Assembly: GCA_001799575.1 (NCBI GenBank) | Contig: MGTT01000015.1 | Span: forward strand, 1 to 64,000 | DNA length: 64,000 bases | Direction of reading: 5' to 3' | From: Elusimicrobia bacterium GWA2_56_46 | GTDB taxonomy: Bacteria; Elusimicrobiota; Elusimicrobia; Elusimicrobiales; UBA9959 | Notes under the pieces: model-generated | Databases searched by the model: none | Told to the model about the DNA's origin: nothing | What the model saw: the letters and a program-made list of their open reading frames with translations, nothing else | Program-made: the position numbers and the translations under genes | Shown: piece by piece, positions 1 to 64,000 of the stretch | How positions within the stretch are numbered: position 1 is the first letter of the stretch | Layout of the letters: each line of letters begins with the position of its first letter

Positions 1-39
1 AAAGCCACAGGAGCAATACGCAGGATCACGGCAACAAAG

Positions 40-77
40 CGGACATTTCTAAATGCCGCTACTACCGGACATTTCTA
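40..77. repeat. Two direct copies of a 12-bp motif, possible remnant of an element end
   Basis: The motif CGGACATTTCTA occurs at 40-51 and again at 66-77, 26 bp apart. Similar GGACATTTCTA-type sequences are common near the ends of some insertion sequences, but no transposase is visible because the window begins here. This could be the truncated end of an element lying to the left, or chance. Confidence is low. Confidence 0.25.
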
Positions 78-98
78 TTTGCTTGCAACATAAAAACT

Positions 99-869
99 TC
101 ACTTTTTGCCGCAGACCAGGATCTGTTTCCGGCTCTCCCCGGTGAAAGGCCGGCGGTCGAAATCTCCGTATTTCTTCAGGATCTTCAGACCGTTATAGTG
201 CAATAAAGCGTCCAGCTCGGCCGGATAAAAGCAGCGCATATTCAGCTTCCTGGTTCCGGCGGCGCGGCGTCCGGCCTTGTAATGCCAGGTTATACGCGAG
301 GTCTGGGCCGCCCTGTCATAGGAATAGCGCTCATTCACAAGAATATCTTTTCCGGTGCGCGGATCCTTGTAGCTGCCTATCGGAAGCAGCTCTTCGGTGT
401 CGCGCACCAGGTAGCGGGGGTCGGGGTTAAAGACGTCGAACATGAACCGGCCGCCGGGGGCAAGATGTTTTTTAACCCCGGCGAATAATTTTTCAAGCGA
501 CACGCGGTCATGCAGGTGCTGCATGGAATTGAACGCGATAAAGATCAGTTTGAATCTGCCTTTCAGCCGAAGTTGTCGAGCGTCTGCACGGAGAAACTTC
601 ACTTTAACGTTTTCTTTGGCGGCTTTTTCCCGGGCCCGCGCCAGCATCGGGCCGGCTACGTCCAGCCCGGTTATCGCTATACCCGCCTTGGCCAGCGGGA
701 TGGTCAGGCGTCCTGTACCGCAAGCCAGTTCCAGCACAGGCCCGCGGGCCTTTTTGGCCGCGGCCAGATAAAAAGGCAGGTCTTCCGTCGGCACCATGCC
801 GCTGTCCAGGTCATAATGCTCCCCGTCCCAGTAAACCTCCGACCCATCCGGTATTCGATGTTGTGCCAT
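99..869 (-). CDS. Class I SAM-dependent methyltransferase
   Basis: A 256-residue Rossmann-fold methyltransferase. Motif I is visible as VLELACGTGRLTIPLA, followed by the acidic GLDVA strand end (motif II), the RADARQL segment, and LAPGGRFMFDVFNPD typical of the post-IV region. The C-terminal half (YDLDSG start, NERYSYD, MRCFYPAEL) resembles small-molecule methyltransferases of the UbiE/Tam group; the substrate cannot be named. I chose the ATG at 869 because GGAGGA lies about 9 nt upstream and the first residues MAQHRIPDG lead straight into the domain; the open frame further upstream is GC-rich noise running through an inverted repeat. It stands alone, with a non-coding stretch of about 230 bp upstream. 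Confidence 0.8.
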   Translation of the reverse strand: MAQHRIPDGSEVYWDGEHYDLDSGMVPTEDLPFYLAAAKKARGPVLELACGTGRLTIPLAKAGIAITGLDVAGPMLARAREKAAKENVKVKFLRADARQLRLKGRFKLIFIAFNSMQHLHDRVSLEKLFAGVKKHLAPGGRFMFDVFNPDPRYLVRDTEELLPIGSYKDPRTGKDILVNERYSYDRAAQTSRITWHYKAGRRAAGTRKLNMRCFYPAELDALLHYNGLKILKKYGDFDRRPFTGESRKQILVCGKK

Positions 870-956
870 GTCGCGTAATTTCCTCCTCCAATGTAGTGCG
901 TCGCAATATCCTAAAATTTGGAAAATGGCGGCAGGCTGCCCGTTCGGGGTCCTGCC

Positions 957-1035
957 AGCCATGGATACCCCCGGGCCTGCGGCCGGCCCGGCGACTTCGC
1001 GCCGGTTCCTCCTCGTCCCGAGGGTATCCATGGCT
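957..1035. repeat. Inverted repeat with 14-bp perfect arms
   Basis: The arm AGCCATGGATACCC at 957-970 is exactly complementary to 1022-1035, with a 51-bp GC-rich spacer that has further palindromic blocks (CCGGGCC/GGCCCGG). It lies in the gene-free stretch 870-1081 between the methyltransferase start and the next gene's terminator. It could be a small mobile palindromic element or a hairpin; there are no ORFs or known termini. Confidence 0.6.
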
Positions 1036-1081
1036 GTCACCCCTCCAACTATACCCCGCCGCCATCCTTCCTTAAAGGCCC

Positions 1082-1102
1082 AAAAGGAGGCTGGCTCCTT
1101 TT
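1082..1102 (-). terminator. Palindromic terminator-like hairpin after the nucleotidyltransferase gene
   Basis: A 21-bp near palindrome with AAAAGGAG and CTCCTTTT arms. On the minus strand it begins inside the stop codon of the nucleotidyltransferase gene and ends in four T residues, so it fits a short rho-independent terminator. It is one of five similar elements between 1 and 7 kb. Confidence 0.55.
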
Positions 1103-1604
1103 ACGTACTACGATCGCAACCGCGGCTTTTCTTTATTTCTTTGGTTTTCACCGGCGTCTCACCAAGGCCAATCAGGTCAAGGCCATCTTTTCCCCGCCCG
1201 GTCGCGCGTTTATTCGCTATTAAACATTCTTTTGAAAGGAACGGCGCGGGTTGATCGCCAAATACGCTCTGTGCCCGGCTTGCCCAGGCTTTTTCCCACG
1301 CAACCCCGGTTATATTCGTCATAAGATGTAAAGCATTCGGTTTAACGCCTATTTCAATCATGGTTTTTTCTTTGATTTCCGCGGGATCGACTTCAATACC
1401 GCCAAAGTCTTTCAGCGCGGCCGCAACTTTCTTCGCGTTTTCGGGTTTGGGATTTATAAGCAGGTCTATGTCTTCGGTGGCACGAAGATACCCATAATGC
1501 CCGACGGCATATGCCCCGACGATTATATATTCAACATGGTGTTTATTGAAAACAGCGATAAGATCTTCGTAATCATCCATGTGTTCATTGTTAAACGGCG
1601 TCAT
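1101..1604 (-). CDS. Nucleotidyltransferase (MNT/AbiEii-like), second gene of a HTH-NTase pair
   Basis: A 167-residue protein with a polymerase-beta-type nucleotidyltransferase core: VGAYAVGHYGYLRATEDIDLLI carries the glycine entry motif and the D-x-D metal ligands (residues about 30-50). The rest, including LSKECLIANKRATGRGKDGLDL, matches the helical end of DUF6036/AbiEii-type NTases. Many such proteins are toxins or modifying enzymes of two-gene defence or toxin-antitoxin loci. The start overlaps the end of the upstream HTH gene by 14 bp, implying translational coupling. The C-terminus beyond GLGETP is basic and unconserved. Its target is not inferable. Confidence 0.65.
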   Translation of the reverse strand: MTPFNNEHMDDYEDLIAVFNKHHVEYIIVGAYAVGHYGYLRATEDIDLLINPKPENAKKVAAALKDFGGIEVDPAEIKEKTMIEIGVKPNALHLMTNITGVAWEKAWASRAQSVFGDQPAPFLSKECLIANKRATGRGKDGLDLIGLGETPVKTKEIKKSRGCDRST

Positions 1605-2163
1605 GGGTTATCCTTATATGCCGGCAATCAACATGTTCCGATCGCGGATTGTCTGGGTTTAATAAAATCAGGCGCCGGGAAAGTTCCCGCATTCGATTAA
1701 TCCGTTCTTTTGGAGACAACATCAGACACCCTGCCCGGTACTCCGCCGATTCTTCCGCTTCATTCGGGGGGAAAGGTTTGATCGTTGCAACGAAACCGGA
1801 TTTACTTGTGTATACTTTCCTGCCGGCGGATAAGGTCGGTTGATAAAAACGCTGAAATCGTACGACCTCCGTTGGAGTAAATTCTTTTTCCTTTCCCCGG
1901 ATATCCGCGGCAAAAATAGTAAACGCCTCCGCTAACGCTTCGCCTCGCGTTCCGATTCTATATTCAGACTGGCCTCCAACTTTGCCCCGCGGCGGGGATA
2001 CTTTAATCCAAAGGTTTTTGCATAAAAATTTCAGCGCCCGATCCACCTGGGCGGGGTTCAGGTTCAGCAAAGTTTGAATCTCGCCGAAGCGAAGCCCCCC
2101 GCGCTGGTATAAGGTCAGCAGGATCCGTAAAGGATTTCTGCGATTTAGCAGTTCAATGATCAT
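1591..2163 (-). CDS. Winged-helix transcriptional regulator paired with the nucleotidyltransferase
   Basis: A 190-residue protein with a winged-helix DNA-binding domain in the first 80 residues (NPLRILLTLYQRGGLRFGEI, then LNLNPAQVDRALKFL as the recognition helix and a basic wing). The C-terminal 100 residues are not recognised. The ATG at 2163 is preferred over the longer frame because an ideal sigma-70 promoter ends six bases upstream, which would make the mRNA leaderless. An inverted repeat in the promoter spacer suggests autoregulation. With the overlapping NTase this resembles AbiE-type or MNT-type two-gene systems in which the first gene is a DNA-binding antitoxin; that role is an inference. 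Confidence 0.6.
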   Translation of the reverse strand: MIIELLNRRNPLRILLTLYQRGGLRFGEIQTLLNLNPAQVDRALKFLCKNLWIKVSPPRGKVGGQSEYRIGTRGEALAEAFTIFAADIRGKEKEFTPTEVVRFQRFYQPTLSAGRKVYTSKSGFVATIKPFPPNEAEESAEYRAGCLMLSPKERINRMRELSRRLILLNPDNPRSEHVDCRHIRITHDAV

Positions 2164-2169
2164 GTTTAC

Positions 2170-2198
2170 AGTATACTTACAAAACGTAAGCGCGTCAA
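2170..2198 (-). promoter_or_regulatory. Sigma-70 promoter with an operator-like palindrome in the spacer
   Basis: On the minus strand: TTGACG at 2198-2193, a 17-bp spacer, and TATACT at 2175-2170. The spacer contains CTTAC-GTTTT-GTAAG, a 5-bp-arm inverted repeat (2176-2190) well placed to be bound by the encoded regulator. The initiator would fall at about the A of the ATG at 2163, so the transcript is predicted to be leaderless. Confidence 0.7.
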
Positions 2199-2249
2199 GG
2201 GTCATTCGGATCGAATCCGCAATTCCGCCAGCAGGGGCGCGTCCGAGCG

Positions 2250-2271
2250 AAAAGGTGCCAGGCACCTTTTT
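2250..2271 (-). terminator. Perfect palindromic hairpin downstream of the S41 protease gene
   Basis: The arms AAAAGGTGCC and GGCACCTTTT pair perfectly around a single base. On the minus strand the hairpin lies 33 bp after the protease stop codon and ends in TTTT. It is the most symmetric copy of the palindrome family found at 1082, 3709, 5147 and 6627. Confidence 0.6.
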
Positions 2272-2304
2272 GCACGCCCCCTGAGCCCCCCCGATAACAC
2301 GAGG

Positions 2305-3570
2305 TCACTTCTGTTTGAGAATATCTTTTAGCGCATATTGAAGGGCATCGCTGTTGGCGGGAACGCGGATTGTGGGCTCAATCCCGATTTTTTCAAGAAA
2401 CCGGCCGTCCCTCCTTTTCCAATATTTTCGTCCCATGTTAACTTCGGTCTGGCTGTTGGGAAGAATAACCGAACCAGAATCCCCGAAAGTCATCATTCCG
2501 GCGGTATTGTCGCCGACACGCCTGACATATGGATGCGACTCAAAGAACTGCACCATAGACTCGCAAGCCGAAACACAGGATTTATCGGTCAGAAGATATA
2601 TTGGCTTTTTCCATAAAAGAATTGGGTCAATCGGAGGCGGGGGTGGAAAGTTCCCGCCAACTCCGCTTCCCGGTTTGGAGGTTTCAAGATCCGCTATAGC
2701 CTGCCTGCACCTTTCCGCAACATAATCCGGCACGGGTTGGCCGTCCAGCAGTAATCGTTTCTCCTTAATTTTGTAGGAATTAGCGCTGATAGCGTGCGCT
2801 GCGGGGTCTTTATTGAATGCGAAAAAACCTACGGGATCGGGGAATTTTTGTCCATAAAACTGCTGCGCTATTTTTGCAGCGGTTCTGTCATCTCCACCGC
2901 CATTGCCGCGCAAATCAAAAATGACAGCCGGAGCCGTGTCTTTTATTTTTTGGAGTTCGGGCCAGAGCCCGGCCCATTTTTTATCCTCAGATGAGAGGAA
3001 TGAAGTTATAGCAACGATCGGCACTTCCTGCTCACCGGCATTTGCATGGCTTATTTCCCAGGGGAGTTCCCGCTGGGTCGCGACGTTGCCGCCGACCGAG
3101 CCATATTGCGGTTTTAAAGAGTAGCTATTGCATCTGGCGGAGTAGTGGTACACGCTGAAATGGTAATCGGGGACTTCCCATGCTATCTTTGCAAGCTGGT
3201 TGCAAAGAATGGTGGATGAAGACGGGCCGGCATTGTCAGCCAGCGCGTCAATTTTCGCTATAAGCCCGGCAAATGCGCCCTTGGGCAGGAAACTGCGACC
3301 TATATATGCGTTGTTGAGCGCATACTTGAGAATCGCCAGATCTTCCAGGACCTGCTCCTTACTGATGCCGGATCGGTCCGAAAAATCGTCACTATTTCTG
3401 AGCAACAAATCACGCGGACCAAAATTAGTTCCGGATTCAGTTACCGAAGGGCCTGCGGGCGGCCGCCTTCCCGATATGTCCTTTGTTTTTACACTACTGG
3501 GGTTGTCGAGTGCGTAACCATTACCGAAGAACAATATGCTTACCGCGATTGCCGGCAAGGACTTCCACAT
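2305..3570 (-). CDS. Secreted S41-family (C-terminal processing) peptidase-like protein
   Basis: A 421-residue protein with an N-terminal signal peptide (MWKSLPAIAVSILFFGNGYA). The S41 core is shown by AVIFDLRGNGGGDDRTAAKIA (the oxyanion-side strand of the tail-specific protease fold) and by KPIYLLTDKSCVSACESMVQF, where the serine of SACE is the expected nucleophile. GDNTAGMMTFGDSG fits the following conserved loop. No PDZ domain is evident, so it resembles non-PDZ S41 relatives rather than CtpA. I chose ATG 3570 because GAGGAG lies seven bases upstream; a GTG at 3585 is the alternative. Expected in the periplasm or outside the cell; substrate unknown. Confidence 0.75.
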   Translation of the reverse strand: MWKSLPAIAVSILFFGNGYALDNPSSVKTKDISGRRPPAGPSVTESGTNFGPRDLLLRNSDDFSDRSGISKEQVLEDLAILKYALNNAYIGRSFLPKGAFAGLIAKIDALADNAGPSSSTILCNQLAKIAWEVPDYHFSVYHYSARCNSYSLKPQYGSVGGNVATQRELPWEISHANAGEQEVPIVAITSFLSSEDKKWAGLWPELQKIKDTAPAVIFDLRGNGGGDDRTAAKIAQQFYGQKFPDPVGFFAFNKDPAAHAISANSYKIKEKRLLLDGQPVPDYVAERCRQAIADLETSKPGSGVGGNFPPPPPIDPILLWKKPIYLLTDKSCVSACESMVQFFESHPYVRRVGDNTAGMMTFGDSGSVILPNSQTEVNMGRKYWKRRDGRFLEKIGIEPTIRVPANSDALQYALKDILKQK

Positions 3571-3708
3571 ATTCTCGCTCCTCACTTCTCCCCGGGCGAA
3601 TGAGTATCCTGTCCTGTAAAGTATATCAAAAGACTGATATTCTCAGATCTCGGGGCGAATTCAATTCAGCGAAAAGTAAAGATTTATGGATTCCCGCTAA
3701 AGCACGCG

Positions 3709-3741
3709 AGCCTAAAAAGGAGCCAGCCTACTTTTTAGGCT
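3709..3741 (-). terminator. Hairpin overlapping the stop codon of the MFS gene
   Basis: Eleven-base arms AGCCTAAAAAG (3709-3719) and CTTTTTAGGCT (3731-3741) pair around an 11-base loop containing the GAGCCAGCCTA family core. It begins at the MFS stop codon on the minus strand and contains a T-run, so it probably terminates that transcript. Confidence 0.55.
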
Positions 3742-5014
3742 AGTCATTCTTAAACGCTCCTTTGTAATGGCGGGAGAGAAATGTTCTGGTCTCATCGGGG
3801 GTGGATTTGAAGAACTCTGAAAATAAGGGAACTGCAAAAAGTGCCGGGGAAAGAACGAACATCGCAACCCCGATAGCCGCCAAAGTGGGGATCAGGCCGA
3901 ATCGCGAAATCATGGGGCCCGCCAATGCAACTCCGAGGGGTGCGGCGATCATTCCTAAAAACTGGCGAATCGTCGTGATCCGCGAACGAAAATCATCCGG
4001 CACAGCCAGCGCCATGCTTGTACTCATCGGCACCTGGGCAATGGAGACTCCGAAGCCTATGATAAGCATCATGACTAACGGCAACGCCGCCGTTGGAACC
4101 CAACCCATGCCTCCAATTCCGATACCAACCAGGCAGAGACCGATGACCACTATTTTATCCGTGGCTATCCCTGAGCGCAACTTTCCGATCATCAGCGCTC
4201 CGATGATAGTGCCCAGACTGACACTGGACTCCAACGCCCCAAGGAACCAGGGCGGGAGATTCCTTTGCTGTTTAACCAGCACGGGCAGGATCACCCCGAT
4301 GGGTGAGAGCACAAAATTCATCGCCATGGAAACGATACTCAACCAAAGCAGCAGCCGGAGCCGGGTCAGAGTTCGTATACCGGCAGCGAGTTGGGATGCC
4401 CAGGATTTCAACCAGGAGGAATCCGGCATTCCTGAACCGATTGTCGGCAGCGTATTTGCCCGGATAAACGCCGTAGCGATTGCCGCGGCAAGGAAAGACA
4501 TTGCATCCAGCAGAAAGGCCCCCCCTACGCCAAACAGTGACACAATCAACCCACCTGCAATACCCCCGGCCACTCCGCCAGCGGCTGATATGGCCTGTGT
4601 TTGTTGCATCGCTTTTGGCAACTGATCAGGACTAACCAGCTGGGGGACGATGCTCGTGGAGACGGAGTTGAAGATGGCTCCACCAACGGCGAGAAAGACA
4701 TAGAACACGATCAATAAAGGAAGATTGAAGTAGTCAAGGAATACCATTGAGGCAATGGCGAGGGTAAAAACTCCACGCCAAATATCGCTGACCAGGACCA
4801 GTTTTTTGCGAGGGAAGCGATCTCCGATCGGACCTGCCAGAGGCGTCAGAATGATCTGAATAAACATGGCCGGCGCCAAAACCGCCGACATCTTGGCGGC
4901 GGACCCGGTCTTATCCAGGATCCACCAAGCCAGCGCGATATTGCTGCACGCATCTCCGATTACTGAAATCAGCTGACCGAACCGGAATAACCAAAAATCT
5001 CTTCCCAAAGCCAT
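3740..5014 (-). CDS. Major facilitator superfamily efflux transporter
   Basis: A 424-residue integral membrane protein with about twelve hydrophobic segments. Features include FRFGQLISVIGDACSNIALAWW at the N-terminus, the cytoplasmic loop GPIGDRFPRKKLVLVSD between helices 2 and 3 (the MFS GxxxDRxGRKK signature), and PDDFRSRITTIRQFLGMIAAPLG near helix 10. This pattern is typical of the MFS_3 (enterobactin/macrolide exporter-like) subgroup. Drug or siderophore export is plausible from family membership, but the substrate is not determinable. It is a single-gene unit ending in a palindromic terminator, with a 157-bp gap to the next gene upstream. Confidence 0.8.
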   Translation of the reverse strand: MALGRDFWLFRFGQLISVIGDACSNIALAWWILDKTGSAAKMSAVLAPAMFIQIILTPLAGPIGDRFPRKKLVLVSDIWRGVFTLAIASMVFLDYFNLPLLIVFYVFLAVGGAIFNSVSTSIVPQLVSPDQLPKAMQQTQAISAAGGVAGGIAGGLIVSLFGVGGAFLLDAMSFLAAAIATAFIRANTLPTIGSGMPDSSWLKSWASQLAAGIRTLTRLRLLLWLSIVSMAMNFVLSPIGVILPVLVKQQRNLPPWFLGALESSVSLGTIIGALMIGKLRSGIATDKIVVIGLCLVGIGIGGMGWVPTAALPLVMMLIIGFGVSIAQVPMSTSMALAVPDDFRSRITTIRQFLGMIAAPLGVALAGPMISRFGLIPTLAAIGVAMFVLSPALFAVPLFSEFFKSTPDETRTFLSRHYKGAFKND

Positions 5015-5146
5015 GTATCCCTCGCGTGGTTTGTTTTAAGGTTTTCAGAGGTAGCTGATGACAAGTATAGCCCCATCATGTTGCCTAACCCTTTGGTTAT
5101 TATGCAACAATAAGAGGCGAATGGTAAATTCCCTTTTCCCTGGAGC

Positions 5147-5168
5147 AAAAGGCGCCTGGCACCTTTTT
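5147..5168 (-). terminator. Palindromic terminator after the NCS2 permease gene
   Basis: A near-palindrome with AAAAGGCGCC and GGCACCTTTTT arms (one mismatch pair). On the minus strand it starts three bases after the permease stop codon, so it is positioned as its terminator. Another member of the same dispersed family. Confidence 0.55.
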
Positions 5169-5171
5169 GCA

Positions 5172-6596
5172 CTATCTCGACGACATTACAAAGGAAAGCA
5201 GAAAAGCCAGGCTCACCAGATACATCAGCGGGTGGATCCGGCCGAACTTGCGCTTGGCCATTTTTATGGCCGTGTAGGTTATAAAGCCGAACCCGATGCC
5301 GTAGCTGATATTGTAGGTGAGCGGGATGCCTATCATCGTAAGGAAAGCCGGCAGCGCCTCGTCGAAATTATCCCAGTCGATGTCGCGCACTATCCTCATC
5401 ATCAGCGAACCAACTATTATCAGCGCGCCCGCCGTAATGGGATAAACGAAATAATCGCCGGAACCCGGCGGGATCACGTCAGCCGGGGGCGTAAAGCCGC
5501 CGTTCACCAGCAGGGTGTAATGCGCGGAGTTCAGTACCCTGTGCCCGCCGCCTATCATCTGTATCACCGGCGCGAAAAAAGCGCAAAGGGCGAAGAGCAA
5601 TCCCGTCACCACCGCCGTAAGCCCGGTGCGTCCGCCTTCCGCCACGCCCGCGGCGGATTCCACGTAAGTGGTGATGGAACTGGCGCCGAAAAGCCCGCCC
5701 ACGGCGGCCGCGGCCGAGTCCACCATGAGTATTTTTTTGATATCCCTGACGCTGCCGTCCTTGTTGACAAAACCGGCCTGCTCGCCCACGGCCACCACGG
5801 TGCCCATGGTATCAAAGAAATCCGTCAGCATGATGGCGAAAACGGCGAACAGCAGCCCGGGCGCCAGCACCTGGGTTATGGCAAGCGACCCGTTAACGGT
5901 CTGGAACGGCGCCAGGAAAGTGGAAAAATCCGGCGCGCCGAAAAAGGACGCAGGCACCGCCGTGACGCCCAACAGGAAAGCCGCCCCGGCCGCCACCAGT
6001 ATGCCCCACAGGATGTCGCCTTTGACCTTCCGGCCCATGAAGACGGCGGTGGAAAAGAAGCCAGCCAGCGTCACCCACACATAGCTCTGCGAAAAATCCC
6101 CGAGCGCCACCAGCGTGACCGGGGCGGGGCGGATAATGCCGCCTTCGTTAAGACCGATCAGGGTGATGAACAGCCCTATCCCCACGCCGATGGCCCGCTT
6201 CAGGTTAAGCGGGATGGAATCCATGACGGCCTGGCGGAACCCCGTAACCACCAGCAGCAGTATGAGCAGGCCTTCTATGAAAATTACGGACATGCCTACC
6301 TGCCACGGCACGTTGGCCTGCCGGAAACCGATAACGGAGAAAGTCAGCACCGCGTTTATCCCCATCCCGGAGGCCAGCGCCAGCGGGCGGTTGGCTATGA
6401 GCCCCATAGCCGCGCACATCAGGGCGGCGCCCAGGGCCGTGGCCGTAACGGCCCCGGCGAACGGCACCCCGGCGGCTGAAAGGATCCCGGGGTTGACGAA
6501 GATAACGTACGCCATCGTCAGGAACGTGGCGGTGCCGGAGAGGAGCTCCGTTTTTAAGCTGGTCTGCCGTTCTTCGAACTTAAAAAATTCTTTCAT
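5172..6596 (-). CDS. NCS2-family nucleobase permease (guanine/hypoxanthine type)
   Basis: A 474-residue permease of the AzgA/PbuG branch of NCS2. The start MKEFFKFEERQTSLKTEL and the following GTATFLTMAYVIFVNPGIL are characteristic, as are GMGINAVLTFSV, ITLIGLNEGGII, the conserved FFDTMGTVVAVGEQAGF, and SSITTYVESAAGVAEGGRTG. The family imports adenine, guanine or hypoxanthine with protons. I chose ATG 6596, where the family's N-terminus begins; upstream frame has no family match. It may supply purines to the guaB-guaA salvage/synthesis genes in this window and, speculatively, to the ygeW-like module, but nothing here proves the substrate. Confidence 0.88.
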   Translation of the reverse strand: MKEFFKFEERQTSLKTELLSGTATFLTMAYVIFVNPGILSAAGVPFAGAVTATALGAALMCAAMGLIANRPLALASGMGINAVLTFSVIGFRQANVPWQVGMSVIFIEGLLILLLVVTGFRQAVMDSIPLNLKRAIGVGIGLFITLIGLNEGGIIRPAPVTLVALGDFSQSYVWVTLAGFFSTAVFMGRKVKGDILWGILVAAGAAFLLGVTAVPASFFGAPDFSTFLAPFQTVNGSLAITQVLAPGLLFAVFAIMLTDFFDTMGTVVAVGEQAGFVNKDGSVRDIKKILMVDSAAAAVGGLFGASSITTYVESAAGVAEGGRTGLTAVVTGLLFALCAFFAPVIQMIGGGHRVLNSAHYTLLVNGGFTPPADVIPPGSGDYFVYPITAGALIIVGSLMMRIVRDIDWDNFDEALPAFLTMIGIPLTYNISYGIGFGFITYTAIKMAKRKFGRIHPLMYLVSLAFLLSFVMSSR

Positions 6597-6626
6597 GCGG
6601 CCCTGGCTTCTGCGTCCCCGTAGTGG

Positions 6627-6649
6627 AAAAAGTAGCCAGCCTCCTTTTT
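6627..6649. repeat. Palindromic repeat of the AAAAGG...CCTTTT family
   Basis: AAAAAGTAGCC and the partly complementary GCCTCCTTTTT form an imperfect hairpin in the gap between the MurU-like gene and the permease start. It is 55 bp after the stop codon of the upstream gene on the minus strand and could terminate or attenuate transcription there. Confidence 0.4.
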
Positions 6650-6703
6650 GATGTTTAAAATTTGAAAAATGGCAGCCGCCGGCGTAAGGGACTCCACTTG
6701 ATA

Positions 6704-7444
6704 TTAAATTTTTATTCCGGTTTGGGCTGTGCGGCGGCGCAGGGCTTCCAGCTTTTCCAGGGTGCCGATATCGGTCCAGTAAGAGCCGTCCATACGGAAA
6801 CCTTTTATCTTCGCGCCGGCCCCGGCCAGACGCAGGTAGACGTCCATTATCGAAAACACGCCGGTCTCGGTCATCAGAGGGAAGATCTCCGGCGAAATAA
6901 CGTGTACGCCGCTGAAAGCCAGCCTGAGGGGCCCGTTCACCGGGGCGCCGGCCCATTCCAGGCCCTCTTTTGAAGCGTCGGATCGGCCCCTCAGATTCAG
7001 TTCCGGATCGAAAAGGAGCTGCCGGGACGAGGGCCGTTCTTTCACGGCCAGGGTCGCCAGAGCCCCGCTTTCCAGGTGCGCCTTATACATCGCCGCGAGA
7101 TCCAGCTCCGTAAAAATATCGCAGTTGTGAAGAAAGAACGGCTTCCCGTCATCGAAGAACCAGGCCGCTTTTTTCAGACCCCCGCCGGTCTCAAGCGGAA
7201 AGAAAGTTTCCCTGGAGATCTCCACTTTAAGGCCTTCGCGCTTTTTGTCTTCCAGAAAATTAGTGATTTTGTCCGCAAGGTAATGGGTATTGACTACGAC
7301 TTCGGTTACGCCGGCATGGGCCAGCCGTTCAAGCAGCACCTTAAGCAGAGGCACCCCCCCCACGTCCACAAGGGCCTTGGGGGTGGTATCGGTGAGCGGT
7401 CTAAGCCGCGCGCCGAGTCCCGCAGCCAGTATCATAGCTTTCAT
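6704..7444 (-). CDS. Sugar-1-phosphate nucleotidyltransferase, MurU-like
   Basis: A 246-residue nucleotidyltransferase. MKAMILAAGLGARLRPLTDTTPKAL contains the nucleotide-binding GLGxRLxPLT signature and the catalytic PK; HNCDIF is the metal-binding D; FSGVHVISPEIF and YWTDIGTLEKL are typical of NDP-sugar pyrophosphorylases. Length and the neighbouring kinase point to MurU (N-acetylmuramate-1-phosphate uridylyltransferase), which together with AmgK forms a peptidoglycan-recycling shortcut that bypasses the de novo MurNAc route. The gene starts seven bases after the kinase fusion stop, so the two are co-transcribed. GDP-mannose or other NDP-sugar synthesis is the alternative. Confidence 0.75.
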   Translation of the reverse strand: MKAMILAAGLGARLRPLTDTTPKALVDVGGVPLLKVLLERLAHAGVTEVVVNTHYLADKITNFLEDKKREGLKVEISRETFFPLETGGGLKKAAWFFDDGKPFFLHNCDIFTELDLAAMYKAHLESGALATLAVKERPSSRQLLFDPELNLRGRSDASKEGLEWAGAPVNGPLRLAFSGVHVISPEIFPLMTETGVFSIMDVYLRLAGAGAKIKGFRMDGSYWTDIGTLEKLEALRRRTAQTGIKI

Positions 7445-7451
7445 CGGTTCC

Positions 7452-8948
7452 TCAGGTCAGCGGTATTTCTTTGGGAGGGGTTTCCAGTTCCCGGTGACGA
7501 AGCTCCACTTTCACGGCGCCCGCGCGATATTTATCTTCGAGATGTTTTTTAAGGCGCTCGGCGCAATAGACCGAGCGGTGCCGCCCGCCCGTGCAGCCGA
7601 ACGAGATCATCAGGTCGGTGAAATTCCGGGAAAGATAATTTTCCACCGCCGGATCCACGAGCCTGAACACATCCTCCAGGAACACGCCGGCTTGCGGCGT
7701 TCCGGCCAGGTATGCGGCGACTTCCGCGTCCCTGCCGGTCAGCGGAGCGTATCTCGCTTCCCGGCCGGGATTGGGGAGGAAGCGGCAGTCGAAGACAAAG
7801 CCGCCCCCGTGCCCTTTGTCGTCGGACGGGAAGCCGTTGCGGTAGGAAAAGCTTGAGACGCGCACCGTCAGCCCCAGTCTGGCGGCGCCGAACTGCCGCA
7901 GGTAAGAAGAGGCCGCCATGCTTTTAAAGATCCGGGTCAGTTCCGGCAGTTTCACCGGGACTTCCGCGTTCCTGAGCAGCCATTCTATATTTCTTACGGC
8001 ATACGGCACGCTCTGCAGGAACTGCGTTTTGCCCTCATAAAAACCTCGCAGGCCGTAAGCGCCCAGCGCCTGCATGATCCTCACGTATACATAACCGTGA
8101 AAATATTTCATGAACCTGGCCCTGTCAGCCTTCCCCGACAGGGCGGCGGCGTCAAGATAATATCCCAGCAGTTCACTACGTATTTCGTACGGAATATCGG
8201 CCTTGGCGTCGTATAACAGAGACGCGACGTCATACTGCAGCGCCCCTTTGCGGCCGCCCTGGTAATCTATGAAATACGGCTCCCCGTCCCTCAGCATCAC
8301 ATTCCTGGACTGGAAATCCCGGTACATGAAATAAGAAATCTCGGCTTCCAGCAGAAACCCGGCAAGAACGTTGAAATCGTCCTCCAGTTTCTGCTCGTTG
8401 AACGGGATCTTCGAGAGCCGCAGAAAGTAATATTTGAAATAATTCAGATCCCACATTATAGACCGGCGGTCGAAGCTGTCGCGGGGATAGCAGTGTTTAT
8501 AATCCAGCGTCTTTCCGGCCCCCAGCTGGAAGCGCGGCAGCCAGTCCAGGGTTTTTTTGTACGCCGCGAGCGCCGGGGCCGGAAAGCCGGGGCCGGAGCG
8601 TTCCCCGAGCAGAAACTGGAAAAGCGTCATGTCGCCCAGATCCTCTTCCAGGTAAATATTCCTTGAAAGATCGGAAGCGTAGATCTCCGGCACCGGCAGG
8701 CCTTCTTTCCTGAAATGTTTGGAGAACTCTATAAAAGCCGCGTTCTCCAGTTTATCCGGGCCCGCGGCGCCTATTACGGTGCGCCCCGCTCCGCCCAGGC
8801 GGAACAGCCTGCGCGCGGAGCCGTCGCCTTTAAGCGGCTCCATGGTCTCCGGCGCGGAACCGAAAGTTTTCTTAAAAAGGGCTTTAAGATTGCCCTCGGC
8901 CGTAACGGCCGCGGCGGGCGGCTGAAGTTCTGTTTTTTTGATCGGCAT
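7452..8948 (-). CDS. Fusion of AmgK-like sugar kinase and RapZ C-terminal domain
   Basis: A 498-residue two-domain protein. Residues about 15-340 are an aminoglycoside-phosphotransferase-fold kinase (GDGSARRLFRL nucleotide loop, YLEEDLGD, catalytic YMYRDFQSRNVML, metal-binding YFIDYQGG), as in AmgK. Residues about 360-498 match the RapZ/YvcJ C-terminal domain: VSSFSYRNGFP, FVFDCRFLPNPG, PLTGRDAEV, and ISFGCTGGRHRSVYCAERL. RapZ's C-domain senses glucosamine-6-phosphate in E. coli; here no P-loop N-domain is present. The fusion therefore joins amino-sugar phosphorylation with an amino-sugar-sensing-type domain, beside MurU. Start ATG 8948 begins MPIKKTEL and no better start is seen. Confidence 0.78.
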   Translation of the reverse strand: MPIKKTELQPPAAAVTAEGNLKALFKKTFGSAPETMEPLKGDGSARRLFRLGGAGRTVIGAAGPDKLENAAFIEFSKHFRKEGLPVPEIYASDLSRNIYLEEDLGDMTLFQFLLGERSGPGFPAPALAAYKKTLDWLPRFQLGAGKTLDYKHCYPRDSFDRRSIMWDLNYFKYYFLRLSKIPFNEQKLEDDFNVLAGFLLEAEISYFMYRDFQSRNVMLRDGEPYFIDYQGGRKGALQYDVASLLYDAKADIPYEIRSELLGYYLDAAALSGKADRARFMKYFHGYVYVRIMQALGAYGLRGFYEGKTQFLQSVPYAVRNIEWLLRNAEVPVKLPELTRIFKSMAASSYLRQFGAARLGLTVRVSSFSYRNGFPSDDKGHGGGFVFDCRFLPNPGREARYAPLTGRDAEVAAYLAGTPQAGVFLEDVFRLVDPAVENYLSRNFTDLMISFGCTGGRHRSVYCAERLKKHLEDKYRAGAVKVELRHRELETPPKEIPLT

Positions 8949-8968
8949 AATATATCCCCGGACCGACC

Positions 8969-8994
8969 GTCATTCCGGCGAAAGCCGGTGTGAC
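8969..8994. repeat. REP-like hairpin
   Basis: GTCA-TT-CCGGC-GAAA-GCCGG-TG-TGAC: a symmetric stem of 5+4 pairs with a GAAA tetraloop, in the divergent gap between the kinase fusion and scpB. This is a common REP-type palindrome. Confidence 0.55.
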
Positions 8995-9079
8995 GAACTG
9001 CTTTCAGGTTAACTGATTTTTCCCAGCGTTAAAATTATACAATACCTAAACGCACGTCAGCGCTAAGCAAGGAGACTCC

Positions 9080-9859
9080 ATGGCCCTCATATTAAGCGAG
9101 TTGAAAGACCGGACAGGCATCCTCACTTTAAACAATCCCGAAAGACGCAACGCCCTCAGCCTTGAGTTGTGCGAGGAACTGCGCGCGGCGCTGGAAGATC
9201 TAAGGGATCGGAAAGTGCCGGTGGCGATAATCCGGGCGCCACGCGACGCGAAAGTCTGGTCGGCGGGACACGATATCAAACAGCTGCCGCAGGTCTGCCA
9301 CGAGCCGCTGGCATATGACAGTCCCATGGAAAAGGCGCTGCGCGCCATCCAGGAATTCCCGGGCGCCGTCATAGCGATGGTGCAGGGCGGGGTATGGGGC
9401 GGGGCCTCGGATCTCATCATGACCTGCGACATCGCCGTAGGCGACGAGACCTCCACTTTCGCCATCACGCCGGTAAAGATCGGCCTGCCGTATAACGCTT
9501 CCGGCATCGTGCATTTCATCAACCGCGTGGGCTTAAGCATCGCAAAGGAGATGTTCTTCACCGGAGAACCGGTCAAGGCCGAGCGGGCCTATCACTTCGG
9601 GATACTAAACCATCTGGTCTCCTCAAAGGAGGTGGAACGCTTCACGCTGGAACTGGCCGCGTCCATAGCCGCCAATTCCCCTCTTGCCGTGGCGGTGATC
9701 AAGGAACAGTTCCGCCTGCTGGCGGAAGCCCATCCTCTTACGGCGGATGCGTTCGAGCGCATCCAGGCCCTGCGGCGCAAAGTCTACAACAGCCACGATT
9801 ACGAAGAGGGCATAAAGGCTTTCTTCGAAAAACGCAAACCGGTTTTCAGGGGAGAGTAG
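9080..9859 (+). CDS. scpB: Methylmalonyl-CoA decarboxylase (crotonase superfamily)
   Basis: A 259-residue crotonase-fold protein that closely follows E. coli ScpB along its whole length: RRNALS, WSAGHDIKQLP, the second oxyanion loop VQGGVWGGASDLIM, TFAITPVKIGLPYNASGI, GILNHLV, SPLAVAVIKEQFR, AFERIQALRRKVY and EKRKPVF. ScpB converts methylmalonyl-CoA to propionyl-CoA, the last step of the succinate-to-propionate route with methylmalonyl-CoA mutase. No mutase or CoA-transferase is nearby, so it is an orphan here. ATG 9080 follows AAGGAG by six bases. It converges on hrpB with a six-base gap. General enoyl-CoA hydratase activity is a less likely alternative. Confidence 0.82.
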   Translation: MALILSELKDRTGILTLNNPERRNALSLELCEELRAALEDLRDRKVPVAIIRAPRDAKVWSAGHDIKQLPQVCHEPLAYDSPMEKALRAIQEFPGAVIAMVQGGVWGGASDLIMTCDIAVGDETSTFAITPVKIGLPYNASGIVHFINRVGLSIAKEMFFTGEPVKAERAYHFGILNHLVSSKEVERFTLELAASIAANSPLAVAVIKEQFRLLAEAHPLTADAFERIQALRRKVYNSHDYEEGIKAFFEKRKPVFRGE

Positions 9860-9865
9860 GGCAGT

Positions 9866-12415
9866 CTAGGGCCATTTGTGTTTGGGGTAGCGGCGGGCGA
9901 GCTGGGGCCTCAGTCTGGGGTAGCTTTCCGCCCAGAAATTTTTGAGATCTTTTGTAACCTGCACGGGCCGCATGGACGGGGCGAGTATATGCACCACCAG
10001 CGGCGCCCGCCCGGCCGCGATGCGCGGCGTCTCGGTAAGGGAAAACAGATCCTGTATTTTGGCTTCCAGATAGGGCTCTCGCCCGCGCGGATAGCTGATC
10101 TTCGCTTTTCTCCCGCCCGGCATTTGCAGCCTCAGCGGGGCATACCGCTCTATAAGCCGGTTCTTCTCCCACCCGAACCAGTTCTGCAGCGAGGGCAGCA
10201 CGGGCCGCTCCCTGGCGTCGGAGACGCTTTTCGCGCCGGCGCAGATCTCGGATATGATCAGCTTCAGATCCTCTTCGCCCAGCGGCTCAAGGCCGAGGTC
10301 GGGGCAGGTTTTCGCCAGGAACTCCACGCGCGACAGCCACTCCTCGACTTCCTCGTTCCAGGCGGTAAATTTACGCCGGCCGCTGATGAATTCCTCCGCT
10401 ATAAGGCTGGAGGAAGATCCGCCGGCGGCGGCCGAAGTTATCTCGCTGAGGATGACCACGTCCCGGTAAAGCGTAAGCTTTTCGGTCACGGGACTTAGCA
10501 TATCCTTGTCCAACGCGGGACGCGAAAGCGTTTTTATCTCCCCGGGGAAAGCCTCGCGGAGCCACTCTTCCCGGATCTCAGCCGCGAACGAAAGGGTAAT
10601 GTCGGCGCCGGTACGCCCGGGGCTTTCAAGCGCCTCGCCCGCGCAGATCAGCGCGGAGCCGGCGGCCGCGCTTTTCGGGTTGAGCCGGGCGCGCTTGCCT
10701 CCCGGCAGCTGGTAGCGGGACGCATCCGCGGAAACCAGCGCGGCCACGCGGTCGGGGAAAGCGCGCAGAAAACATTGCGAAGCCAGGGTAAGCGCCTCGC
10801 CCCGCCCTTTTGGCTCGTCGACTTGGGGTTTAGATTTCCGTCCGGTTTCCAGATCTTTTGTTCCGGGGCCAAAAGGGCGGGGCCCGCCCGCCAGGCGTTT
10901 CGCGGCGCGCCATGTTTCCCTGGCGGCCGCGTGTTTCAGACCGGCTCGCCCGCAGGCGTAGGGCTCAAAATCCGATGCCGCGCAAAATTCCAGCGCCTCG
11001 ATCACGGCGGCAAGGTCGGAACGCGTACCGGTACCGTAAAGTCCGGCCTCCCCTCCCCGCTCCAGCCGCAGGCCGCGCCCCTGGGCCGCGGCCGCTATAA
11101 GGGAACATTCATAAACGCAGCCCAGGCGCCCGGCCTCCGTCAGCATACGGGAATAGCGCGGGTGCAGCGGATACCGGGCCATGGAGCGCCCCTCGGCGGT
11201 GAGTTCCCCCCGCGCGTCGGCCGCCCCCAATTCCGCCAGGAGATTTTCCGCGCGGTCCGCGGCCTGTTTATCCGGGGGATCGAGCCAGTCGAGAGCGTCA
11301 AAGCCGCGGAAGCCGCAGGCTTTCAGCGTGAGCAGGGCTTCGCTCAGATCCAGGCGCAGCATCTCCGGCGCGAGCGAAACGGGGCGATGACGGTTTTCCC
11401 GCTCCGTCCATAACCGCGCGCAGAGCCCGGGGCCGGTCCGGCCCGCTCGCCCCGCGCGCTGCGCGGCCGACTGGGAGGAGATGCTCTCCGTGAACAGCGT
11501 GTTGATGCCGCGCGCGCCGTCAAAACGGGCCACCCGGGCCAGGCCGCTGTCTATCACCGCGGTAACGCCGTCTATGGTCAGCGAGGTTTCCGCCACGTTG
11601 GTGGCGATTATTATTTTGCGGCGAACCGAGGGCGCCAGCGCGGCGTCCTGTTCGCGCGGCGTCATTTCCCCGTGCAGCGGCATGACGGCGAAACCGGCGA
11701 GGGCCGGGCTCCCCGAAAGTTCGGCGGCCGTCCTGTTTATCTCGAACGCGCCGGGCATAAATATGAGAGCGTGCCCGCCGCCAATGGCGGGCAGCAGCCG
11801 GGCGGCCGCCCGCGCCGCACCCTCCCACGGCGGGAGCTTGGCGGCGGCTTCTCCGCAGTAGGAGATCTCCACGGGGTAGGCCCGTCCTTCGGCCAGCACG
11901 GTTTCGCACGGGGCCAGGTAAGCCGCCAGCGCTTTTTCGTCCAGCGTGGCCGACATAACCGCCACCAGCAGATCCGGCCTCGGCCCGCGCTGGAGCGCCA
12001 GGCAGGCCGCCAGGGTAAGGTCGCCGTGTATATGGCGCTCATGAAATTCGTCCAGGATTATCGCGGAATAGTTCTTAAGAAGCGGATCCGAAACCAGTTC
12101 GCGCAGCAGGATCCCCTCGGTCTCGAACACCAGGCGGGTATCGGGCCCGGTTCTGTCCTCAAAACGCACGCGGTAGCCCGTTTCTCCGCCCGGCACGCCG
12201 CCCCTTTCTCCGGCGACGCGCGCCGCCAGCATCCTGGCGGCCAGACGACGCGGTTCCAGGACCGCGATCCTGCCTTTAAACTTGCCGCTGTCCAGCAGCA
12301 GCTGCGGAACTTTTGTGGATTTACCGGAACCCGCGGGCGAGGAAATTACAAGCCGCCCGCCCGGAACGGCCGCGCGCAGGATCTTATCGGCGCTATGGAT
12401 TATGGGGAGTTTCAC
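9866..12415 (-). CDS. hrpB: ATP-dependent DEAH-box helicase HrpB
   Basis: An 849-residue DExH helicase. In order: motif I SSPAGSGKSTKVPQLL, motif Ia LEPRRLAARMLA, motif II DEFHER, motif III MSATLD, motif IV/V IIATNVAETSLTI, motif VI SAAQRAGRAGRTGPG, then the HA2 region and the HrpB-specific C-terminus. E. coli HrpB is 809 residues, so the length fits. I chose the GTG at 12415, which overlaps the udk stop as GTGA and opens with KLPIIHSADKIL, the family's start; the longer frame upstream runs through udk. The cellular role of HrpB (RNA processing) is poorly defined. Confidence 0.88.
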   Translation of the reverse strand: MKLPIIHSADKILRAAVPGGRLVISSPAGSGKSTKVPQLLLDSGKFKGRIAVLEPRRLAARMLAARVAGERGGVPGGETGYRVRFEDRTGPDTRLVFETEGILLRELVSDPLLKNYSAIILDEFHERHIHGDLTLAACLALQRGPRPDLLVAVMSATLDEKALAAYLAPCETVLAEGRAYPVEISYCGEAAAKLPPWEGAARAAARLLPAIGGGHALIFMPGAFEINRTAAELSGSPALAGFAVMPLHGEMTPREQDAALAPSVRRKIIIATNVAETSLTIDGVTAVIDSGLARVARFDGARGINTLFTESISSQSAAQRAGRAGRTGPGLCARLWTERENRHRPVSLAPEMLRLDLSEALLTLKACGFRGFDALDWLDPPDKQAADRAENLLAELGAADARGELTAEGRSMARYPLHPRYSRMLTEAGRLGCVYECSLIAAAAQGRGLRLERGGEAGLYGTGTRSDLAAVIEALEFCAASDFEPYACGRAGLKHAAARETWRAAKRLAGGPRPFGPGTKDLETGRKSKPQVDEPKGRGEALTLASQCFLRAFPDRVAALVSADASRYQLPGGKRARLNPKSAAAGSALICAGEALESPGRTGADITLSFAAEIREEWLREAFPGEIKTLSRPALDKDMLSPVTEKLTLYRDVVILSEITSAAAGGSSSSLIAEEFISGRRKFTAWNEEVEEWLSRVEFLAKTCPDLGLEPLGEEDLKLIISEICAGAKSVSDARERPVLPSLQNWFGWEKNRLIERYAPLRLQMPGGRKAKISYPRGREPYLEAKIQDLFSLTETPRIAAGRAPLVVHILAPSMRPVQVTKDLKNFWAESYPRLRPQLARRYPKHKWP

Positions 12416-13053
12416 CGGAAGTGGTCGCGCATCATTCTCACGAGGCCTTCCGTGGCCTTGCCAGGGATCTCTTCCCCCTCCCAGTTTATCGAGAAATGGG
12501 CGTTCCTCTGGGTCGGCTTGACATAGGTTTCGTACATGGGCATGACCGTGGCAAGGATCTGGTGCTTGGCGCCCTCTATATCGCGCCCCCTCTCCGTGAT
12601 GTCGCGCTGCACCCTGCGGAGCGCCGCCGTGACCATGCCGGTGGAAACGAAGATCTTGTAATCGCACAACTGCAGCAGTTTCGGGAAATAAAGCGTATAC
12701 AGCCCCTCCACCACTATCAGCCGGGTAGGGTCGCACGGGACGGTTTTTTTGGCGCGCGTATGAAGTTTGAAATTATAAACGGGATGCTGAATGGTTTTTC
12801 CGGCGCAGAGTTCGGTTAAATGCCTGACGGCCAGGGCGGAATCGATGGCATCCGGGTGGTCGAAATTATAGGTCTTCCTTTCGTCGAAACTCAGATGATC
12901 GAGCGGCTGGTAATAATTATCCAGCGAGAAAAGCCGCCCGTCCACGCCTATTTTACGGCATTCGTCTATAAGTTTTCGCGCGAGCGTCGTCTTGCCGGAA
13001 CCTGAACCGCCCGCTATCCCCAGAATGAACCGCGATTTTTTATTATTGTCCAT
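12412..13053 (-). CDS. udk: Uridine kinase
   Basis: A 213-residue P-loop kinase with GIAGGSGSGKTTLARKL (Walker A), SLDNYYQPLD, the YNFDHPDAID segment that binds the nucleoside, VVEGLYTLYFPKL, and RRVQRDITERGRD (LID region), all diagnostic of uridine/cytidine kinase. It phosphorylates uridine and cytidine in pyrimidine salvage in the cytoplasm. It overlaps the start of hrpB by four bases and is preceded six bases upstream by a small membrane protein gene, so the three probably form one transcript. Confidence 0.9.
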   Translation of the reverse strand: MDNNKKSRFILGIAGGSGSGKTTLARKLIDECRKIGVDGRLFSLDNYYQPLDHLSFDERKTYNFDHPDAIDSALAVRHLTELCAGKTIQHPVYNFKLHTRAKKTVPCDPTRLIVVEGLYTLYFPKLLQLCDYKIFVSTGMVTAALRRVQRDITERGRDIEGAKHQILATVMPMYETYVKPTQRNAHFSINWEGEEIPGKATEGLVRMMRDHFR

Positions 13054-13059
13054 TTATCC

Positions 13060-13509
13060 TCACCTCATGAACGACTTGGCCAGAAAAACCGCCAGGACGG
13101 CGGAGTAGAGCATCCAGCCGGCCTGGACCAGTTTGTACGCCGACGCCAGCACCCGGAAATTGCTCCAGCTCTTGTCTCCGACCATTATCAGTTCAAGTTC
13201 CGGGTACCTGGCGAACAACAGCTTGGTGGTGCGGTGTTCGTTGGAATAAAGTTTCGCCAGAAGCAGATTGGTCAGCAAAACTACGGCCGAAGCCAGGATC
13301 AGCGGCGGCAGGCCGCAGCCACGATCCGCCGGAGACATCAAAACATATCCGACGGCGGAAAAATTCAGGATGACGCCCAGCAAAACCAACTGATCCTGGA
13401 AGCGGCTTATTCTGCGCAGGTAGCTGTCGGCCAGATTCACCGCGAACTTCCTGCTTTTCTCATCCCTCTCAAAAACTCTCCCGAGCAAATCAATGAAAAT
13501 ATCTATCAT
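13060..13509 (-). CDS. Small membrane protein of unknown function
   Basis: A 149-residue protein, not recognised. Residues 1-35 are amphipathic and charged (FERDEKSRKFAVNLADSYLRRI). Two hydrophobic segments follow at about 40-60 and 66-88, then a polar stretch (SNEHRTTKLLFARYPELELIMVGDKSW) and a final hydrophobic helix at about 125-147. It is the first gene of the udk-hrpB unit. Spacing to udk is six bases. Confidence 0.55.
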   Translation of the reverse strand: MIDIFIDLLGRVFERDEKSRKFAVNLADSYLRRISRFQDQLVLLGVILNFSAVGYVLMSPADRGCGLPPLILASAVVLLTNLLLAKLYSNEHRTTKLLFARYPELELIMVGDKSWSNFRVLASAYKLVQAGWMLYSAVLAVFLAKSFMR

Positions 13510-13593
13510 AAGTTTCTTCGTTAACCCGGTCCGACCGGACGCCTCATTCCCTTTCTTCCTTTATCCTTGATCCTTAAGCCTTTAGCCTTGTTT

Positions 13594-15126
13594 CTACTCC
13601 CACTCTATGGTCGCCGGCGGCTTGGAGGTGATATCGTACACCACCCTGTTCACGCCCCGAACCTCGCCGACTATCCTGGCGGAGACGCGGCGCATCAACT
13701 CATAAGGCAGCCTGGACCAGTCCGCCGTCATCCCGTCCGTGGAACCGACGCAGCGCACCGCGATGACGTTCTCATAAGAACGCTCATCGCCCATCACTCC
13801 CACGGTCCTGACCGGCAGCAGCACGCAAAAGGCCTGCCAGATCTTAGGATACCAGCCGAAAGCCAGGATCTCTTCGCGCAGGATCAGGTCGGCCTTGCCC
13901 AGGACGGCCAGCCGTTCTCCGGTCACGCAGCCCAGCACCCTGATGGCCAGGCCGGGGCCGGGAAAAGGATGCTGCATCAGTATGGCTTCGGGGATCCCGA
14001 GGCTCCGCCCCAGTTCCCGCGCCTCGTCCTTGAACAAGAAGCGCAGCGGCTCCACCAGCCCGAAACCCATCTTCTTCGGCAGGCCGCCGACATTGTGGTG
14101 GCTCTTGATCACGGCCGAAGGGCCTTTCACGGAAACGGATTCTATCACGTCGGGATAAAGCGTGCCCTGGACCAGGAACCCCGCGCCTTTTAATTTTTTG
14201 GCCTCGCTCTCAAAAACCTCGATAAAAGTGCGGCCTATGATTTTTCTTTTCCTTTCCGGCGAGACGACTCCCCTGAGCCGGCCCAGAAACAACTTCGAGG
14301 CGTCCACTATCTTCAGGTTGAAACGGAATTTTTTCCGGAAAATTTCCGTCATCCTTTCCCGGTCGCCGATCCTGAGCAGGCCCGTGTCCACGAAAATACA
14401 GTGCAGTTTCCTGCCGACGGCCCTGTGGGCCAGGACGGCCGCCACGGAGGAATCCACCCCGCCGGACAGGGCGCAGATGACGGCCTCTTTACCAACCCGC
14501 TTCTTTATACCGGCCACGGTTCCGGCCAGGAACGACGCGGGCGTCCAGCGCTCTTTGCAGCCGCAGACGCGGCGGGCGAAATTTTCGAGGATCCTGGCGC
14601 CGGAGGCAGTGTGCTGAACTTCCGGGTGGAACTGCACGGAGTAAAGGCCCCTGTCAACACACTCCATGGCCGCGATCGGAACATCATGAGTCCCCGCCGT
14701 CACCCTGAAGCCGTAAGGCGCGGCTTTGACCTCGTCGCCGTGGCTCATCCACACGTCAAGATTTTTCGGCACGCCCCTGAACAGAACGGAAGTCCCCCGA
14801 ACCTTCAGTTTCGAAAGACCGTATTCGCGTTTCAGAGCCTTATGCACCCTGCCGCCCATTTCGCGCGCGATAAGCTGCATGCCGTAACAGATACCCAGCA
14901 CCGGGATGCCGAGGCTGAGGACGGCCGGATCCGGAACGGGGGCGCCGGCGTCGCAGACGCTGGAGGGCCCGCCGGAAAGAATAATGCCTTTCGGGCTCCG
15001 GGAAAGGATCTCCTCCACCGGCGTGCGGAAAGGAAGGATCTCGCAATATACGCGCAGGCCGCGCAGGCGTCTGGCGATAAGCTGCGTATACTGGCTGCCG
15101 AAATCCAGGATCAATATTTGTTCCAT
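13594..15126 (-). CDS. guaA: GMP synthase (glutamine-hydrolysing)
   Basis: A 510-residue GMP synthase. The N-terminal class I glutaminase domain has DFGSQYTQLIARRLR, GICYGMQLIARE with the nucleophile Cys, and SVQFHPEVQHT with the catalytic His/Glu. The ATP pyrophosphatase domain has the P-loop ALSGGVDSSVAAVLA, and the C-terminal dimerisation domain ends in VYDITSKPPATIEWE, the family's near-invariant tail. It converts XMP to GMP. ATG 15126 starts MEQILILDFG as expected; the longer frame is noise. It lies 28 bases after guaB, giving a guaBA operon. Confidence 0.95.
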   Translation of the reverse strand: MEQILILDFGSQYTQLIARRLRGLRVYCEILPFRTPVEEILSRSPKGIILSGGPSSVCDAGAPVPDPAVLSLGIPVLGICYGMQLIAREMGGRVHKALKREYGLSKLKVRGTSVLFRGVPKNLDVWMSHGDEVKAAPYGFRVTAGTHDVPIAAMECVDRGLYSVQFHPEVQHTASGARILENFARRVCGCKERWTPASFLAGTVAGIKKRVGKEAVICALSGGVDSSVAAVLAHRAVGRKLHCIFVDTGLLRIGDRERMTEIFRKKFRFNLKIVDASKLFLGRLRGVVSPERKRKIIGRTFIEVFESEAKKLKGAGFLVQGTLYPDVIESVSVKGPSAVIKSHHNVGGLPKKMGFGLVEPLRFLFKDEARELGRSLGIPEAILMQHPFPGPGLAIRVLGCVTGERLAVLGKADLILREEILAFGWYPKIWQAFCVLLPVRTVGVMGDERSYENVIAVRCVGSTDGMTADWSRLPYELMRRVSARIVGEVRGVNRVVYDITSKPPATIEWE

Positions 15127-15154
15127 GAAAAATGCCCGATTGAAGATTCCGGAT

Positions 15155-16321
15155 TTACTTCGTTTTTCCCATTCCCACCGTCTGCGCCCGCTGCAACAGC
15201 TTGCCCTCGCTCTTGATTGACGGGGCGATAATGATCTGCGCCTGCTGCATCTCGCGGATGTTATGGCAGCCCAGGGCGCCCATGGAGGTCCGTAGCGCTC
15301 CGACCAGGTTCTGGCTTCCGTCGTCAACGCGCGCGGGGCCGAAAAGTATTTCCTCGATGGAGCCGGTGACGCCCACGTGCACGCGGGTGCCGCGCGGCAG
15401 GTTCGCGTGCGGAGTGGCCATGCCCCAATGATAACCCTTGCCGGGGGCCTCGGAGGCCTTGGCGAAAGGCGAACCGATCATCACGGCATCGGCGCCGGAG
15501 GCGATGGACTTACAGACGTCTCCGCCGTTATGCATGCCGCCGTCGGTAATGATGGGCACGTATCTGCCGGTCTTTCTGTAATGGAAATCCCGGGCCGCCG
15601 CGCAGTCCACGGTGGCGGTGACCTGCGGAACGCCGATGCCGATGACGCCGCGGGTGGTGCAGGCCGCGCCGGGCCCCACGCCCACCAGCAGGCCGGCCAC
15701 GCCGGTGTCCATCAGTTCAAGCGCCACGCGGTAGGTGACGCAGTTGCCCGCGAGCACCGGGATTTTCATCTTTTTTACGAAGCCGGCTATATCCAGCGTC
15801 TTCTGCTTTCTGGATTCGTATTTAATGGTGATGACGGTGGCCTGCACCACGAAAATATCCGCGCCCGCTTCTTTGGCGAGGGGGCCGAATTCGCCGGCGT
15901 TCTGCGGAATACACGACACGGCGCACGGAACTTTGGCCTTTTTAATCTCCTCCACGCGCCGCGCGATGAGTTTTGTCCGGACGGGCTCCTTGTAGATCTT
16001 CTGGAAGACTTCGGTAGTCCTGCCGGGCTCGCAGTTCACTATCATGTCCACGGCTTCTTCGGGATTCTCGTAGCGGGTGCTTATTCCGTCGAGGTTCAGC
16101 ACGGCCAGCCCGCCCAGCCTGTTCATGGCGGAGGCGAACCCGGTATTCACCACGCCGTCCATGGCGGAAGCGAGAAACGGTATTTTAAATTTTATGTCTC
16201 CGATCCTGAAAGAGATATCCGTATCGTCGGGGTCCACGCCGATACTGCCCGGCACAAGAGCGACTTCGTCGAAACCATAAGTTTGCCTGGCTTCCCTGTC
16301 GCGGCCGATAAAATGGGACAT
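15155..16321 (-). CDS. guaB: IMP dehydrogenase family protein without CBS domains
   Basis: A 388-residue (beta/alpha)8 IMPDH/GMP-reductase family protein. The catalytic loop [20 protein letters not shown] carries the active-site Cys, followed by [30 protein letters not shown] for IMP phosphate binding. The usual CBS pair (about 110 residues) is absent, as in the GuaB3-type IMPDH-related proteins. It is expected to make XMP for the adjacent guaA. ATG 16321 begins [19 protein letters not shown], which fits the family start. GMP reductase is unlikely given the GuaA partner. Confidence 0.85.
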
Positions 16322-16485
16322 ACTCCGCCTCCTTCCGAAAATCACCGTCCGGATCCGGATAGATTTTAACAAATTATAAGCCCGCTGCGTCCGGCCCGCG
16401 CCGCCCGCCGGAAAAGGCGCGCTTCGCACGGCATACGTCCTGTTTGCGTAATTGCCGGAATTGCCGGTTTAAAAGGCGGGCCATA

Positions 16486-16496
16486 TATAATATAAT
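16486..16496 (+). promoter_or_regulatory. Overlapping TATAAT -10 elements before the outer-membrane protein gene
   Basis: TATAAT occurs at 16486-16491 and 16491-16496, with TTGCCG candidates for -35 at 16452 and 16461. The second -10 lies seven bases before the ATG at 16504, so the transcript would be leaderless or nearly so. Confidence 0.45.
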
Positions 16497-16503
16497 TCCA
16501 GTT

Positions 16504-17370
16504 ATGGCGAAATCCTTTCACGCGCTTGCGCTCACGGCGCTCCTTTGGCTGCCCTCCGTATCCCGGGCCGCCTGGTGGGCCGAGAACGACTATTCTTTCG
16601 GCTCGAACAAATTCCAGAGGGAATCACTGACGCTGTTCTCCAGGCTCTCCCCCGCCCTGGTGGGCGGCGCCAACGCGTCCTATTACAAGGACGGCGGCCT
16701 TTACCGCGACAAGGCCTGGGCTTTCCGCGCTCCGCTGATGTATTCCACCGGCAAACTGGTTCTCTCGCTGAAGCCTTTCGCCTACCCCGCTTCTTCCGCC
16801 ATACGCTCCAGCGCTTCCGGCGCCAAATTCTCCGCCCTGTTCCCGCTCCTCGAAAGCGACGATGAGAGTTATATCCACCTTACGCTTTCAGGCGCGGCCG
16901 CCAGACAGAGAACCCTGCTCAATCTCAGAACCGGTCCCGACAGCGAGGCTTTTTCAGAAACCGCTTTTGAAGCGCAGATGGAAAAAAGCTTTTACAACCA
17001 GTTCTTCTTCCTGGCCTCGGCCGCCGGATTTTCCAGGCCGGAAAAAGCCCGCAACTCCAATCTCGTGAACCCAGTCATGGACCAGGGAGAACTGGCCTAC
17101 CTGGGAACTTTCAGACAGGTGACGGCCCTCCCTCAATGGGCGGCGGCGGTGCAATTCGCCCGCAATATGGCCCCGGACTTCGACAGTTATCTCTACGCCG
17201 GGGCAAGCAGGATCTCGTTCAGGAATCTTGAAGACGCCAACTCTTTTCTTGGCGGCATGAAAATGAAGATCAGCGACAACGCCACGCTCGATTTCGCGTA
17301 TAACTTTTACAAAACCAATGGCATAGCCGGCAAAAATTATTATAAACTTTTGATTCAGATGTTTTTTTAG
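16504..17370 (+). CDS. Predicted outer-membrane beta-barrel protein
   Basis: A 288-residue protein with a signal peptide (MAKSFHALALTALLWLPSVSRA, cleavage near AWW). The mature part is rich in alternating aromatic strands (NDYSFGSNKFQRES, ANASYYKDGGLYRDKAWAFRA, DFAYNFYKT) and ends in phenylalanine (LIQMFF), the classic Omp assembly signal. No named family is recognised; it resembles YaiO-type barrels in general character only. ATG 16504 lies just after a strong -10 box. It is 17 bases upstream of a histidine kinase gene and likely co-transcribed, so it could be linked to an envelope-sensing function. Confidence 0.65.
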   Translation: MAKSFHALALTALLWLPSVSRAAWWAENDYSFGSNKFQRESLTLFSRLSPALVGGANASYYKDGGLYRDKAWAFRAPLMYSTGKLVLSLKPFAYPASSAIRSSASGAKFSALFPLLESDDESYIHLTLSGAAARQRTLLNLRTGPDSEAFSETAFEAQMEKSFYNQFFFLASAAGFSRPEKARNSNLVNPVMDQGELAYLGTFRQVTALPQWAAAVQFARNMAPDFDSYLYAGASRISFRNLEDANSFLGGMKMKISDNATLDFAYNFYKTNGIAGKNYYKLLIQMFF

Positions 17371-17387
17371 GCGCGGAAAGGCCACTT

Positions 17388-18950
17388 ATGATCATGCAGT
17401 CACAGGAAAGTCTTGAGATGCTGGTGATGGTTTCCCGGCTGCTGTCCTCCAAGCTGGACATTTCCGAACTTTTGCTGACCATCATGCGCCTGGCTTCGCG
17501 CGTGGTCGGCGCCGAAAGGGCGTCCCTGTACCTGCTGGATGAAAAGAACCAGGAGCTTTATTTCGACATAGCCCTGGGCCTGCCCGAAGACGTGCAGAAA
17601 ATGCGCTTTAAACTGGGGGAAGGCATCGCCGGAACCTGCGCCAAGGAGGCCCGCTCTTTTATCACAAACGACGTGGCCGCCGACCCGCGCCACGCCCAGA
17701 AAGTGGACAACAAGAGCGGCTTCGTCACCCGCGCGCTCCTGACCTGCCCCATGGTGATCAAAGGCAAAGTGATCGGCGTGGTCCAGGCCATAAACAAAAC
17801 GGACGGGGATTTCGTAGAGGCCGACAAGAACAATTTTGAGGCGTTCGCCTCGCAGGCGGCGATCGCCATAGAGAATTCCCGGCTCTTCTCCTCCGTAAAG
17901 GAAGAGAAACGCAAGCTGGAGATCGTTTTCAAGCGCATTAAAGAGGGCGCGGTGCTGACCGCGCCGGACGGACAGATCCTCCTCCTGAACAATTCCGCCA
18001 AACTTTACCTGGAATACGACAAATACAAGTTCGACAATATAAGTTCCGCCCTGGAGAATTTCTCGGTAAAACCGTCTTTCGACCAGATCATGAAAGCCGG
18101 CGAGCCCCTCGCGAAATTCGAGATCATGCGGGAAAAACCAAAGAAGTTCTACCTGGACGGCTCCGTCATCAAGCTCTACAAGGACACCGGGGAGGACGGC
18201 TCGGCGGTGGAAGGAAGGCTCTGGATCCTGTCGGACGTCACCGCCCAGCGGCTGGAAGAGTGCATGGCCAGGAATTTTCTGTCCCTCATTTCCCACAAAT
18301 TCAAAACGCCCCTCGCGTCCATCAACGGCTATTCGCAGATCCTGAACGAAGAGGCCTCCTCCAAAAACCTCCCGGAGCTGGTGAAAAAATCCGCCGCCAC
18401 CATCCTGGATCAGGGAGCCAAGCTCACCTCTCTGGTGGAAAGCCTGCTTGACTTCGTGACCATAGACAGCCTGGAAGAATCCGGCGTCAATAAAACCGCT
18501 CTGGACGCGGCGGGGATCTTCAACGAGACGATCGAATCGATGAAAGTCCGTTTCAGGGACACGCCGGGCCTGACATTCAAGGTAGTCGTGCCGGAACAGC
18601 TTAAGATCAGCGCCGACAGGTTCCTCCTCCAGAATGCCCTGAAAGCCCTGGTGGAGAACGCGGTAAAGTTCAACCAGGGCAAGGACAAACTTGTCATCCT
18701 CTCGGCCCAGGCCAGGGATGGGCACGCCCTGCTCTCGGTAGGAGACAACGGCCCCGGCATTCCCGGGGAAGAGATCGGCAATATTTTTAATAAATTTTAC
18801 CAGGTTGAAGCCTCGTTCACCGGCCAGGTGGAAGGCTGGGGACTGGGTCTAGCCCTGGTGAAAAAAGCGGCCGAGCTGCACGGAGGCAGCGTCTACGCAA
18901 AATCACAGCTCCAGAAAGGCTCCGCTTTCACGATAGTCCTTCCGCTCTGA
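17388..18950 (+). CDS. GAF-PAS sensor histidine kinase
   Basis: A 520-residue cytoplasmic sensor kinase with no transmembrane segment. A GAF domain spans about residues 20-165 (GAERASLYLLDEKN, LGEGIAGTCAKE, KGKVIGVVQAINK). A PAS-like segment spans about 175-295 (RIKEGAVLTAPDGQILLLNNSAKLY). HisKA follows with the phospho-acceptor His303 in SLISHKFKTPL. The ATPase domain has the N box (ALVENAVKFN), G1 (DNGPGIP) and G2 (WGLGLALVKK). No response regulator is adjacent, so it is an orphan kinase. The C-terminus meets the convergent secreted-protein gene with a one-base gap. Confidence 0.88.
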   Translation: MIMQSQESLEMLVMVSRLLSSKLDISELLLTIMRLASRVVGAERASLYLLDEKNQELYFDIALGLPEDVQKMRFKLGEGIAGTCAKEARSFITNDVAADPRHAQKVDNKSGFVTRALLTCPMVIKGKVIGVVQAINKTDGDFVEADKNNFEAFASQAAIAIENSRLFSSVKEEKRKLEIVFKRIKEGAVLTAPDGQILLLNNSAKLYLEYDKYKFDNISSALENFSVKPSFDQIMKAGEPLAKFEIMREKPKKFYLDGSVIKLYKDTGEDGSAVEGRLWILSDVTAQRLEECMARNFLSLISHKFKTPLASINGYSQILNEEASSKNLPELVKKSAATILDQGAKLTSLVESLLDFVTIDSLEESGVNKTALDAAGIFNETIESMKVRFRDTPGLTFKVVVPEQLKISADRFLLQNALKALVENAVKFNQGKDKLVILSAQARDGHALLSVGDNGPGIPGEEIGNIFNKFYQVEASFTGQVEGWGLGLALVKKAAELHGGSVYAKSQLQKGSAFTIVLPL

Positions 18951-18951
18951 G

Positions 18952-19827
18952 TCAATTGGACAATTTAAGGGTTACTTTTCTCGGTCCTGTGCCGAACTTT
19001 GAAACCTTTAAACCGTTAAAGAACAGCTCAAAGGTATAGCGGGCGGTATCCACCGGTTTACCCATACGATAGGCGGGATTGGCTTCCGGGTCCGGAAAAG
19101 GATGCCCGAAAGTTACGGCGTCCTCCGTGGACGCCGTAAAATTATCCGACAGAAGAAAATTTTCCTCAAAGTCTTCAAAGACCCTCCGCAGTTCCGCCTC
19201 GGCGGGGGCTTTTGGAAGCGCCAGGAGCTGCTCCCTCACCCCGGTGTCCTCGTCGTAAAAATAGACGGCCCCGATCGGAATATTCACGGTGAAAGGGTTC
19301 CCGGAATACTCGAAGTGCATCCGGATAGCGTCCCTGACCGCCATGGTGTGGCAGCCCCTGGATCCGTCGTAACTGCCGAAGAAGCCGCCGGCGATGGTCA
19401 CGGAATCGGCGCGCAGCGGCAGGTTGTTCTCGCCGCCGGCCGAAAAGATCTCATAGTCCGGAGAACGGTCGCCCGTGTACCACTCCGCGTAGCCCGGCCC
19501 GGTCTGGTCGTGCACCAGGTAAATTACGTCCCGGCCCTCCGCCTTGAAAGCCGCGACGACGGAGTCTATGCCGGCTCTGGCGGATTCCTTATCGTCGAAA
19601 ATCCTGCTGGAGTGAACCACTATAAGGGGATTGTCGGGCAGCCGCGCCGGCAGGCGGTTTTTTTTGTGTTTAGGGGCCAGCGGCATTGCGGCCGGAGACG
19701 GAACGGGCGCGGCGGCAGGGGCCGTCATTTGCCTTACTTCAGCGGCGCTTATGCCGTCAAGTCCGGAGGCGCGCCCGTAACCGGGAACAGCCAGCAGACA
19801 CAGGAAAGCCAGACCCGTCTTTCTCAT
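18952..19827 (-). CDS. Secreted protein of unknown function
   Basis: A 291-residue protein, not assigned to a family. It has a signal peptide (MRKTGLAFLCLLAVPGYGRASG), then a Pro/Ala-rich linker with a basic patch (KHKKNRLPARLP) at about 45-60, then a folded domain: PLIVVHSSRIFDDKESA, RDVIYLVHDQTGPGYAEWY, DSVTIAGGFFGSYDGSRGCHTMAVRDAI, a pattern of alternating strands and helices. ATG 19827 is preferred because the signal peptide begins there. Confidence 0.55.
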   Translation of the reverse strand: MRKTGLAFLCLLAVPGYGRASGLDGISAAEVRQMTAPAAAPVPSPAAMPLAPKHKKNRLPARLPDNPLIVVHSSRIFDDKESARAGIDSVVAAFKAEGRDVIYLVHDQTGPGYAEWYTGDRSPDYEIFSAGGENNLPLRADSVTIAGGFFGSYDGSRGCHTMAVRDAIRMHFEYSGNPFTVNIPIGAVYFYDEDTGVREQLLALPKAPAEAELRRVFEDFEENFLLSDNFTASTEDAVTFGHPFPDPEANPAYRMGKPVDTARYTFELFFNGLKVSKFGTGPRKVTLKLSN

Positions 19828-19915
19828 GTAATAGTGTATCTGAAACACCGCGCCCCCGTAAGGGGCGCAGGGCCTATTCCAGGCCGGCCATCGGACCTAC
19901 CCAGGGACGCCGCGG

Positions 19916-21385
19916 CTACTCCCCTATCACGTAGGTTCCCGCCGAATCGCCGGGGAGGGCGGCCGCGGCGGCTTTGCCTTTGTACTGTATGTTGAACGAG
20001 GCCGGGGCCGATTTTTCGTTCAGCACGATAAGAACTATTTTTCCGAACGGGGTTTTGAAAGCCACGTTGGGGAGCGACGGCGGGAGATTGGACTTTATAC
20101 GCAAGGAACCGGGCCTTACGAACTTCGAAGCATGGGCCAGGACATAGTAAGCCACGTCGCGCTTAATATCCCGGCCTATCGTAAGCGCGCCCTGACAGCG
20201 GTCGCAGCCCCCTTCGGTATGAGGCCCATAGGCAGGATCCGAAGCCAGATTCCACCCCATCACGTTTTTGCTCCAATTCCTTACCGCGCCGATGACCAGC
20301 GTTTTAACGTGCCATTTAAAGTCGGCGGCGAAGTTGCTGGGCCCGCCGACCCACTGCTCGGTAAAATATATATTTTTGTCCGGATGGGCGTTATGCACGA
20401 GCGACATAGCGGCGACCTCTCCCCCGTACATATGGAAAGCGGAACCGTCCACATACCGGGCGGCCTCTTTGTCGGCCAGTATGGATAAGGGATATTCCGG
20501 CTTATCGCAATTGTGGTCATAGAGCACGATTTTGGTCTTTAAGCCGTACTTCTTAAACAACGGCCCCAGGTATTTTTTTATAAAAAGGCCCTGCTCCGCG
20601 GCCGTCATGACCATGCTTGGATTATTGTCCGGATTCAAAGGTTCGTTCTGAACCGTGAGCGCGTCTATGTTTATGCCCTCGGCCCGCATGGCCTTTATGT
20701 ATGCCGCCAGATAGCGCGCATAAACTTCGTAATACTCCGGTTTCAGGGATCCGCCTTTGGACTTCCCGTTCGTTTTCATCCAGACGGGCGGAGACCAGGG
20801 TGAAGCAAGCAGCTTAAGCCCGGGGTTAATGGCCAGGATCTGTTTAAGCACGGGGATAACGGCCTTTTTATCCGGCCCAATGCTGAAATCGGCCAGTTCA
20901 ACGTCCTGTTGCCCGGCGGAGAGATCATCATATGAAAAGACGCGTTCGTCCAGGTCGGAAGCGCCTATGCTGAGCCTGAGATAACTGAGTCCGATGGCGG
21001 CGCCGTCGGTCGCAAAAAGCTCCCGGAGCAGGGAGGCTCTTTCCGTCTCCGGCAGGCCCTGAATTAACAAGGCGCTTCCGCCTGTCAGCGTGCAGCCGAA
21101 ACCGTCGATTTCCTGATACGTTACGCCAGGGTCTATCTCTATATCCTGGCGGGAGACGCCTGCCTGCGCTTCGAACTTAAGCGGCCCGGGCTGTCTCTGA
21201 AACAGAACGGAGCCGTCGGTTTTTGTCAACCAGAGTTCCGCCGTGTCCGCATGGAGTTCCGCGGCCGGCGCGTGGTTTTTCAAAGCGTCCTTTTCCAGGG
21301 CGCCGCATAAGGACGTAAGCAGAAGCGCGACCGCACATACACCGACCCGTTCAAATCCGGGGTTTCTCAATTTCATGATGTTCAT
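19916..21385 (-). CDS. Secreted GH30-family glycoside hydrolase
   Basis: A 489-residue glycosidase. After a signal peptide (ERVGVCAVALLLTSLCGA) come the family 30 landmarks: QEIDGFGCTLTGGSALL, LSYLRLSIGASDLDERVFSYDD, LLASPWSPPVWMKTNGKSKGGSL, ALTVQNEPLNPDNNPS with the acid/base Glu, and IYFTEQWVGG with the nucleophile Glu. The C-terminal beta domain ends in ALPGDSAGTYVIGE. GH30 members act on beta-glucans, glucosylceramides or xylans; KPEYYEVYARYLAAYIKAM is typical of the glucosidase/glucanase subfamilies. It probably lets the cell use exported or environmental polysaccharide. It lies beside an EEP phosphatase gene, 38 bp downstream of it. Confidence 0.85.
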   Translation of the reverse strand: MNIMKLRNPGFERVGVCAVALLLTSLCGALEKDALKNHAPAAELHADTAELWLTKTDGSVLFQRQPGPLKFEAQAGVSRQDIEIDPGVTYQEIDGFGCTLTGGSALLIQGLPETERASLLRELFATDGAAIGLSYLRLSIGASDLDERVFSYDDLSAGQQDVELADFSIGPDKKAVIPVLKQILAINPGLKLLASPWSPPVWMKTNGKSKGGSLKPEYYEVYARYLAAYIKAMRAEGINIDALTVQNEPLNPDNNPSMVMTAAEQGLFIKKYLGPLFKKYGLKTKIVLYDHNCDKPEYPLSILADKEAARYVDGSAFHMYGGEVAAMSLVHNAHPDKNIYFTEQWVGGPSNFAADFKWHVKTLVIGAVRNWSKNVMGWNLASDPAYGPHTEGGCDRCQGALTIGRDIKRDVAYYVLAHASKFVRPGSLRIKSNLPPSLPNVAFKTPFGKIVLIVLNEKSAPASFNIQYKGKAAAAALPGDSAGTYVIGE

Positions 21386-21423
21386 AGCCGCTCCTTGATG
21401 CCGTCTTTACCGGCCGGACATAT

Positions 21424-22386
21424 TTACCAGCGGCCTGCCGAGGGCGGCAGATACAGCCGGGCCGAAACGGGGAAATGATCCGAGGGATACCGTCCGCCCC
21501 TGCTGTCGCGCAGGATTTCGGATTCCGCCACGCTAATCTCCGGGCTGGTAAAGATGTAGTCTATTTTTTCTCCGTCGCTATTACCCTTAAATTCGTGAAA
21601 AGTCCCGGTTCCCCGCGCGTCCCCGTGCAGCGCGCGGAAAGTGTCCACCATCGGTATCGGATTGACGCGCAAATCCACGTCCGCCGCTTCAAGCGCGTCC
21701 CCGGCCGTAAGGTACCTGACCGCGGAATTATTCTCCGCGACGTTGAAGTCTCCCGTCACCACAACGGGATCCGGACGGCTCCGCCCCAGGATGCGTTTGA
21801 CAAGCAGGATCACGCTCTTTTCCCTGGACGCCTGCGAGACATTGTCGAGATGGACATTAAAAACGTAAAAGGCCCCGCCCGTCTTTTTTTCCACGAATCT
21901 CGCCCAGGTGCAGATCCGGATGTAGGCGTTTCCCCAGTTACTCGACCCCGCCGTCTCCGGCGTGTCGGAGAACCAGAACGTGCCGGACTCGGCCGGGGTA
22001 AACCGGCTGCGACGGTACAGGATCGGGGAATATTCCCCTTCCGTCCCGCCGGCTTCGCGCCCGACCCCGAGTTCCCCGTACTCCGGAACCGCCCGGCGGA
22101 TCTGATCCAGCTGGAAACGCAGGGGCTCCTGCAAACCGACGACATCCGGTTTATAGCGGCGCAGCACGTCAAAAACCATGTCCCGCCGGTTCTCCCAGTT
22201 GTCGGAGCCGTCGTTGGCCGAACCCAGACGGACGTTAAAGGTCATCGCCCGTATTTCCAGGCTCTCCCTTACGACGCCTACGCCGGCGGAGCGGCAGGCG
22301 GCGAAACCGGCGAATACGGCCAGACCAAAAGCCAACCCCGGCAGGAAGGCCCAGCCGCCTTTCGTGAAACTTTTTTCGTCGTTCAT
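21424..22386 (-). CDS. Endonuclease/exonuclease/phosphatase family protein, membrane-anchored
   Basis: A 320-residue EEP-fold protein. After a hydrophobic N-terminus with a possible lipobox (AGFAACRS), the fold's landmarks are IRAMTFNVRLGSAND, VVGLQEPL with the metal-binding Glu, NVHLDN, VVTGDFNVAE, and IDYIFTS...YPSDHFPVSA with the catalytic Asp-His. Such secreted EEP proteins are usually phosphodiesterases or phosphatases; the spacing resembles those found beside glycosidase genes in polysaccharide clusters. Substrate unknown. Confidence 0.75.
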   Translation of the reverse strand: MNDEKSFTKGGWAFLPGLAFGLAVFAGFAACRSAGVGVVRESLEIRAMTFNVRLGSANDGSDNWENRRDMVFDVLRRYKPDVVGLQEPLRFQLDQIRRAVPEYGELGVGREAGGTEGEYSPILYRRSRFTPAESGTFWFSDTPETAGSSNWGNAYIRICTWARFVEKKTGGAFYVFNVHLDNVSQASREKSVILLVKRILGRSRPDPVVVTGDFNVAENNSAVRYLTAGDALEAADVDLRVNPIPMVDTFRALHGDARGTGTFHEFKGNSDGEKIDYIFTSPEISVAESEILRDSRGGRYPSDHFPVSARLYLPPSAGRW

Positions 22387-22423
22387 AATCCCCTCTCCCT
22401 CATAAATTTCAGCGCCGGCCTCA

Positions 22424-23662
22424 TCAGGCGAGTTTATTGTCCGCCACCAGTTTTCTCAGTTCGCCCATGTCGGGATTAATTATAAAAGGCTTGCCCGCCG
22501 ATTTCATCGCGCTGGCGACGTCTTTCAGCCCGTTCCCGCTTATCAGCAGCACGGCGGACTCGTTCTCTTTTATCTTTCCCTCCGCCGCCGCTTTCTTAAG
22601 CCCCGCGTAAGTGGCGGCCGCCGCTGGCTCGGCGAAGACATTGGAACCCCGGGCCACCGCCGGAATGGCGGCAAGGATCTCGGCGTCGGTGACTGACACG
22701 GCGAACCCGTGCGAATCCCGGATGGCCATGACCGCGGCCATGCCGTCGCGCGGCATACTGACCGAGATACTGTCGGCTACGGTCTCCCCGGAAACGGCCT
22801 GGAGCTCCCCGCCGGACTCAAAAGCCCTCTTGACGGCATCGGATTTTTCGGCCTGGACGGCGATCATCTGCGGCAGCTTCTCGATAATCCCCAGGCGGTG
22901 GAATTCCACGAAACCTTTCCACATACCGCTGATGATATTTCCGTCGCCCACGGACACGAAAACCTTGTCGGGGGTTTCCCATTTCATCTGCTCGCAGATC
23001 TCAAAGGCGCAGGTCTTCTTGCCTTCGCGGGTAAAGGGGTTCACTCCGGTGCTGCGGTTGTACCAGCCGTATTCCGCGGCGGCCTTTAGGCAGAGCTCGA
23101 AAGCGTCGTCATAAGTGCCCTTGACCATGATAACCGCGGCGCCGAATACCAGCAGCTGGGCCACCTTGGGGGCCGGCGCGGTTTCCGGCACGAAAATAAC
23201 TGTTTTCAGATCCAGGCTGCCTGTCAGGCAGGCCAGGGAGGAGGCCGCGTTGCCGGTGGAGGCGCAGGTGACGACTTTTTCCTTCAGTTCCCTCGCACGG
23301 GCGATCACCACGGCGCTGGCCCTGTCTTTGAACGAGGCGCTGGGATTGCGGCCGTCGTCCTTGATGTAAAGGTTCGGCACGCCGGTCTCGGCGCCGAGCC
23401 GGTCAGCCTTGTAAAGCGGGGTCCAGCCGACCTGCACCGGCGGGATCATCTTGAAACCGGCCAGGGGCAGAATCTCCATATAGCGCCACAGGGTCCGATC
23501 CTGGTTGTCCTTGAGCACCTCGTAGTTAAGGCGCTTTTTTATCAGATTATAGTCGTAAATAACCTGGAGGTTCCCGCCGCAGGAGGCGCAGGTATATTTT
23601 ACTTCGGCAAGTTTGTGATCCCTGCCGCAATTGATACATTGTAAAGTCTTGATCTTTTTCAT
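22424..23662 (-). CDS. Threonine synthase-like PLP enzyme with N-terminal zinc ribbon
   Basis: A 412-residue fold-type II PLP enzyme. Residues 9-30 form a zinc ribbon (CINC...CASC). The PLP lysine is in PSASFKDRASAVV, the phosphate-binding loop is SVGDGNIISG, and TCASTGNAASSLACL is the substrate loop. All fit threonine synthase (ThrC of the short class), which makes threonine from O-phosphohomoserine. Context gives a second option: the carbamate kinase gene lies six bases upstream, and a YgeW-like carbamoyltransferase and YgeY-like peptidase are nearby, where E. coli has the fold-II lyase YgeX (diaminopropionate ammonia-lyase). Sequence favours threonine synthase; YgeX lacks a zinc ribbon. 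Confidence 0.75.
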   Translation of the reverse strand: MKKIKTLQCINCGRDHKLAEVKYTCASCGGNLQVIYDYNLIKKRLNYEVLKDNQDRTLWRYMEILPLAGFKMIPPVQVGWTPLYKADRLGAETGVPNLYIKDDGRNPSASFKDRASAVVIARARELKEKVVTCASTGNAASSLACLTGSLDLKTVIFVPETAPAPKVAQLLVFGAAVIMVKGTYDDAFELCLKAAAEYGWYNRSTGVNPFTREGKKTCAFEICEQMKWETPDKVFVSVGDGNIISGMWKGFVEFHRLGIIEKLPQMIAVQAEKSDAVKRAFESGGELQAVSGETVADSISVSMPRDGMAAVMAIRDSHGFAVSVTDAEILAAIPAVARGSNVFAEPAAAATYAGLKKAAAEGKIKENESAVLLISGNGLKDVASAMKSAGKPFIINPDMGELRKLVADNKLA

Positions 23663-23668
23663 AAATCC

Positions 23669-24769
23669 TTAGCGCACCACCGTAGTGCCGGCCAGGCCCT
23701 TAAGGGTCTCGTCGAAAAGGTCGGTTCTCGTGATGAAAGCGGTATGCCCTCCTCCCCTGAGGAACTCTATGACCGCCTTTACTTTGGGGCCCATGCTGCC
23801 GGCCGGGAACGGGCACGGTTTGCGGTTGTAGAGCTCTTCCAGTTCCGGGAGCGTCAGCCTGCGCAGATCCGTCTGATCCGGCTTCTGGTAATTCAGTTTG
23901 GCCCCGTCCTCCCCGGTAAAAATGGTCAGGCTGACTTCCACGTCCTCTCCGCGCGCTTTAGCCCGTCGTAAAAGCATCTTGCCCAGCAGCGCCGAGGCCA
24001 GATCCTTGTCGATGACGGCCTCCACGCCGGTGTACATCTTGAGGGGTTTGCCGGGTTTGTGCTTCCTGGAAAATTTCACGCCGTAATTGCAGGCATATTC
24101 TTCCATGCCGTCCCTGACCTCCGGCACGACCTCGCGCACCGGAATGCCGCCGCCGCCCACGGTTATCGGCACTATGCCTTTGGCCAGCAGCGCCTCTATG
24201 GCGTCTATCTCCACGATATCGGAAGGAACCGGGGAAGGCACCACGCGCCGCCAGATCTCCGCGCCCTTGGCGTCTTTCTTATAAAGTTTCATGACCCAGC
24301 CGTTCTCTCGCGTGCGGGCGTCAGCCTCCTCTCTCGAATAGGAGGGGCCTATATATTTGGAAGGATCCTTGAAATCCGGATCGTCTTTATCCACCACCAC
24401 CTGGGTCACGATCCCGGTGACGATATTGTCCAGACCGCGGATATTGAGCTCATTGTTAAGCTCGGCCAGCATATAGGCCATGGCGCCCTGGGTGTCCGCC
24501 ACGCAGACGTCCAGCGGCAGAGGGGGAAGGGTCTCGCGGCAGAGTTCCGCGCGCATCAGGACGTTGCCGACCTGCGGACCGTTACCGTGGGTCATGACGT
24601 AAAGGTCGCCGGGATATTTTTCAAAAATATCCGCCACAAGCTTGGCTGTTTCGGCGGTGCGCCGCCACTGCATGGCTATATCCGGATTTACGGCCTTTCC
24701 CGCGGCGTCCTTAAGACCCACAGGCGAAACCTCGTTGCCGCCGAAAGCGAAGATCCTTATTCTTTTCAT
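23669..24769 (-). CDS. Carbamate kinase (ArcC/YqeA-like)
   Basis: A 366-residue amino-acid-kinase-fold protein: RIFAFGGNEVSPVG, MTHGNGPQVGNVLMR, VVPSPVPSDIVEIDAIEALLAKG, ITVGGGGIPV, GVEAVIDKDLASALLG, PAGSMGPKVKAVIEFL and a GGGHTAFIT end, all carbamate kinase landmarks. It is longer than ArcC (about 310 residues), with an insert around 125-160 (DKDDPDFKDPSKYIGPSYS). It would make ATP from carbamoyl phosphate. It overlaps the upstream poly-gamma-glutamate hydrolase gene by ATGA and is followed six bases later by the ThrC-like gene, so the three are co-translated. Confidence 0.85.
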   Translation of the reverse strand: MKRIRIFAFGGNEVSPVGLKDAAGKAVNPDIAMQWRRTAETAKLVADIFEKYPGDLYVMTHGNGPQVGNVLMRAELCRETLPPLPLDVCVADTQGAMAYMLAELNNELNIRGLDNIVTGIVTQVVVDKDDPDFKDPSKYIGPSYSREEADARTRENGWVMKLYKKDAKGAEIWRRVVPSPVPSDIVEIDAIEALLAKGIVPITVGGGGIPVREVVPEVRDGMEEYACNYGVKFSRKHKPGKPLKMYTGVEAVIDKDLASALLGKMLLRRAKARGEDVEVSLTIFTGEDGAKLNYQKPDQTDLRRLTLPELEELYNRKPCPFPAGSMGPKVKAVIEFLRGGGHTAFITRTDLFDETLKGLAGTTVVR

Positions 24770-25437
24770 ATTTTTTTCAAGACCGCGAAGATGGATTTAC
24801 GGACGCTGCCGGTGAATTTGGACAAATCCTCCCTGGAGTTTTCAAACCGCTCAAGCAATCCGGACGTGAGTTCCAGCTGGACGCCGCCTTTCTCCGGACG
24901 GTTCACAATGTTTCTCGGGCTGACCCCGGGCAGGCGCTTGCAGGGGTACTCGGTCTCGAAGCCGGCCGCAATCAGATCCGAAGCCGTCGCGCTGGCGGCC
25001 GCCGCGTTGGCGCCTCCCACGCAGACCCACTCCCCGCGGCCGGATTGGGCGTGGACGGAAACAGCCAACAGAACCGCGGTAGAGAGCGCCACGGCGGCCG
25101 GATCGTCGAAACGCACGGCGGAGATATGCAGTCTGCCGCTGTCTCCGCCAAGCCAGCCGCTGAAAATATAAAGGTTGAGATCGGAACCGGCTATGCCCCG
25201 CGCGACGCGGGCGGTTATGCGCTCAATATCCCCGCCGTGTATGGCGAAAACCGACGCCGCGGCCCCGCGGTCATATACTTCCCTTGAAAAATCGCGTCCT
25301 TCGACATTGGCCGCGCTGAGCGCCGCGTAATCCGGGTATATATCCGGCTTGGCGCGCGAGGCGGCGTAGTTCCCCCCGCAGCCGCTCAAAAGCGCCAGTG
25401 CCAGGGACAACGACAGGATCGGACTTCCAGACGGCAT
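24766..25437 (-). CDS. Poly-gamma-glutamate hydrolase family lipoprotein (PghP-like)
   Basis: A 223-residue protein with a lipoprotein signal (LALALLSGCGG). The mature domain shows the zinc-peptidase landmarks of the PghP/DUF867 family: FAIHGGDIERITARVARGIAG (first metal site), LHISAVRFDDP, SVHAQSG, VGGANAAAASATASDLIAAGF and GVQLELTSGLL (catalytic Glu). These enzymes cleave gamma-glutamyl polymers. Start 25437 is preferred because TATAAT lies seven bases upstream and the signal peptide begins there; the transcript would be leaderless. Coupling to carbamate kinase is unusual and suggests extracellular gamma-glutamyl compounds feed an amino-acid fermentation route, but that is an inference. Confidence 0.75.
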   Translation of the reverse strand: MPSGSPILSLSLALALLSGCGGNYAASRAKPDIYPDYAALSAANVEGRDFSREVYDRGAAASVFAIHGGDIERITARVARGIAGSDLNLYIFSGWLGGDSGRLHISAVRFDDPAAVALSTAVLLAVSVHAQSGRGEWVCVGGANAAAASATASDLIAAGFETEYPCKRLPGVSPRNIVNRPEKGGVQLELTSGLLERFENSREDLSKFTGSVRKSIFAVLKKI

Positions 25438-25514
25438 TGTGGTTATTATAATATAAAAGCCCCTCCCAGCTGTAGGCCGGCGGGACAAAACAAAACGGCA
25501 TATCTGGCATAAAT

Positions 25515-26159
25515 CTACTGCTGCACGGTATAAAGCCGGTCGGAGTTGAAAAGGGCCAATGGGGTCACTATCGGCTCGGCCATATTCAATTTTTTTCCGG
25601 CAGCTTTGTACCTTTTGGCGATAAGTTCCCGGGCAAGGGGGCCGTCCAGCTTCAGATCCGAAAACTTTTGCGGTTTGCAAAGAGCCGGACGCCCGGAAAG
25701 CGCGTTATAAAACGCTTTCCATACGTATTCGCTGCAATAAAATGTTTTGTCCGACCACTCGAAATAGATGTCATATTTTTTGCCCAGGCCGCCCAGCAGC
25801 CATTTTTTCAGGGAAAGCAATTCTTTCGCGGCGGGGCGCGAGCGCCATTCCTTAAGTCTTTTGACCGCAAACCCGCCGTCGCGGCTCTTCTTTATAAACT
25901 CCGGCAGCGACGTAAGGCTTGCGGTTCCGGCGGTTTCCGCTACGACCCACGAAGAATTACGCATTAAAGCCACCCCGACATGGGTCCAGCTCGAACCCAT
26001 TACCTCTTCTATCGCGGGCGCCTGCGAACTCCCGCTATGGATAAAGATAATATCCCCTTCCCGCAAACTCATTTTACCGGCGCCAGGCGGCAATTCCATA
26101 GAAAACGCGGGGGGCGCCAGGAGCAGGGCGGCTATAAAAGCGCGGCCGAAATTTTTCAT
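25515..26159 (-). CDS. Secreted YiiX-like permuted papain-fold hydrolase, copy 1
   Basis: A 214-residue protein with a signal peptide (MKNFGRAFIAALLLAPPAFS). The permuted NlpC/P60 (YiiX/YebB) layout is visible: LREGDIIFIHSG, then WTHVGVALM with the catalytic His, and FYCSEYVWKAFYNAL with the catalytic Cys downstream, the reverse order to classical papain. Such enzymes act on peptide or lipid amide/ester bonds in the envelope. It lies ten bases after a related gene, so the pair is co-transcribed. Confidence 0.75.
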   Translation of the reverse strand: MKNFGRAFIAALLLAPPAFSMELPPGAGKMSLREGDIIFIHSGSSQAPAIEEVMGSSWTHVGVALMRNSSWVVAETAGTASLTSLPEFIKKSRDGGFAVKRLKEWRSRPAAKELLSLKKWLLGGLGKKYDIYFEWSDKTFYCSEYVWKAFYNALSGRPALCKPQKFSDLKLDGPLARELIAKRYKAAGKKLNMAEPIVTPLALFNSDRLYTVQQ

Positions 26160-26169
26160 GTCGTTTTAC

Positions 26170-27381
26170 TTAATCCGAAAACATCACTGTACCTACCATA
26201 TCCATTTTTCTCTCTTCACTGCCTTCCGGAAGCAGCGTATTCACAAGATAGGCGGTGGGAGAGTAATTCGGTTTTACGCTGTTATTGAAATTATTCATTA
26301 TCCGGACGGCCTCGGGGGCTCCGGCCTGAATACCCGCATAATATCCCTCAAGCGGGAGATAGTACGGAGCGAGGCTGTCCGCCACGGCCTGATGGCCGGG
26401 CGACATCCGGCGTTTGGTCTCGAACACTTTATGAATGAGGCGGCCCTTTTCTTCTTCCGGCAATCCCATAGAAGCGATCACGGCCAACGGCCCGTCCGAA
26501 AGGCCGAGGCGCGCGGAGGACGCTCTCTGGTTTAAAAAGTAATCCCCGACCATCGGCAGCGGCGCGAAAATCGGTTTAATGCAGGCGGGGGTTCCTTCCC
26601 CGGAAAAGGCTTCCGGACGGCCGGGGTCGCAATCCCTGAGCGAAAGCAGCGCCCACACGAACTCCGAACAGAAAAGATTAACCTTGTCGGTTTTATCCAC
26701 TTGCAACGCTATCCGACCGAGCGTTTTCACGAAATTCATGTCGCCAGAATATTTAGGGGAAGTATAATCCTGGTTGAACGAGATCTGCGAAGGGTAGATT
26801 TTGGGCGCGAGCTTGGACAATCTCCCTACCCACCCGGTCAGATTCTTCTTCTGCTCCCCGCTCAAATTCCTGGGGCGTATCACATGGAGGGCATCGGACT
26901 CTTTGTAGTGCGCGGCATCCAGGCTGCCGAGATATTCGGCCGTAAGCGGATTGTCTATGTTCGAAACGACGCCGTTCTCCACGACCGCGAGAGCGGCATG
27001 GCTTATCCCCATCTGGATATTCGGATACGGCCCCATAAAGCCCCATTCGGGCCTGAACGTCAGGATGACGTCTCCCGTCTGTATAAAACCGGAGGCGGCA
27101 AGTCTTTTCGCGGCATCCTGATGCTGGGTGCGGTAAACGCGCAGTCCGACCGGCGACGCGGCCCCGGCCGAACCGGGATGGCGGAATTCCCATAACCCGG
27201 CGGCGGCGGTAATTCCATCCGCCGTCCGCGAATAGGCGCTTTCCGGCATCGCATAGAAGACCGGTATTTTCAGTTTGGCTCCGATCTGTTCATTGACCGA
27301 CGGATCAAAAACGAACGGCCCCGCCGCCGCGGAAACGGCGGAAAACACCATTACCAGCAGAGAGAGTTTATATTTATTCAT
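26170..27381 (-). CDS. Secreted YiiX-like permuted papain-fold hydrolase, copy 2 (longer)
   Basis: A 403-residue protein with a signal peptide (KYKLSLLVMVFSAVSAAAG). The permuted catalytic pair is recognisable as GISHAALAVVENG (His) and NLFCSEFVWALLSL (Cys), with TGDVILTFRPEW as the entry strand. It has about 80 residues before the core and a 130-residue C-terminal extension rich in charged helices (GRLIHKVFETKRRMSPGHQAV). ATG 27381 is favoured by GGAGG twelve bases upstream; ATG 27402 is the alternative. It and its shorter neighbour probably arose by duplication and then diverged. Confidence 0.7.
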   Translation of the reverse strand: MNKYKLSLLVMVFSAVSAAAGPFVFDPSVNEQIGAKLKIPVFYAMPESAYSRTADGITAAAGLWEFRHPGSAGAASPVGLRVYRTQHQDAAKRLAASGFIQTGDVILTFRPEWGFMGPYPNIQMGISHAALAVVENGVVSNIDNPLTAEYLGSLDAAHYKESDALHVIRPRNLSGEQKKNLTGWVGRLSKLAPKIYPSQISFNQDYTSPKYSGDMNFVKTLGRIALQVDKTDKVNLFCSEFVWALLSLRDCDPGRPEAFSGEGTPACIKPIFAPLPMVGDYFLNQRASSARLGLSDGPLAVIASMGLPEEEKGRLIHKVFETKRRMSPGHQAVADSLAPYYLPLEGYYAGIQAGAPEAVRIMNNFNNSVKPNYSPTAYLVNTLLPEGSEERKMDMVGTVMFSD

Positions 27382-27560
27382 AGTTTTTTTGTTCCTCCAC
27401 ATATCCGTCCCGAGGCCGCGGGAATTTTTCCGTTTCCCGCGCCGGCCCCGGACGGCTTCGCCAGGTGTTTATATTGTAGTCCGCAAAAGCGGCGTCACCC
27501 AGTGCCTTTTAGCGGTTTTTCTTTGTTTTTAGACCTACTTCGGAATAGGCCATTCAGCCC

Positions 27561-27593
27561 AAAAAACCGCCCCGCGGGGATCCGCGGGGCGGT
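27561..27593 (-). terminator. Strong rho-independent terminator after the ygeW-like gene
   Basis: Twelve-base arms ACCGCCCCGCGG (27566-27577) and CCGCGGGGCGGT (27582-27593) with a GGAT loop. On the minus strand the stem is followed by TTTTTT, and it starts 25 bp after the stop of the carbamoyltransferase gene. The gap 27382-27617 otherwise holds nothing recognisable. Confidence 0.85.
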
Positions 27594-27617
27594 AACTCCT
27601 GCAACGATCCGCTGACT

Positions 27618-28631
27618 TTACGGCCTGCCGCCCATGATCAGCGCCAGAATGGCTTTGACCGTGTGCAGCCGGTTCTCGGCCTGGTCGAAAACTACGCTCT
27701 GCGGCCCGTCTATAACGGCGTCTTCTACTTCCGCGCCGCGATCGGCCGGGAGGGGGTGCATATAAACGGCGTCTTTATGCGCCATCTTCATGCGCTTTTC
27801 AGTGCAGACCCAGCTCTTATACCTGTTCAGGATCTTCATGCCGGTTTCTTTCTTGTCGGCCTCCGGCACATTGATGTCTTTCAGGTGCTGATGGCAGCCC
27901 CAGGATTTCGGATATACGATATGCGCGCCCTTGAAAGCTTCATCCATATTATGGGTAACCTTGAACTTGGCGCCGGTCTCTTTAGCGAACCTCCGCGCAT
28001 CCTCCATGGTTTTAGGGATCAGGTTGAATTCCTTCGGATAAGCCAGCGTCACGTCCACTCCGAAGCGGGGAAGCAGGGTAATCAGGCCCTGCGGCACGGA
28101 AAGCGGACGGGCATAAGCCGGGGCGTAAGTCCAGGAGACCACGCATTTCATCCCCTTTAAATTCTGGCCGAACTTTTCCTGCATGGTCATCAGATCGGCT
28201 ATCGACTGGCAGGGATGATCCACGTCGCACTGAAGATTGGTCACCGGGATCTCGGCTTCCCTGGCGACTTCACGGATATATTTGTTGCCGATCCCGTAAA
28301 AACAGTTGCGGATCGCCACACCGTGGCCGTATCTGGATAATACCTTGCCGGTGTCTTTGGGGGTTTCTCCGTGGGAGATCTGCATCTTGTCGGGCGTCAG
28401 GTCGTGCGCATGGCCGCCCAGCTGGGTCATGGCCGCCTCGGTAGAGTTGCGGGTGCGGGTGGACTGTTCGAAGAACATCATGAACAAGGTCTTGTCCTGC
28501 AGGATCCTGTGCGCTTCGCCCAGGGAAAATTTTATTTTCAGATACTTGGCCACTTCGAGCACGGTTTCCAGCTCTTCTTTGCTCCAGTCTACGGTTTCTA
28601 TCCAGTCCTTGCCTCTCAACATGGATTTCAT
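27618..28631 (-). CDS. ygeW: Knotted carbamoyltransferase, YgeW-like
   Basis: A 337-residue protein of the aspartate/ornithine carbamoyltransferase superfamily. The carbamoyl-phosphate site is FFEQSTRTRNSTEAAM. The central part, SWTYAPAYARPLSVPQGLITL, RFGVDVTLAYPKEFNLIP and the HPLPADRG loop, follows E. coli YgeW, which lacks ornithine transcarbamylase activity and has a knotted fold. In E. coli ygeW sits with ygeX, ygeY and yqeA; here a YgeY-like peptidase and a carbamate kinase are in the same region, supporting this call. Substrate unproven (purine-derived ureido compounds are proposed for the family). Confidence 0.82.
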   Translation of the reverse strand: MKSMLRGKDWIETVDWSKEELETVLEVAKYLKIKFSLGEAHRILQDKTLFMMFFEQSTRTRNSTEAAMTQLGGHAHDLTPDKMQISHGETPKDTGKVLSRYGHGVAIRNCFYGIGNKYIREVAREAEIPVTNLQCDVDHPCQSIADLMTMQEKFGQNLKGMKCVVSWTYAPAYARPLSVPQGLITLLPRFGVDVTLAYPKEFNLIPKTMEDARRFAKETGAKFKVTHNMDEAFKGAHIVYPKSWGCHQHLKDINVPEADKKETGMKILNRYKSWVCTEKRMKMAHKDAVYMHPLPADRGAEVEDAVIDGPQSVVFDQAENRLHTVKAILALIMGGRP

Positions 28632-28704
28632 AAACGGTTACGCCTCCTCAATATGGTTCGTTACTTCATCTGCCCCCCTATTTTACCACTTTCGCGGGGA
28701 AAGT

Positions 28705-29016
28705 TCAGCCGCCTTTGGGGGGGTTCTGGATGGTCCGGCCGGTTTTTCTGATGACCTTTCTGAACTCTTTTCCCGTAGACGCCCAATCCACCGTCTCCAC
28801 CCTGAACGGAAAGCCGGCCCCGGCGAACGCGAGGGAAAGCTTTTCCAGGCGGAGCGGGCCAAGCGGCTGGGAAGTCATCACGGCAAGATCCAGATAGGAA
28901 AATTTTTTCGCGGCGCCGACCGCTCTTAACCCGTAACACAACACTTCGTGTTCCGGCACATGCCCATTCAGAATGCGTTTTACTTTTTTAAGATAGTCCG
29001 GTTTCAGATCGATCAT
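28705..29016 (-). CDS. Degenerate nucleotidyltransferase-like small protein
   Basis: A 103-residue protein upstream of ygeW. The segment EVLCYGLRAVGAAKKFSYLDLAVM aligns by eye with the FGSRARGTARPxSDxDL motif of minimal nucleotidyltransferases, but GSR has become GLR and the first Asp of D-x-D is a Tyr. The catalytic site is therefore probably lost. It could be a decayed MNT domain or an MNT-type antitoxin-like scaffold. No partner HEPN gene is next to it. Start ATG 29016. Confidence 0.5.
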   Translation of the reverse strand: MIDLKPDYLKKVKRILNGHVPEHEVLCYGLRAVGAAKKFSYLDLAVMTSQPLGPLRLEKLSLAFAGAGFPFRVETVDWASTGKEFRKVIRKTGRTIQNPPKGG

Positions 29017-29091
29017 AATTGGAGTCCTAGTAGATACTATATTTACAGCAAATACCGGCTAACATAGCAATACCCCTGGTGGAGCGGGTGG

Positions 29092-29216
29092 CAGGCATGG
29101 GTTGGATCGGGCCTCGGCGGAACCGGCGCGTAGGCCGCCTGTTGGCCATAGGCCCTGTTGCGGCACGCCCATAGGTCAGTCGCCGGGCCGCCGAGGCCTG
29201 ATGGGCCCCATGCCTG
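29092..29216. repeat. Large nested inverted repeat / structured hairpin element
   Basis: The outer arms CAGGCATGGG (29092-29101) and CCCATGCCTG (29207-29216), middle arms GGCCTCGGCGG (29110-29120) and CCGCCGAGGCC (29188-29198), and inner arms CCGGCG (29123-29128) and CGCCGG (29181-29186) nest around a GC-rich loop. The two 8-base internal-loop sides are not complementary. It fills most of the 261-bp gap between the ygeY-like and the small nucleotidyltransferase genes. It may be a miniature mobile element or a folded RNA. Confidence 0.6.
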
Positions 29217-29277
29217 ACAGGCCCCGCGAACCCTACACTGGGAAATTACACAGAAGTATTAATGTTCCCGGTGGGTC

Positions 29278-30465
29278 TTACAGGTACTGCGGGAGGGCGG
29301 CGTAGAACACGGCCGCCTTCAGCAGATCGGCCACCGGCATATTCTCCCTGACCGTATGCGCGTAGACCTCGTTCGAAGGCCCGAAACCGATGGTCGGGAT
29401 CTTCAGCCGGCCCGCGGTGGCCACGCCGTTGGTGGAAAACACCCACTTGTCCACTATCGGATCTTTACCCAGCGCTATCCGGCCCGCGCTCACCCCCGCC
29501 CGCACCAGCTTGTGGTTTTCCGGCAGAACCCAGGTCGGGAAATATTTCTCCTGGCCCACTTTCAGCCCCGTCCAGGACACGGCGTCGTAGTAAAGCACTT
29601 CCACTTTCGCGCGCGCCTGTTTTACCGCGGGCAGGCGCTTTATCTCGTTCACGGAAGATTTCAGAGTCTCGCCCAGAGTGAGACGCCGGTCCAGGTAGAT
29701 GGCGCATTCGTCGGGCACGGCGTTCAGGGACGGCGTCTTACAGTCCACGCAAGTCACGGCCACGGTTCCCTTGCCCAGGAATTTGTCCTTTTTGAGCTTC
29801 TTATTCAGATCCGTGATCTGCCGGATGACGGCGGCCATCTTCACAACGGCGTTATCGCCGCGCTCCGGGGCGGAGGCGTGGCATGACCGGCCTTTGGCCA
29901 CCACCTTCATCTCCATGCGGCCGCGGTGTCCGCGGTAAACGGCCAGGTTGGTCGGTTCGGTAAGCACCACAAAATCGGGCCTGATCTTTTCCTTGTTGAT
30001 GATATGGAGGAGAGGCAGGCCGTCGCAATCCTCTTCCATCACGGAGCCTACGGCCATATAGGTGTAATCGGCTTCCAGCTTCAGCTCTTTTATCAGCTTG
30101 CCCGCGTAGACCATGGAGACCATGGACAGTTTCTGGTCGGTGGCCCCGCGCCCGTAGATCGTGCCGTTCTTTAAAATCCCGCCGAAAGGGTCTATCTTCC
30201 AGGCGGTCCTGTCGCCGATGCCGACGGTGTCTATGTGGGCGTCCACCATTATCTTTTTTTTGCCCCTGCCGATGAAGCCGATAATGTTCCCCATGGCGTC
30301 TATCCTGACCCGGTCGAAGCCGGTCTTGATCATTTCTTTTTTAATACGTTCCACCAGCCTGCCTTCCTGCATGGAAAAGCTGGGGATGCGGATAAGATCC
30401 CTGGCAAAGGCGGTCATATCTTTTCTGTATTTTAAAACGGCGGCGTTAAGTTTATTGAGATCCAT
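29278..30465 (-). CDS. ygeY: M20-family metallopeptidase/amidohydrolase, YgeY-like
   Basis: A 395-residue M20 metallohydrolase. Metal-binding landmarks: VDAHIDTVGIGDRTAWKIDPFGG, GRGATDQKLSMVSMVYAGKLI, VMEEDCDG, TEPTNLAVYRGHRGRMEM and SCHASAPERGDNAVVKM (dimerisation domain). These runs, and VDKWVFSTNGVATAGR and IGFGPSNE near the end, follow E. coli YgeY rather than DapE or ArgE. ATG 30465 follows GGAGG by four bases. It is the first gene of a minus-strand run with ygeW but separated from it by the large hairpin and the NTase-like gene. The substrate of YgeY is not firmly established. Confidence 0.8.
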   Translation of the reverse strand: MDLNKLNAAVLKYRKDMTAFARDLIRIPSFSMQEGRLVERIKKEMIKTGFDRVRIDAMGNIIGFIGRGKKKIMVDAHIDTVGIGDRTAWKIDPFGGILKNGTIYGRGATDQKLSMVSMVYAGKLIKELKLEADYTYMAVGSVMEEDCDGLPLLHIINKEKIRPDFVVLTEPTNLAVYRGHRGRMEMKVVAKGRSCHASAPERGDNAVVKMAAVIRQITDLNKKLKKDKFLGKGTVAVTCVDCKTPSLNAVPDECAIYLDRRLTLGETLKSSVNEIKRLPAVKQARAKVEVLYYDAVSWTGLKVGQEKYFPTWVLPENHKLVRAGVSAGRIALGKDPIVDKWVFSTNGVATAGRLKIPTIGFGPSNEVYAHTVRENMPVADLLKAAVFYAALPQYL

Positions 30466-30561
30466 GTTTCCTCCGGGCCGCCCTCGGGCGGGTCTTTTGT
30501 ACATTCTAAACAATAATTACCGGATTTCCAAACGGGCACAAGCGCGGAAAATCAAAAAAGA

Positions 30562-30567
30562 TATAAT
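30562..30567 (+). promoter_or_regulatory. TATAAT -10 box before arfB
   Basis: TATAAT lies eleven bases before the ATG at 30579, in an AT-rich stretch of an otherwise GC-rich gap. The predicted leader would be only about five nucleotides and there is no Shine-Dalgarno sequence. No clear -35 box is seen. Confidence 0.4.
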
Positions 30568-30578
30568 AAAAACAGCTT

Positions 30579-31004
30579 ATGACCAGGCCAGAATCGGAAT
30601 ATTTAATGCCTCCGGGATCGTTCGAGGAAAAATTCATCCGGGCCGGCGGGCGCGGCGGGCAGAATGTCAACAAGGTCGCCACCGCGGTGCAGCTTCGTTT
30701 TTTTCCCCGCTTGTCGGGCCTGACGCGGGAGGCGCAGGAGCGCCTGAAACTTCTGGCGGGCTCCAGACTGACCGCCGAAGGCGACATACTGATAACCGCC
30801 GGCGAACACAGAACCCAGGAGCAGAACCGCCGGGCCGCGCGGCTGAGGCTGCTCGCGCTGCTGGAGCGCGCGGCGCGCGCCCCCCGACACAGAACTCCGA
30901 CAAGACCCTCTCATGGCGCCAAACAGCGCCGCCTTGAGAATAAAAAGCGCCTGTCCGGCATAAAGCGGATCCGGCAGAACTTAACGATGAAAGACGAAGA
31001 TTAA
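30579..31004 (+). CDS. arfB: Peptidyl-tRNA hydrolase ArfB (ribosome rescue)
   Basis: A 141-residue class I release-factor-like protein. IRAGGRGGQNVNKVATAVQLRF contains the GGQ motif that hydrolyses peptidyl-tRNA, and the basic tail GAKQRRLENKKRLSGIKRIRQNL matches the ArfB C-terminus that enters the empty mRNA channel of a stalled ribosome. There is no codon-recognition domain. It rescues ribosomes stalled without a stop codon. It is 63 bp upstream of the first radical SAM gene and may share its transcript. Confidence 0.88.
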   Translation: MTRPESEYLMPPGSFEEKFIRAGGRGGQNVNKVATAVQLRFFPRLSGLTREAQERLKLLAGSRLTAEGDILITAGEHRTQEQNRRAARLRLLALLERAARAPRHRTPTRPSHGAKQRRLENKKRLSGIKRIRQNLTMKDED

Positions 31005-31067
31005 AAGGCCTCTTCCCGCGAATCCGCCGCCCATAAATTAACAAAATCCAGCCGCCGGCGCCGCCAT

Positions 31068-33254
31068 ATGAAAAAGAAATCGCAGGTGCTGCTCATAAAC
31101 CCGCCGAACCCGGATCCGGCTCCCAATTATTTCGGGCCTCCATACGGACTTTCGCTTATAGCCGCTTCCCTGCGCAGGGCCGGATTGGGCGTAGCCTGCC
31201 TCGACCTTGACGACTGCGCCCGGGATCCGGGCATTTCCTCGGCGATAAGCGCGGCCAGGAAATCCGGGGCGAAAATAGTCGGGATAGCCGCGCAAAGCTC
31301 CACCAGGGACGCCGTTTACAGAATGTCCAGGGAATTTAAAACGGCCCTGCCGGAAGTAAAAATAGTGGTCGGCGGGGCATTCTCCACCGCTATGCCGGAA
31401 ACGCTGCTGCGCAACAGCGGAGCGGACGCGGCGGTGATAGGGGACGGAGAGGAAACCATGACCGAGCTGGCGCGGGCCTTTTTAAAGGGCGCCTCCATCT
31501 CCGGCATCCCCGGCGCGGCCACGCTTACAAAGGGGGCGTTTTTTTCCGCCCCCCCGCGCGCGCAGATAAAAAACATAGACTCGCTTCCCTACCCGTACTT
31601 TGAGGCCTTTGACTTTAGGAAAAAATTAGCCCCGGCGCTGTTACGGTCTCCGGATCTGCTGGGATTCGATCCGGCGTATAATTATGCGCGGGGCAGGCGC
31701 TGCTGCGCCATGCGCGCGTCCCTGATGCTTATTTCCTCCCGCGGCTGCGTTTACTCCTGCGCTTTTTGCCCCATGAGCGGAGAAAAAGGGATAAAAATAA
31801 GATTTCACAGCCCCGAGTATTTCGTATCCATGGCGGAAGACTTTCATCGCCGCCACGGCGTCAGGGATTTCGTGTTCGGGGATAATTTTTTCACCTGCGA
31901 CCGGGCGCGCGCCCTGAAGATATGCGGGGAAATTACCCGCAGGAAACTGAATATCAGATGGATGTGCATGACACGCGCGGACGCGACAGACCCGGTTCTT
32001 TTGCGGGCGATGGCCGGGGCCGGCTGCGTTGAAATCTCCTACGGCGTAGAAAGTTTCGCCCCGGAAATCCAAAAAGCAACAGGGAAGTTTCTGGATCCCG
32101 CCCTGGTAACCCCGTGCCTGGAAAACACCAGGGCCGCCGGGATCCACGGCGTCCTGATGCTTATGAGCGGCAGCCCCGGCGAAAGCGAAGATACCATCCG
32201 CACAACTCTTACGTCCTGCCGGCGCCTGGCTCCCGACCGGGCAATGATCAAAAAAACAAGGGTCTATCCGGGTACCGCGATCCATTCGGCCGCGGTCAGA
32301 GCCGGGATCATCCCCCGGGGGTACTATGACGGCCCGGATCATAAAGCTCCTTACTATACCGCGGAGCTGCCCAGGGCCGAGTTCGACAGGCTTGGGGAAT
32401 TTATACGGGAAAGAACCATCTATATAGACCTGCCGGAAAAACTTTCAAAAAAGGATCTTAGTCTGCGCCAGCTTATACTGCTGGCATACCACCGGGCCGA
32501 ACGCGTTTCCCTTGGAGGAAAGAAAAAGGATCTTCTGCTGCTGCCGTTTCTGCCCGAGATCCTGCGCCTGGCTGGTGAAGTCGGGTTGCACGAGCTGGAA
32601 CTGCGCACCGACGCTTCCGCCTTGCTCTGCGGCTCCACGCTCCGGACCCTTGAACCGCATATCCGCTCCGTGCGGCTGCTTGTAAATTTTGAATCCGCGG
32701 CGCGGCCGATTCACGACGGCGTTCGCGGGCGCGGTTCTTTCGCGGCAAGCCTGGCGGGAGCGGCCATCTGGCGCAGGCGCGGAGGAACGCTGGGCGCTGT
32801 CATACGCCTCACAAACAGCGGCCGGGAAGACCTCTCCGGCTTTTGCGCGCGCCTAGCGGGCCCGGGCTTTTCAGGGGCTGAATTCTCGCTGGAACCCCGC
32901 CCCGGACTCTCCGGCGTTTTTTCAACCGAGAGCGTTCCGAAATGGACAAACCTCCGGAGCGGGGTGCGGGCCGCAGCCGACTTCTGCGGGCGGAACGGAA
33001 TAGCCGCCGCAGTAAGCGGAGTCCCCGAATGTATGCTGAGCGATATTCCGGCGGTCAGACCCGAGAACCGCGCGCCGTTCGACGAAAGGCTCTCTTTAAG
33101 CGGCGAGCCCGTCCCTCTTTCTTTTGAAAGAGAAACTCTGTTTAAAATGAAACCCCCCCGCTGCCGCGCCTGCCGCTGGCGCGGGCATTGCGAGGGCCTC
33201 TGGAAAAGTTACGCCGAACACTATGGAACAAGTGAATTACGGGTCAGGAAATAA
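31068..33254 (+). CDS. Cobalamin-binding-type radical SAM protein with a degenerate second rSAM half
   Basis: A 728-residue protein. Residues about 1-150 are a B12-binding-type Rossmann domain (LLINPPNPDPAPNYFGPPYGL, IVVGGAFSTAMPE, VIGDGEETM). The rSAM core has CVYSCAFC and the B12-rSAM hallmarks (VFGDNFF, VEISYGVESF, GSPGESEDTI). The last 250 residues look like the C-terminal half of a type B rSAM: a HDGVRGRGSF segment equivalent to the HD..T..GSF motif, and the C-x2-C-x5-C end CRACRWRGHC followed by SYAEHYGTSEL. This second half lacks its own CxxxCxxC, so it may be a substrate- or cluster-binding module. The start overlaps nothing; the end overlaps the next gene by 32 bp. Confidence 0.8.
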   Translation: MKKKSQVLLINPPNPDPAPNYFGPPYGLSLIAASLRRAGLGVACLDLDDCARDPGISSAISAARKSGAKIVGIAAQSSTRDAVYRMSREFKTALPEVKIVVGGAFSTAMPETLLRNSGADAAVIGDGEETMTELARAFLKGASISGIPGAATLTKGAFFSAPPRAQIKNIDSLPYPYFEAFDFRKKLAPALLRSPDLLGFDPAYNYARGRRCCAMRASLMLISSRGCVYSCAFCPMSGEKGIKIRFHSPEYFVSMAEDFHRRHGVRDFVFGDNFFTCDRARALKICGEITRRKLNIRWMCMTRADATDPVLLRAMAGAGCVEISYGVESFAPEIQKATGKFLDPALVTPCLENTRAAGIHGVLMLMSGSPGESEDTIRTTLTSCRRLAPDRAMIKKTRVYPGTAIHSAAVRAGIIPRGYYDGPDHKAPYYTAELPRAEFDRLGEFIRERTIYIDLPEKLSKKDLSLRQLILLAYHRAERVSLGGKKKDLLLLPFLPEILRLAGEVGLHELELRTDASALLCGSTLRTLEPHIRSVRLLVNFESAARPIHDGVRGRGSFAASLAGAAIWRRRGGTLGAVIRLTNSGREDLSGFCARLAGPGFSGAEFSLEPRPGLSGVFSTESVPKWTNLRSGVRAAADFCGRNGIAAAVSGVPECMLSDIPAVRPENRAPFDERLSLSGEPVPLSFERETLFKMKPPRCRACRWRGHCEGLWKSYAEHYGTSELRVRK

Positions 33255-34206
33255 CCCCGATCCCCAGCCCGGGAAAGCCGACCTGTTGCTGGCCCTTACA
33301 AGGAGATGCAACCTTAACTGCCGTTACTGCTTTATTGACAGGCGGAGAAAACCGGCGGATCTGCCGCGGAAGACCTTGAAACTGGCGCTCAAGCTGTTGT
33401 TTTCCTCTTCTAAAAAAGCGCTTTCGCTCCAGTTGTTCGGAGGAGAACCCGCGCTGGCCCCGGCGCTGGTCTTCGATGCCGTCGCCATCTCCAGGCGTAT
33501 GGAGGCGGAGACCGGCAAGCGCCTGGAAATTTCTCTTACCACCAATCTGCTTGGCTGGTCCGACGCCGCCCTGCGTTTCCTGGCAAAAGAGCGGGTCGGG
33601 ATCCTCGCAAGCCTCGACGGAGATGAAGCGGCGCAAACATGGAGAAGCGGAATAAATCTGCCTAAAAGGGATTTCATCCGCATGCTGGCGGCAGCGCGGC
33701 GCCTCAAGCGGCTGGGCTGCCGGCTGCGCCTGAACATGGTAGTCGCCCCTGAAAAAGTCCGCCGCCTCCACAAAAATTTTATTTTCCTTAAAACCCTGGG
33801 CCTTGGGGAGATACAGGCCGCCTATGCCCTCGCCCCAGGCTGGACCGCAAACCGCCGGCTGCAGTTTTTAAAACAACTTTTAAAAGCAAAAGCCTCCGGA
33901 CTCCGCCAGGATTGGGAAATAGAACCAGTGCTCACGCACCCACAGATATTCTGCGATTGCGACGGCGTCGTCTCGGTCGGTTGCGCGGCGGTGCTCGAAA
34001 CATCCGCGCCGGCCCTGGCAGAATCTTTCAAGATGGGAAACCTCGGGAACTTTTCCTCGCTTGACGATCTGGCGGGCTCAAGAAGAGAACAGGAAACAAA
34101 GATCTCGCGCCTGGCCGCGCAACGGGCTCTCCCACGGTTTATCCCGGAAGTTATTGCGCTCGGCAACGCGGCAAAAAGCGTCCTTGGCAGGGGGAAAGTT
34201 TCATGA
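33223..34206 (+). CDS. Radical SAM protein, type A
   Basis: A 327-residue rSAM enzyme. The [4Fe-4S] triad is CNLNCRYC near residue 32. Next come SLQLFGGEPALAPALVF (GGEP motif), LTTNLLG and LASLDGD, and near the end FCDCDGVVSVGC, the DxDG motif shared by the type A group. There is no C-terminal auxiliary cysteine cluster. It is encoded by the second gene of a three-gene plus-strand operon and overlaps the next by ATGA. Function unknown; the family reduces S-adenosylmethionine to a radical that modifies a peptide or small molecule. Confidence 0.78.
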   Translation: MEQVNYGSGNNPDPQPGKADLLLALTRRCNLNCRYCFIDRRRKPADLPRKTLKLALKLLFSSSKKALSLQLFGGEPALAPALVFDAVAISRRMEAETGKRLEISLTTNLLGWSDAALRFLAKERVGILASLDGDEAAQTWRSGINLPKRDFIRMLAAARRLKRLGCRLRLNMVVAPEKVRRLHKNFIFLKTLGLGEIQAAYALAPGWTANRRLQFLKQLLKAKASGLRQDWEIEPVLTHPQIFCDCDGVVSVGCAAVLETSAPALAESFKMGNLGNFSSLDDLAGSRREQETKISRLAAQRALPRFIPEVIALGNAAKSVLGRGKVS

Positions 34207-35342
34207 CCGCCTCTACGCCTCCCAAAGTAAACACACGCCTTCTCGCGGCCGCACTTTTACGGAGCGGCGGCATGGCCCCGGATCCGCTGGAAAGTCTCCG
34301 CCTCGGCGAGATCTACATCATGATGCGGTTTGCCTGCGACCTGCGCTGCGCCGCCTGCTCCCTCTGGGGCGACACAGGAGCGCTGCACCAGGCGGGCGCG
34401 GCGGCCCGTGAGCCGGCTAAAGGCCGCGGCCCGGACTGGACGGAAGTCATCAGGCAAACGGCCCCCTTCAAACCCCGGATGGTAAACTTCTCCGGCGGAG
34501 AACCCCTGCTGCACGACGAATGGCTGGCGCCGGCAAAGGAAGCAATGCGGCTTGGAATAGAAACCTCCCTGACGACTAACGGAATACACCTGGAGAAACG
34601 CCTCTCCTCGCTTTGCGGCGCCATAAGCCAGGTAAACCTGTCATTGAACGCCACGCCCCTTATAAGCGGGCTGATCAGGAAAGGCCCGAAAGGCCACTAT
34701 GAAAAGATGATGCGCGGCCTGCGTCTTTTTATGAGGGTCAAGAAAGCCCTGGGACAAAAAGCCCCGAGGCTGCGGCTAATGTGCACCGTATTCGACGGGA
34801 ACGCCGGTCATCTTCTGGAACTTTTGTCCTATCTTAAAGCCAGCGGGATCGAGGCCGATCAGTACTATTTCCAGCACCTTATCTACAACACGGGCCCGGA
34901 ACTCTCGGCGCAGGAACGGGAGCTTAAAAAGATGGGAATGAAGCCCTGGTTCATGCGGGGGTACAGCCTGCTCCCCAAAGGGCTGGATTCAAAGGCCCTG
35001 TCCCTGGAACTTGACGGAATAATCCGCTCGGATCGCCGGGTATCGCTGAGCGCCGGCCTTAAAGGGAAAACGCTGGACGACCACTACCTGGGAAAACACG
35101 GCTGGACAATGCCGGCTTATTGCGCCGCGCCCTGGCGCGACATAACAATGCTGCCGAACGGGGACGTCTGGATCTGCCCCGACTACCATATAGGCGGCAT
35201 TATGGAAAAACCTTTTTCCGCGATCTGGAACGGGGCGGCCGCGAGGCGCCTGCGGGCCAGACTCCTTAAAAGGCTGCTGCCCGGCTGCAGGGGCTGTTTC
35301 CACTATTATTGCGATAAGGAAACCGGCAAAGAGCGGCTGTAA
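34203..35342 (+). CDS. Radical SAM protein with twitch/SPASM-like C-terminus
   Basis: A 379-residue rSAM enzyme. The triad is CDLRCAAC (residues about 45-52), followed by NFSGGEPLLHDEWL, TTNGIHL and a long core. The C-terminus is SPASM/twitch-like: YCAAPWRDITMLPNGDVWICPDY, with CRGCFHYYC at the end, which should bind at least one auxiliary [4Fe-4S] cluster. It differs from its neighbours by this complete auxiliary domain, typical of peptide- or sugar-modifying rSAMs. It ends 12 bp before the convergent rSAM gene. Confidence 0.78.
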   Translation: MTASTPPKVNTRLLAAALLRSGGMAPDPLESLRLGEIYIMMRFACDLRCAACSLWGDTGALHQAGAAAREPAKGRGPDWTEVIRQTAPFKPRMVNFSGGEPLLHDEWLAPAKEAMRLGIETSLTTNGIHLEKRLSSLCGAISQVNLSLNATPLISGLIRKGPKGHYEKMMRGLRLFMRVKKALGQKAPRLRLMCTVFDGNAGHLLELLSYLKASGIEADQYYFQHLIYNTGPELSAQERELKKMGMKPWFMRGYSLLPKGLDSKALSLELDGIIRSDRRVSLSAGLKGKTLDDHYLGKHGWTMPAYCAAPWRDITMLPNGDVWICPDYHIGGIMEKPFSAIWNGAAARRLRARLLKRLLPGCRGCFHYYCDKETGKERL

Positions 35343-35353
35343 TTAGCAGACTG

Positions 35354-37138
35354 TTAGTCCGCTTTCCGCGCCGGCGACAGTTCCGAATCCCCGTATATCT
35401 CGGTATACCGGCTGAACGTACCCATACAGGAAGGCGCCGCGGCGCAATTGCCGCATTTGGCGGGCTTGGTGTAATTCTGGTGCATCATATACAACTTAAC
35501 GCCGTCCGCTATCTCCCCGGCCGGGACCTCGGCGTCCCCTTGTATCCGGCGCTGGACGCAAATCGGGAAACCCAGCAGCGAATCAACTCTGCCGGACAGC
35601 GCCTTTATCATTTCCGAATAAGATGGGACCAGTTCGGCGTAGGGGAGGCGCATTGCGCCCGGCCCTTTTGGCCTCAAAGAAAAAATACAGAACGGGGTTT
35701 TCAGCGTTTTGCGGGCAAAAGTCTCTATTTCCGGCAATTCCCGCAAATTCTGTTTAAGCGCGTTGGTATGCGTATAAACCTTTATCCCGGCCGCGGCGGC
35801 GGCCGCGATCCCGGCTATCGTATCGTCAAAACTGCCGGGGGTGGATGTAAGCGCGTCGTGAGCCCGCGCGGAACAGCCCATCAGCGGGATCGAAACCTCC
35901 GTAAGACCCGCCCCCGCCAGCCTGCGGCAGAATTCAGCGGACCGCAGAATGTTCCCCGATGTCATCATTTCAACGCGCCTGAACCCGCGTTCTCGGGCCC
36001 GCGCTATTATCTCAAGAATAGACGGCTCCAGCAGCGGTTCATTGCCTAAAATGCTTATTTTTGAATGCCCGACGAACCGGTTGGAGTCGAGGAAGCTGTT
36101 TATAGCCGCCAGATCATTCTCCTGGCCCGGCTTTTTCCGCTGACAAAAAACGCAGTCGTTAAGACAGCCCGACGCGATAAACATAAAAACGGAACCCATC
36201 CCGGGGAGATGGCGCCTGACAAACCGCCGCTGGGAGTAGATATCTCCATCCAGAAAGGATCTGGTTATCCAGGCGTTTTCGGACGGCTCCGTCCACTGCA
36301 TGGCCGCCCCATGCATCAAAGAGGAGAATAAAGATCCGAATTTTAAAAAACTTTTTTCCCAGGCGGCATACTTGCCGCGAGGCTCGTTCTTCTCAAGCGC
36401 GGTCCGGAAAGACCCGCCCAACAGGTAACATAAAGGATAAATCTCCCCGCGGCTGAACAGCGGATCCCAGGGTCGCAGCCCGCCCTCGTCCCCGGCCAGG
36501 GTGTTTTCTATCTGAATGCGCGGCGGGTGGTCGCCGTCCCTTTTTTTATTCGCGAGGCCGACAGGCCCGGAGAGCGCTTTTAAGAACCCCGCCTCTTCTT
36601 TCCTTGAGAGCCCGCGGCCGGGATCCGGATTCAGCAGCGCGTAGCGCACCCCGCGGCGCGGGAGTTCCTCCAGCAGCGCCGTTAATCTCCCCGCGGTTCC
36701 GGGAGAAACCGAAATCAGGCCTCTCAGCCGATAGCCGTATCCGCACGCCGCCCCGGCGGCCCCGGCCAACGCCCTCAGGAAACCTCCGGTCAATTTCTCC
36801 CCCGCGCTGATCCGCGCATACGGGGAAAAATCCATCCCGGCCAGGGCCTTGAAAACTCCGGGGCGGGGAGGCTTCCCGAAAATCGCGGAAATATGCAGCC
36901 CGCGGTTACGGCCGAGCCCGCGGACGGCCCGTACGGCTGCGGGCGGCAGCGAGTCCCCGTCGCTGAAGCAGATAAAATGAATCTCCTTTTTACCGGACAA
37001 CAAAAGCAGGCCGGCCGCGGCCTCATAATCCGTTCCAGGCCGGCAGAGAACCGCGAGAGATCCGGTTTTATCGGGCATTTCTCCTGCGAAACCGGCTCCT
37101 GCGTAAAAACCCATTATTTTTTCCGTTTCCCGTCCCAT
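35354..37138 (-). CDS. Radical SAM protein, type B, with a 320-residue N-terminal extension
   Basis: A 594-residue protein. Residues 1-320 are not recognised, apart from an alternating strand/helix pattern that could be a degenerate first rSAM or Rossmann domain (SLAVLCRPGTDYEAAAGLLL). The rSAM core begins with CLNDCVFC, then SILGNEPLLEPSIL (GNEP replaces GGEP), HDALTSTPGSFDDTI, GFPICVQRR (the PLC-like motif) and the C-terminal CGNCAAAPSC with SRYTEIYGDSEL. It closely follows the type B plan apart from the extension. Its gene starts one base after the U32-like gene stop. Confidence 0.75.
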   Translation of the reverse strand: MGRETEKIMGFYAGAGFAGEMPDKTGSLAVLCRPGTDYEAAAGLLLLSGKKEIHFICFSDGDSLPPAAVRAVRGLGRNRGLHISAIFGKPPRPGVFKALAGMDFSPYARISAGEKLTGGFLRALAGAAGAACGYGYRLRGLISVSPGTAGRLTALLEELPRRGVRYALLNPDPGRGLSRKEEAGFLKALSGPVGLANKKRDGDHPPRIQIENTLAGDEGGLRPWDPLFSRGEIYPLCYLLGGSFRTALEKNEPRGKYAAWEKSFLKFGSLFSSLMHGAAMQWTEPSENAWITRSFLDGDIYSQRRFVRRHLPGMGSVFMFIASGCLNDCVFCQRKKPGQENDLAAINSFLDSNRFVGHSKISILGNEPLLEPSILEIIARARERGFRRVEMMTSGNILRSAEFCRRLAGAGLTEVSIPLMGCSARAHDALTSTPGSFDDTIAGIAAAAAAGIKVYTHTNALKQNLRELPEIETFARKTLKTPFCIFSLRPKGPGAMRLPYAELVPSYSEMIKALSGRVDSLLGFPICVQRRIQGDAEVPAGEIADGVKLYMMHQNYTKPAKCGNCAAAPSCMGTFSRYTEIYGDSELSPARKAD

Positions 37139-38125
37139 TCACCCGTCAACAAAAACCCGGCCCGCAAGGCTGTCAAAAAAACCGCTGAACGGATCCGCCG
37201 CAGCGCGCATCACTTTTTTTGCGAAGCCCGCCGGGAACCTGTTGTTATCGCAAAACAAATTCCGCCATTGACCGCCGAAGCCCACGACATCCCCCAGATT
37301 CCCTTTATAAGAACCTTCAAAATAAGCCCACAGCGTACGCTTTAAAGTTTCAGAATTGTTGGAGCGGAACGCCAGTTTTATTATATCGGCGCGATTCTTG
37401 CGCAGGTAATAATCGACATCCTCCGGCCTTATAAACGGCCGCCTGAGCAAATCGGAGCGCGTCGGTTTGGGAAAAACACATTTATTCGCGTCCAGCAGCG
37501 CCCCGAATGAATTTTTGTTGTTATTCAGCGGCGCGAGCGTCTCCAGCGCGTCATGCCATTTGTAGAAGGGGCAGGCGTGGTAACAAACCGAGTTCGCCAG
37601 CAGTTTTACCTTAAACCCGGGGTATGACTTTTTGAGCCGGAACAAGGCCTTGAGCGCCGCCTCATTGCGGTTCAGATCTATATGCAGATTGACGGTTCCC
37701 GCCCCAAGTTTTAATATGGTTCTTACTTTTTCAAACGAATCCAAAACCATGCTGACCGAACATTGGATATCTTTGCCTGGAAATTCCTTAACAAAGGCCG
37801 CCAGCGCGTATGGATCGGCCACTGTCACGGCGTCTAAATATTTAAGGCTCTTTATATACCGGAACGCCGCCGGACAATCGTCAAAAACCAGCGTCGGCTT
37901 ATTGCATAAAAGGTTGCTCCTGATTTCATAATCCCTGCACAACGCGATAAGCTCCGAAATCGTCCTGGGCGAAAAATCGCCCCCGCCGCCGTACACGGGG
38001 TAACTCTGCGACAAATCGTTTCCGGCCGGCCCGGCAAAATATATTTCAGCCACTTTGCCTGTTTTAGCGGCCTCTTCCATCAGAGCGGTGTCCCCGTTGA
38101 AAGGTATTGAAAATATTTTATTCAT
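37139..38125 (-). CDS. U32-family (UbiU/UbiV-like) protein
   Basis: A 328-residue protein. FDDCPAAFRYIKSLKYLDAVTVADPY, CSVSMVLDSFEKVR, LHIDLNRNEAALKAL and LLANSVCYHACPFYKWHD resemble the TIM-barrel core of the U32 peptidase-like family, whose UbiU/UbiV, TrhP and related members bind a [4Fe-4S] cluster. LLRRPFIRPEDVDYYLRKNRADIIKLAFRS fits the family's C-terminal region. Such proteins accompany rSAM genes in some natural-product loci. It is sandwiched between two rSAM genes with spacings of zero and three bases, so a partner role in the same pathway is likely. Confidence 0.6.
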   Translation of the reverse strand: MNKIFSIPFNGDTALMEEAAKTGKVAEIYFAGPAGNDLSQSYPVYGGGGDFSPRTISELIALCRDYEIRSNLLCNKPTLVFDDCPAAFRYIKSLKYLDAVTVADPYALAAFVKEFPGKDIQCSVSMVLDSFEKVRTILKLGAGTVNLHIDLNRNEAALKALFRLKKSYPGFKVKLLANSVCYHACPFYKWHDALETLAPLNNNKNSFGALLDANKCVFPKPTRSDLLRRPFIRPEDVDYYLRKNRADIIKLAFRSNNSETLKRTLWAYFEGSYKGNLGDVVGFGGQWRNLFCDNNRFPAGFAKKVMRAAADPFSGFFDSLAGRVFVDG

Positions 38126-38128
38126 AAC

Positions 38129-39151
38129 TCACCCCCGGCTCGCCGGTCGACGGAACCCGGAAATTTCAGCGAACAAGCCGCGGGATAAGGCGCCCATGCG
38201 AAGATTCGAGTTTATTATCCGCCCTTTTCGGCTGCCCGCTGGGTAGGCGCCTGCCACCCGTCTTAAAGCCGTGTTGCGATCAACCTCCAGTTGGGACAAC
38301 CGGGAGAAATCCCGCAACTCGCCGATTTTCGTCGCCGCCAGCGCCTTTGGAAAATTTTTCTCCAAAGCCGGAATTACGCTCCCAAAATATACCGCGCCAT
38401 CGCAGTCCACGGAAGGGAGCGGGCAGCTCAGGCTCGGCTCGCTCCCGGAATCGACATTAAGCACAAACCGCCCGGCACCCTGTTTTTCCCTGGACAGGCG
38501 AAGTCGCAGTATTTTTTCAAAGTAGGCCCTGGAAGCGGAAAGAGGCCAGTCCACTCCCATCGCGTACGCAAAGTGGAAGTTTGTAACTCCAAGAGCCAGA
38601 AGATAATCCACATCATCTTCCAAGGAGCCCTCCCGCCCCGGCAGCGTCACAATATTTACGAAGTATTCCTGCTTGAGCCGGTTCAATTCTTTGATAGCCG
38701 CGCGCAGGCGCCAAAAAGGATATTTACCCGGGGCCGACCTGAACGGCCGCTGATAGCTCTGCTTCGGCAATGCGCCATCAATGCTCAGGATGTACTCCAG
38801 GGGCAGTTCCGCAAGACGCCGCACCCGGCCGGGAGTAAGCAGAAAACCGTTGGTGGCGATCACGAACTTCAGTTTTTTCCCCAGTTTGCCGGCCTTAAGC
38901 AAAGCCGCCCTGGATTGTCTGATTATCGTATCGTACCGGAGCAACGGCTCCCCCCCGAACCATTCCAACCGCACCTGTTCCTCGTCCGAGGCCAAAAGCA
39001 GGTCTACGCAGTCGGAGATCATGCCGTCCGGCATTGAAAGGTCTTGTTTGCTTTGTCGGCAATACCGGCAGGACAGCTGACAGGCGCGGGTGACCAGTAC
39101 ATGCAGACAGTTTATGCCCGTGGAACCCGTAGGCCGCCGTTTAAGGTTCAT
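38129..39151 (-). CDS. Radical SAM protein, type A
   Basis: A 340-residue rSAM enzyme. Motifs: CQLSCRYC (residues 24-31), LEWFGGEPLLRYDTII, IATNGFLL, YILSIDGALPKQ and, near the end, DCDGAVYFGSV, the DxDG motif of type A. No auxiliary cysteine cluster. It is the first gene of a three-gene minus-strand unit, divergent from the next rSAM gene. A TATAAT lies nine bases before the ATG, again predicting a very short leader. Confidence 0.78.
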   Translation of the reverse strand: MNLKRRPTGSTGINCLHVLVTRACQLSCRYCRQSKQDLSMPDGMISDCVDLLLASDEEQVRLEWFGGEPLLRYDTIIRQSRAALLKAGKLGKKLKFVIATNGFLLTPGRVRRLAELPLEYILSIDGALPKQSYQRPFRSAPGKYPFWRLRAAIKELNRLKQEYFVNIVTLPGREGSLEDDVDYLLALGVTNFHFAYAMGVDWPLSASRAYFEKILRLRLSREKQGAGRFVLNVDSGSEPSLSCPLPSVDCDGAVYFGSVIPALEKNFPKALAATKIGELRDFSRLSQLEVDRNTALRRVAGAYPAGSRKGRIINSNLRMGALSRGLFAEISGFRRPASRG

Positions 39152-39207
39152 GGTTTTTAAATTATATCAGAATTACCGAAAGGGAATACGCGCATGGGGC
39201 GGAAGCG

Positions 39208-39236
39208 TTTGCTCATTTGCGCGATAAAACCTATAA
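39208..39236 (+). promoter_or_regulatory. Sigma-70-type promoter of the two-gene rSAM operon
   Basis: TTGCTC at 39208-39213 and TATAAT at 39231-39236 are separated by exactly 17 bases. Transcription would start near 39243, giving a leader of about 17 bases to the ATG at 39260. It shares the 43-bp divergent gap edge with the type A gene on the other strand. Confidence 0.6.
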
Positions 39237-39259
39237 TTTTTTATCGGCGGGCGCAAATC

Positions 39260-40132
39260 ATGAAAAAACCTGTTGCGTTTGATTTCACGCTCACCCTGGT
39301 TTGCAACAACAACTGTATTTTCTGCCCCCGGAACGCGTTGAAGCCTATTGTTACCACCCCCGCGCGGATGCTGGAAACTATCAGAACTGGGGGGTGCCTG
39401 GAAGCGGTGCTGACCGGCGGAGAACCGACCACTCTTAAGACCCTTCCGTCCATAGCCGCCGCCTGCAAAAAGAGCGGGGCGAGAAAAATAGGCATAGTGA
39501 CCAACGGAAGAACCCTTTCGGACGCGGCTTATTTGGAAACTCTGGTTTCGGCCGGGATAACCTCTTTCGCTGTCTCCGTTTATTCCCACCTTCCGGAAAT
39601 ACACGACCATTTAACGCGCGCAAAAGGAAGCTGCGCCCAAACCTGGAAGGGCCTGGCCAACGCGGCGAGAGCCGCCCGCGGCGGGGCTATTGAAACCGGA
39701 GTCAATCTTGTCCTGTGCGCGGAGAATATCCGCGCCGCCGGTACGACGCTGAAGATGCTGAAAGCTTTGGGCGCCGACTCCGTTACTCTTATAAATCTCT
39801 CCGGTCCCTCCGCCGCCGCGAACATTTTCAATTACTCCATGATACCCCCCCTTCTGCGGGAACTGGGGCGCGGACGAGCCGCCTATCCCGGACGTATCGT
39901 ATTCCGGGGGTTCCCGCTTTGTATTTTCCCGGAAGCGGTCTCCGCCGAAAACCAGGACATAGACGGGGCCGGAGGAGTGTCCCGCGGACGGCTGCTTAAA
40001 TACGCCGGGAATTTCAGGCGGGAATTCGTGAAACCGGCTTCCTTGTGCCGCGGCTGCCGGAAAACTTCTTACTGCAACGGACTCGCCTCCGCCTACTTCG
40101 AACGCTACGCTCTTTCGGGGTTAATGAAATGA
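39260..40132 (+). CDS. Radical SAM protein, type B (HxsC-like)
   Basis: A 290-residue rSAM enzyme. Motifs: CNNNCIFC, VLTGGEPTTLKTL, IVTNGRTL, SVYSHLPEIHDHLTRAKGSC (the HD..T..GS motif), GFPLCIF and C-terminal CRGCRKTSYC then SAYFERYAL. These features and the size match the general plan of HxsC, the second maturase of His-Xaa-Ser systems. I start it at ATG 39260 since the promoter lies upstream of it; the longer frame from 39194 includes the promoter. It overlaps the next gene by ATGA. Confidence 0.75.
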   Translation: MKKPVAFDFTLTLVCNNNCIFCPRNALKPIVTTPARMLETIRTGGCLEAVLTGGEPTTLKTLPSIAAACKKSGARKIGIVTNGRTLSDAAYLETLVSAGITSFAVSVYSHLPEIHDHLTRAKGSCAQTWKGLANAARAARGGAIETGVNLVLCAENIRAAGTTLKMLKALGADSVTLINLSGPSAAANIFNYSMIPPLLRELGRGRAAYPGRIVFRGFPLCIFPEAVSAENQDIDGAGGVSRGRLLKYAGNFRREFVKPASLCRGCRKTSYCNGLASAYFERYALSGLMK

Positions 40133-41148
40133 CGTTCCTGTCCGATCTGCTCGCCGGCCCGGATCCGTTTGCGGAAAGGGTGTCCGTCTCCCTGATGACG
40201 ACATACGCCTGCCAGCTCCGCTGCGCATACTGCCAGGTTCTCCGGCGCGGAGTTCATGCCACAAAAAAAGTCATAGACGACACGATTTCTTTCTTAGAGC
40301 GCAGCGATAGTAAAAAGCTGGAACTGAAATTTTTCGGAGGAGAACCGCTGCTCAAATTTAACCTTATGCGGTACGCGGTCCGGGAAGCGCAAAGGCGCCT
40401 GGGAAAAACAAGGGAGATCCAATACTGCCTTGTCACCAATGGGATCTCTTTAGATGCCGCAAAAATACGTTTTCTTGAGAAACTGCCGTTCCTTGTGGTA
40501 TTCAGCTTTGACGGAGACTCTATAACGCACGCGGCCTTCCGCGCGGATGCGGCCGGCCGCGCGCGGCATAGAACCATCACCGGAAACCTGAAGCGGCTTA
40601 TAAACTCCAAAACGGATTTTTTCGCGAATATCGTGGTTTCCCCGGAAAATCTTCCGGCGCTGCCGCGCAATCTGCGCTACATCTCCGGACTCGGAGTAAA
40701 GCGTATGCAGCTTTGCTATAACGGGGCCGTTCTCTGGAACGGGCCGGACATAATGCTGCTTGTAAAAACCATAGCCGGCTTTCTTGGCAGTCCCGCTGGA
40801 AAACATATTTCTTTCCTTAACGCCGCGGGGGAATCCGAACCTGTGGCGCTGAAAACCGACATGATAACGGACACGGACGGCCGCGTTTATATGGATGGCG
40901 CGATATTCATGGAAAGACGGTTTCCGGGAGCGAGAAAATGTTTTCTGATCGGAAAAATATATGAACTGGGAAAGCCGGAGGATGTCCGCTTCAGCCGCAG
41001 GGAACATCTGCGCCGCTGGCTTAACGCCTTTACCTGCGCGGAGGAGGAAAAGATCTTCATATCCACCCTGAAAGCCGGGGCGGCGCTCCGGCGCTTGTTC
41101 AGCGGGTCAGGGAAAGGGATGAACGCGCCCCGCACCAGCGCTCCATGA
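40129..41148 (+). CDS. Radical SAM protein, type A
   Basis: A 339-residue rSAM enzyme. Motifs: CQLRCAYC (residues 31-38), LKFFGGEPLLKFNLM, LVTNGISLD, VVFSFDGDS and TDTDGRVYMDGAIF near the end. The ATG at 40129 overlaps the previous stop codon as ATGA; an upstream ATG in frame at 40045 lies inside the other gene and is rejected. The last 50 bases overlap the convergent gene 41099-42430 on the opposite strand. Confidence 0.78.
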   Translation: MTFLSDLLAGPDPFAERVSVSLMTTYACQLRCAYCQVLRRGVHATKKVIDDTISFLERSDSKKLELKFFGGEPLLKFNLMRYAVREAQRRLGKTREIQYCLVTNGISLDAAKIRFLEKLPFLVVFSFDGDSITHAAFRADAAGRARHRTITGNLKRLINSKTDFFANIVVSPENLPALPRNLRYISGLGVKRMQLCYNGAVLWNGPDIMLLVKTIAGFLGSPAGKHISFLNAAGESEPVALKTDMITDTDGRVYMDGAIFMERRFPGARKCFLIGKIYELGKPEDVRFSRREHLRRWLNAFTCAEEEKIFISTLKAGAALRRLFSGSGKGMNAPRTSAP

Positions 41149-42430
41149 TACGCCCGAACTTGATATTGTTAAGTATTATCCCGCGCAAACGCTGATTCTC
41201 GGCGGAGTAAGCTTTGGCCAGCAGCTCAAAATTCTGGAACTGCGTTGTAAAATAACGGTCAATAGGGCCCAGGGAACGGAGATCGCCCACGGCGAACCTC
41301 TCCCTCATCCTGAGAAAATCCCGTTCAAGGCACACGCCGGTTTCCCTCAGGACGAAACCGTCGCAGTCCACCGTGCATTCAGCGTTAAGCACCACCGGCT
41401 CGCGGCGCTCTTTTAAAAAATTAACGCAGGAGGCGCCTCCTGGAGCGAGACGCCGGATGCGCTCCAGTTGCCTGAGAAAAGACAGCATCTGTCTCCCTGT
41501 CCACTCAACTCCCAATGCATAGTTAACCTGAATCCGCCTGTGACCGGCGGCGGCGATATAGGAAAAATCCTCCAGAAGCCGTCCGACCCGCTCCGGCATG
41601 ACCACCATTATCACACAGTAATCAAGTTTAAGTTTTTTTGCCGCGGCAAGCCCCTCCATGACTTTTAAAGAAGTTTTTCTGGCTCCGACGGAAACGCCGC
41701 GCGCCGCCATCTGGGAGGCCGCGGTGCCGTCACAGCTGATTTCCACGGTAAACCCGGCGCGCTTCAGAAACCCGGCCTTTTTCTCGTCCAGAAGCAGGCC
41801 GTTGGTGGTAAGTATAAGCCGCAGGCGTTTGCCCGTCTTTTTTGCGGCCGCGAGCGCGCGTTCAGCCCCCCGGCGCACCAGCTCGAAGCGGAGCAGGGGC
41901 TCCCCGCCGAAAAACTGCAATTGCACTTCGGGCCTGACCGAGGTAAACAGAAAATCCACCGACCGATCCAAAACTTCCGGGGACATCTCCGCCGGATATT
42001 TGCCGACACGGCAGTACGAGCAGGCCAGCTGGCATGAATGCGTGACAAGGCAGATCAGCCTGGCGGAGCCGGATTGGTTCAGCCACAGCCGTAGTTTTTC
42101 AGCTCCGGCAAACCCCTTAGCGCCCGCTATGCGCTCCCTGTACTTCCCATGCACGGCTATGATCCTGTCCCAGCCGGCATCCGGATCGCCGCCGCGCGAC
42201 AAACAGAGTTCCCTCATATGCAGACAGTGCATCAGCGCCGTTTCCATAAAAGCCACTATTCCATCTGCTTTCAGCAGGCGGCCGCCGTTATTGAAAACAC
42301 GGGCGAATTCCGGAACTTCCGCACACCAGGAAACGGAGGGGCCGGACGGAGAGCAAGCGGCGCCTGAAATGCAGCTGTCCGAAAGCCGCGTCATAAACTC
42401 AAGCAGCCTTCCCGCCGTGGAAGTTTTCAT
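41099..42430 (-). CDS. Radical SAM protein, type A, with an N-terminal extension
   Basis: A 443-residue rSAM enzyme. About 120 N-terminal residues precede the core and contain several Cys (DSCISGAAC, LSRGGD) but no family is recognised. The core has CQLACSYC, LQFFGGEPLLRFELV, LTTNGLLLD, VEISCDGT and CTVDCDGFVLRETG near the end. It overlaps the upstream gene by ATGA and runs 50 bp into the convergent gene, so it closes the largest minus-strand block. Confidence 0.75.
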   Translation of the reverse strand: MKTSTAGRLLEFMTRLSDSCISGAACSPSGPSVSWCAEVPEFARVFNNGGRLLKADGIVAFMETALMHCLHMRELCLSRGGDPDAGWDRIIAVHGKYRERIAGAKGFAGAEKLRLWLNQSGSARLICLVTHSCQLACSYCRVGKYPAEMSPEVLDRSVDFLFTSVRPEVQLQFFGGEPLLRFELVRRGAERALAAAKKTGKRLRLILTTNGLLLDEKKAGFLKRAGFTVEISCDGTAASQMAARGVSVGARKTSLKVMEGLAAAKKLKLDYCVIMVVMPERVGRLLEDFSYIAAAGHRRIQVNYALGVEWTGRQMLSFLRQLERIRRLAPGGASCVNFLKERREPVVLNAECTVDCDGFVLRETGVCLERDFLRMRERFAVGDLRSLGPIDRYFTTQFQNFELLAKAYSAENQRLRGIILNNIKFGRIMERWCGARSSLSLTR

Positions 42431-43431
42431 TCCACGCCTCCGGCCGCGTCCGGGAACAGACGCCTTTTCAACCCTGCCACGAATGTGGAAAAAGAAATGC
42501 CGGTCTTTATATTGTTCATGATTATGGATTTGATGCGCGCATTCCCGCGGGAAACGGAAAGCAGAGTATAATACGCGGTGGCCTTATTCATGGTTATCCC
42601 GTTAAGGGTTCCGCCTCCGTAAACTGTTCCAAGCTGGAAAGGCGGCGCGGCGCCGGCGCATGAACTTTCAAACATCCATTCGCTCATGGCGTGAAGGCTG
42701 CCGTCCACATCCACCATCACCTCGGAATTCAACAAAGCGGGTTCACGGCGTTTGCCAAAGTTGCCCAGACACAGTTCCCCGGAGCGCAGTTCCCCGGCGT
42801 GCGTGACGCAAATACGGGCGACCGCGCCTTTTAACCCTGTTAGCGCCTCCCGTTCCCACAGGCAGCCAAGGGCATAATTTATGTCGAAATTCCTTATTCC
42901 CAGCCTGTATATATGCTCAAAATCGGAGTCAAAGGAGCGTATATTTTCGGGAGTGGCCACCATAACCACAAAATGCTTCAGCCCGGCCTTACGCAGCGGC
43001 TCAATGGCCGCCGTGGTCCTAACATACGGATCGAGGCCGGGGGCCGCGGGACGCTTGAACCTGTTATGCCGGCGTCGACCGCCGTCCAGACTGAGTTCGA
43101 GAAGGATGTCCCTCGTTCTAAGGAAACAAATGAGTTCCCTTTTGAGAGCAATGGCGTTGGTAACGGCATAGAAAGATATTTTTTTTCCCGTTTTGGCGCT
43201 TAATTTCTCGGCCCTGATAACGGCCCGTCGCACCAGATCCGGGCGCAGAAAAGGCTCCCCCCCGGTAAAATCAAGCCGCAGCGACTCCGCCGAAGAAGTA
43301 AAAAGAAAATCCACCGCCCGATCCAAAGTCCTGGCGGACATATCTGCGGCGCGCTTAACTATAGGACAGTATACGCACCTGAGCTGGCAGCGCCTGGTCA
43401 GCATCAGCTGCAAATTTGAGATTTGCCTCAT
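42427..43431 (-). CDS. Radical SAM protein, type A
   Basis: A 334-residue rSAM enzyme. Motifs: CQLRCVYC (residues 15-22), LRLDFTGGEPFLRPDLV, LELSLDGGRRRHN, and VMVDVDGSLHAMSEW as the DxDG motif. No auxiliary cysteine cluster at the C-terminus. Both ends overlap neighbours by four bases (ATGA), so translation is coupled along this block. Confidence 0.78.
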   Translation of the reverse strand: MRQISNLQLMLTRRCQLRCVYCPIVKRAADMSARTLDRAVDFLFTSSAESLRLDFTGGEPFLRPDLVRRAVIRAEKLSAKTGKKISFYAVTNAIALKRELICFLRTRDILLELSLDGGRRRHNRFKRPAAPGLDPYVRTTAAIEPLRKAGLKHFVVMVATPENIRSFDSDFEHIYRLGIRNFDINYALGCLWEREALTGLKGAVARICVTHAGELRSGELCLGNFGKRREPALLNSEVMVDVDGSLHAMSEWMFESSCAGAAPPFQLGTVYGGGTLNGITMNKATAYYTLLSVSRGNARIKSIIMNNIKTGISFSTFVAGLKRRLFPDAAGGVE

Positions 43432-45266
43432 CTTCCCATCCCCCGTGCCCTCCGCCTGGCGTGAATTCCCGGATCAGCGGCGCGAATATACGCCGCCAGC
43501 GAGTCCCTGAGCGCGCGCTCAAAATCCCCCGCGTCAAGGGCGCCGGAAGCCGCTGAGGCCGCAACCGAAGCCAGCGCGTTTTCGGGGCGATCCTCCTCGA
43601 CCAGCGGGAAATCGAATTCAGGAAAGCCGGGCAAAGCCAGGACGCCGGCGGTTTTAAGCCGGCATAGAAACCCCGCTTTCTCAACCGCCCTGTAAGTCCC
43701 GGTACCAAAAAAAGATTGAAGGTGGCGCTCCGCGGGCCGCAGGATATCGAAGTACGGGCCGGATTTGCTTCGCAGCCTGATGAGGCGTATAAGATTTTCA
43801 AACACGTTCTGCGGCCCGGTAAAAACGTTGGTAAGAATAAGATGATGGGCCTGCCTCAGGCGGGCTCCGGAAAGCGACGAAACGGCCCGTTCTATACCGG
43901 CGTAACCATATCCTTTCCCAAGCCTTATCAGCTCGTCTTCCGAAAAATTCTCGGTGCCGACATAAACATCTGTTTTCTCTCTGGTTGTTCCGTTCGGGCG
44001 CCTGCCGAAAGCTGCCGGGCCCAAAACCTTCGGGAGTTTTCCGGCGGCAATAACCGACTTTATCCCCGTCTGGATAAAATTAAGATAAAGGTCTCCGCGG
44101 CTTAAAAAACCGGCGATGGAAACGGCGCGTGGAAGATCGGATAAAAAATCGTCGTCATAAAAGGCCACTCCCCGCGCGGACTCCGGAATTGCGCCAAAAC
44201 CGCCAAAAAGCTGCGCCAGGCGCTCACGATACATCTTAAGCAAATCCCTCACCCGCGCCGGACTTGCCGAATGAAAATGCCCCTTGTCGAACGATGTGCA
44301 GAAAGAACAGGAATTCAGACATCCCCTTGAGAGAGAAAACACCGCGCCGTGCCCGATATCCTCCTTTTCAAGAAGCCCCATATCCAGCGGCAGAGAGTCC
44401 ATGGAGCCCACACGATTCACGCGCCCGGGCGCGCCCGCAAAAAACAAATCACCAGCCCTTCCCAGAACGCCGTCAGCCCGGCAAAGTCTTGCCGCCATCG
44501 CAGGGGTCATGCCGGCGGAAGGGCGCGAACCGCCGAGACATCGCAGCAAAAACGGAAACACCTCCTCCCCCGCGCCGCGCACTATAAAATCGGCCCCGGG
44601 CAAATGCGCCAGGCAGTGCCACGGATGGCTGGTTGGGAACATACCTCCCACGAAAATGAACGCGTCAACCCTGGACGACAAGAACGCTAACAGTCTCTTC
44701 ACCGCTGGAAGATACGCTTCCAGAACCGAAATCCCGATGGCCGAGATATCGGGGTTCTTTTTTAAAAGCCTGCCCAATTCCTCCAGTCCGGACGGAGCCG
44801 CGCCGCTTCCAGGCTTGAGCGAGACATCGCTCCATACTACCTTTCCGCCGGCCGCTCCCAGGGAAGACGCCAGAAAAAAAGCGGACTGATGCAATTGCCC
44901 CTCCCCGCGGCCGCCGGGGCCCGACAGGAGATTTCTAAAAAGGAGAATCTTGGCATGGATCTTGCCGTCCGGAAAGACCGCCTGTGCGGCTCCCCGCGCG
45001 GAACCAGCCCTGAACCATCCGGACAATCTCCCGGACAAACAAGCCAGCGAAGCGGCGCGAAGCTCCGAGGCGCGGGGATTTAAGCGCAGCCAGCCTTTCA
45101 ACTCCCCGCGGCCGGGACCGGGTTGGCCGGAGGCATCCACAAACGCCGAAGTTTCGGCCGCGCCGGCGGCGGCACAGAAAGCCATCAAGGCTCTTTCGCC
45201 GCCGCAGAAACCGCGGGGCAGGCGCAGAACCAAACGGGCCGTTCCGCCCGGCTCAATCGCCGTCAT
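43428..45266 (-). CDS. Cobalamin-binding-type radical SAM protein
   Basis: A 612-residue protein. Residues 1-150 are not recognised. The next 150 contain a B12-binding-like Rossmann segment (ISAIGISVLEAYLPAVK, FIFVGGMFPTSHPWH, GADFIVRGAGEEVFPF). The rSAM core has CLNSCSFC and a typical B12-rSAM continuation (GVAFYDDDFLSDL, TDVYVGTENFSEDELIRLGKG). It lacks the type A and B hallmarks. ATG 45266 is preferred over a GTG at 45275 as a GGGTGG lies close upstream; the start overlaps the preceding gene by 14 bp. It may do a methylation or ring rearrangement, typical of this subfamily. Confidence 0.72.
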   Translation of the reverse strand: MTAIEPGGTARLVLRLPRGFCGGERALMAFCAAAGAAETSAFVDASGQPGPGRGELKGWLRLNPRASELRAASLACLSGRLSGWFRAGSARGAAQAVFPDGKIHAKILLFRNLLSGPGGRGEGQLHQSAFFLASSLGAAGGKVVWSDVSLKPGSGAAPSGLEELGRLLKKNPDISAIGISVLEAYLPAVKRLLAFLSSRVDAFIFVGGMFPTSHPWHCLAHLPGADFIVRGAGEEVFPFLLRCLGGSRPSAGMTPAMAARLCRADGVLGRAGDLFFAGAPGRVNRVGSMDSLPLDMGLLEKEDIGHGAVFSLSRGCLNSCSFCTSFDKGHFHSASPARVRDLLKMYRERLAQLFGGFGAIPESARGVAFYDDDFLSDLPRAVSIAGFLSRGDLYLNFIQTGIKSVIAAGKLPKVLGPAAFGRRPNGTTREKTDVYVGTENFSEDELIRLGKGYGYAGIERAVSSLSGARLRQAHHLILTNVFTGPQNVFENLIRLIRLRSKSGPYFDILRPAERHLQSFFGTGTYRAVEKAGFLCRLKTAGVLALPGFPEFDFPLVEEDRPENALASVAASAASGALDAGDFERALRDSLAAYIRAADPGIHARRRARGMGR

Positions 45267-46185
45267 AAACGCCACCCTTCTTTCCCCGGGGAATAAACTC
45301 CCCCCAGCCGAACAGTTCCGGGTATTCGCGCCAGGGGCCTTCGCATTTATTAAAAAACAGGCAACCGGGGCATTTGGGGCCTTTTACTTTACCCTCGCTC
45401 AGGCGGTACCGGCCGAAATCCTCTATAACACGCCCGGCGTCGAATATTTTTGTTTCAGGTATGATGCGTTCCGCCACGAACTCTTCATAGCCTTTCATAA
45501 AACAATAAGGGATCGCCTCCGTCATTACCCGCAGCCCGGCCGCGGCGCCGACGTCCAAACCGCGCTTAACGTACGGCTCTATCACGGTTTTTTTTGGTAT
45601 AAGCCATTTTGCGTTGGCGGCGGCGCTTCCGAGTATGTGCACAAAAGCGAACTGGAACTGATCCGCCCCGAGCGCGGCAAGCAGCCGGGCGAGGGCCGGA
45701 AGATCCCGGGTATTCGGTTTTGTTATAACGGTGTTGGAAATAACTTTGAACCCGGCTTTCTTAAGATTCGCTATCCCTCTTACCGTATCGCGGAAGGATC
45801 CGGCCGAACCGGTCAGGAAATCGTGGAGCTCCGCCCTTGAGCCGTGCAGCGCCGGCGACGCCTCTGTGGCCCCGGCCTCCGCCGCCGCCCGGCAGAAATC
45901 CAAATAACGGAACATGCGGCCGTTGCTCTGGATCTGGATATTACGATAGCCGGTTTTTTTGGCGGCCCGTATGATATCCAGAAAATCCCGGTGGAGCGTC
46001 GGTTCCCCTCCGGTCAGCACCAGCTCCCGCCCGCCTTCCGCGAATCCCCGCTCCATCTCCCTGCGGAGCAGGGCCAGATCCTTAGGCGGATGCTTTTCCC
46101 GCTTTTTTCCCTGCACGCAGAAAAGACACATATTGTTGCAGCCGAAAGCTATTTTCAGATCTATTCTTTTCATAGCAGGGGTCAT
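45253..46185 (-). CDS. Radical SAM protein, type B (HxsC-like)
   Basis: A 310-residue rSAM enzyme. Motifs: CNNMCLFC (about residues 16-23), LVLTGGEPTLHRDF, IQSNGRMF, ALHGSRAELHDFLTGSAGSF and C-terminal CPGCLFFNKC followed by WREYPELFG. The PLC motif is replaced by PYCFMKGY. Start ATG 46185 overlaps the A24 protease stop as ATGA; an ATG 12 bases later (46173) is also possible. Confidence 0.77.
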   Translation of the reverse strand: MTPAMKRIDLKIAFGCNNMCLFCVQGKKREKHPPKDLALLRREMERGFAEGGRELVLTGGEPTLHRDFLDIIRAAKKTGYRNIQIQSNGRMFRYLDFCRAAAEAGATEASPALHGSRAELHDFLTGSAGSFRDTVRGIANLKKAGFKVISNTVITKPNTRDLPALARLLAALGADQFQFAFVHILGSAAANAKWLIPKKTVIEPYVKRGLDVGAAAGLRVMTEAIPYCFMKGYEEFVAERIIPETKIFDAGRVIEDFGRYRLSEGKVKGPKCPGCLFFNKCEGPWREYPELFGWGEFIPRGKKGGVYDGD

Positions 46186-47393
46186 ATCGCGCCCAACAGC
46201 CGCCTGAACCATAGCTGCGCCGCCATTAAAACATGATTTCCGGACAGCGCGACCGTGAGCGCTCCTCCCATTCCTATCCAAAAAGCGAACGGTTTCACGC
46301 GAAATACCGGAACCCCGACCTCGTCCCTGGAATCCCTGCTTTTATTTTTCAAAAGGAGATGGAGCCGGCCCACCTGGCCGGCGGTCAATCCGTCACGATA
46401 TTTGTCAAAGCCACATTCTTCCAGGAACCCGGGCTCCGCCCGTCTCAGCTGCTCCATGTATTCACCGGAAACCACCATCCCCGGGGCAAGCTGCTCCAAG
46501 CTGACCCTGTAGGTTCCGCACGAGGAAAGATGCCTGTCAGCCACCATGTATAACAGCCATCTGAACGCCATAAACTGCGCGCTTTTAACCAGCCCGTACA
46601 TTACTATACGGGTCAGGCCCAAAAAACCGGGGAACAGCGCCGCGCAAACCGCTATCGCGCCGAAAGACAGCAGCATGATCCGTACGCCGGCTTTCTCCGC
46701 GTACTCTCCGGCGCGGCCGCCAAACGCGAGCAGCAGGACAAAGAAAAGCTTATCGTTTATCCTGAAAGCCCCGGTCTGCGCCGAATTCCAGGCTCCCACA
46801 AAACTGAAAACCAGCATCGTAAACAGAAACAAGACTATCCCCCCCGGGTTCGCCCAGAGCCCCGCCGCCGCCGCGGACAGGCCGTCAAAAATTTTTTTGC
46901 GCGCCAAACCCGCGCTTTCGGAAAAGATAAGTCCAAATTGTTCCCTGGACATCTGGATCAAATAAACCGCCGCGGCGGGGAGGAAAATATTCACGAGCAG
47001 CGACAGGAACAGAAACGCGGGCGACCACCCCGCGTACGGGATCATTATCGGCACCGCCGCGCAGACCAGGGCGTACAGTTTGGCGTCGCCGGCCGGCCAT
47101 ACTCCCGCTTTCCATAAAACAACCCCGGCCGCAAGACCGGCGGCCGCGTTTTCCAGCAGCGCCATATAGTACGGATAGCCAAAACAAGGCTCAAAATAAA
47201 CTCCTTTCAGCCTGAATTCTATCGCGGCCACGCTGACCGCCAGAAAGCAGCAGACCGCGGCGAGCACGGCCTTCGCTCCGGAGATAAGCTCTTGATTTTT
47301 TATTTTCCCGCACAGGATATCCTCCCTGACTATTCCAGTCAAAAGGAAAGCGAGATATGCGAGCAGCAGGAGGCTGACAACGGGCAGATACAT
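46182..47393 (-). CDS. A24-family (prepilin-peptidase-like) membrane protein with a long C-terminal extension
   Basis: A 403-residue polytopic membrane protein. The A24 aspartyl-protease landmarks are present: Asp25 in VREDILCGKIKN after the first helix and Asp103 in WPAGDAKLYAL, matching the GxGDxK motif. There is no N-terminal methylase domain. About 200 extra residues hold further helices and a soluble region ending in VKPFAFWIGMGGALTVALSG. A24 enzymes cleave type IV prepilin-like leaders at the inner membrane. It sits inside the rSAM block, two bases after one rSAM gene and overlapping the next; a prepilin-like protein is encoded upstream (58296-59258). I start it at 47393. Confidence 0.7.
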   Translation of the reverse strand: MYLPVVSLLLLAYLAFLLTGIVREDILCGKIKNQELISGAKAVLAAVCCFLAVSVAAIEFRLKGVYFEPCFGYPYYMALLENAAAGLAAGVVLWKAGVWPAGDAKLYALVCAAVPIMIPYAGWSPAFLFLSLLVNIFLPAAAVYLIQMSREQFGLIFSESAGLARKKIFDGLSAAAAGLWANPGGIVLFLFTMLVFSFVGAWNSAQTGAFRINDKLFFVLLLAFGGRAGEYAEKAGVRIMLLSFGAIAVCAALFPGFLGLTRIVMYGLVKSAQFMAFRWLLYMVADRHLSSCGTYRVSLEQLAPGMVVSGEYMEQLRRAEPGFLEECGFDKYRDGLTAGQVGRLHLLLKNKSRDSRDEVGVPVFRVKPFAFWIGMGGALTVALSGNHVLMAAQLWFRRLLGAI

Positions 47394-47395
47394 AA

Positions 47396-48325
47396 TTATT
47401 GATCCGTAATTTTGGCGGCGATTTCGTCGGGATCGGAAAACATCGGGCACAACTCTTCGGATTTGTAATAAACGTCCTTTTTATACAGCCCGGCGCAGAT
47501 CTTATCCAGGCGGCAGGCCCGGCAGCGGCGCCCCTTGTCATACCCCCAGTCGTCCTGCGCGATCAATTCTTTTTCGTCCAGGAAATAGGTCAGCCGATTC
47601 TCTTTTTTGACTATTTTACGGGTTTCCGTCGAGCAGTGCGCGTACTCCGCCATGAAACATAACGGCACGCGTTCAACCCTGAAAGTCCGGCCGCTTCCGT
47701 CCAGAAAACGCATGGCGGCCGCAAGCGAGGCCTCAAAGCCGGACAGGGAAGGAATAGTATCCGGGAACTCCACGACCCGCTCCATGCCGGGATCCATGTT
47801 ATTATAGACAAAATGTGATATGAAAGGGTACTTCGCGCACAGGCGGCGCGCCGCCAGATGAAGATGTCCGGAATTATAACGGTTTATAACGGTGTTGACA
47901 TTAACCTCTATACCCAGCCGCCCCGCATTTTTAAGGGTTTTGTGGATACGCCGCATGGAACCTTTGGTCCGCGACAGGTGATCCTGCAGGGCCGCCACAT
48001 GGGAATGGATGGATACGTGCATAAGAGCCAGACCCGCCCGCCGCAGTTCCGTCAAATATTCCAGGCTCGCGGTACGCTGCCCGTTGGTCACTATCCGCGG
48101 TTCCATTTTGAGCGTTTTAGCGTAAGAGATAAAATCCGGCAGATTTTTATGAAGGGTGGGCTCCCCTCCGGTGAATACGATGCCGGAGGCCCCCAGCCCC
48201 GCATAACTCCTTATCATTGCTCCGGCCTTTCCCGCGCTTATGACGCTGCCGTTGGACGGGTTTGAACAAAACCGGCAATTCTGGTTGCACTCGCGCGTCA
48301 GTTGCAGATAATAAATATTGGCCAT
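47396..48325 (-). CDS. Radical SAM protein, type B (HxsC-like)
   Basis: A 309-residue rSAM enzyme. Motifs: CNQNCRFC (residues 13-20), IVFTGGEPTLHKNL, IVTNGQRT, SIHSHVAALQDHLSRTKGSM (with QD in place of HD), RVPLCFMAEY and C-terminal CRACRLDKIC. No long overlap: four bases separate it from the upstream gene and two from the next. Part of the continuous minus-strand block. Confidence 0.77.
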   Translation of the reverse strand: MANIYYLQLTRECNQNCRFCSNPSNGSVISAGKAGAMIRSYAGLGASGIVFTGGEPTLHKNLPDFISYAKTLKMEPRIVTNGQRTASLEYLTELRRAGLALMHVSIHSHVAALQDHLSRTKGSMRRIHKTLKNAGRLGIEVNVNTVINRYNSGHLHLAARRLCAKYPFISHFVYNNMDPGMERVVEFPDTIPSLSGFEASLAAAMRFLDGSGRTFRVERVPLCFMAEYAHCSTETRKIVKKENRLTYFLDEKELIAQDDWGYDKGRRCRACRLDKICAGLYKKDVYYKSEELCPMFSDPDEIAAKITDQ

Positions 48326-48329
48326 GTTT

Positions 48330-49244
48330 TTATACCGGTTTCAACCCACTCACGCCGTGGATATCCATATATTCCGGCCAGACTCCGCCGCAAACAGTCT
48401 TGACGGAACAGACCGAGCAAAAATCCGGATATATCTTCCCCACGTCACGGCGCCGATCCAGTTTTGAAAGGGAATATTCAACGCTTCTGTCGGCGCGCTC
48501 GTGCCAGCCTCCGACACAAAGCGGCAGGCCGCAGATCGGATTGTGAATTACCAGCCCCTCGGCGTCGGCGCGGCTCAGGGCGTCGGAAATATAAGGGGAA
48601 ATAAGCGCGTAGTCCGGCACGATGCGGCCGTTTTTAAGAGCCCGGCCGCGGGGCTGAACCACGGACAGGGAAATATATTTTATCTCCGGAAAGCGTTTTG
48701 AGACAAAAGCCATATATTTAGCGGCCGCCCGGTAATTGCGCGAACAAATAACCGGGTTCAGAACGACCTCAAGCCCGCAGGACAGCAGGTTGTCTATGCC
48801 CTTGAGACTGCGCGCATATGAACCCTTTACTCCCGTAAGAAAGTCGTGCGTCCCGGGCGAATGACTGTGCAGCGAAACAAAAGCGCTTGTCGCTCCGGCC
48901 GAAGCCACCAAAGCGGCAAGGGAACGATCCGCGAAACACAGCGCGTTCGTCTGAACTTCTATCTTCGAAACTTTTTTTGACCTGAACAATCTTATCAGGG
49001 ACGGGAGACCCCTGTATAAGCCCGGTTCCCCGCCGCTTATGGAGATTCTGCCGCCTGGTCTGGAACCCGAGATAAGAACGGCTTTCATAACGTCCCGCAA
49101 AATCCGGTCGTCCGACTTTCGTTCCTCCGGCAGACACTCCACATTGCAGAACAGGCAGCGCGCGTTGCACGCATATCCCAACCGCACAAGCTCGTAGGGG
49201 ATATCTTCCTCCATATTATATGCGGCGGTTTTGTTAGAGCGCAT
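48330..49244 (-). CDS. Radical SAM protein, type B (HxsC-like)
   Basis: A 304-residue rSAM enzyme. Motifs: CNARCLFC, ISISGGEPGLYRGL, VQTNALCF, SLHSHSPGTHDFLTGVKGSY, CGLPLCVGGWHE (PLC motif) and C-terminal CSVCSVKTVC then WPEYMDIHGVSGL. I start at ATG 49244, which has GGAG five bases upstream and overlaps the preceding gene by 11 bp; ATG 49214 and 49262 are alternatives. Confidence 0.76.
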   Translation of the reverse strand: MRSNKTAAYNMEEDIPYELVRLGYACNARCLFCNVECLPEERKSDDRILRDVMKAVLISGSRPGGRISISGGEPGLYRGLPSLIRLFRSKKVSKIEVQTNALCFADRSLAALVASAGATSAFVSLHSHSPGTHDFLTGVKGSYARSLKGIDNLLSCGLEVVLNPVICSRNYRAAAKYMAFVSKRFPEIKYISLSVVQPRGRALKNGRIVPDYALISPYISDALSRADAEGLVIHNPICGLPLCVGGWHERADRSVEYSLSKLDRRRDVGKIYPDFCSVCSVKTVCGGVWPEYMDIHGVSGLKPV

Positions 49245-50121
49245 GGAACTCCGACGCTCCATAGGTTTTAAGGTATCTGGAGTACACTCCGCCGCAAACC
49301 GAAAACCCGGAACATCCGCGGCATTGCGCCAACCCGGTTTTCCCCGACCGGATATCGGCGAAAGAACCGCCGGCGCCGATCATCTCGGTTTTATTCAGCG
49401 CGAATTCACAGGCCGTCTCCGGGATCCGCGGCGCAGCGACGCATAGCGGGACGTCCCAAACCCGGACGTTGACCGGCCACGGCCCGGAGTCCGTCACAAG
49501 CGCTGAAACCAGTTGGGAGTACCTTACGGACAAATGTCTCCAGTTTATACGGCCCCGGCCGGCGGGAAGCAGCCCATGGAATACGATGTTTTTCAGGCCC
49601 CGCAGCGAAAGAAAATAACTCTTTAAATCCGCCAAGTGGGCGAGATTCAGGGCATTTACAGTGGCGTTCACGGATATTTCCACCTTTGAGGCCGGGGATC
49701 TTAAGGCCAGAGCATTTGACAAACCGCCGACCGTCTGCGCCCAGCTTCCGGCCACCCCCGTAATGGAGTCATGGATCTGAGGTCTGGCGCCATGCAGGGA
49801 AACAATGATCTCGCTGACGCCGGAAGCCAAAAGCCGGGCGCAATAATCGCGGTACGCCAGCATTCTGCCGTTGGTAATAACCGCGATGGAGCCATAACCG
49901 AGCCTGACGGCTTCGTCGATCAGGGGAAATAGTTTTGGATTCAGCGTCGGCTCCGCCGCCGTAAACACTATCCTGCGGCCGCCGGGCCGCGAGTCCAGTT
50001 TCTCTACGGCGGAACGGTTGTCGCGCAGATCAGCGGAGGAAAAATCCGTACAGAAAACGCAGTTATTGTTGCAGCGGTCGGACGCGATCGCATACACCGC
50101 TTTTTTATCGGACGTTTTCAT
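49234..50121 (-). CDS. Radical SAM protein, type B (HxsC-like)
   Basis: A 295-residue rSAM enzyme immediately after the NifK-like gene (ATGA overlap). Motifs: CNNNCVFC (residues 17-24), IVFTAAEPTLNPKL (GGEP replaced by AAEP, an unusual change in a residue pair that contacts SAM), VITNGRML, SLHGARPQIHDSITGVAGSW, DVPLCVAAPR and C-terminal CRGCSGFSVC then SRYLKTYGASEF. The AAEP change raises the possibility of altered or lost SAM chemistry. Confidence 0.75.
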   Translation of the reverse strand: MKTSDKKAVYAIASDRCNNNCVFCTDFSSADLRDNRSAVEKLDSRPGGRRIVFTAAEPTLNPKLFPLIDEAVRLGYGSIAVITNGRMLAYRDYCARLLASGVSEIIVSLHGARPQIHDSITGVAGSWAQTVGGLSNALALRSPASKVEISVNATVNALNLAHLADLKSYFLSLRGLKNIVFHGLLPAGRGRINWRHLSVRYSQLVSALVTDSGPWPVNVRVWDVPLCVAAPRIPETACEFALNKTEMIGAGGSFADIRSGKTGLAQCRGCSGFSVCGGVYSRYLKTYGASEFHAL

Positions 50122-51407
50122 GCGCTCCTTAAGGCGTTAAAGAGCCTTCCCACCAGATTGACCGCTCCCCTGAATCCCGCGAACGGAGCCGGCAAAAGGG
50201 CATGATACCTGTATGAGGGAAAGCCAAGATCGAGGCCCGGCAGGCTGAGAAGCTCGGAGCGGCGTCCGATGCTGTTGGAAACAAGCAGATCGCAGCCTCC
50301 CCGGGAAAACAATTTCATCACGGCATCGGAATAAGTCCGGACACGGAAATCCCTCAGCACAAGGCGGCCGCTGAAAATATTTTCCGCCCCGGCCCATTGC
50401 CCGCCGGCGCAGGAAAGGCACACGCCCGCTATAATCATCCCCAGTTCTCCCGCGAACGCGCAAAACGCCTCTCCAAGATAAGGATCGCCGGTAAAACATA
50501 CCCTTTTCCCGGCGAGACCGCCGCCCACAGCCAGGCGCGCGAGGCCGTGGGCCGAAGCCAATTCGCGCCCGAGGACAGCGGAAACGACTTTTCCCGAAAC
50601 CCCCGCGGCCTCCGCTACCGCCCGCAGCCAGGCGGCGGAGCCTCCAAATCCGAGCGGGATTCCCAGGGGAAGCAGCGCGGCGCCAGTCTTGCGCGCAAGG
50701 ATCTCCGCGGCCGCGCGCGCGTAAGGCAGAGAAACTATCACGGACGCCCCCTCTATTTTTCTCAATTCCGAATACTCTCCCCCGTCCGGCCATACGCAAA
50801 CCAGTTCTATTCCCAGCAGCGACAGCATTCTTCTCAGTTCCGCCAGATTACCGGTATGATCCCCTTCGGTCCGGTCCATGAAATACCCCGCCAAAGCTAT
50901 TTTCTTTGGTTTACCAAGGCCCTTTTTCAGCTCCATATCTTCCGCTATTTTTTCAAACGCAAGACTATATCCGTCCAGGAAATCGCGATCCATGGAATTA
51001 CCGGAAACATCGACCACCCTGGCCCCGGTTTTCCCGTTAAGCATCCCGGCCAGTCTCTTATAGTCCCGGCCGGTCATGGACATTACCGGCAGCGAAGACA
51101 CAAGAACGACTCCCGCGCGCCCGCGGAGCGCCCGCACTTCGGCCTCCATTACGGAACCGTCCCCGGCAAGTATTTCTTTCGCATGCGCGCGTGTATGAAG
51201 CACGCGGCTGGCGCCGCGGCAGTCCAGCAGGGTGGAGAACAGGTCGTGCGAAGCGTAAACGCATTCGGCCTTACGCACCACGCAGTCGGTGCCGTCAACC
51301 ACGATATAAGCGTCGGAAACGGCGTTGACGGCGAGATAAACGCCGGTCAAAAAAGACGGCGCCGCTTTCTCGCCGTTATCCGCGGTTTTAAATTCTTTTT
51401 TTTCCAT
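50118..51407 (-). CDS. NifK/NifN-like nitrogenase component 1 family protein
   Basis: A 429-residue protein of the nitrogenase/protochlorophyllide reductase component 1 family. Family features: CVYASHDLFSTLLDCRGASRVLHT, VVLVSSLPVMSMTGRDYKRL, VDVSGNSM, IALAGYFMDRTEGDHTGNLAELRRMLSLLGIEL, KRVCFTGDPYLGEAF, DLLVSNSIGRR and the C-terminal LDLGFPSYRYHALLPAPFAGFRGAVNL that closes the NifK/BchB fold. ATG 51407 overlaps the NifH-NifD fusion stop by 20 bp; the longer frame is noise. It probably pairs with the NifD-like half of the fusion in a heterotetramer. Confidence 0.82.
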   Translation of the reverse strand: MEKKEFKTADNGEKAAPSFLTGVYLAVNAVSDAYIVVDGTDCVVRKAECVYASHDLFSTLLDCRGASRVLHTRAHAKEILAGDGSVMEAEVRALRGRAGVVLVSSLPVMSMTGRDYKRLAGMLNGKTGARVVDVSGNSMDRDFLDGYSLAFEKIAEDMELKKGLGKPKKIALAGYFMDRTEGDHTGNLAELRRMLSLLGIELVCVWPDGGEYSELRKIEGASVIVSLPYARAAAEILARKTGAALLPLGIPLGFGGSAAWLRAVAEAAGVSGKVVSAVLGRELASAHGLARLAVGGGLAGKRVCFTGDPYLGEAFCAFAGELGMIIAGVCLSCAGGQWAGAENIFSGRLVLRDFRVRTYSDAVMKLFSRGGCDLLVSNSIGRRSELLSLPGLDLGFPSYRYHALLPAPFAGFRGAVNLVGRLFNALRSA

Positions 51408-53613
51408 ATCCGGCAAAGCCGGCCTCACATACCGCCAATATACTTTCCAATGTCCCGCAAGCTCCGGCAAAGCCGGGGCGGAACATATCCATGGAGATCT
51501 GCGCTTTTCCGGCATCGGAGATCCGGTAGTCGCACAAAAAATCGCTCCAGACGCAGGAGAACTTCCCGGAGGACAGCTTGCGCCGCAGATCCTTTTCCGT
51601 CTCAAAAAAGTCGACTCTGATCCCGCCTCCGGCCAAAGACCCTTTAAACCGCTCCAGACTCTTCTTTTCAGGGGCGAACATAAGCAGATCTATCCCGAAC
51701 CCGGCCTCACCTATGAAACCCGTCAAAGGCACTCCCGCGGATTTGGACGGAATAAAAACCCTTTCAAGATCTCCGGCGCCGGCTACGAACGCCACCCTGT
51801 GCGACGCGGCCCTGGCCTTCAACCCTTTCCAGGCGCCGGCGTGGCCGGCCAAAAAGCCGCGGAGCGCTTTCCCAGCCGCTTTTTCCCGCCCGCAAAGGGA
51901 CGCGGCCGCCATCACCCAGGCCGCGGTGGAGGCGAACCCGTACGGGGAGGGAGGGCGCTTGATCTTTTTTTTATAACTCCCGCTGAGAACGCCCTCAAGA
52001 AAATCGTATGCGAAAGCGTCGCTGAGAATGGCGCTCCCGACGCTCCTTAGAACGCCCAAAGAGTCCGTATCGTACTCCGGAAGCATCCAGTAAGCCCTGA
52101 CTCCGGCCGCGGAAAGGATCCCGTCAAGTTCCTCCGCCGGCATCCCGCCGTAGCCCAACAGGAGAACGGAACCAGGCGCCGGACGCCTCTTAATCTTACC
52201 TGTCTGCAAGGCGAATGCCCTGAAAAAGCTTAATAGTTCTCCCGGCAGAGAACAACTGTTCAGACAGGTTGAACTCACCACCACGGGAACCCCGCTTGAA
52301 TCTTGCGCGGCCCGCGCCAAGCTTGGGACATCCTCCCCCATGGCGTAAGGAACGCAGCCGCTGGTCATAAAAATATAATCCGGCGCGCCGGAACCACGGA
52401 TGCCGCCCGCGAGTATTTTAATTTTGCCCCCGCTGCCGCTTATCACTTCCGCCGTTCCCAGGTTGGTCGAGATCCTGGAGGAAACTTCCTCCTCCCGCTG
52501 GCCGCTCCCCGGCAGGCTCGCGGCCGGCCGTCTGTGAAACGAAAGCTTTTCGCCCTCCTCCATCCGTTCCTGATTATACGCGCACTCCCTGTCTTCGTGG
52601 GCCAGAAAAGCCTGCCGCCCTGAATACCTGACCAGCCCGGTATTACTGAAAGTCTCGGGAGAAAAAAAACCGCGCCACAATGCGCCGGAGCCCGGCCCGC
52701 GCCTGGCCGGAGAAACTATGCCGGCCGGCCGGGCTTTAATCTTCCCCGCAGCCGCCGGACGGAAGGAGGCCGTGCGATTTCTCCCGGCAACACTGTTGCA
52801 GGACGGGCGGGGCCGGCCGGACAAAATGGAGAACAGCATACGGCCGTCGAGCGGCTTCGGAAGAGAGTTCCCCCCGGCGTCCCGGTCAACGGCGTCCTTT
52901 ATTCCCGAAACAGCTCTGGAGAACGGTGAGGCCGGGCTGGCCCGGACGACGGTTACGCCCAAACCCTCAGCCTCCCTCACGGCCGGATCCGCGGGACAAT
53001 ACCCTATGGTCTTAACATTGACCAGTTTGGCGAACCTGTCTACCATGCCTCCGCCTCCGGCGCCGACTCCGTTGGCCACAAGTCCGAGCAGCCTGGCTCC
53101 GCCGTGGGAATATGTGCCCATGGCGCGCGCGATATTATTGGCGGCATAGAGCGACATAAGATCGTCCGAAACGACAATAAGGACTTTCCGCCCAAAACCT
53201 TTCCTGAGCGGCACGGCGAATCCGCCGCAGACTATATCGCCGAGCACGTCGAACAGCACCACATCGTATCCGGCATCGACTTTTTCTTTGTTGGCCTCAA
53301 GCAGCTCAAAAGTTTTAAGCAGGCCCAGCCCGGCGCAGCCCTCTCCCGGCGCCGGCCCTCCGGCTTCCAGGCAATCTATTCCCCTGCCGGTGCTAAACAG
53401 CAACTCCTCGAAAACCGGGGCGCCGGCGCGCAACGATTCCACCACGGTGGGGATACCCGCTCCGCCGGTCAATAAAAGGGCAGAGTCGCCTTTGGGGTCG
53501 CAGCCGATATGCAGCACCCTCCTGCCTCCGAGCGCGTATAATTCGCTCAGATTGGCCGCAATGGTGGATTTACCTATTCCGCCTTTACCCAGGACAACTA
53601 TTCTCTCGGACAT
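51388..53613 (-). CDS. NifH-NifD-like fusion (nitrogenase-like reductase and catalytic component)
   Basis: A 741-residue protein. Residues 1-255 are a NifH/BchL/CfbC-type ATPase: P-loop GKGGIGKST (9-17), IGCDPKGDSALLL, and the cluster ligands Cys93 in GEGCAGLGL and Cys129 in GDIVCGGFAVPLRKG, spaced as in true NifH (97 and 132). The usual Arg of CAGRG is Leu, so it lacks the ADP-ribosylation site. Residues about 255-340 are a low-complexity linker. Residues 345-741 are NifD-like (ECAYNQER, MTSGCVPYAMGEDV, SSTCLNSCSL, GFGIDLLMF, RISDAGKAQISM). Fusion of reductase and component 1 in one chain is unusual. It overlaps neighbours by 29 and 20 bp. Confidence 0.82.
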   Translation of the reverse strand: MSERIVVLGKGGIGKSTIAANLSELYALGGRRVLHIGCDPKGDSALLLTGGAGIPTVVESLRAGAPVFEELLFSTGRGIDCLEAGGPAPGEGCAGLGLLKTFELLEANKEKVDAGYDVVLFDVLGDIVCGGFAVPLRKGFGRKVLIVVSDDLMSLYAANNIARAMGTYSHGGARLLGLVANGVGAGGGGMVDRFAKLVNVKTIGYCPADPAVREAEGLGVTVVRASPASPFSRAVSGIKDAVDRDAGGNSLPKPLDGRMLFSILSGRPRPSCNSVAGRNRTASFRPAAAGKIKARPAGIVSPARRGPGSGALWRGFFSPETFSNTGLVRYSGRQAFLAHEDRECAYNQERMEEGEKLSFHRRPAASLPGSGQREEEVSSRISTNLGTAEVISGSGGKIKILAGGIRGSGAPDYIFMTSGCVPYAMGEDVPSLARAAQDSSGVPVVVSSTCLNSCSLPGELLSFFRAFALQTGKIKRRPAPGSVLLLGYGGMPAEELDGILSAAGVRAYWMLPEYDTDSLGVLRSVGSAILSDAFAYDFLEGVLSGSYKKKIKRPPSPYGFASTAAWVMAAASLCGREKAAGKALRGFLAGHAGAWKGLKARAASHRVAFVAGAGDLERVFIPSKSAGVPLTGFIGEAGFGIDLLMFAPEKKSLERFKGSLAGGGIRVDFFETEKDLRRKLSSGKFSCVWSDFLCDYRISDAGKAQISMDMFRPGFAGACGTLESILAVCEAGFAGYGKKRI

Positions 53614-54604
53614 ATGTTGTTTCCCTTAACAGTCTGCCCGCTGACCGCGCCGAAACAGGCTGTAGTTCGCTTACACCGTATTTTTTCAGATAGTCGGGGA
53701 ACACCCCGGCGCAAACCTCAAAAAGCGCGCATGAGGCGCATTCCCGGGTCTTTATCCTGTTTAAAGGGGGAACCAGACTCTTTTTAAAAGAAAGAACTTC
53801 CTCCTCAGCGCCCACTTTACCCCGCTCCAGCACTACACGCGGGGAGAACCCAAGATCGTTAGAAAACCTGCCCCATCCGCCCAGAACGCAGAGCGGAATG
53901 CCCGATATCAACAGGCGCGCTCCATTAACATCAAGCAACCGCTTGACCGGCGGGAATACGCGAACGATATCCGTCATGCTCACGGTAAGGCTGTCGTAGG
54001 ATGAACGGCCGCGGCCCCAGGGGATCAGCTGCGACAGCATAAGAACCCCGGGACGGGCCTTTGAAAAAACATATTCACAGATATCCGGAACGGCCGCCAG
54101 ATTCAGGGAACAGATCACCGAATGGCACATAAACAACCTGAGCCGCCCAAACCGTTTGATGTTCTCAAAAGCCGCTTCCGTGTCCGAGAACGCGGAATCA
54201 AATCTTGTGACCTCGCGGGCCAGCGCCTCGTTGTGCCAGTGTACGGAAAGGCAAAGCTCATCGATATCGGCCAGCACGCCGGCGGCGCGGGAGGCGTCAG
54301 CCAGCCCCGTACCGTCCGTGGTAACCTGCACCGTATAGCCAAGCAGCCTGGCTGCGCGGGCGATGCGATGAAAATCCGGATGGATGGTCGGCTCCCCTCC
54401 TATAAAGGTGATATGCCCCACCCCTTTTGTCCTCAACCTGTCCATAATCGCAACGGCTTCTTTCAAAGGCATAAACCTGGCGCCTGAAAGCATTCCCCTG
54501 GCCTCGCAGCAGAATACGCACTTCCTGCGGCAGGCCTTTGAGATCCTCAACTCGGCGCGTCCGCCGGAGCAGACATTGAAAGATGGGTCAACAACGCGGC
54601 TCAA
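53585..54604 (-). CDS. Radical SAM protein, type B (HxsC-like)
   Basis: A 339-residue rSAM enzyme directly upstream of the NifH-NifD fusion (29-bp overlap). Motifs: CRRKCVFCC (residues 25-33), ITFIGGEPTIHPDF, VTTDGTGL, SVHWHNEALAREVTRFDSAF (HD..T..GS partly degenerate), GIPLCVLGGWGRF, C-terminal CASCALFEVC then PDYLKKYGVSEL. Translationally coupled to the previous rSAM gene by ATGA. Confidence 0.76.
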   Translation of the reverse strand: MSRVVDPSFNVCSGGRAELRISKACRRKCVFCCEARGMLSGARFMPLKEAVAIMDRLRTKGVGHITFIGGEPTIHPDFHRIARAARLLGYTVQVTTDGTGLADASRAAGVLADIDELCLSVHWHNEALAREVTRFDSAFSDTEAAFENIKRFGRLRLFMCHSVICSLNLAAVPDICEYVFSKARPGVLMLSQLIPWGRGRSSYDSLTVSMTDIVRVFPPVKRLLDVNGARLLISGIPLCVLGGWGRFSNDLGFSPRVVLERGKVGAEEEVLSFKKSLVPPLNRIKTRECASCALFEVCAGVFPDYLKKYGVSELQPVSARSAGRLLRETTYVRENSCPG

Positions 54605-55323
54605 TATATTTCTCCCGTACAGATATTATACCTGACGAATCCGCCGCTTTTTTTCATTCCGGAATCCACGAGCTCCTGCCGGCGCGGCGCGAAACCATCG
54701 GCCATCAGCGCCGGATAGTTCACCTGAGTATCCGTGACGTTTTTTATAAAGCCCCAGATTTCGCACTTTACTCCCAGCCTCCGCATACCGGAAACAATCT
54801 CCCCCAACATCTCCTGATTCGCTTTTAGGGGGATCGTGTGTAATTTTAACGACACGCCGGGCCGCGCCTTAATGTTTTTTATCGCCCGCAACAGCGCAGA
54901 ATAACTCCCTTTTTTTTGGGTGACACCGTCATGAACCGCGGCCGTGGAACCGTAAACAGGCAAAGCGAAACCGTTGACGCCGGCCTTTACCAGGCGGGCC
55001 AGATACTTTCCGTCGCGCAACTTCAGTCCGTTACTCATCAGCTCCGTCTTTGTAAAACCTTCTTTTGCGGCCAAAGCGATAACGGCGTCCAGCAGCCACT
55101 CCGGGGCCACGGTCGGTTCATCGCCGCCAAGACCGAGGGTCGTTACGCCTCTTCCCCGCATAACGCGCATCAGCGCGCGAAGCCTGTCGAACAACCGGCG
55201 CCATTGCTTTTCGGAAAGATCAAAATCCGAACGATACGGATGCCTGTTCCTCAGGCAAAATACGCAGTCCATATTGCAGCCGAAAGGGAACGATACAAGC
55301 AATCTGTCCTCTGTTGACTTCAT
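54601..55323 (-). CDS. Radical SAM protein, type B, shortened at the C-terminus
   Basis: A 240-residue rSAM protein. It keeps CNMDCVFC (residues 15-22), an altered GLGGDEPTVAPEW (an extra residue in GGEP), LMSNGLKL and PVYGSTAAVHDGVTQKKGSY, but lacks the PLC motif and the C-x2-C-x5-C end of its neighbours, stopping at YNICTGEIY. Either a truncated, possibly non-catalytic family member or one specialised to a smaller fold. It overlaps both neighbours by ATGA, so it is still translated as part of the unit. Confidence 0.7.
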   Translation of the reverse strand: MKSTEDRLLVSFPFGCNMDCVFCLRNRHPYRSDFDLSEKQWRRLFDRLRALMRVMRGRGVTTLGLGGDEPTVAPEWLLDAVIALAAKEGFTKTELMSNGLKLRDGKYLARLVKAGVNGFALPVYGSTAAVHDGVTQKKGSYSALLRAIKNIKARPGVSLKLHTIPLKANQEMLGEIVSGMRRLGVKCEIWGFIKNVTDTQVNYPALMADGFAPRRQELVDSGMKKSGGFVRYNICTGEIY

Positions 55324-56276
55324 AAAGCCAAAGAAACCCCGGCCGCCCGGAAAACACCGGTTCGCCCTGGAAAGACCCGTAGATATTTTCTAAAAATCCC
55401 CCCGCAGCTTCCGCGGAGCCGGCAGGGCGAGCAGGCCTTGAGGTAAACACGCCGCCTGGTGGGACGGTACGACGCGGTTTCTTTCAAACCATACCTCCCC
55501 CGGGGCAACGCGGCGCGCTCCACGGTCAGACGCGGAGAGTAGTAGAAGTCGTTTGAAGCGGAGGCCTGCTCCCCCAGCGCGCAGGCCGGTACGCCAAAAA
55601 ACCGCAGAGTAATTCCGGAACTCAGCGCCAGGACGGAAAGCCCGCGGACCTGGCCTCGAAACTCGTTCAAATCCACGGCTAGATCTCCGTAACCGGCGCA
55701 GGCCCCTCCCTCGGGAGCGGGATATGACACCAGGTAATGCTTAACGGCCCCGAACCCGGAGATCAGGCGCAGGATCCGCGGCAGCTGCAACACGTTTTTT
55801 TTTGTCACGACCGTGTTAACCATCAGATAAAGACGCTTTCCGCCCGCGCCGCTTAGATTGGCGAGCGCCGCGAGAAAGGCGGCAAAACTTCCCTTTTTAC
55901 CGGTCAGCAGGTCGTGCGTCTTCGCGGACGCCCCGTGGCAGGAGAGAATGGCCTCGTCCAGGAACGGCGCGATCCGGCGCGCGAAAGCGCCGGAAGCAAA
56001 ACCGGAGCCATTGGTTGTGACGCAGGTTTTATAGCCAAACGCTTTAGCCATCCCGAGAGCCGCCGGAAGCGTATCGTGCAGCGACGGTTCCCCCCCGGTA
56101 AACGTGACATGGGAGAATCCGGCCCGGCGCTTGGCGCGCAGGACGCGCGCGATCTCCGGCCCGGTCAGGTTTAGCGCCCTGAATTTTTTCAGACGGCTTT
56201 TTTCGCTGCAGAAAACGCAGCCGTTCCCGCAGGAATATGAGATATGTATTTCCAGTCTTTTGATCTCTTCGGCCAT
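55320..56276 (-). CDS. Radical SAM protein, type B (HxsC-like)
   Basis: A 318-residue rSAM enzyme. Motifs: CGNGCVFC (residues 16-23), VTFTGGEPSLHDTL, VTTNGSGF, SCHGASAKTHDLLTGKKGSF, GVPACALGEQA (PLC-like) and C-terminal CSPCRLRGSC then RKYLRVF. 13 bases separate it from the upstream gene. Part of the minus-strand block. Confidence 0.77.
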   Translation of the reverse strand: MAEEIKRLEIHISYSCGNGCVFCSEKSRLKKFRALNLTGPEIARVLRAKRRAGFSHVTFTGGEPSLHDTLPAALGMAKAFGYKTCVTTNGSGFASGAFARRIAPFLDEAILSCHGASAKTHDLLTGKKGSFAAFLAALANLSGAGGKRLYLMVNTVVTKKNVLQLPRILRLISGFGAVKHYLVSYPAPEGGACAGYGDLAVDLNEFRGQVRGLSVLALSSGITLRFFGVPACALGEQASASNDFYYSPRLTVERAALPRGRYGLKETASYRPTRRRVYLKACSPCRLRGSCGGIFRKYLRVFPGRTGVFRAAGVSLAL

Positions 56277-56289
56277 ATGGCATCGGTCG

Positions 56290-57408
56290 TCAAACCCGCC
56301 CGACGGGAACCAGCGCGGAGAAGCCTTTTTGCATTACAGTTTTGACATGGGCGCCGCGGCAGCGGATGTTCTCCCGGCATTGCGCGCAGGCCGCGGCCTT
56401 GACCGTCATGCGTTCCCTGATATAGAATGCGGCAATTTCCATGACATCGGATCCGCCGGATACGCGCTTTCTTTCAAACGGTTTTCCCGGCAGACACCTG
56501 GGGACCGGCGCGGCGCGCAGAAAACCGGCGGCGCGCAGCTTTTCCAGATCCAGGCAGAATTGCTCCAGGACGCAAAATCGGCAGCGGCGGCCGCTGCAAA
56601 ACATTTTTTTTCCGGAACGAATGAACTTATTGAACACGCTCCGCGCTCCGCGGACTTCGTCCAGAATCTTGTCCGGATGCTGCATATAGCGTTCCTCCCC
56701 CTCCAGCAGCGGCAATGGGAATCTGTTTGTCCACAGATGCGCGCCGGCAGCTTCGGCGAACCGGAACACCCGCCGAAAAATATTTTTTTTATCCAGGGGA
56801 TTATAGGACAGTATTTTCCAGTTTTTCCAGGCGCGGCCGAACGGGATCAGGTGCAGCAGGTCATATTCGTTTATTTTCAGGCGATGAAGAAGCGACACTA
56901 TCTCAAAGAGCGAATCCACATTCACCCCGTTGACCACGATATCGCTGCTCACGATAAGTCCGCGTATTTTTACGGCATTAGAAATGCCAAGCAGGGTTTG
57001 AGAAAAGGCCCCGGGAACGCCGGCCAGCCGGTCATGCTGCGCGGCGGAGGCCCCGTGCACGGAGAAGGTGACCTCGGACAGCCCGGCCTTCACCGCCTGC
57101 CGTAAAAACTCGCTATAGGAGAACATCCGGCCGTTGGTTATCACCTGTACGTGGGTATACCCCAGCTGCCTGGCCAGGCCGATTATCCGGATAAACTCCG
57201 GGTGAATAGCAGGCTCTCCCCCGCTCAATACCACCCGGCGGCAGCCTTCCTCCCGTCCCTCCCTTAAGGCGGAGGTGATCCCATCCAGCGATTCATGTCT
57301 CCCATCCAGGGCGTCGGCGTCCAGGCAGAACAGGCAGCGATTATTGCACGCCCGTGTAAGCCTTACCCATTTGCGTTTTTGCGGAGCGCTGATAGCTTTT
57401 TTCGTCAC
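56290..57408 (-). CDS. Radical SAM protein, type B with two C-terminal cysteine motifs
   Basis: A 372-residue rSAM enzyme. Motifs: CNNRCLFC, VVLSGGEPAIHPEF, VITNGRMF, SVHGASAAQHDRLAGVPGAF, RFPLPLLEGEE (PLC replaced by PLP), CRFCVLEQFC and, 80 residues later, CAQCRENIRC. Two C-x2-C-x5-C motifs suggest two auxiliary clusters. I prefer the GTG at 57408, four bases after the upstream stop; ATG 57453 would overlap that gene by 41 bp. Confidence 0.74.
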   Translation of the reverse strand: MTKKAISAPQKRKWVRLTRACNNRCLFCLDADALDGRHESLDGITSALREGREEGCRRVVLSGGEPAIHPEFIRIIGLARQLGYTHVQVITNGRMFSYSEFLRQAVKAGLSEVTFSVHGASAAQHDRLAGVPGAFSQTLLGISNAVKIRGLIVSSDIVVNGVNVDSLFEIVSLLHRLKINEYDLLHLIPFGRAWKNWKILSYNPLDKKNIFRRVFRFAEAAGAHLWTNRFPLPLLEGEERYMQHPDKILDEVRGARSVFNKFIRSGKKMFCSGRRCRFCVLEQFCLDLEKLRAAGFLRAAPVPRCLPGKPFERKRVSGGSDVMEIAAFYIRERMTVKAAACAQCRENIRCRGAHVKTVMQKGFSALVPVGRV

Positions 57409-57412
57409 GATC

Positions 57413-58291
57413 TCATTCCCAAAGAACCCTGCCCGCCAATTTATCCGCGGCAAAACCGCCCGCCACGGCTTTAACCCCGAAGATTTTTACGGCAATAGCG
57501 GGATAATCCACCCGCGCGCGGCCGGCCAGGCTTATTTCCCGGAGATTAAGATCTCCGGCCAGCAAAGCTTTTGCCGGATCGTCGGTTTTAACCGCAAGGA
57601 TCAGATTGCCGTAATAACATCTCCCGTCGGCATCCACCGTAAATCCGGAGTTAAAAAGCGGAACCGGACCGCGGCGCGCCGCGTTTTCCAGCCGTATTTC
57701 CCCGGCGTCGCTCATTTCTCTTATCCGCTTCAGCGTTTTCCCCAGCAAAACCAGACCGGCCGCGCCCCATGGGCGGTAATAAGCCGGCAACACGTTCACC
57801 CTGGGGGACGCTCCCCCCGAGACCGTCTTTATCCGGGCGAGAACACGCAAGGCTGAGAGAGGGTCGCCGGACGGGATCAAAAGATTCCAGACAAGATTAG
57901 GCAACGCGGAGAACCGGCGATTAACATTTACCGAGGAATTTAGGTTGATTTGCACTCGCGGGCGGCGGGAAAAATACCTTATTTTCGGAGCGTCAAGCAG
58001 AACTCCATTGGTGCCGACTTCTACCGCCCCGTCATACCCGTACGAAGCAAGCCATGAAAGTCCCGACTTGACAAGGTCAAAGCGCAGAAGCGGTTCGCCG
58101 CCGAAGAACTTCACCGCTCCGGTTCTGCGGCCGGCGGCGGTAAAAAGCGATATCGCTTTTTTAAGGATCGCAGGCGCCATGTCAACAGCGCGGACCGCCA
58201 CGGGACACTCAGGGCAGCGCTTCTGGCAGCGCCGGGTCAGAATCAGCGTCAACCGGACGGCGCGCGTTTCCCCCGCTGAAACCAGCGGCAT
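57413..58291 (-). CDS. Radical SAM protein, type A
   Basis: A 292-residue rSAM enzyme. Motifs: CQKRCPEC (residues 23-30; the usual aromatic before the third Cys is Glu), AVKFFGGEPLLRFDLV, GTNGVLLD and TVDADGRCYYGNL near the end as the DxDG motif. No auxiliary cluster motif. It is encoded four bases after the prepilin-like gene and starts the long run of rSAM genes on this strand. Confidence 0.76.
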   Translation of the reverse strand: MPLVSAGETRAVRLTLILTRRCQKRCPECPVAVRAVDMAPAILKKAISLFTAAGRRTGAVKFFGGEPLLRFDLVKSGLSWLASYGYDGAVEVGTNGVLLDAPKIRYFSRRPRVQINLNSSVNVNRRFSALPNLVWNLLIPSGDPLSALRVLARIKTVSGGASPRVNVLPAYYRPWGAAGLVLLGKTLKRIREMSDAGEIRLENAARRGPVPLFNSGFTVDADGRCYYGNLILAVKTDDPAKALLAGDLNLREISLAGRARVDYPAIAVKIFGVKAVAGGFAADKLAGRVLWE

Positions 58292-58295
58292 CAGT

Positions 58296-59258
58296 TTATC
58301 GACCCCGTCCCGCTTTTCCTCTCAACGCCCTTTTCATGTCAGCAATCCTCTTCTCGTCCGCGGCTTCAAATGCGCGGCGCTCGCTTACCACCTCCTGGCG
58401 AAGCTGGCTTTTGCAGTAACTGTCGGCCAGTTTTTCCGCGAGCGGGATACAAACCGACCGGTTGCGGGAGCGCATAATATTCGTAAGCCAGCCCTCCGGT
58501 GAAACTGTTTCACCGGAAGCCAGGGCGGCGCTCAGCAGGCATTCTTTCCTATTTCTCCCTGCGACCGCCCTGCAGGCATTGCGGCCTTTCAAAAACACAA
58601 AACTGGCCTCGCAATCCTCGATATCACCGAGTTTTTTACAACTCGGGGCCTTTCTTTTGGACAGCGCGGCGGCGGCGATCTGACAAAAATCGGGGCTGAT
58701 CCGCGTATTAGCGAACGCATCTTTTACGAATCGCGCGCAGATCCCGTCTTCCGGGGTATTATTGAGAGATGAATTCAAAAACTCGTAGTATCCGGCCGTG
58801 ATACAGATCGGGTTTAAATTTCCGGCGCATGGGAACCTGCCGCCGCCAAGAATCGAGCATACCGCATAGTCCGACAGCAACCCGAACATTTTTTCATCCT
58901 CGGGCTGACCGCCCCGCCGCACAAAGATGGAATCGAAGTTCTCGATAAAATGGGAAAGCAGCGAATCGGGGGAACGTTTGAATTCCCGCAGGCAGGCGCT
59001 CTCCGGAACATCCACCGGCACTTTCGCTATCCCCGCCGCCGGATCAGCCGGGACGGGTGTATCAACCGGCGCGGCGGCCGTATCGGGGAGCGGCTGTCCC
59101 TCCTCATCGGGCGCGGCCGGAACGGCGCTCCGCCGCGCATCCAATTTCGCGCTGTTTCTGTCCGACACGACTTTCAACGCGAGAAGCGCCGCCATCAGTA
59201 GGACGACTAAAGCGATAAGGGCGTTTAACGCGGTAAACCCGGATTTTAATCTCTTCAT
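58296..59258 (-). CDS. Cys-rich secreted protein with a prepilin-like N-terminus
   Basis: A 320-residue protein. The N-terminus KRLKSGFTALNALIALVVLLMAALLAL has a basic start, a Gly-Phe site and a long hydrophobic helix like a type IV prepilin, except that the usual Glu5 is Asn, as in some minor pilins. A Pro/Ala/Asp-rich linker (45-85) follows, then a globular domain with twelve Cys. Not a known family. It could be processed by the A24 protease encoded in the same operon (46182-47393). ATG 59258 is four bases after the HxsA-like stop; the longer frame overlapping hxsA is rejected. Confidence 0.65.
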   Translation of the reverse strand: MKRLKSGFTALNALIALVVLLMAALLALKVVSDRNSAKLDARRSAVPAAPDEEGQPLPDTAAAPVDTPVPADPAAGIAKVPVDVPESACLREFKRSPDSLLSHFIENFDSIFVRRGGQPEDEKMFGLLSDYAVCSILGGGRFPCAGNLNPICITAGYYEFLNSSLNNTPEDGICARFVKDAFANTRISPDFCQIAAAALSKRKAPSCKKLGDIEDCEASFVFLKGRNACRAVAGRNRKECLLSAALASGETVSPEGWLTNIMRSRNRSVCIPLAEKLADSYCKSQLRQEVVSERRAFEAADEKRIADMKRALRGKAGRGR

Positions 59259-59262
59259 TGCT

Positions 59263-59544
59263 TCACCATTGTCCATGGCTGCCGTGACTGCCGTGGCTGC
59301 CATGGCTGCTGTGTGAGCCGTGCGAGGCATGACTCACATGGCTGGCGCCCCCCCCGCTGCTGTGAAAATAGTTGCCATGCGAGGGCGCGGCATTCGCCTG
59401 CTCCGGAGTCCCGCCAAGAGCCGAAGCGGCAAGGCCGATAACAACCGCGGCCTTTACCACATCGCTTTTGATGATCTTCCCCTCTTCGCTTGAGAGGAAT
59501 CTTGCCAGATCATCCGTTAATTTGCGTTTTTGCTTTCCAGCCAT
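59263..59544 (-). CDS. His-Xaa-Ser repeat peptide, HxsA-like candidate precursor
   Basis: A 93-residue protein. Residues 1-27 are charged (GKQKRKLTDDLARFL), 28-50 a hydrophobic, leader-like stretch (VVKAAVVIGLAASALGG), and residues 68-91 are eight consecutive Ser-His-Xaa triplets followed by QW. The DNA shows the repeat as 9-base units (59272-59343). The pattern matches HxsA/HxsA2 proteins, the presumed substrates of HxsB/HxsC maturases. A GAGG Shine-Dalgarno precedes the ATG by four to five bases. The gene lies 18 bases after hxsB. The modification is unknown; some HxsA products are thought to be exported. Confidence 0.8.
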   Translation of the reverse strand: MAGKQKRKLTDDLARFLSSEEGKIIKSDVVKAAVVIGLAASALGGTPEQANAAPSHGNYFHSSGGGASHVSHASHGSHSSHGSHGSHGSHGQW

Positions 59545-59562
59545 ATTTACCTCAGACGATAC

Positions 59563-61026
59563 CTAGAGATGAACACCCGCGGCACTAGCCTCGCTGCCCG
59601 CCCAGGCCTCGAAGAGCTTCTTTGTTTTAGGATCGCGCAGTCTTTCAAACAGGCAATCCAAAATCCCGGAATAAATCTCACAGCGGTAATTCGGGTGGTG
59701 CAGATACAGATCGTTGTGCTCCGAATAATTAAAAACCGGGCAAACCCCGCAATAAGGCTTGTAAACGCAGGAGGAGCAGAGCGTCTGTATGTCGGTAATA
59801 GACGCCGTAGCAAGACACTTTACGACCGGACTGGAAACGATGTCCGCATAAGAGTCTTTTTTCAGATTTCCAAGGCAAAAAGAATCCACTCCCTCCACCG
59901 CCAGCATACGGCCTTCGTCGCAGGTAAACACCCGCCCGTCGTAATCGTACGCCAGCTGGCCGATCCCGGCGCCGCAGGGCGACCTGAGATCCATAAAATT
60001 CGGGTCGGAATCCGTCAATATTTTCCCGAGGAAGATCCTGGCGGCATGCTCGACTATCGAACTTTTTCCCTGCGCGTTGAGCTCGATTATGTAATCGAGG
60101 GCCTTTTTATAAAAATCCAGATACTCCGCGGCGGAGTAACCGATGCCCGGCCAGGCTTCTTTCGCGACCCCGAAAGGGTTAAGAAACCTGAGGAAAATAC
60201 CCCTGGCTCCGGCGCGCGCGTATTCATCGACTATTTCCCTGTGACGCCCGAGCGATTGTTTTGTGACCGTCAGCAGAGCGTCCGGCCCATTTTTGGTTCT
60301 GGAACTTTTTTTCTTTATCCGCCCCCACCACTTCACGACGGCGCCGTAACTATCCGCCTCCGCGCAGACGCGGTTCCTGTTATGAAGATCCTCCGGACCG
60401 TCCAGGGACGTGCAGACCGCGACATTGTGCTTCAGTAAAAAATCAAGCCGTTCAGCCGTCATGGCCAGAAGATTGGTGACAAGGCTGAACCCCACTTTTT
60501 TGTCCGAACTCTTCAGGCGGGCCCCCGCTTCCTTTACCACAAATTCCAGAACCGGCCAGTTCAGCAAAGGCTCACCGCCCTGAAATTCTATGGTAAGGGC
60601 CCGGGCCGGGGAGGAGAAAATGGCGTCGAGAACCCTGCCGGCGGTTTCCCGGGTCATATCAAGCCCGGCCCCTGACTTTACCGACGAAGCCTGGCAGTAC
60701 ACGCACTTATGATTGCAGCGTTTGGTAAGCACGATGATATGCAGCGCCGGGCCGTTGAAGAGAAAATGGCTCTTTTTGCGCCAACGATCGCTTAACGAGT
60801 CAAAATCCATATAATCGCGGATCAGGCCTTTCTGCGCCAGATTTTTATAATCCGCCGACCCGCTGGGCACGGTACCGGAGGTGAACGCGGAAAAAACCGC
60901 GGGGGAAAGGAAAACGTGGTCCCCTATATCGTTGGTGACAAGATAATCGGCGCCAAGCTTTTTATACCGGAAAAACCCGGTTTTTTTAGCGTTGAAATCA
61001 ATTTTTTCTTTTTGCTTTTTTAGCAT
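59563..61026 (-). CDS. hxsB: His-Xaa-Ser system radical SAM/SPASM maturase HxsB
   Basis: A 487-residue rSAM/SPASM protein. Its N-terminus (FFRYKKLGADYLVTNDIGDHVFLS, about residues 18-41) is the HxsB-type leader-binding-like segment. The rSAM triad is Cys104/Cys108/Cys111 in CNHKCVYC; then IEFQGGEPLLNWPVLE, VTNLLAM and CTSLDGPEDLHN. The SPASM region has PCGAGIGQLAYDYDGRVFTCDEGRML and CSSCVYKPYC. SPASM rSAMs of this size modify peptides using two auxiliary clusters. It lies between hxsD (29-bp overlap) and the HxsA-like gene, the natural arrangement of His-Xaa-Ser loci. Confidence 0.85.
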   Translation of the reverse strand: MLKKQKEKIDFNAKKTGFFRYKKLGADYLVTNDIGDHVFLSPAVFSAFTSGTVPSGSADYKNLAQKGLIRDYMDFDSLSDRWRKKSHFLFNGPALHIIVLTKRCNHKCVYCQASSVKSGAGLDMTRETAGRVLDAIFSSPARALTIEFQGGEPLLNWPVLEFVVKEAGARLKSSDKKVGFSLVTNLLAMTAERLDFLLKHNVAVCTSLDGPEDLHNRNRVCAEADSYGAVVKWWGRIKKKSSRTKNGPDALLTVTKQSLGRHREIVDEYARAGARGIFLRFLNPFGVAKEAWPGIGYSAAEYLDFYKKALDYIIELNAQGKSSIVEHAARIFLGKILTDSDPNFMDLRSPCGAGIGQLAYDYDGRVFTCDEGRMLAVEGVDSFCLGNLKKDSYADIVSSPVVKCLATASITDIQTLCSSCVYKPYCGVCPVFNYSEHNDLYLHHPNYRCEIYSGILDCLFERLRDPKTKKLFEAWAGSEASAAGVHL

Positions 61027-61453
61027 GTTTGCTTTTTTCCCACGGCACGGCTATACCGAGAGGGTCATCTTTATAAGTCTCGTTTTCCGCCTCTTTGAGC
61101 AGCTTCTCTATCTCTTTTTCCAGTTCCGCGTCAAGAACAGGCGCGGCGCCCGGCAGTTCGGCGGTTTTGGGCTGGGCGGAAACCAGCGCCTGAAGGACTA
61201 TCCTTTCACGCAAAACCTGGTTAACCGAAGCCACCTTAAGGCGTAAAGCGTGGTGAAGGAGCTCGTTGTGGAATTCTCCAAGCAGCTTCCTTTCATCCCG
61301 CAGTTTTTCGTTTTTAGCCTCCAGGCCGACCACAAGCGAGCCGCTCCCCTCTTTCCCCAGTTTTACGAAAGCATCTTTGGAAAATGTGTAAGCGGCCGCA
61401 TAAACGCAATCCAGGGGATAAACGCTCAGATCAACTTTTATTTGTGTTTTCAT
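60998..61453 (-). CDS. hxsD: His-Xaa-Ser system protein HxsD
   Basis: A 151-residue protein. The segment VDLSVYPLDCVYAAAYTFSKDAFVKLGKE and the later ASVNQVLRERIVLQALVSAQP follow HxsD, the small accessory protein of His-Xaa-Ser systems, to my recollection. The C-terminus is a coiled-coil-like acidic stretch (LEKEIEKLLKEAE) and a basic end (KSKHAKKAKRKN). The ATG at 61453 fits the family start; ATG 61492 is the alternative. No HxsC gene is next to hxsB; type B rSAM genes downstream may fill that role. Confidence 0.7.
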   Translation of the reverse strand: MKTQIKVDLSVYPLDCVYAAAYTFSKDAFVKLGKEGSGSLVVGLEAKNEKLRDERKLLGEFHNELLHHALRLKVASVNQVLRERIVLQALVSAQPKTAELPGAAPVLDAELEKEIEKLLKEAENETYKDDPLGIAVPWEKSKHAKKAKRKN

Positions 61454-61532
61454 ATTTGTCAGCGCCAAAGACGGAGTCCACGGCCCGGTCATTCATCCAC
61501 CGGCACGCGAGCGCGGAGAATTTGAGGCGGAT

Positions 61533-62045
61533 TTATATTTTGCAACACAGCATGGTGCCGGACTGCGGAACCGACGTCTCCGGCCCAAGCGGGTACAGCC
61601 TCCCGGTGGCGTCCATAGCCGCCAGGATAACATTCGCCCCGCCGGTACAGGTCGTGACTCCGCCGCTGGAGTAGGATTCCGCCTTGCACTTCATGCCGCT
61701 GTCCGCCCAGGAGGCCAAACCGTTGGCGTCCGAAGTCAGGACTTTTCCAACTGCCTGCGTACCGTCCACCAGCCTGAACGTTCCCGCAACGTGCAACTTG
61801 GCGGTAGGAAGACCGCCTGGGCCCAGGCCTATCCCAACCCTGCCTCCGTCGCGCGCCAGCAGGGTCTGTCCGGTGGTCAGGAGACTGGCGTAACCGCCGT
61901 AAGGGGCCGGGTAATAAGTGGTAAGCGTCAATGTTTCAGAAGCGATAAACCCCGGCCGCCAGACGATAAAGAAAAATACCAGCGTAAAAAGAGAACCCCC
62001 GCGCATGAAATCGCGTTTAACCGTTGTCCCCTCAGTGTTTTCCAT
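61533..62045 (-). CDS. Secreted repeat-type surface protein, first gene of the rSAM block
   Basis: A 170-residue protein with a hydrophobic N-terminal segment (GGSLFTLVFFFIVWRPGFIAS) ending before ETLTLTTYYPAPYGGY. The middle (AKLHVAGTFRLVDGTQAVGKVLTSDANGLASW) resembles trimeric or fibre-like surface proteins. Cys pairs (KCKAESY, TTCTGG, LCCKI) suggest disulphides. The combination is one I associate with Elusimicrobiota. ATG 62045 follows GGGGGAGG by four bases, downstream of a good promoter. It lies 79 bp before hxsD with no terminator between them. Confidence 0.55.
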   Translation of the reverse strand: MENTEGTTVKRDFMRGGSLFTLVFFFIVWRPGFIASETLTLTTYYPAPYGGYASLLTTGQTLLARDGGRVGIGLGPGGLPTAKLHVAGTFRLVDGTQAVGKVLTSDANGLASWADSGMKCKAESYSSGGVTTCTGGANVILAAMDATGRLYPLGPETSVPQSGTMLCCKI

Positions 62046-62105
62046 AAAACCTCCCCCGCCGGCAGCCAGGACAGCCCTCTGGTAAGATCTCCCTACACAT
62101 CAGGT

Positions 62106-62134
62106 AGTTTAGCAGAAAATACCGCTATTTTCAA
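62106..62134 (-). promoter_or_regulatory. Promoter for the 62-41 kb minus-strand gene block
   Basis: On the minus strand: TTGAAA (62134-62129), a 17-base spacer, TAAACT (62111-62106) with an extended TGC before it. Transcription should start near 62099, giving a 54-base leader with a strong GGGGGAGG Shine-Dalgarno before the ATG at 62045. No other clear promoter is seen until 41 kb, so it may drive the whole block. Confidence 0.6.
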
Positions 62135-62152
62135 GCGTCCTTTTTCCCCGGG

Positions 62153-62893
62153 TTACCTCAATTTTCCGGTCCAGGCGAGGATATAATCCAGGAGTTCCGG
62201 CCGGGCCGCGGAAAGCATATTCGCGCCGTGGCCGCCGGGCCCGGCTTTGAAAACAGCGGGAAGATTCCGGGACTTCGCCTGCACGGTCAGATAGCCGGCG
62301 CTTTCCCAGGCGTAGGCGTCGTTCTCGGAAGCGGCCAGCAGCAGCGGAGCGGAACTTGCGTCCTTTAAAAAACCGGCGGCTTCTACCCCCGCATAAGAAA
62401 GCCCGGGGGACAGCAGCACTATCGCGGCAGGTTTCAGGCCCTCGGCGACGGCTTTAAGAGAGAGATTGGCTCCAATACTGGCGCCGCACAGCACCAGCCG
62501 GTTTTGCCGGATCTTTCTGCTCTTAAGGAAGTCCGCCGCGGCCCGGATATCAGCCGAAAGTCCGGCCCACCTGGCTGGGGAAAAGGTCTTATAGTCCGCC
62601 GGTTTGCCGGAACACCTGAGGCTCCGCCCGTGCCCCCTAAGATCCAGGGACAGGTAACCATAACCTTTTTTTTTCAGCCCGTCTTCCAGAACCCGCCATT
62701 CGTTCCTGTCGGACCCAAGGCCATGCGTATTCACAAAGACATAGGATCCGGAGGACGCGGCCTGGTAAGACGCTTCTATCGCGCAGCCATCGGCTGTTTT
62801 AAAACGAACCGTTTCACCGGCGGACGCCGCGGGATTCGACGCGGCGCAGGCGCCGAGCCCGACAACGGCCAGTAAAATTTTAAGGCGCTTCAT
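62153..62893 (-). CDS. Lipoprotein alpha/beta hydrolase
   Basis: A 246-residue protein with a lipobox (VVGLGACAAS). The alpha/beta hydrolase catalytic set is present: nucleophile Ser in LVLCGASIGANLSLKA, the acid in LLAASENDAYAWESA, and His in GGHGANML. The strand THGLGSDRNEWRVLEDGL and SLDLRGHGRSLRCS are the oxyanion and cap regions. It likely is an outer- or inner-membrane lipoprotein esterase or peptidase. It overlaps the barstar-like gene by ATGA, so it is part of the ribonuclease operon. Confidence 0.78.
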   Translation of the reverse strand: MKRLKILLAVVGLGACAASNPAASAGETVRFKTADGCAIEASYQAASSGSYVFVNTHGLGSDRNEWRVLEDGLKKKGYGYLSLDLRGHGRSLRCSGKPADYKTFSPARWAGLSADIRAAADFLKSRKIRQNRLVLCGASIGANLSLKAVAEGLKPAAIVLLSPGLSYAGVEAAGFLKDASSAPLLLAASENDAYAWESAGYLTVQAKSRNLPAVFKAGPGGHGANMLSAARPELLDYILAWTGKLR

Positions 62894-63294
62894 AGCATTA
62901 TCACCTTGAACGGAAGTTTATATTTGTCAAGAATGAATTCGGCGGCGGCCGCGGAGATCTCCCTGAAATCCGCAAGATCCGCCGGCGAGTCTTTCAGGAA
63001 CAGCGCGGAACCGTCTATGACGACAGCGTAGCCGCGGGCCCGGAGATTATCCGGCAGGGAACGCAGGCAGTCCAGCAGGGCGTCCCAGTTATAACCGAAA
63101 TAGGAAGGAAACCTGAACCCGGCGGCCAGCGCGGCAAGCAGATCCTGCTTGTTTTTGATTACGGCGCCGTCCAACCGGGCCGTAAAAAAACCAAGCGGAG
63201 AAAGCATTTTTTCCGCTTCCTCCGCTTTCAGATCTTTTCCCTCCGGCCTCACAAACAGTTCACTTCCGGCCATCAGGTCAGTCAGATCCCTCAT
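62890..63294 (-). CDS. Barstar-like ribonuclease inhibitor
   Basis: A 134-residue barstar-family protein: ARLDGAVIKNKQDLLAALAAGFRFPSYFGYNWDALLDCLRSLP contains the signature FP.YFGxNWDAL.DCL, and VVIDGSALFLKDSP fits the barnase-facing helix. Barstar binds and neutralises a barnase-type RNase. The cognate enzyme is encoded directly upstream (63320-63898). Confidence 0.88.
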   Translation of the reverse strand: MRDLTDLMAGSELFVRPEGKDLKAEEAEKMLSPLGFFTARLDGAVIKNKQDLLAALAAGFRFPSYFGYNWDALLDCLRSLPDNLRARGYAVVIDGSALFLKDSPADLADFREISAAAAEFILDKYKLPFKVIML

Positions 63295-63319
63295 CTCTCA
63301 TCCCTTGTTTTCCGGGTTT

Positions 63320-63898
63320 CTACCTCACCACTGTCAATTCTATAAAGTGAGCGTAATGATCCGGCGTGTAGTACAACTTCTCCCCGCCGCCGATTATGAT
63401 CCGTTCGGAACCGCGGGCGCTCAGGTCAGGAGCAACCTGATAAGTCGTCCCGTCTATAACGACTGTGTGCGGGGCGTTGCCTGTGAGAAGCGTATATTCC
63501 TTGTAAAAGCCGAGGGGCTGCTGAGGGAGTCTCTTTTCCTTGTTGGTGAATGTGGCGCCATCCTGGGAATAAGGCAGATGCACGTTATTATATACGTCGC
63601 TCACCAGTTTGAGAATGGCTTTTATTCGGGCGGGGTCTTCGACTTTGGGAGCGAGGTCGCGGCCGGGTTCTATAACCTTGTCGTCTTCAAAAACGAACGG
63701 AGCGGCTTTAAAGTCCAGGGGGACCATAGCCGTCAACTGATCCGGAGAGGACGCCAGAGCAAAGAGGGTTTCTACGGCCGAAACCCCGTTCGATCCGCTC
63801 CCGGCAACGGAAGCCGCCGTCCCGGCGCCGGCGTTGGAAACATTCGCAAAAAAGACCGACATTAAAACACTGAACAGCGCCGTTTTCGTTTTAGACAT
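63320..63898 (-). CDS. Secreted barnase/RNase T1-type guanyl-specific ribonuclease
   Basis: A 192-residue protein with a signal peptide (MSKTKTALFSVLMSVFFANVSNAGA), a linker, then a C-terminal microbial ribonuclease domain: FYKEYTLLTG (catalytic Glu region), RGSERIIIGGGEKLYY (catalytic Arg) and TPDHYAHFIEL (catalytic His), in the order of the barnase/RNase Sa family. It should cleave RNA after guanosine. Export plus an adjacent barstar inhibitor suggests an antagonistic or nutritional RNase made safe in the cytoplasm. ATG 63898 follows AAGGA by about nine bases. It is 25 bases upstream of barstar. Confidence 0.82.
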   Translation of the reverse strand: MSKTKTALFSVLMSVFFANVSNAGAGTAASVAGSGSNGVSAVETLFALASSPDQLTAMVPLDFKAAPFVFEDDKVIEPGRDLAPKVEDPARIKAILKLVSDVYNNVHLPYSQDGATFTNKEKRLPQQPLGFYKEYTLLTGNAPHTVVIDGTTYQVAPDLSARGSERIIIGGGEKLYYTPDHYAHFIELTVVR

Positions 63899-64000
63899 TT
63901 ATTTTATCCTTGGAACCGCGCGATGTATGCCTTAATAACCGCTATATTCTATACGAACCGGAAATATCCGCCAGGGCCTTAAGGCCTATGGAGGGATGGG

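Follow-up and report, generated by a model that had tools for sequence, protein, structure and literature searches.

A probable expanded HxsA4-type His-Xaa-Ser peptide-maturation locus with a nitrogenase-like reductase in Elusimicrobia bacterium GWA2_56_46

The window, the 64,000-nucleotide stretch of contig MGTT01000015.1 analysed here, had been described in a preliminary description as holding about 20 radical SAM (rSAM) enzymes in one 30-kb region. A motif check recovered every listed ORF, 20 with CxxxCxxC at positions 31,068-61,026 (Table 1), and 18 of the 20 passed the PF04055 cut-off in the Pfam search. ORF 57413 stayed below it (25.6 against 29.5 bits), and ORF 43428 matched only the B12-binding domain model and BchE-type models, the latter spanning its CLNSCSFC motif. 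GGEP or a near variant was present in all array rSAM proteins except the two B12-type proteins and 49234 (AAEP). The 30 kb of the array contain 19 of the 52 rSAM domains detected genome-wide, where 0.58 would be expected by area (binomial p ~5e-24), which confirms the dense array described earlier. Adjoining genes mostly overlap by 4-50 bp or are separated by gaps of at most 22 bp, the starts being partly hand-picked. The 31-41 kb part of the window is divergently oriented.

Table 1. Features of the locus, referred to in the text by their first coordinate. Bounds were revised for 39260, 40129, 45253-46212, 46182-47393, 48330-49244, 50118-51407 and 58296-~59258.
Feature	Position	Strand	Evidence
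B12-binding radical SAM	31068-33254	+	PF02310, PF04055
HxsB/PapB-like radical SAM without auxiliary-cluster Cys set	33223-34206	+	Profile searches
Radical SAM with C-terminal SPASM domain	34203-35342	+	PF04055, PF13186
HxsC-like radical SAM, 300-aa N-terminal extension of no recognised kind	35354-37138	-	Profile searches
U32-like protein	37139-38125	-	PF01136 19.1 bits, below cut-off 22.4
HxsB/PapB-like radical SAM without auxiliary-cluster Cys set	38129-39151	-	Profile searches
HxsC-like radical SAM	39260-40132	+	Profile searches (scored as ORF 39194-40132)
HxsB/PapB-like radical SAM without auxiliary-cluster Cys set	40129-41148	+	Profile searches
HxsB/PapB-like radical SAM with N-terminal extension	41099-42430	-	Profile searches
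HxsB/PapB-like radical SAM without auxiliary-cluster Cys set	42427-43431	-	Profile searches
B12-binding radical SAM, divergent	43428-45275	-	PF02310; BchE model 38 bits, below cut-off
HxsC homologue (radical SAM), best conserved of HxsC-like set	45253-46212	-	HxsC4/HxsC models; orthologues
A24-like (CpaA/TadV-type) membrane aspartyl peptidase	46182-47393	-	Alignment, 24 homologues
HxsC-like radical SAM, conserved beside A24-like gene	47396-48325	-	Profile searches
HxsC-like radical SAM	48330-49244	-	Profile searches
HxsC-like radical SAM, AAEP in place of GGEP	49234-50121	-	Profile searches
NifK-like subunit	50118-51407	-	PF00148 142 bits
NifH-NifD-like fusion	51388-53613	-	PF00142 221 bits; PF00148 48 bits
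HxsC-like radical SAM	53585-54604	-	Profile searches
HxsC-like radical SAM, short, without C-terminal Cys motif	54601-55323	-	Profile searches
HxsC-like radical SAM	55320-56276	-	Profile searches; orthologues in other loci
HxsC-like radical SAM	56290-57408	-	Profile searches; orthologues directly after NifK in other loci
Divergent HxsB/PapB-like radical SAM	57413-58291	-	PF04055 25.6 bits (below cut-off); weak HxsB/PapB matches
Cys-rich membrane-anchored protein	58296-59258	-	Homologue family in Hxs loci
HxsA4-type precursor, 93 aa	59263-59544	-	Six-frame repeat scan; NCBIfam HxsA4; homologue family
HxsB, radical SAM/SPASM maturase	59563-61026	-	NCBIfam TIGR03978, 493 vs cut-off 370 bits
HxsD	60998-61453	-	NCBIfam TIGR03976, 52.2 vs cut-off 50 bits (scored as ORF 60998-61492)

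Most of the rSAM proteins best matched models of the peptide-maturase type (HxsC4, HxsC, PapB, HxsB), and the rest B12-rSAM or twitch models; only HxsB passed the cut-off of an NCBIfam family with an assigned function, so the rSAM proteins are not spread over unrelated families of that kind. The U32-like, A24-like, NifH-NifD-like and NifK-like proteins had been listed as the interruptions of the array, but HxsA and the Cys-rich protein 58296 had been left out. The A24-like protein retains both presumed catalytic Asp residues (D54 and the WPAGDAK motif) in the alignment of 24 homologues, and one homologue matched PF01478 below the cut-off. Homologues of 58296 adjoin HxsA in many Hxs loci; its identification as a pilin was rejected, as homologues do not have the pilin-like N-terminus seen in the window.

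The Hxs system comprises HxsA, HxsB, HxsC and HxsD (Haft and Basu, as cited in PMC9062424). HxsA, HxsB and HxsD, the parts that name the system, had been overlooked in the preliminary description, HxsD lying just beyond the end of the array given there. The window HxsA has a leader with FLSSEEGK, followed by a hydrophobic stretch and His-Xaa-Ser repeats, and ends in GQW. It scored just under the HxsA4 cut-off (52 against 55 bits, E 9.6e-14), and three homologues scanned with the same model scored 64-88 bits, all above it. The AlphaFold model of HxsD, of moderate confidence (pLDDT 75.7), had no significant match in PDB (best E 0.029). Orthologues of 45253 in other Hxs loci are 52-60% identical to it, and it scored 100.5 bits with HxsC (cut-off 267.9) and 119.9 bits with HxsC4 (cut-off 500). 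As all HxsC homologues in the cluster fell far below both cut-offs, the locus was named an Hxs variant rather than a standard Hxs system. It shares with the system represented by the HxsA4 and HxsC4 models of NCBIfam the repeat peptide, HxsB, HxsD and HxsC-like enzymes, and differs from it in these HxsC scores and in the addition of about 15 HxsB-like or HxsC-like rSAM enzymes, two B12-rSAM enzymes, one SPASM-type rSAM enzyme, the A24-like peptidase and the NifHDK-like reductase. Because the HxsA4-type peptide has HxsB and HxsD to one side and an HxsC homologue to the other, the locus is likely to be an expanded HxsA4-type, RiPP-like His-Xaa-Ser maturation locus with a built-in nitrogenase-like reductase.

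The Nif genes lie within the run of Hxs-like genes, overlapping their neighbours, at a position conserved between families. In homologue alignments, the cluster Cys of NifH and two Cys of the NifD domain were invariant in the fusion; with the single invariant Cys of the NifK-like subunit, these two form the whole invariant D/K set, which falls short of the full P-cluster Cys set. As two plus one invariant Cys are too few for a P-cluster, a true nitrogenase or a nitrogenase-cofactor assembly locus is extremely improbable despite the NifHDK homology; no nifB, nifE, nifN or nifV-type gene was recognised in the cluster by Pfam and NCBIfam searches, and the closest relatives of NifK in PDB are subunits (DPOR subunit B) of dark protochlorophyllide reductase.

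Meheust et al. (2020) reportedly described loci of groundwater Elusimicrobia and Myxococcales in which a nitrogenase paralogue is accompanied by many rSAM genes, and assigned them to a tetrapyrrole. By gene content, NifHDK homologues beside many rSAM genes in the same phyla, the loci of the window type resemble these group VI paralogue loci, listed as putative tetrapyrrole cofactor genes in PMC9391474, which cites that study. The NifHDK-like enzyme would then reduce a tetrapyrrole ring, as DPOR or CfbCD does, and the rSAM enzymes would tailor the ring. Such a pathway would suit a NifH part closest to CfbC (218 bits) and NifH (214 bits), the DPOR likeness of NifK, and a B12-rSAM protein with BchE-type matches. 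However, no gene for haem, cobalamin, chlorophyll or other tetrapyrrole biosynthesis was found in the cluster by Pfam and NCBIfam profile searches, most of the rSAM enzymes are closest to peptide maturases, HxsA, HxsB and HxsD are embedded in the locus, and loci of this type are tied to HxsA4 in two phyla (below); we therefore regard the tetrapyrrole pathway as unlikely.

In Elusimicrobiota, HxsA4 was found in 12 of 13 genomes with this NifK against 13 of 147 others (~9%; Fisher p 1.6e-10), and in Myxococcota in 8 of 11 against 7 of 184 (~4%; p 2e-8), genomes being counted regardless of kinship in both phyla. Among the 26 genomes outside Elusimicrobiota that carry this NifK, 22 also encode an HxsA4 scoring above the cut-off. 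HxsA4 is missing from a few Nif-positive genomes, which may reflect incomplete MAGs. The rSAM genes are clustered, not scattered, in related genomes, and the order HxsD-HxsB-HxsA...NifHDK-HxsC homologue recurs in other Elusimicrobiota, with a related set in Myxococcota. Loci L106 and L136 (one contig; L136 ends early) have HxsD-HxsB-HxsA-rSAM-NifH-NifD-NifK-56290-47396-A24-45253, L133 has the same order minus Nif, four others (L034, L052, L055, L108) have parts of it, and one in Myxococcales (L092) has HxsB-NifHDK-HxsA-HxsC homologue.

Alternatively, the site might be shared by two systems with separate products, one for the Hxs peptide and the other an independent rSAM/Nif-like set. Several genomes (L023, L025, L028) carry the same NifHDK by itself with no rSAM genes nearby, so the peptide need not be its substrate, and the divergent orientation at 31-41 kb also fits two systems; the overlapping position of the Nif genes within the Hxs-like run and the order conserved between families argue against them. 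Moreover, Hxs loci without Nif are equally rSAM-enriched, still having 4-10 rSAM ORFs, which indicates that the rSAM array belongs to Hxs and that Nif is an optional module. Two neighbouring systems are therefore improbable. HxsA is probably the target of the array enzymes, and it is likely that the array serves its maturation. The multi-step assembly line for one product, proposed in the preliminary description, is a fair reading of a conserved, mostly co-oriented locus with a single plausible substrate peptide, but placing all 20 enzymes on one product goes beyond the evidence.

In the oxygen-free cytoplasm, HxsB and the HxsC homologue, assisted by HxsD, would bind the HxsA leader and proceed along the repeats. 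Each His would probably be joined to the Ser two residues on, by analogy with three-residue cyclophane enzymes acting at His-Xaa-Ala and Phe-Xaa-Ser; a His-Ser crosslink on HxsA is a somewhat doubtful proposal. His-to-Ala and Phe-to-Ser links of this type are known from triceptide systems (PMC11002830). The likeness is one of working, an rSAM/SPASM enzyme with a three-residue motif; the window agrees with such systems in motif and in class of enzyme, the HxsB score lies below triceptide-type models, and the window, unlike triceptide systems, has many paralogous enzymes per precursor. Twenty enzymes for one short repetitive peptide are hard to rationalise, which counts against the maturation reading. 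The remaining rSAM enzymes, two of them B12-dependent, would add further modifications. The NifH-like part, with ATP, may pass low-potential electrons to a single interface iron-sulphur cluster of NifD/NifK, and this cluster would carry out a two-electron reduction of a bond made on the peptide; that the Nif module has HxsA itself as its substrate is a tentative suggestion. The A24-like membrane protease may then cut off the leader at export. Equally tentatively, a nitrogenase-superfamily reductase acting on rSAM-made bonds of the HxsA repeats could yield an exported, His-rich peptide with extensive modifications, perhaps serving as a thread that binds metal or has a structural role.

We know of no product for Hxs, and no report on the product of any Hxs enzyme was found in the literature searched. 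If this reading is true, few peptide pathways known to us would rival the locus in number of rSAM enzymes. The tie of Nif/rSAM loci to a peptide precursor looks new; it calls the published tetrapyrrole assignment into question and gives nitrogenase relatives that were described but unexplained a genetically linked, expressible substrate candidate, the 93-aa peptide, with a short list of partner enzymes. If true, peptide modification would join the reactions of the nitrogenase superfamily. The isethionate system NFL/IsrBHDK of Rhodobacter capsulatus also has a nitrogenase-like HDK with an adjoining rSAM gene (PMC11423573), but it has one rSAM and serves sulfonate metabolism, with no peptide.

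The closest relatives keep only the core of the array; synteny across its full length was rejected. Two congeners, G001 and G002, share flanks with the window (carbamoyltransferase, 97% in G001; ygeY, 86-87%) and carry in the same chromosomal slot a different Hxs array, with HxsB 43-47% identical. The window HxsB and HxsC group with another family, an indication of transfer. A recent lineage-specific expansion of most of the rSAM genes was considered and withdrawn, since orthologues of 31068, 35354, 41099, 42427, 43428 and 55320 lie side by side in another family (f7, locus L150).

The window is part of contig 15 in a draft genome of 2.66 Mb, and all 20 radical SAM (rSAM) open reading frames counted between 31068 and 61026 in the preliminary description are present with CxxxCxxC (20/20). 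Pfam PF04055 was passed by 18 of the 20; 57413 fell under the cut-off, and 43428 showed only a B12-binding domain and BchE-type similarity in the Pfam and model scans. The array holds 19 of the genome's 52 rSAM domains on 1.1% of its length, 0.58 being expected (p ~5e-24, binomial, a yardstick only, which presumes random placement). The rSAM array thus stood, and what had been overlooked in it were HxsA, HxsB and HxsD of the His-Xaa-Ser (Hxs) peptide-maturation system, which PMC9062424 traces to Haft and Basu. The His-Xaa-Ser repeats of the HxsA candidate recur in its homologues from four related loci, of which the three scanned reached 64-88 bits with HxsA4, a model included in NCBIfam together with HxsC4.

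Most HxsC-like proteins carry CxxCx5C at the C-terminal end (54601 lacks it), consistent with one auxiliary cluster in the proteins bearing the motif. Except for HxsB itself, the HxsB-like paralogues have no comparable Cys set. The same genome contains a second, smaller rSAM domain group (n = 6).

Features of the window and of related loci (ORFs by start coordinate; rSAM groups by best model and tree)
Feature	Location	Strand	Observation
HxsA (HxsA4 type)	59263-59544		93 aa; His-Xaa-Ser repeats (repeat scan); between HxsB and Cys-rich protein 58296; 52 bits, just below HxsA4 cut-off of 55
HxsB	59563		493 bits (cut-off 370)
HxsD	60998		52.2 bits (cut-off 50)
HxsC-like rSAM	39260, 45253, 47396, 48330, 49234, 53585, 54601, 55320, 56290, C-terminal part of 35354		45253 best conserved HxsC homologue, under both HxsC and HxsC4 cut-offs
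HxsB/PapB-like rSAM	33223, 38129, 40129, 41099, 42427, 57413		group includes HxsB
B12-type rSAM	31068, 43428
SPASM-type rSAM	34203
NifH-NifD fusion	51388
NifK-like	50118
A24-like membrane peptidase	46182
Carbamoyltransferase, YgeY-type hydrolase	27618-30513	-	one edge of the slot
Barnase-type ribonuclease (secreted), barstar	62890-63898	-	flank the array
Second rSAM group	G000:C29:23,800-40,000		window genome
B12-type rSAM series	G002:C43:85,001-93,000 (L149)		Hxs region of congener
NifK-like copies	G138:C16:40,001-110,637 (L151-L154)		70 kb
rSAM, U32-type, 274-aa trio	L014:6068-8888, L017:9452-12148, L018:11729-14562		related Hxs loci

From HxsD through 45253, the core genes of the window make up a single run on one strand; NifHDK lies between 56290 and 47396, and additional rSAM genes are interspersed among the core genes. 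Synteny of the array in related genomes, a check raised in the preliminary description, was found for the core order only, and the congeners G001 and G002 carry a different Hxs array. Locus L106 reads HxsD, HxsB, HxsA, rSAM, NifH, NifD, NifK and then the orthologues of 56290, 47396, the A24-like protein and 45253; L136, which belongs to that contig too, shares this order, L133 has it without Nif, and L034, L052, L055 and L108 retain the part from Nif through 56290, 47396 and A24 to 45253. L092 (Myxococcales) contains HxsD, HxsB, NifHDK, HxsA and HxsC homologues. Since Hxs loci without Nif also have 4-10 rSAM ORFs in 15-20 kb (except L120, which ends at a contig end and has none), rSAM enrichment is a property of the Hxs locus. 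The conserved trio of an rSAM, a U32-type and a 274-aa protein in L014, L017 and L018 is absent from the window.

The NifH part retains the Cys pair for a [4Fe-4S] cluster, two invariant Cys lie in the NifD part and one in NifK, and the closest solved structures to NifK are dark protochlorophyllide reductase subunits. These features would suit a two-electron reductase having a single interface cluster; N2 fixation by this protein is very unlikely. In PMC9391474, which follows Meheust et al. 2020 on this point, the group VI homologues of nitrogenase are entered as putative genes for a tetrapyrrole cofactor. In G138, a genome of another family (f7), about nine NifK-like copies occur with NifH and NifD genes and interspersed HxsC-like genes.

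Among 160 Elusimicrobiota genomes, HxsA4 (scored as genomes over the cut-off plus the window genome, just below it) was found in 12 of the 13 with this NifK (the total of 13 may be off by one), against 13 of 147 others; the Myxococcota counts were 8/11 and 7/184, and the Fisher values for this co-occurrence take no account of phylogeny. Of 26 further genomes retrieved with NifK, 22 also had HxsA4 above the cut-off. Because NifK commonly occurs with no rSAM genes linked to it, the association often holds at the level of the genome and not of the locus.

Both flanks are shared with G001 and G002 (59-97% identical) around the differing arrays, and no NifHD fusion was found in the Hxs arrays of these congeners. 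The window HxsB and HxsC homologue cluster in trees with f7 and Myxococcota (support 87/97 and 100/99), apart from their own family, and at least eight window array genes lie side by side in L150 of G138. This pattern is most simply read as transfer into a fixed slot or exchange at that slot; ancient variants may instead have been retained, or the pattern may come from an error of binning or assembly in the draft genome. At the slot edge, the carbamoyltransferase and hydrolase are highly similar in congeners with differing arrays, and the barnase-type/barstar pair also adjoins Hxs loci in several relatives (L015, L017, L022, L145, L147). Several B12-type rSAM ORFs are consecutive in L149.

In 2020, Meheust et al. 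reportedly described nitrogenase paralogues from Elusimicrobia, Gracilibacteria and Myxococcales that are accompanied by an extensive set of rSAM genes. No paper combining radical SAM, nitrogenase-like and RiPP was found in the literature library searched, and with the Hxs system itself known, the peptide-nitrogenase link looks to be the new, testable part of the locus. Gene content, gene order and, in the A24-like protein, the conservation of catalytic-type residues are directly shown; the scheme that follows is inferred. HxsA would be the common substrate of the array enzymes, and His-Xaa-Ser may be a three-residue motif for crosslinking, an analogy drawn from HaaB (His-Ala) and MscB (Phe-Ser) (PMC11002830). 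The Nif module would drive a reduction, and leader cleavage and export would follow. Myxococcal HxsA leaders have a Tat-signal-like RRD(F/L) stretch ahead of a hydrophobic segment, which would suit export following cytoplasmic modification.
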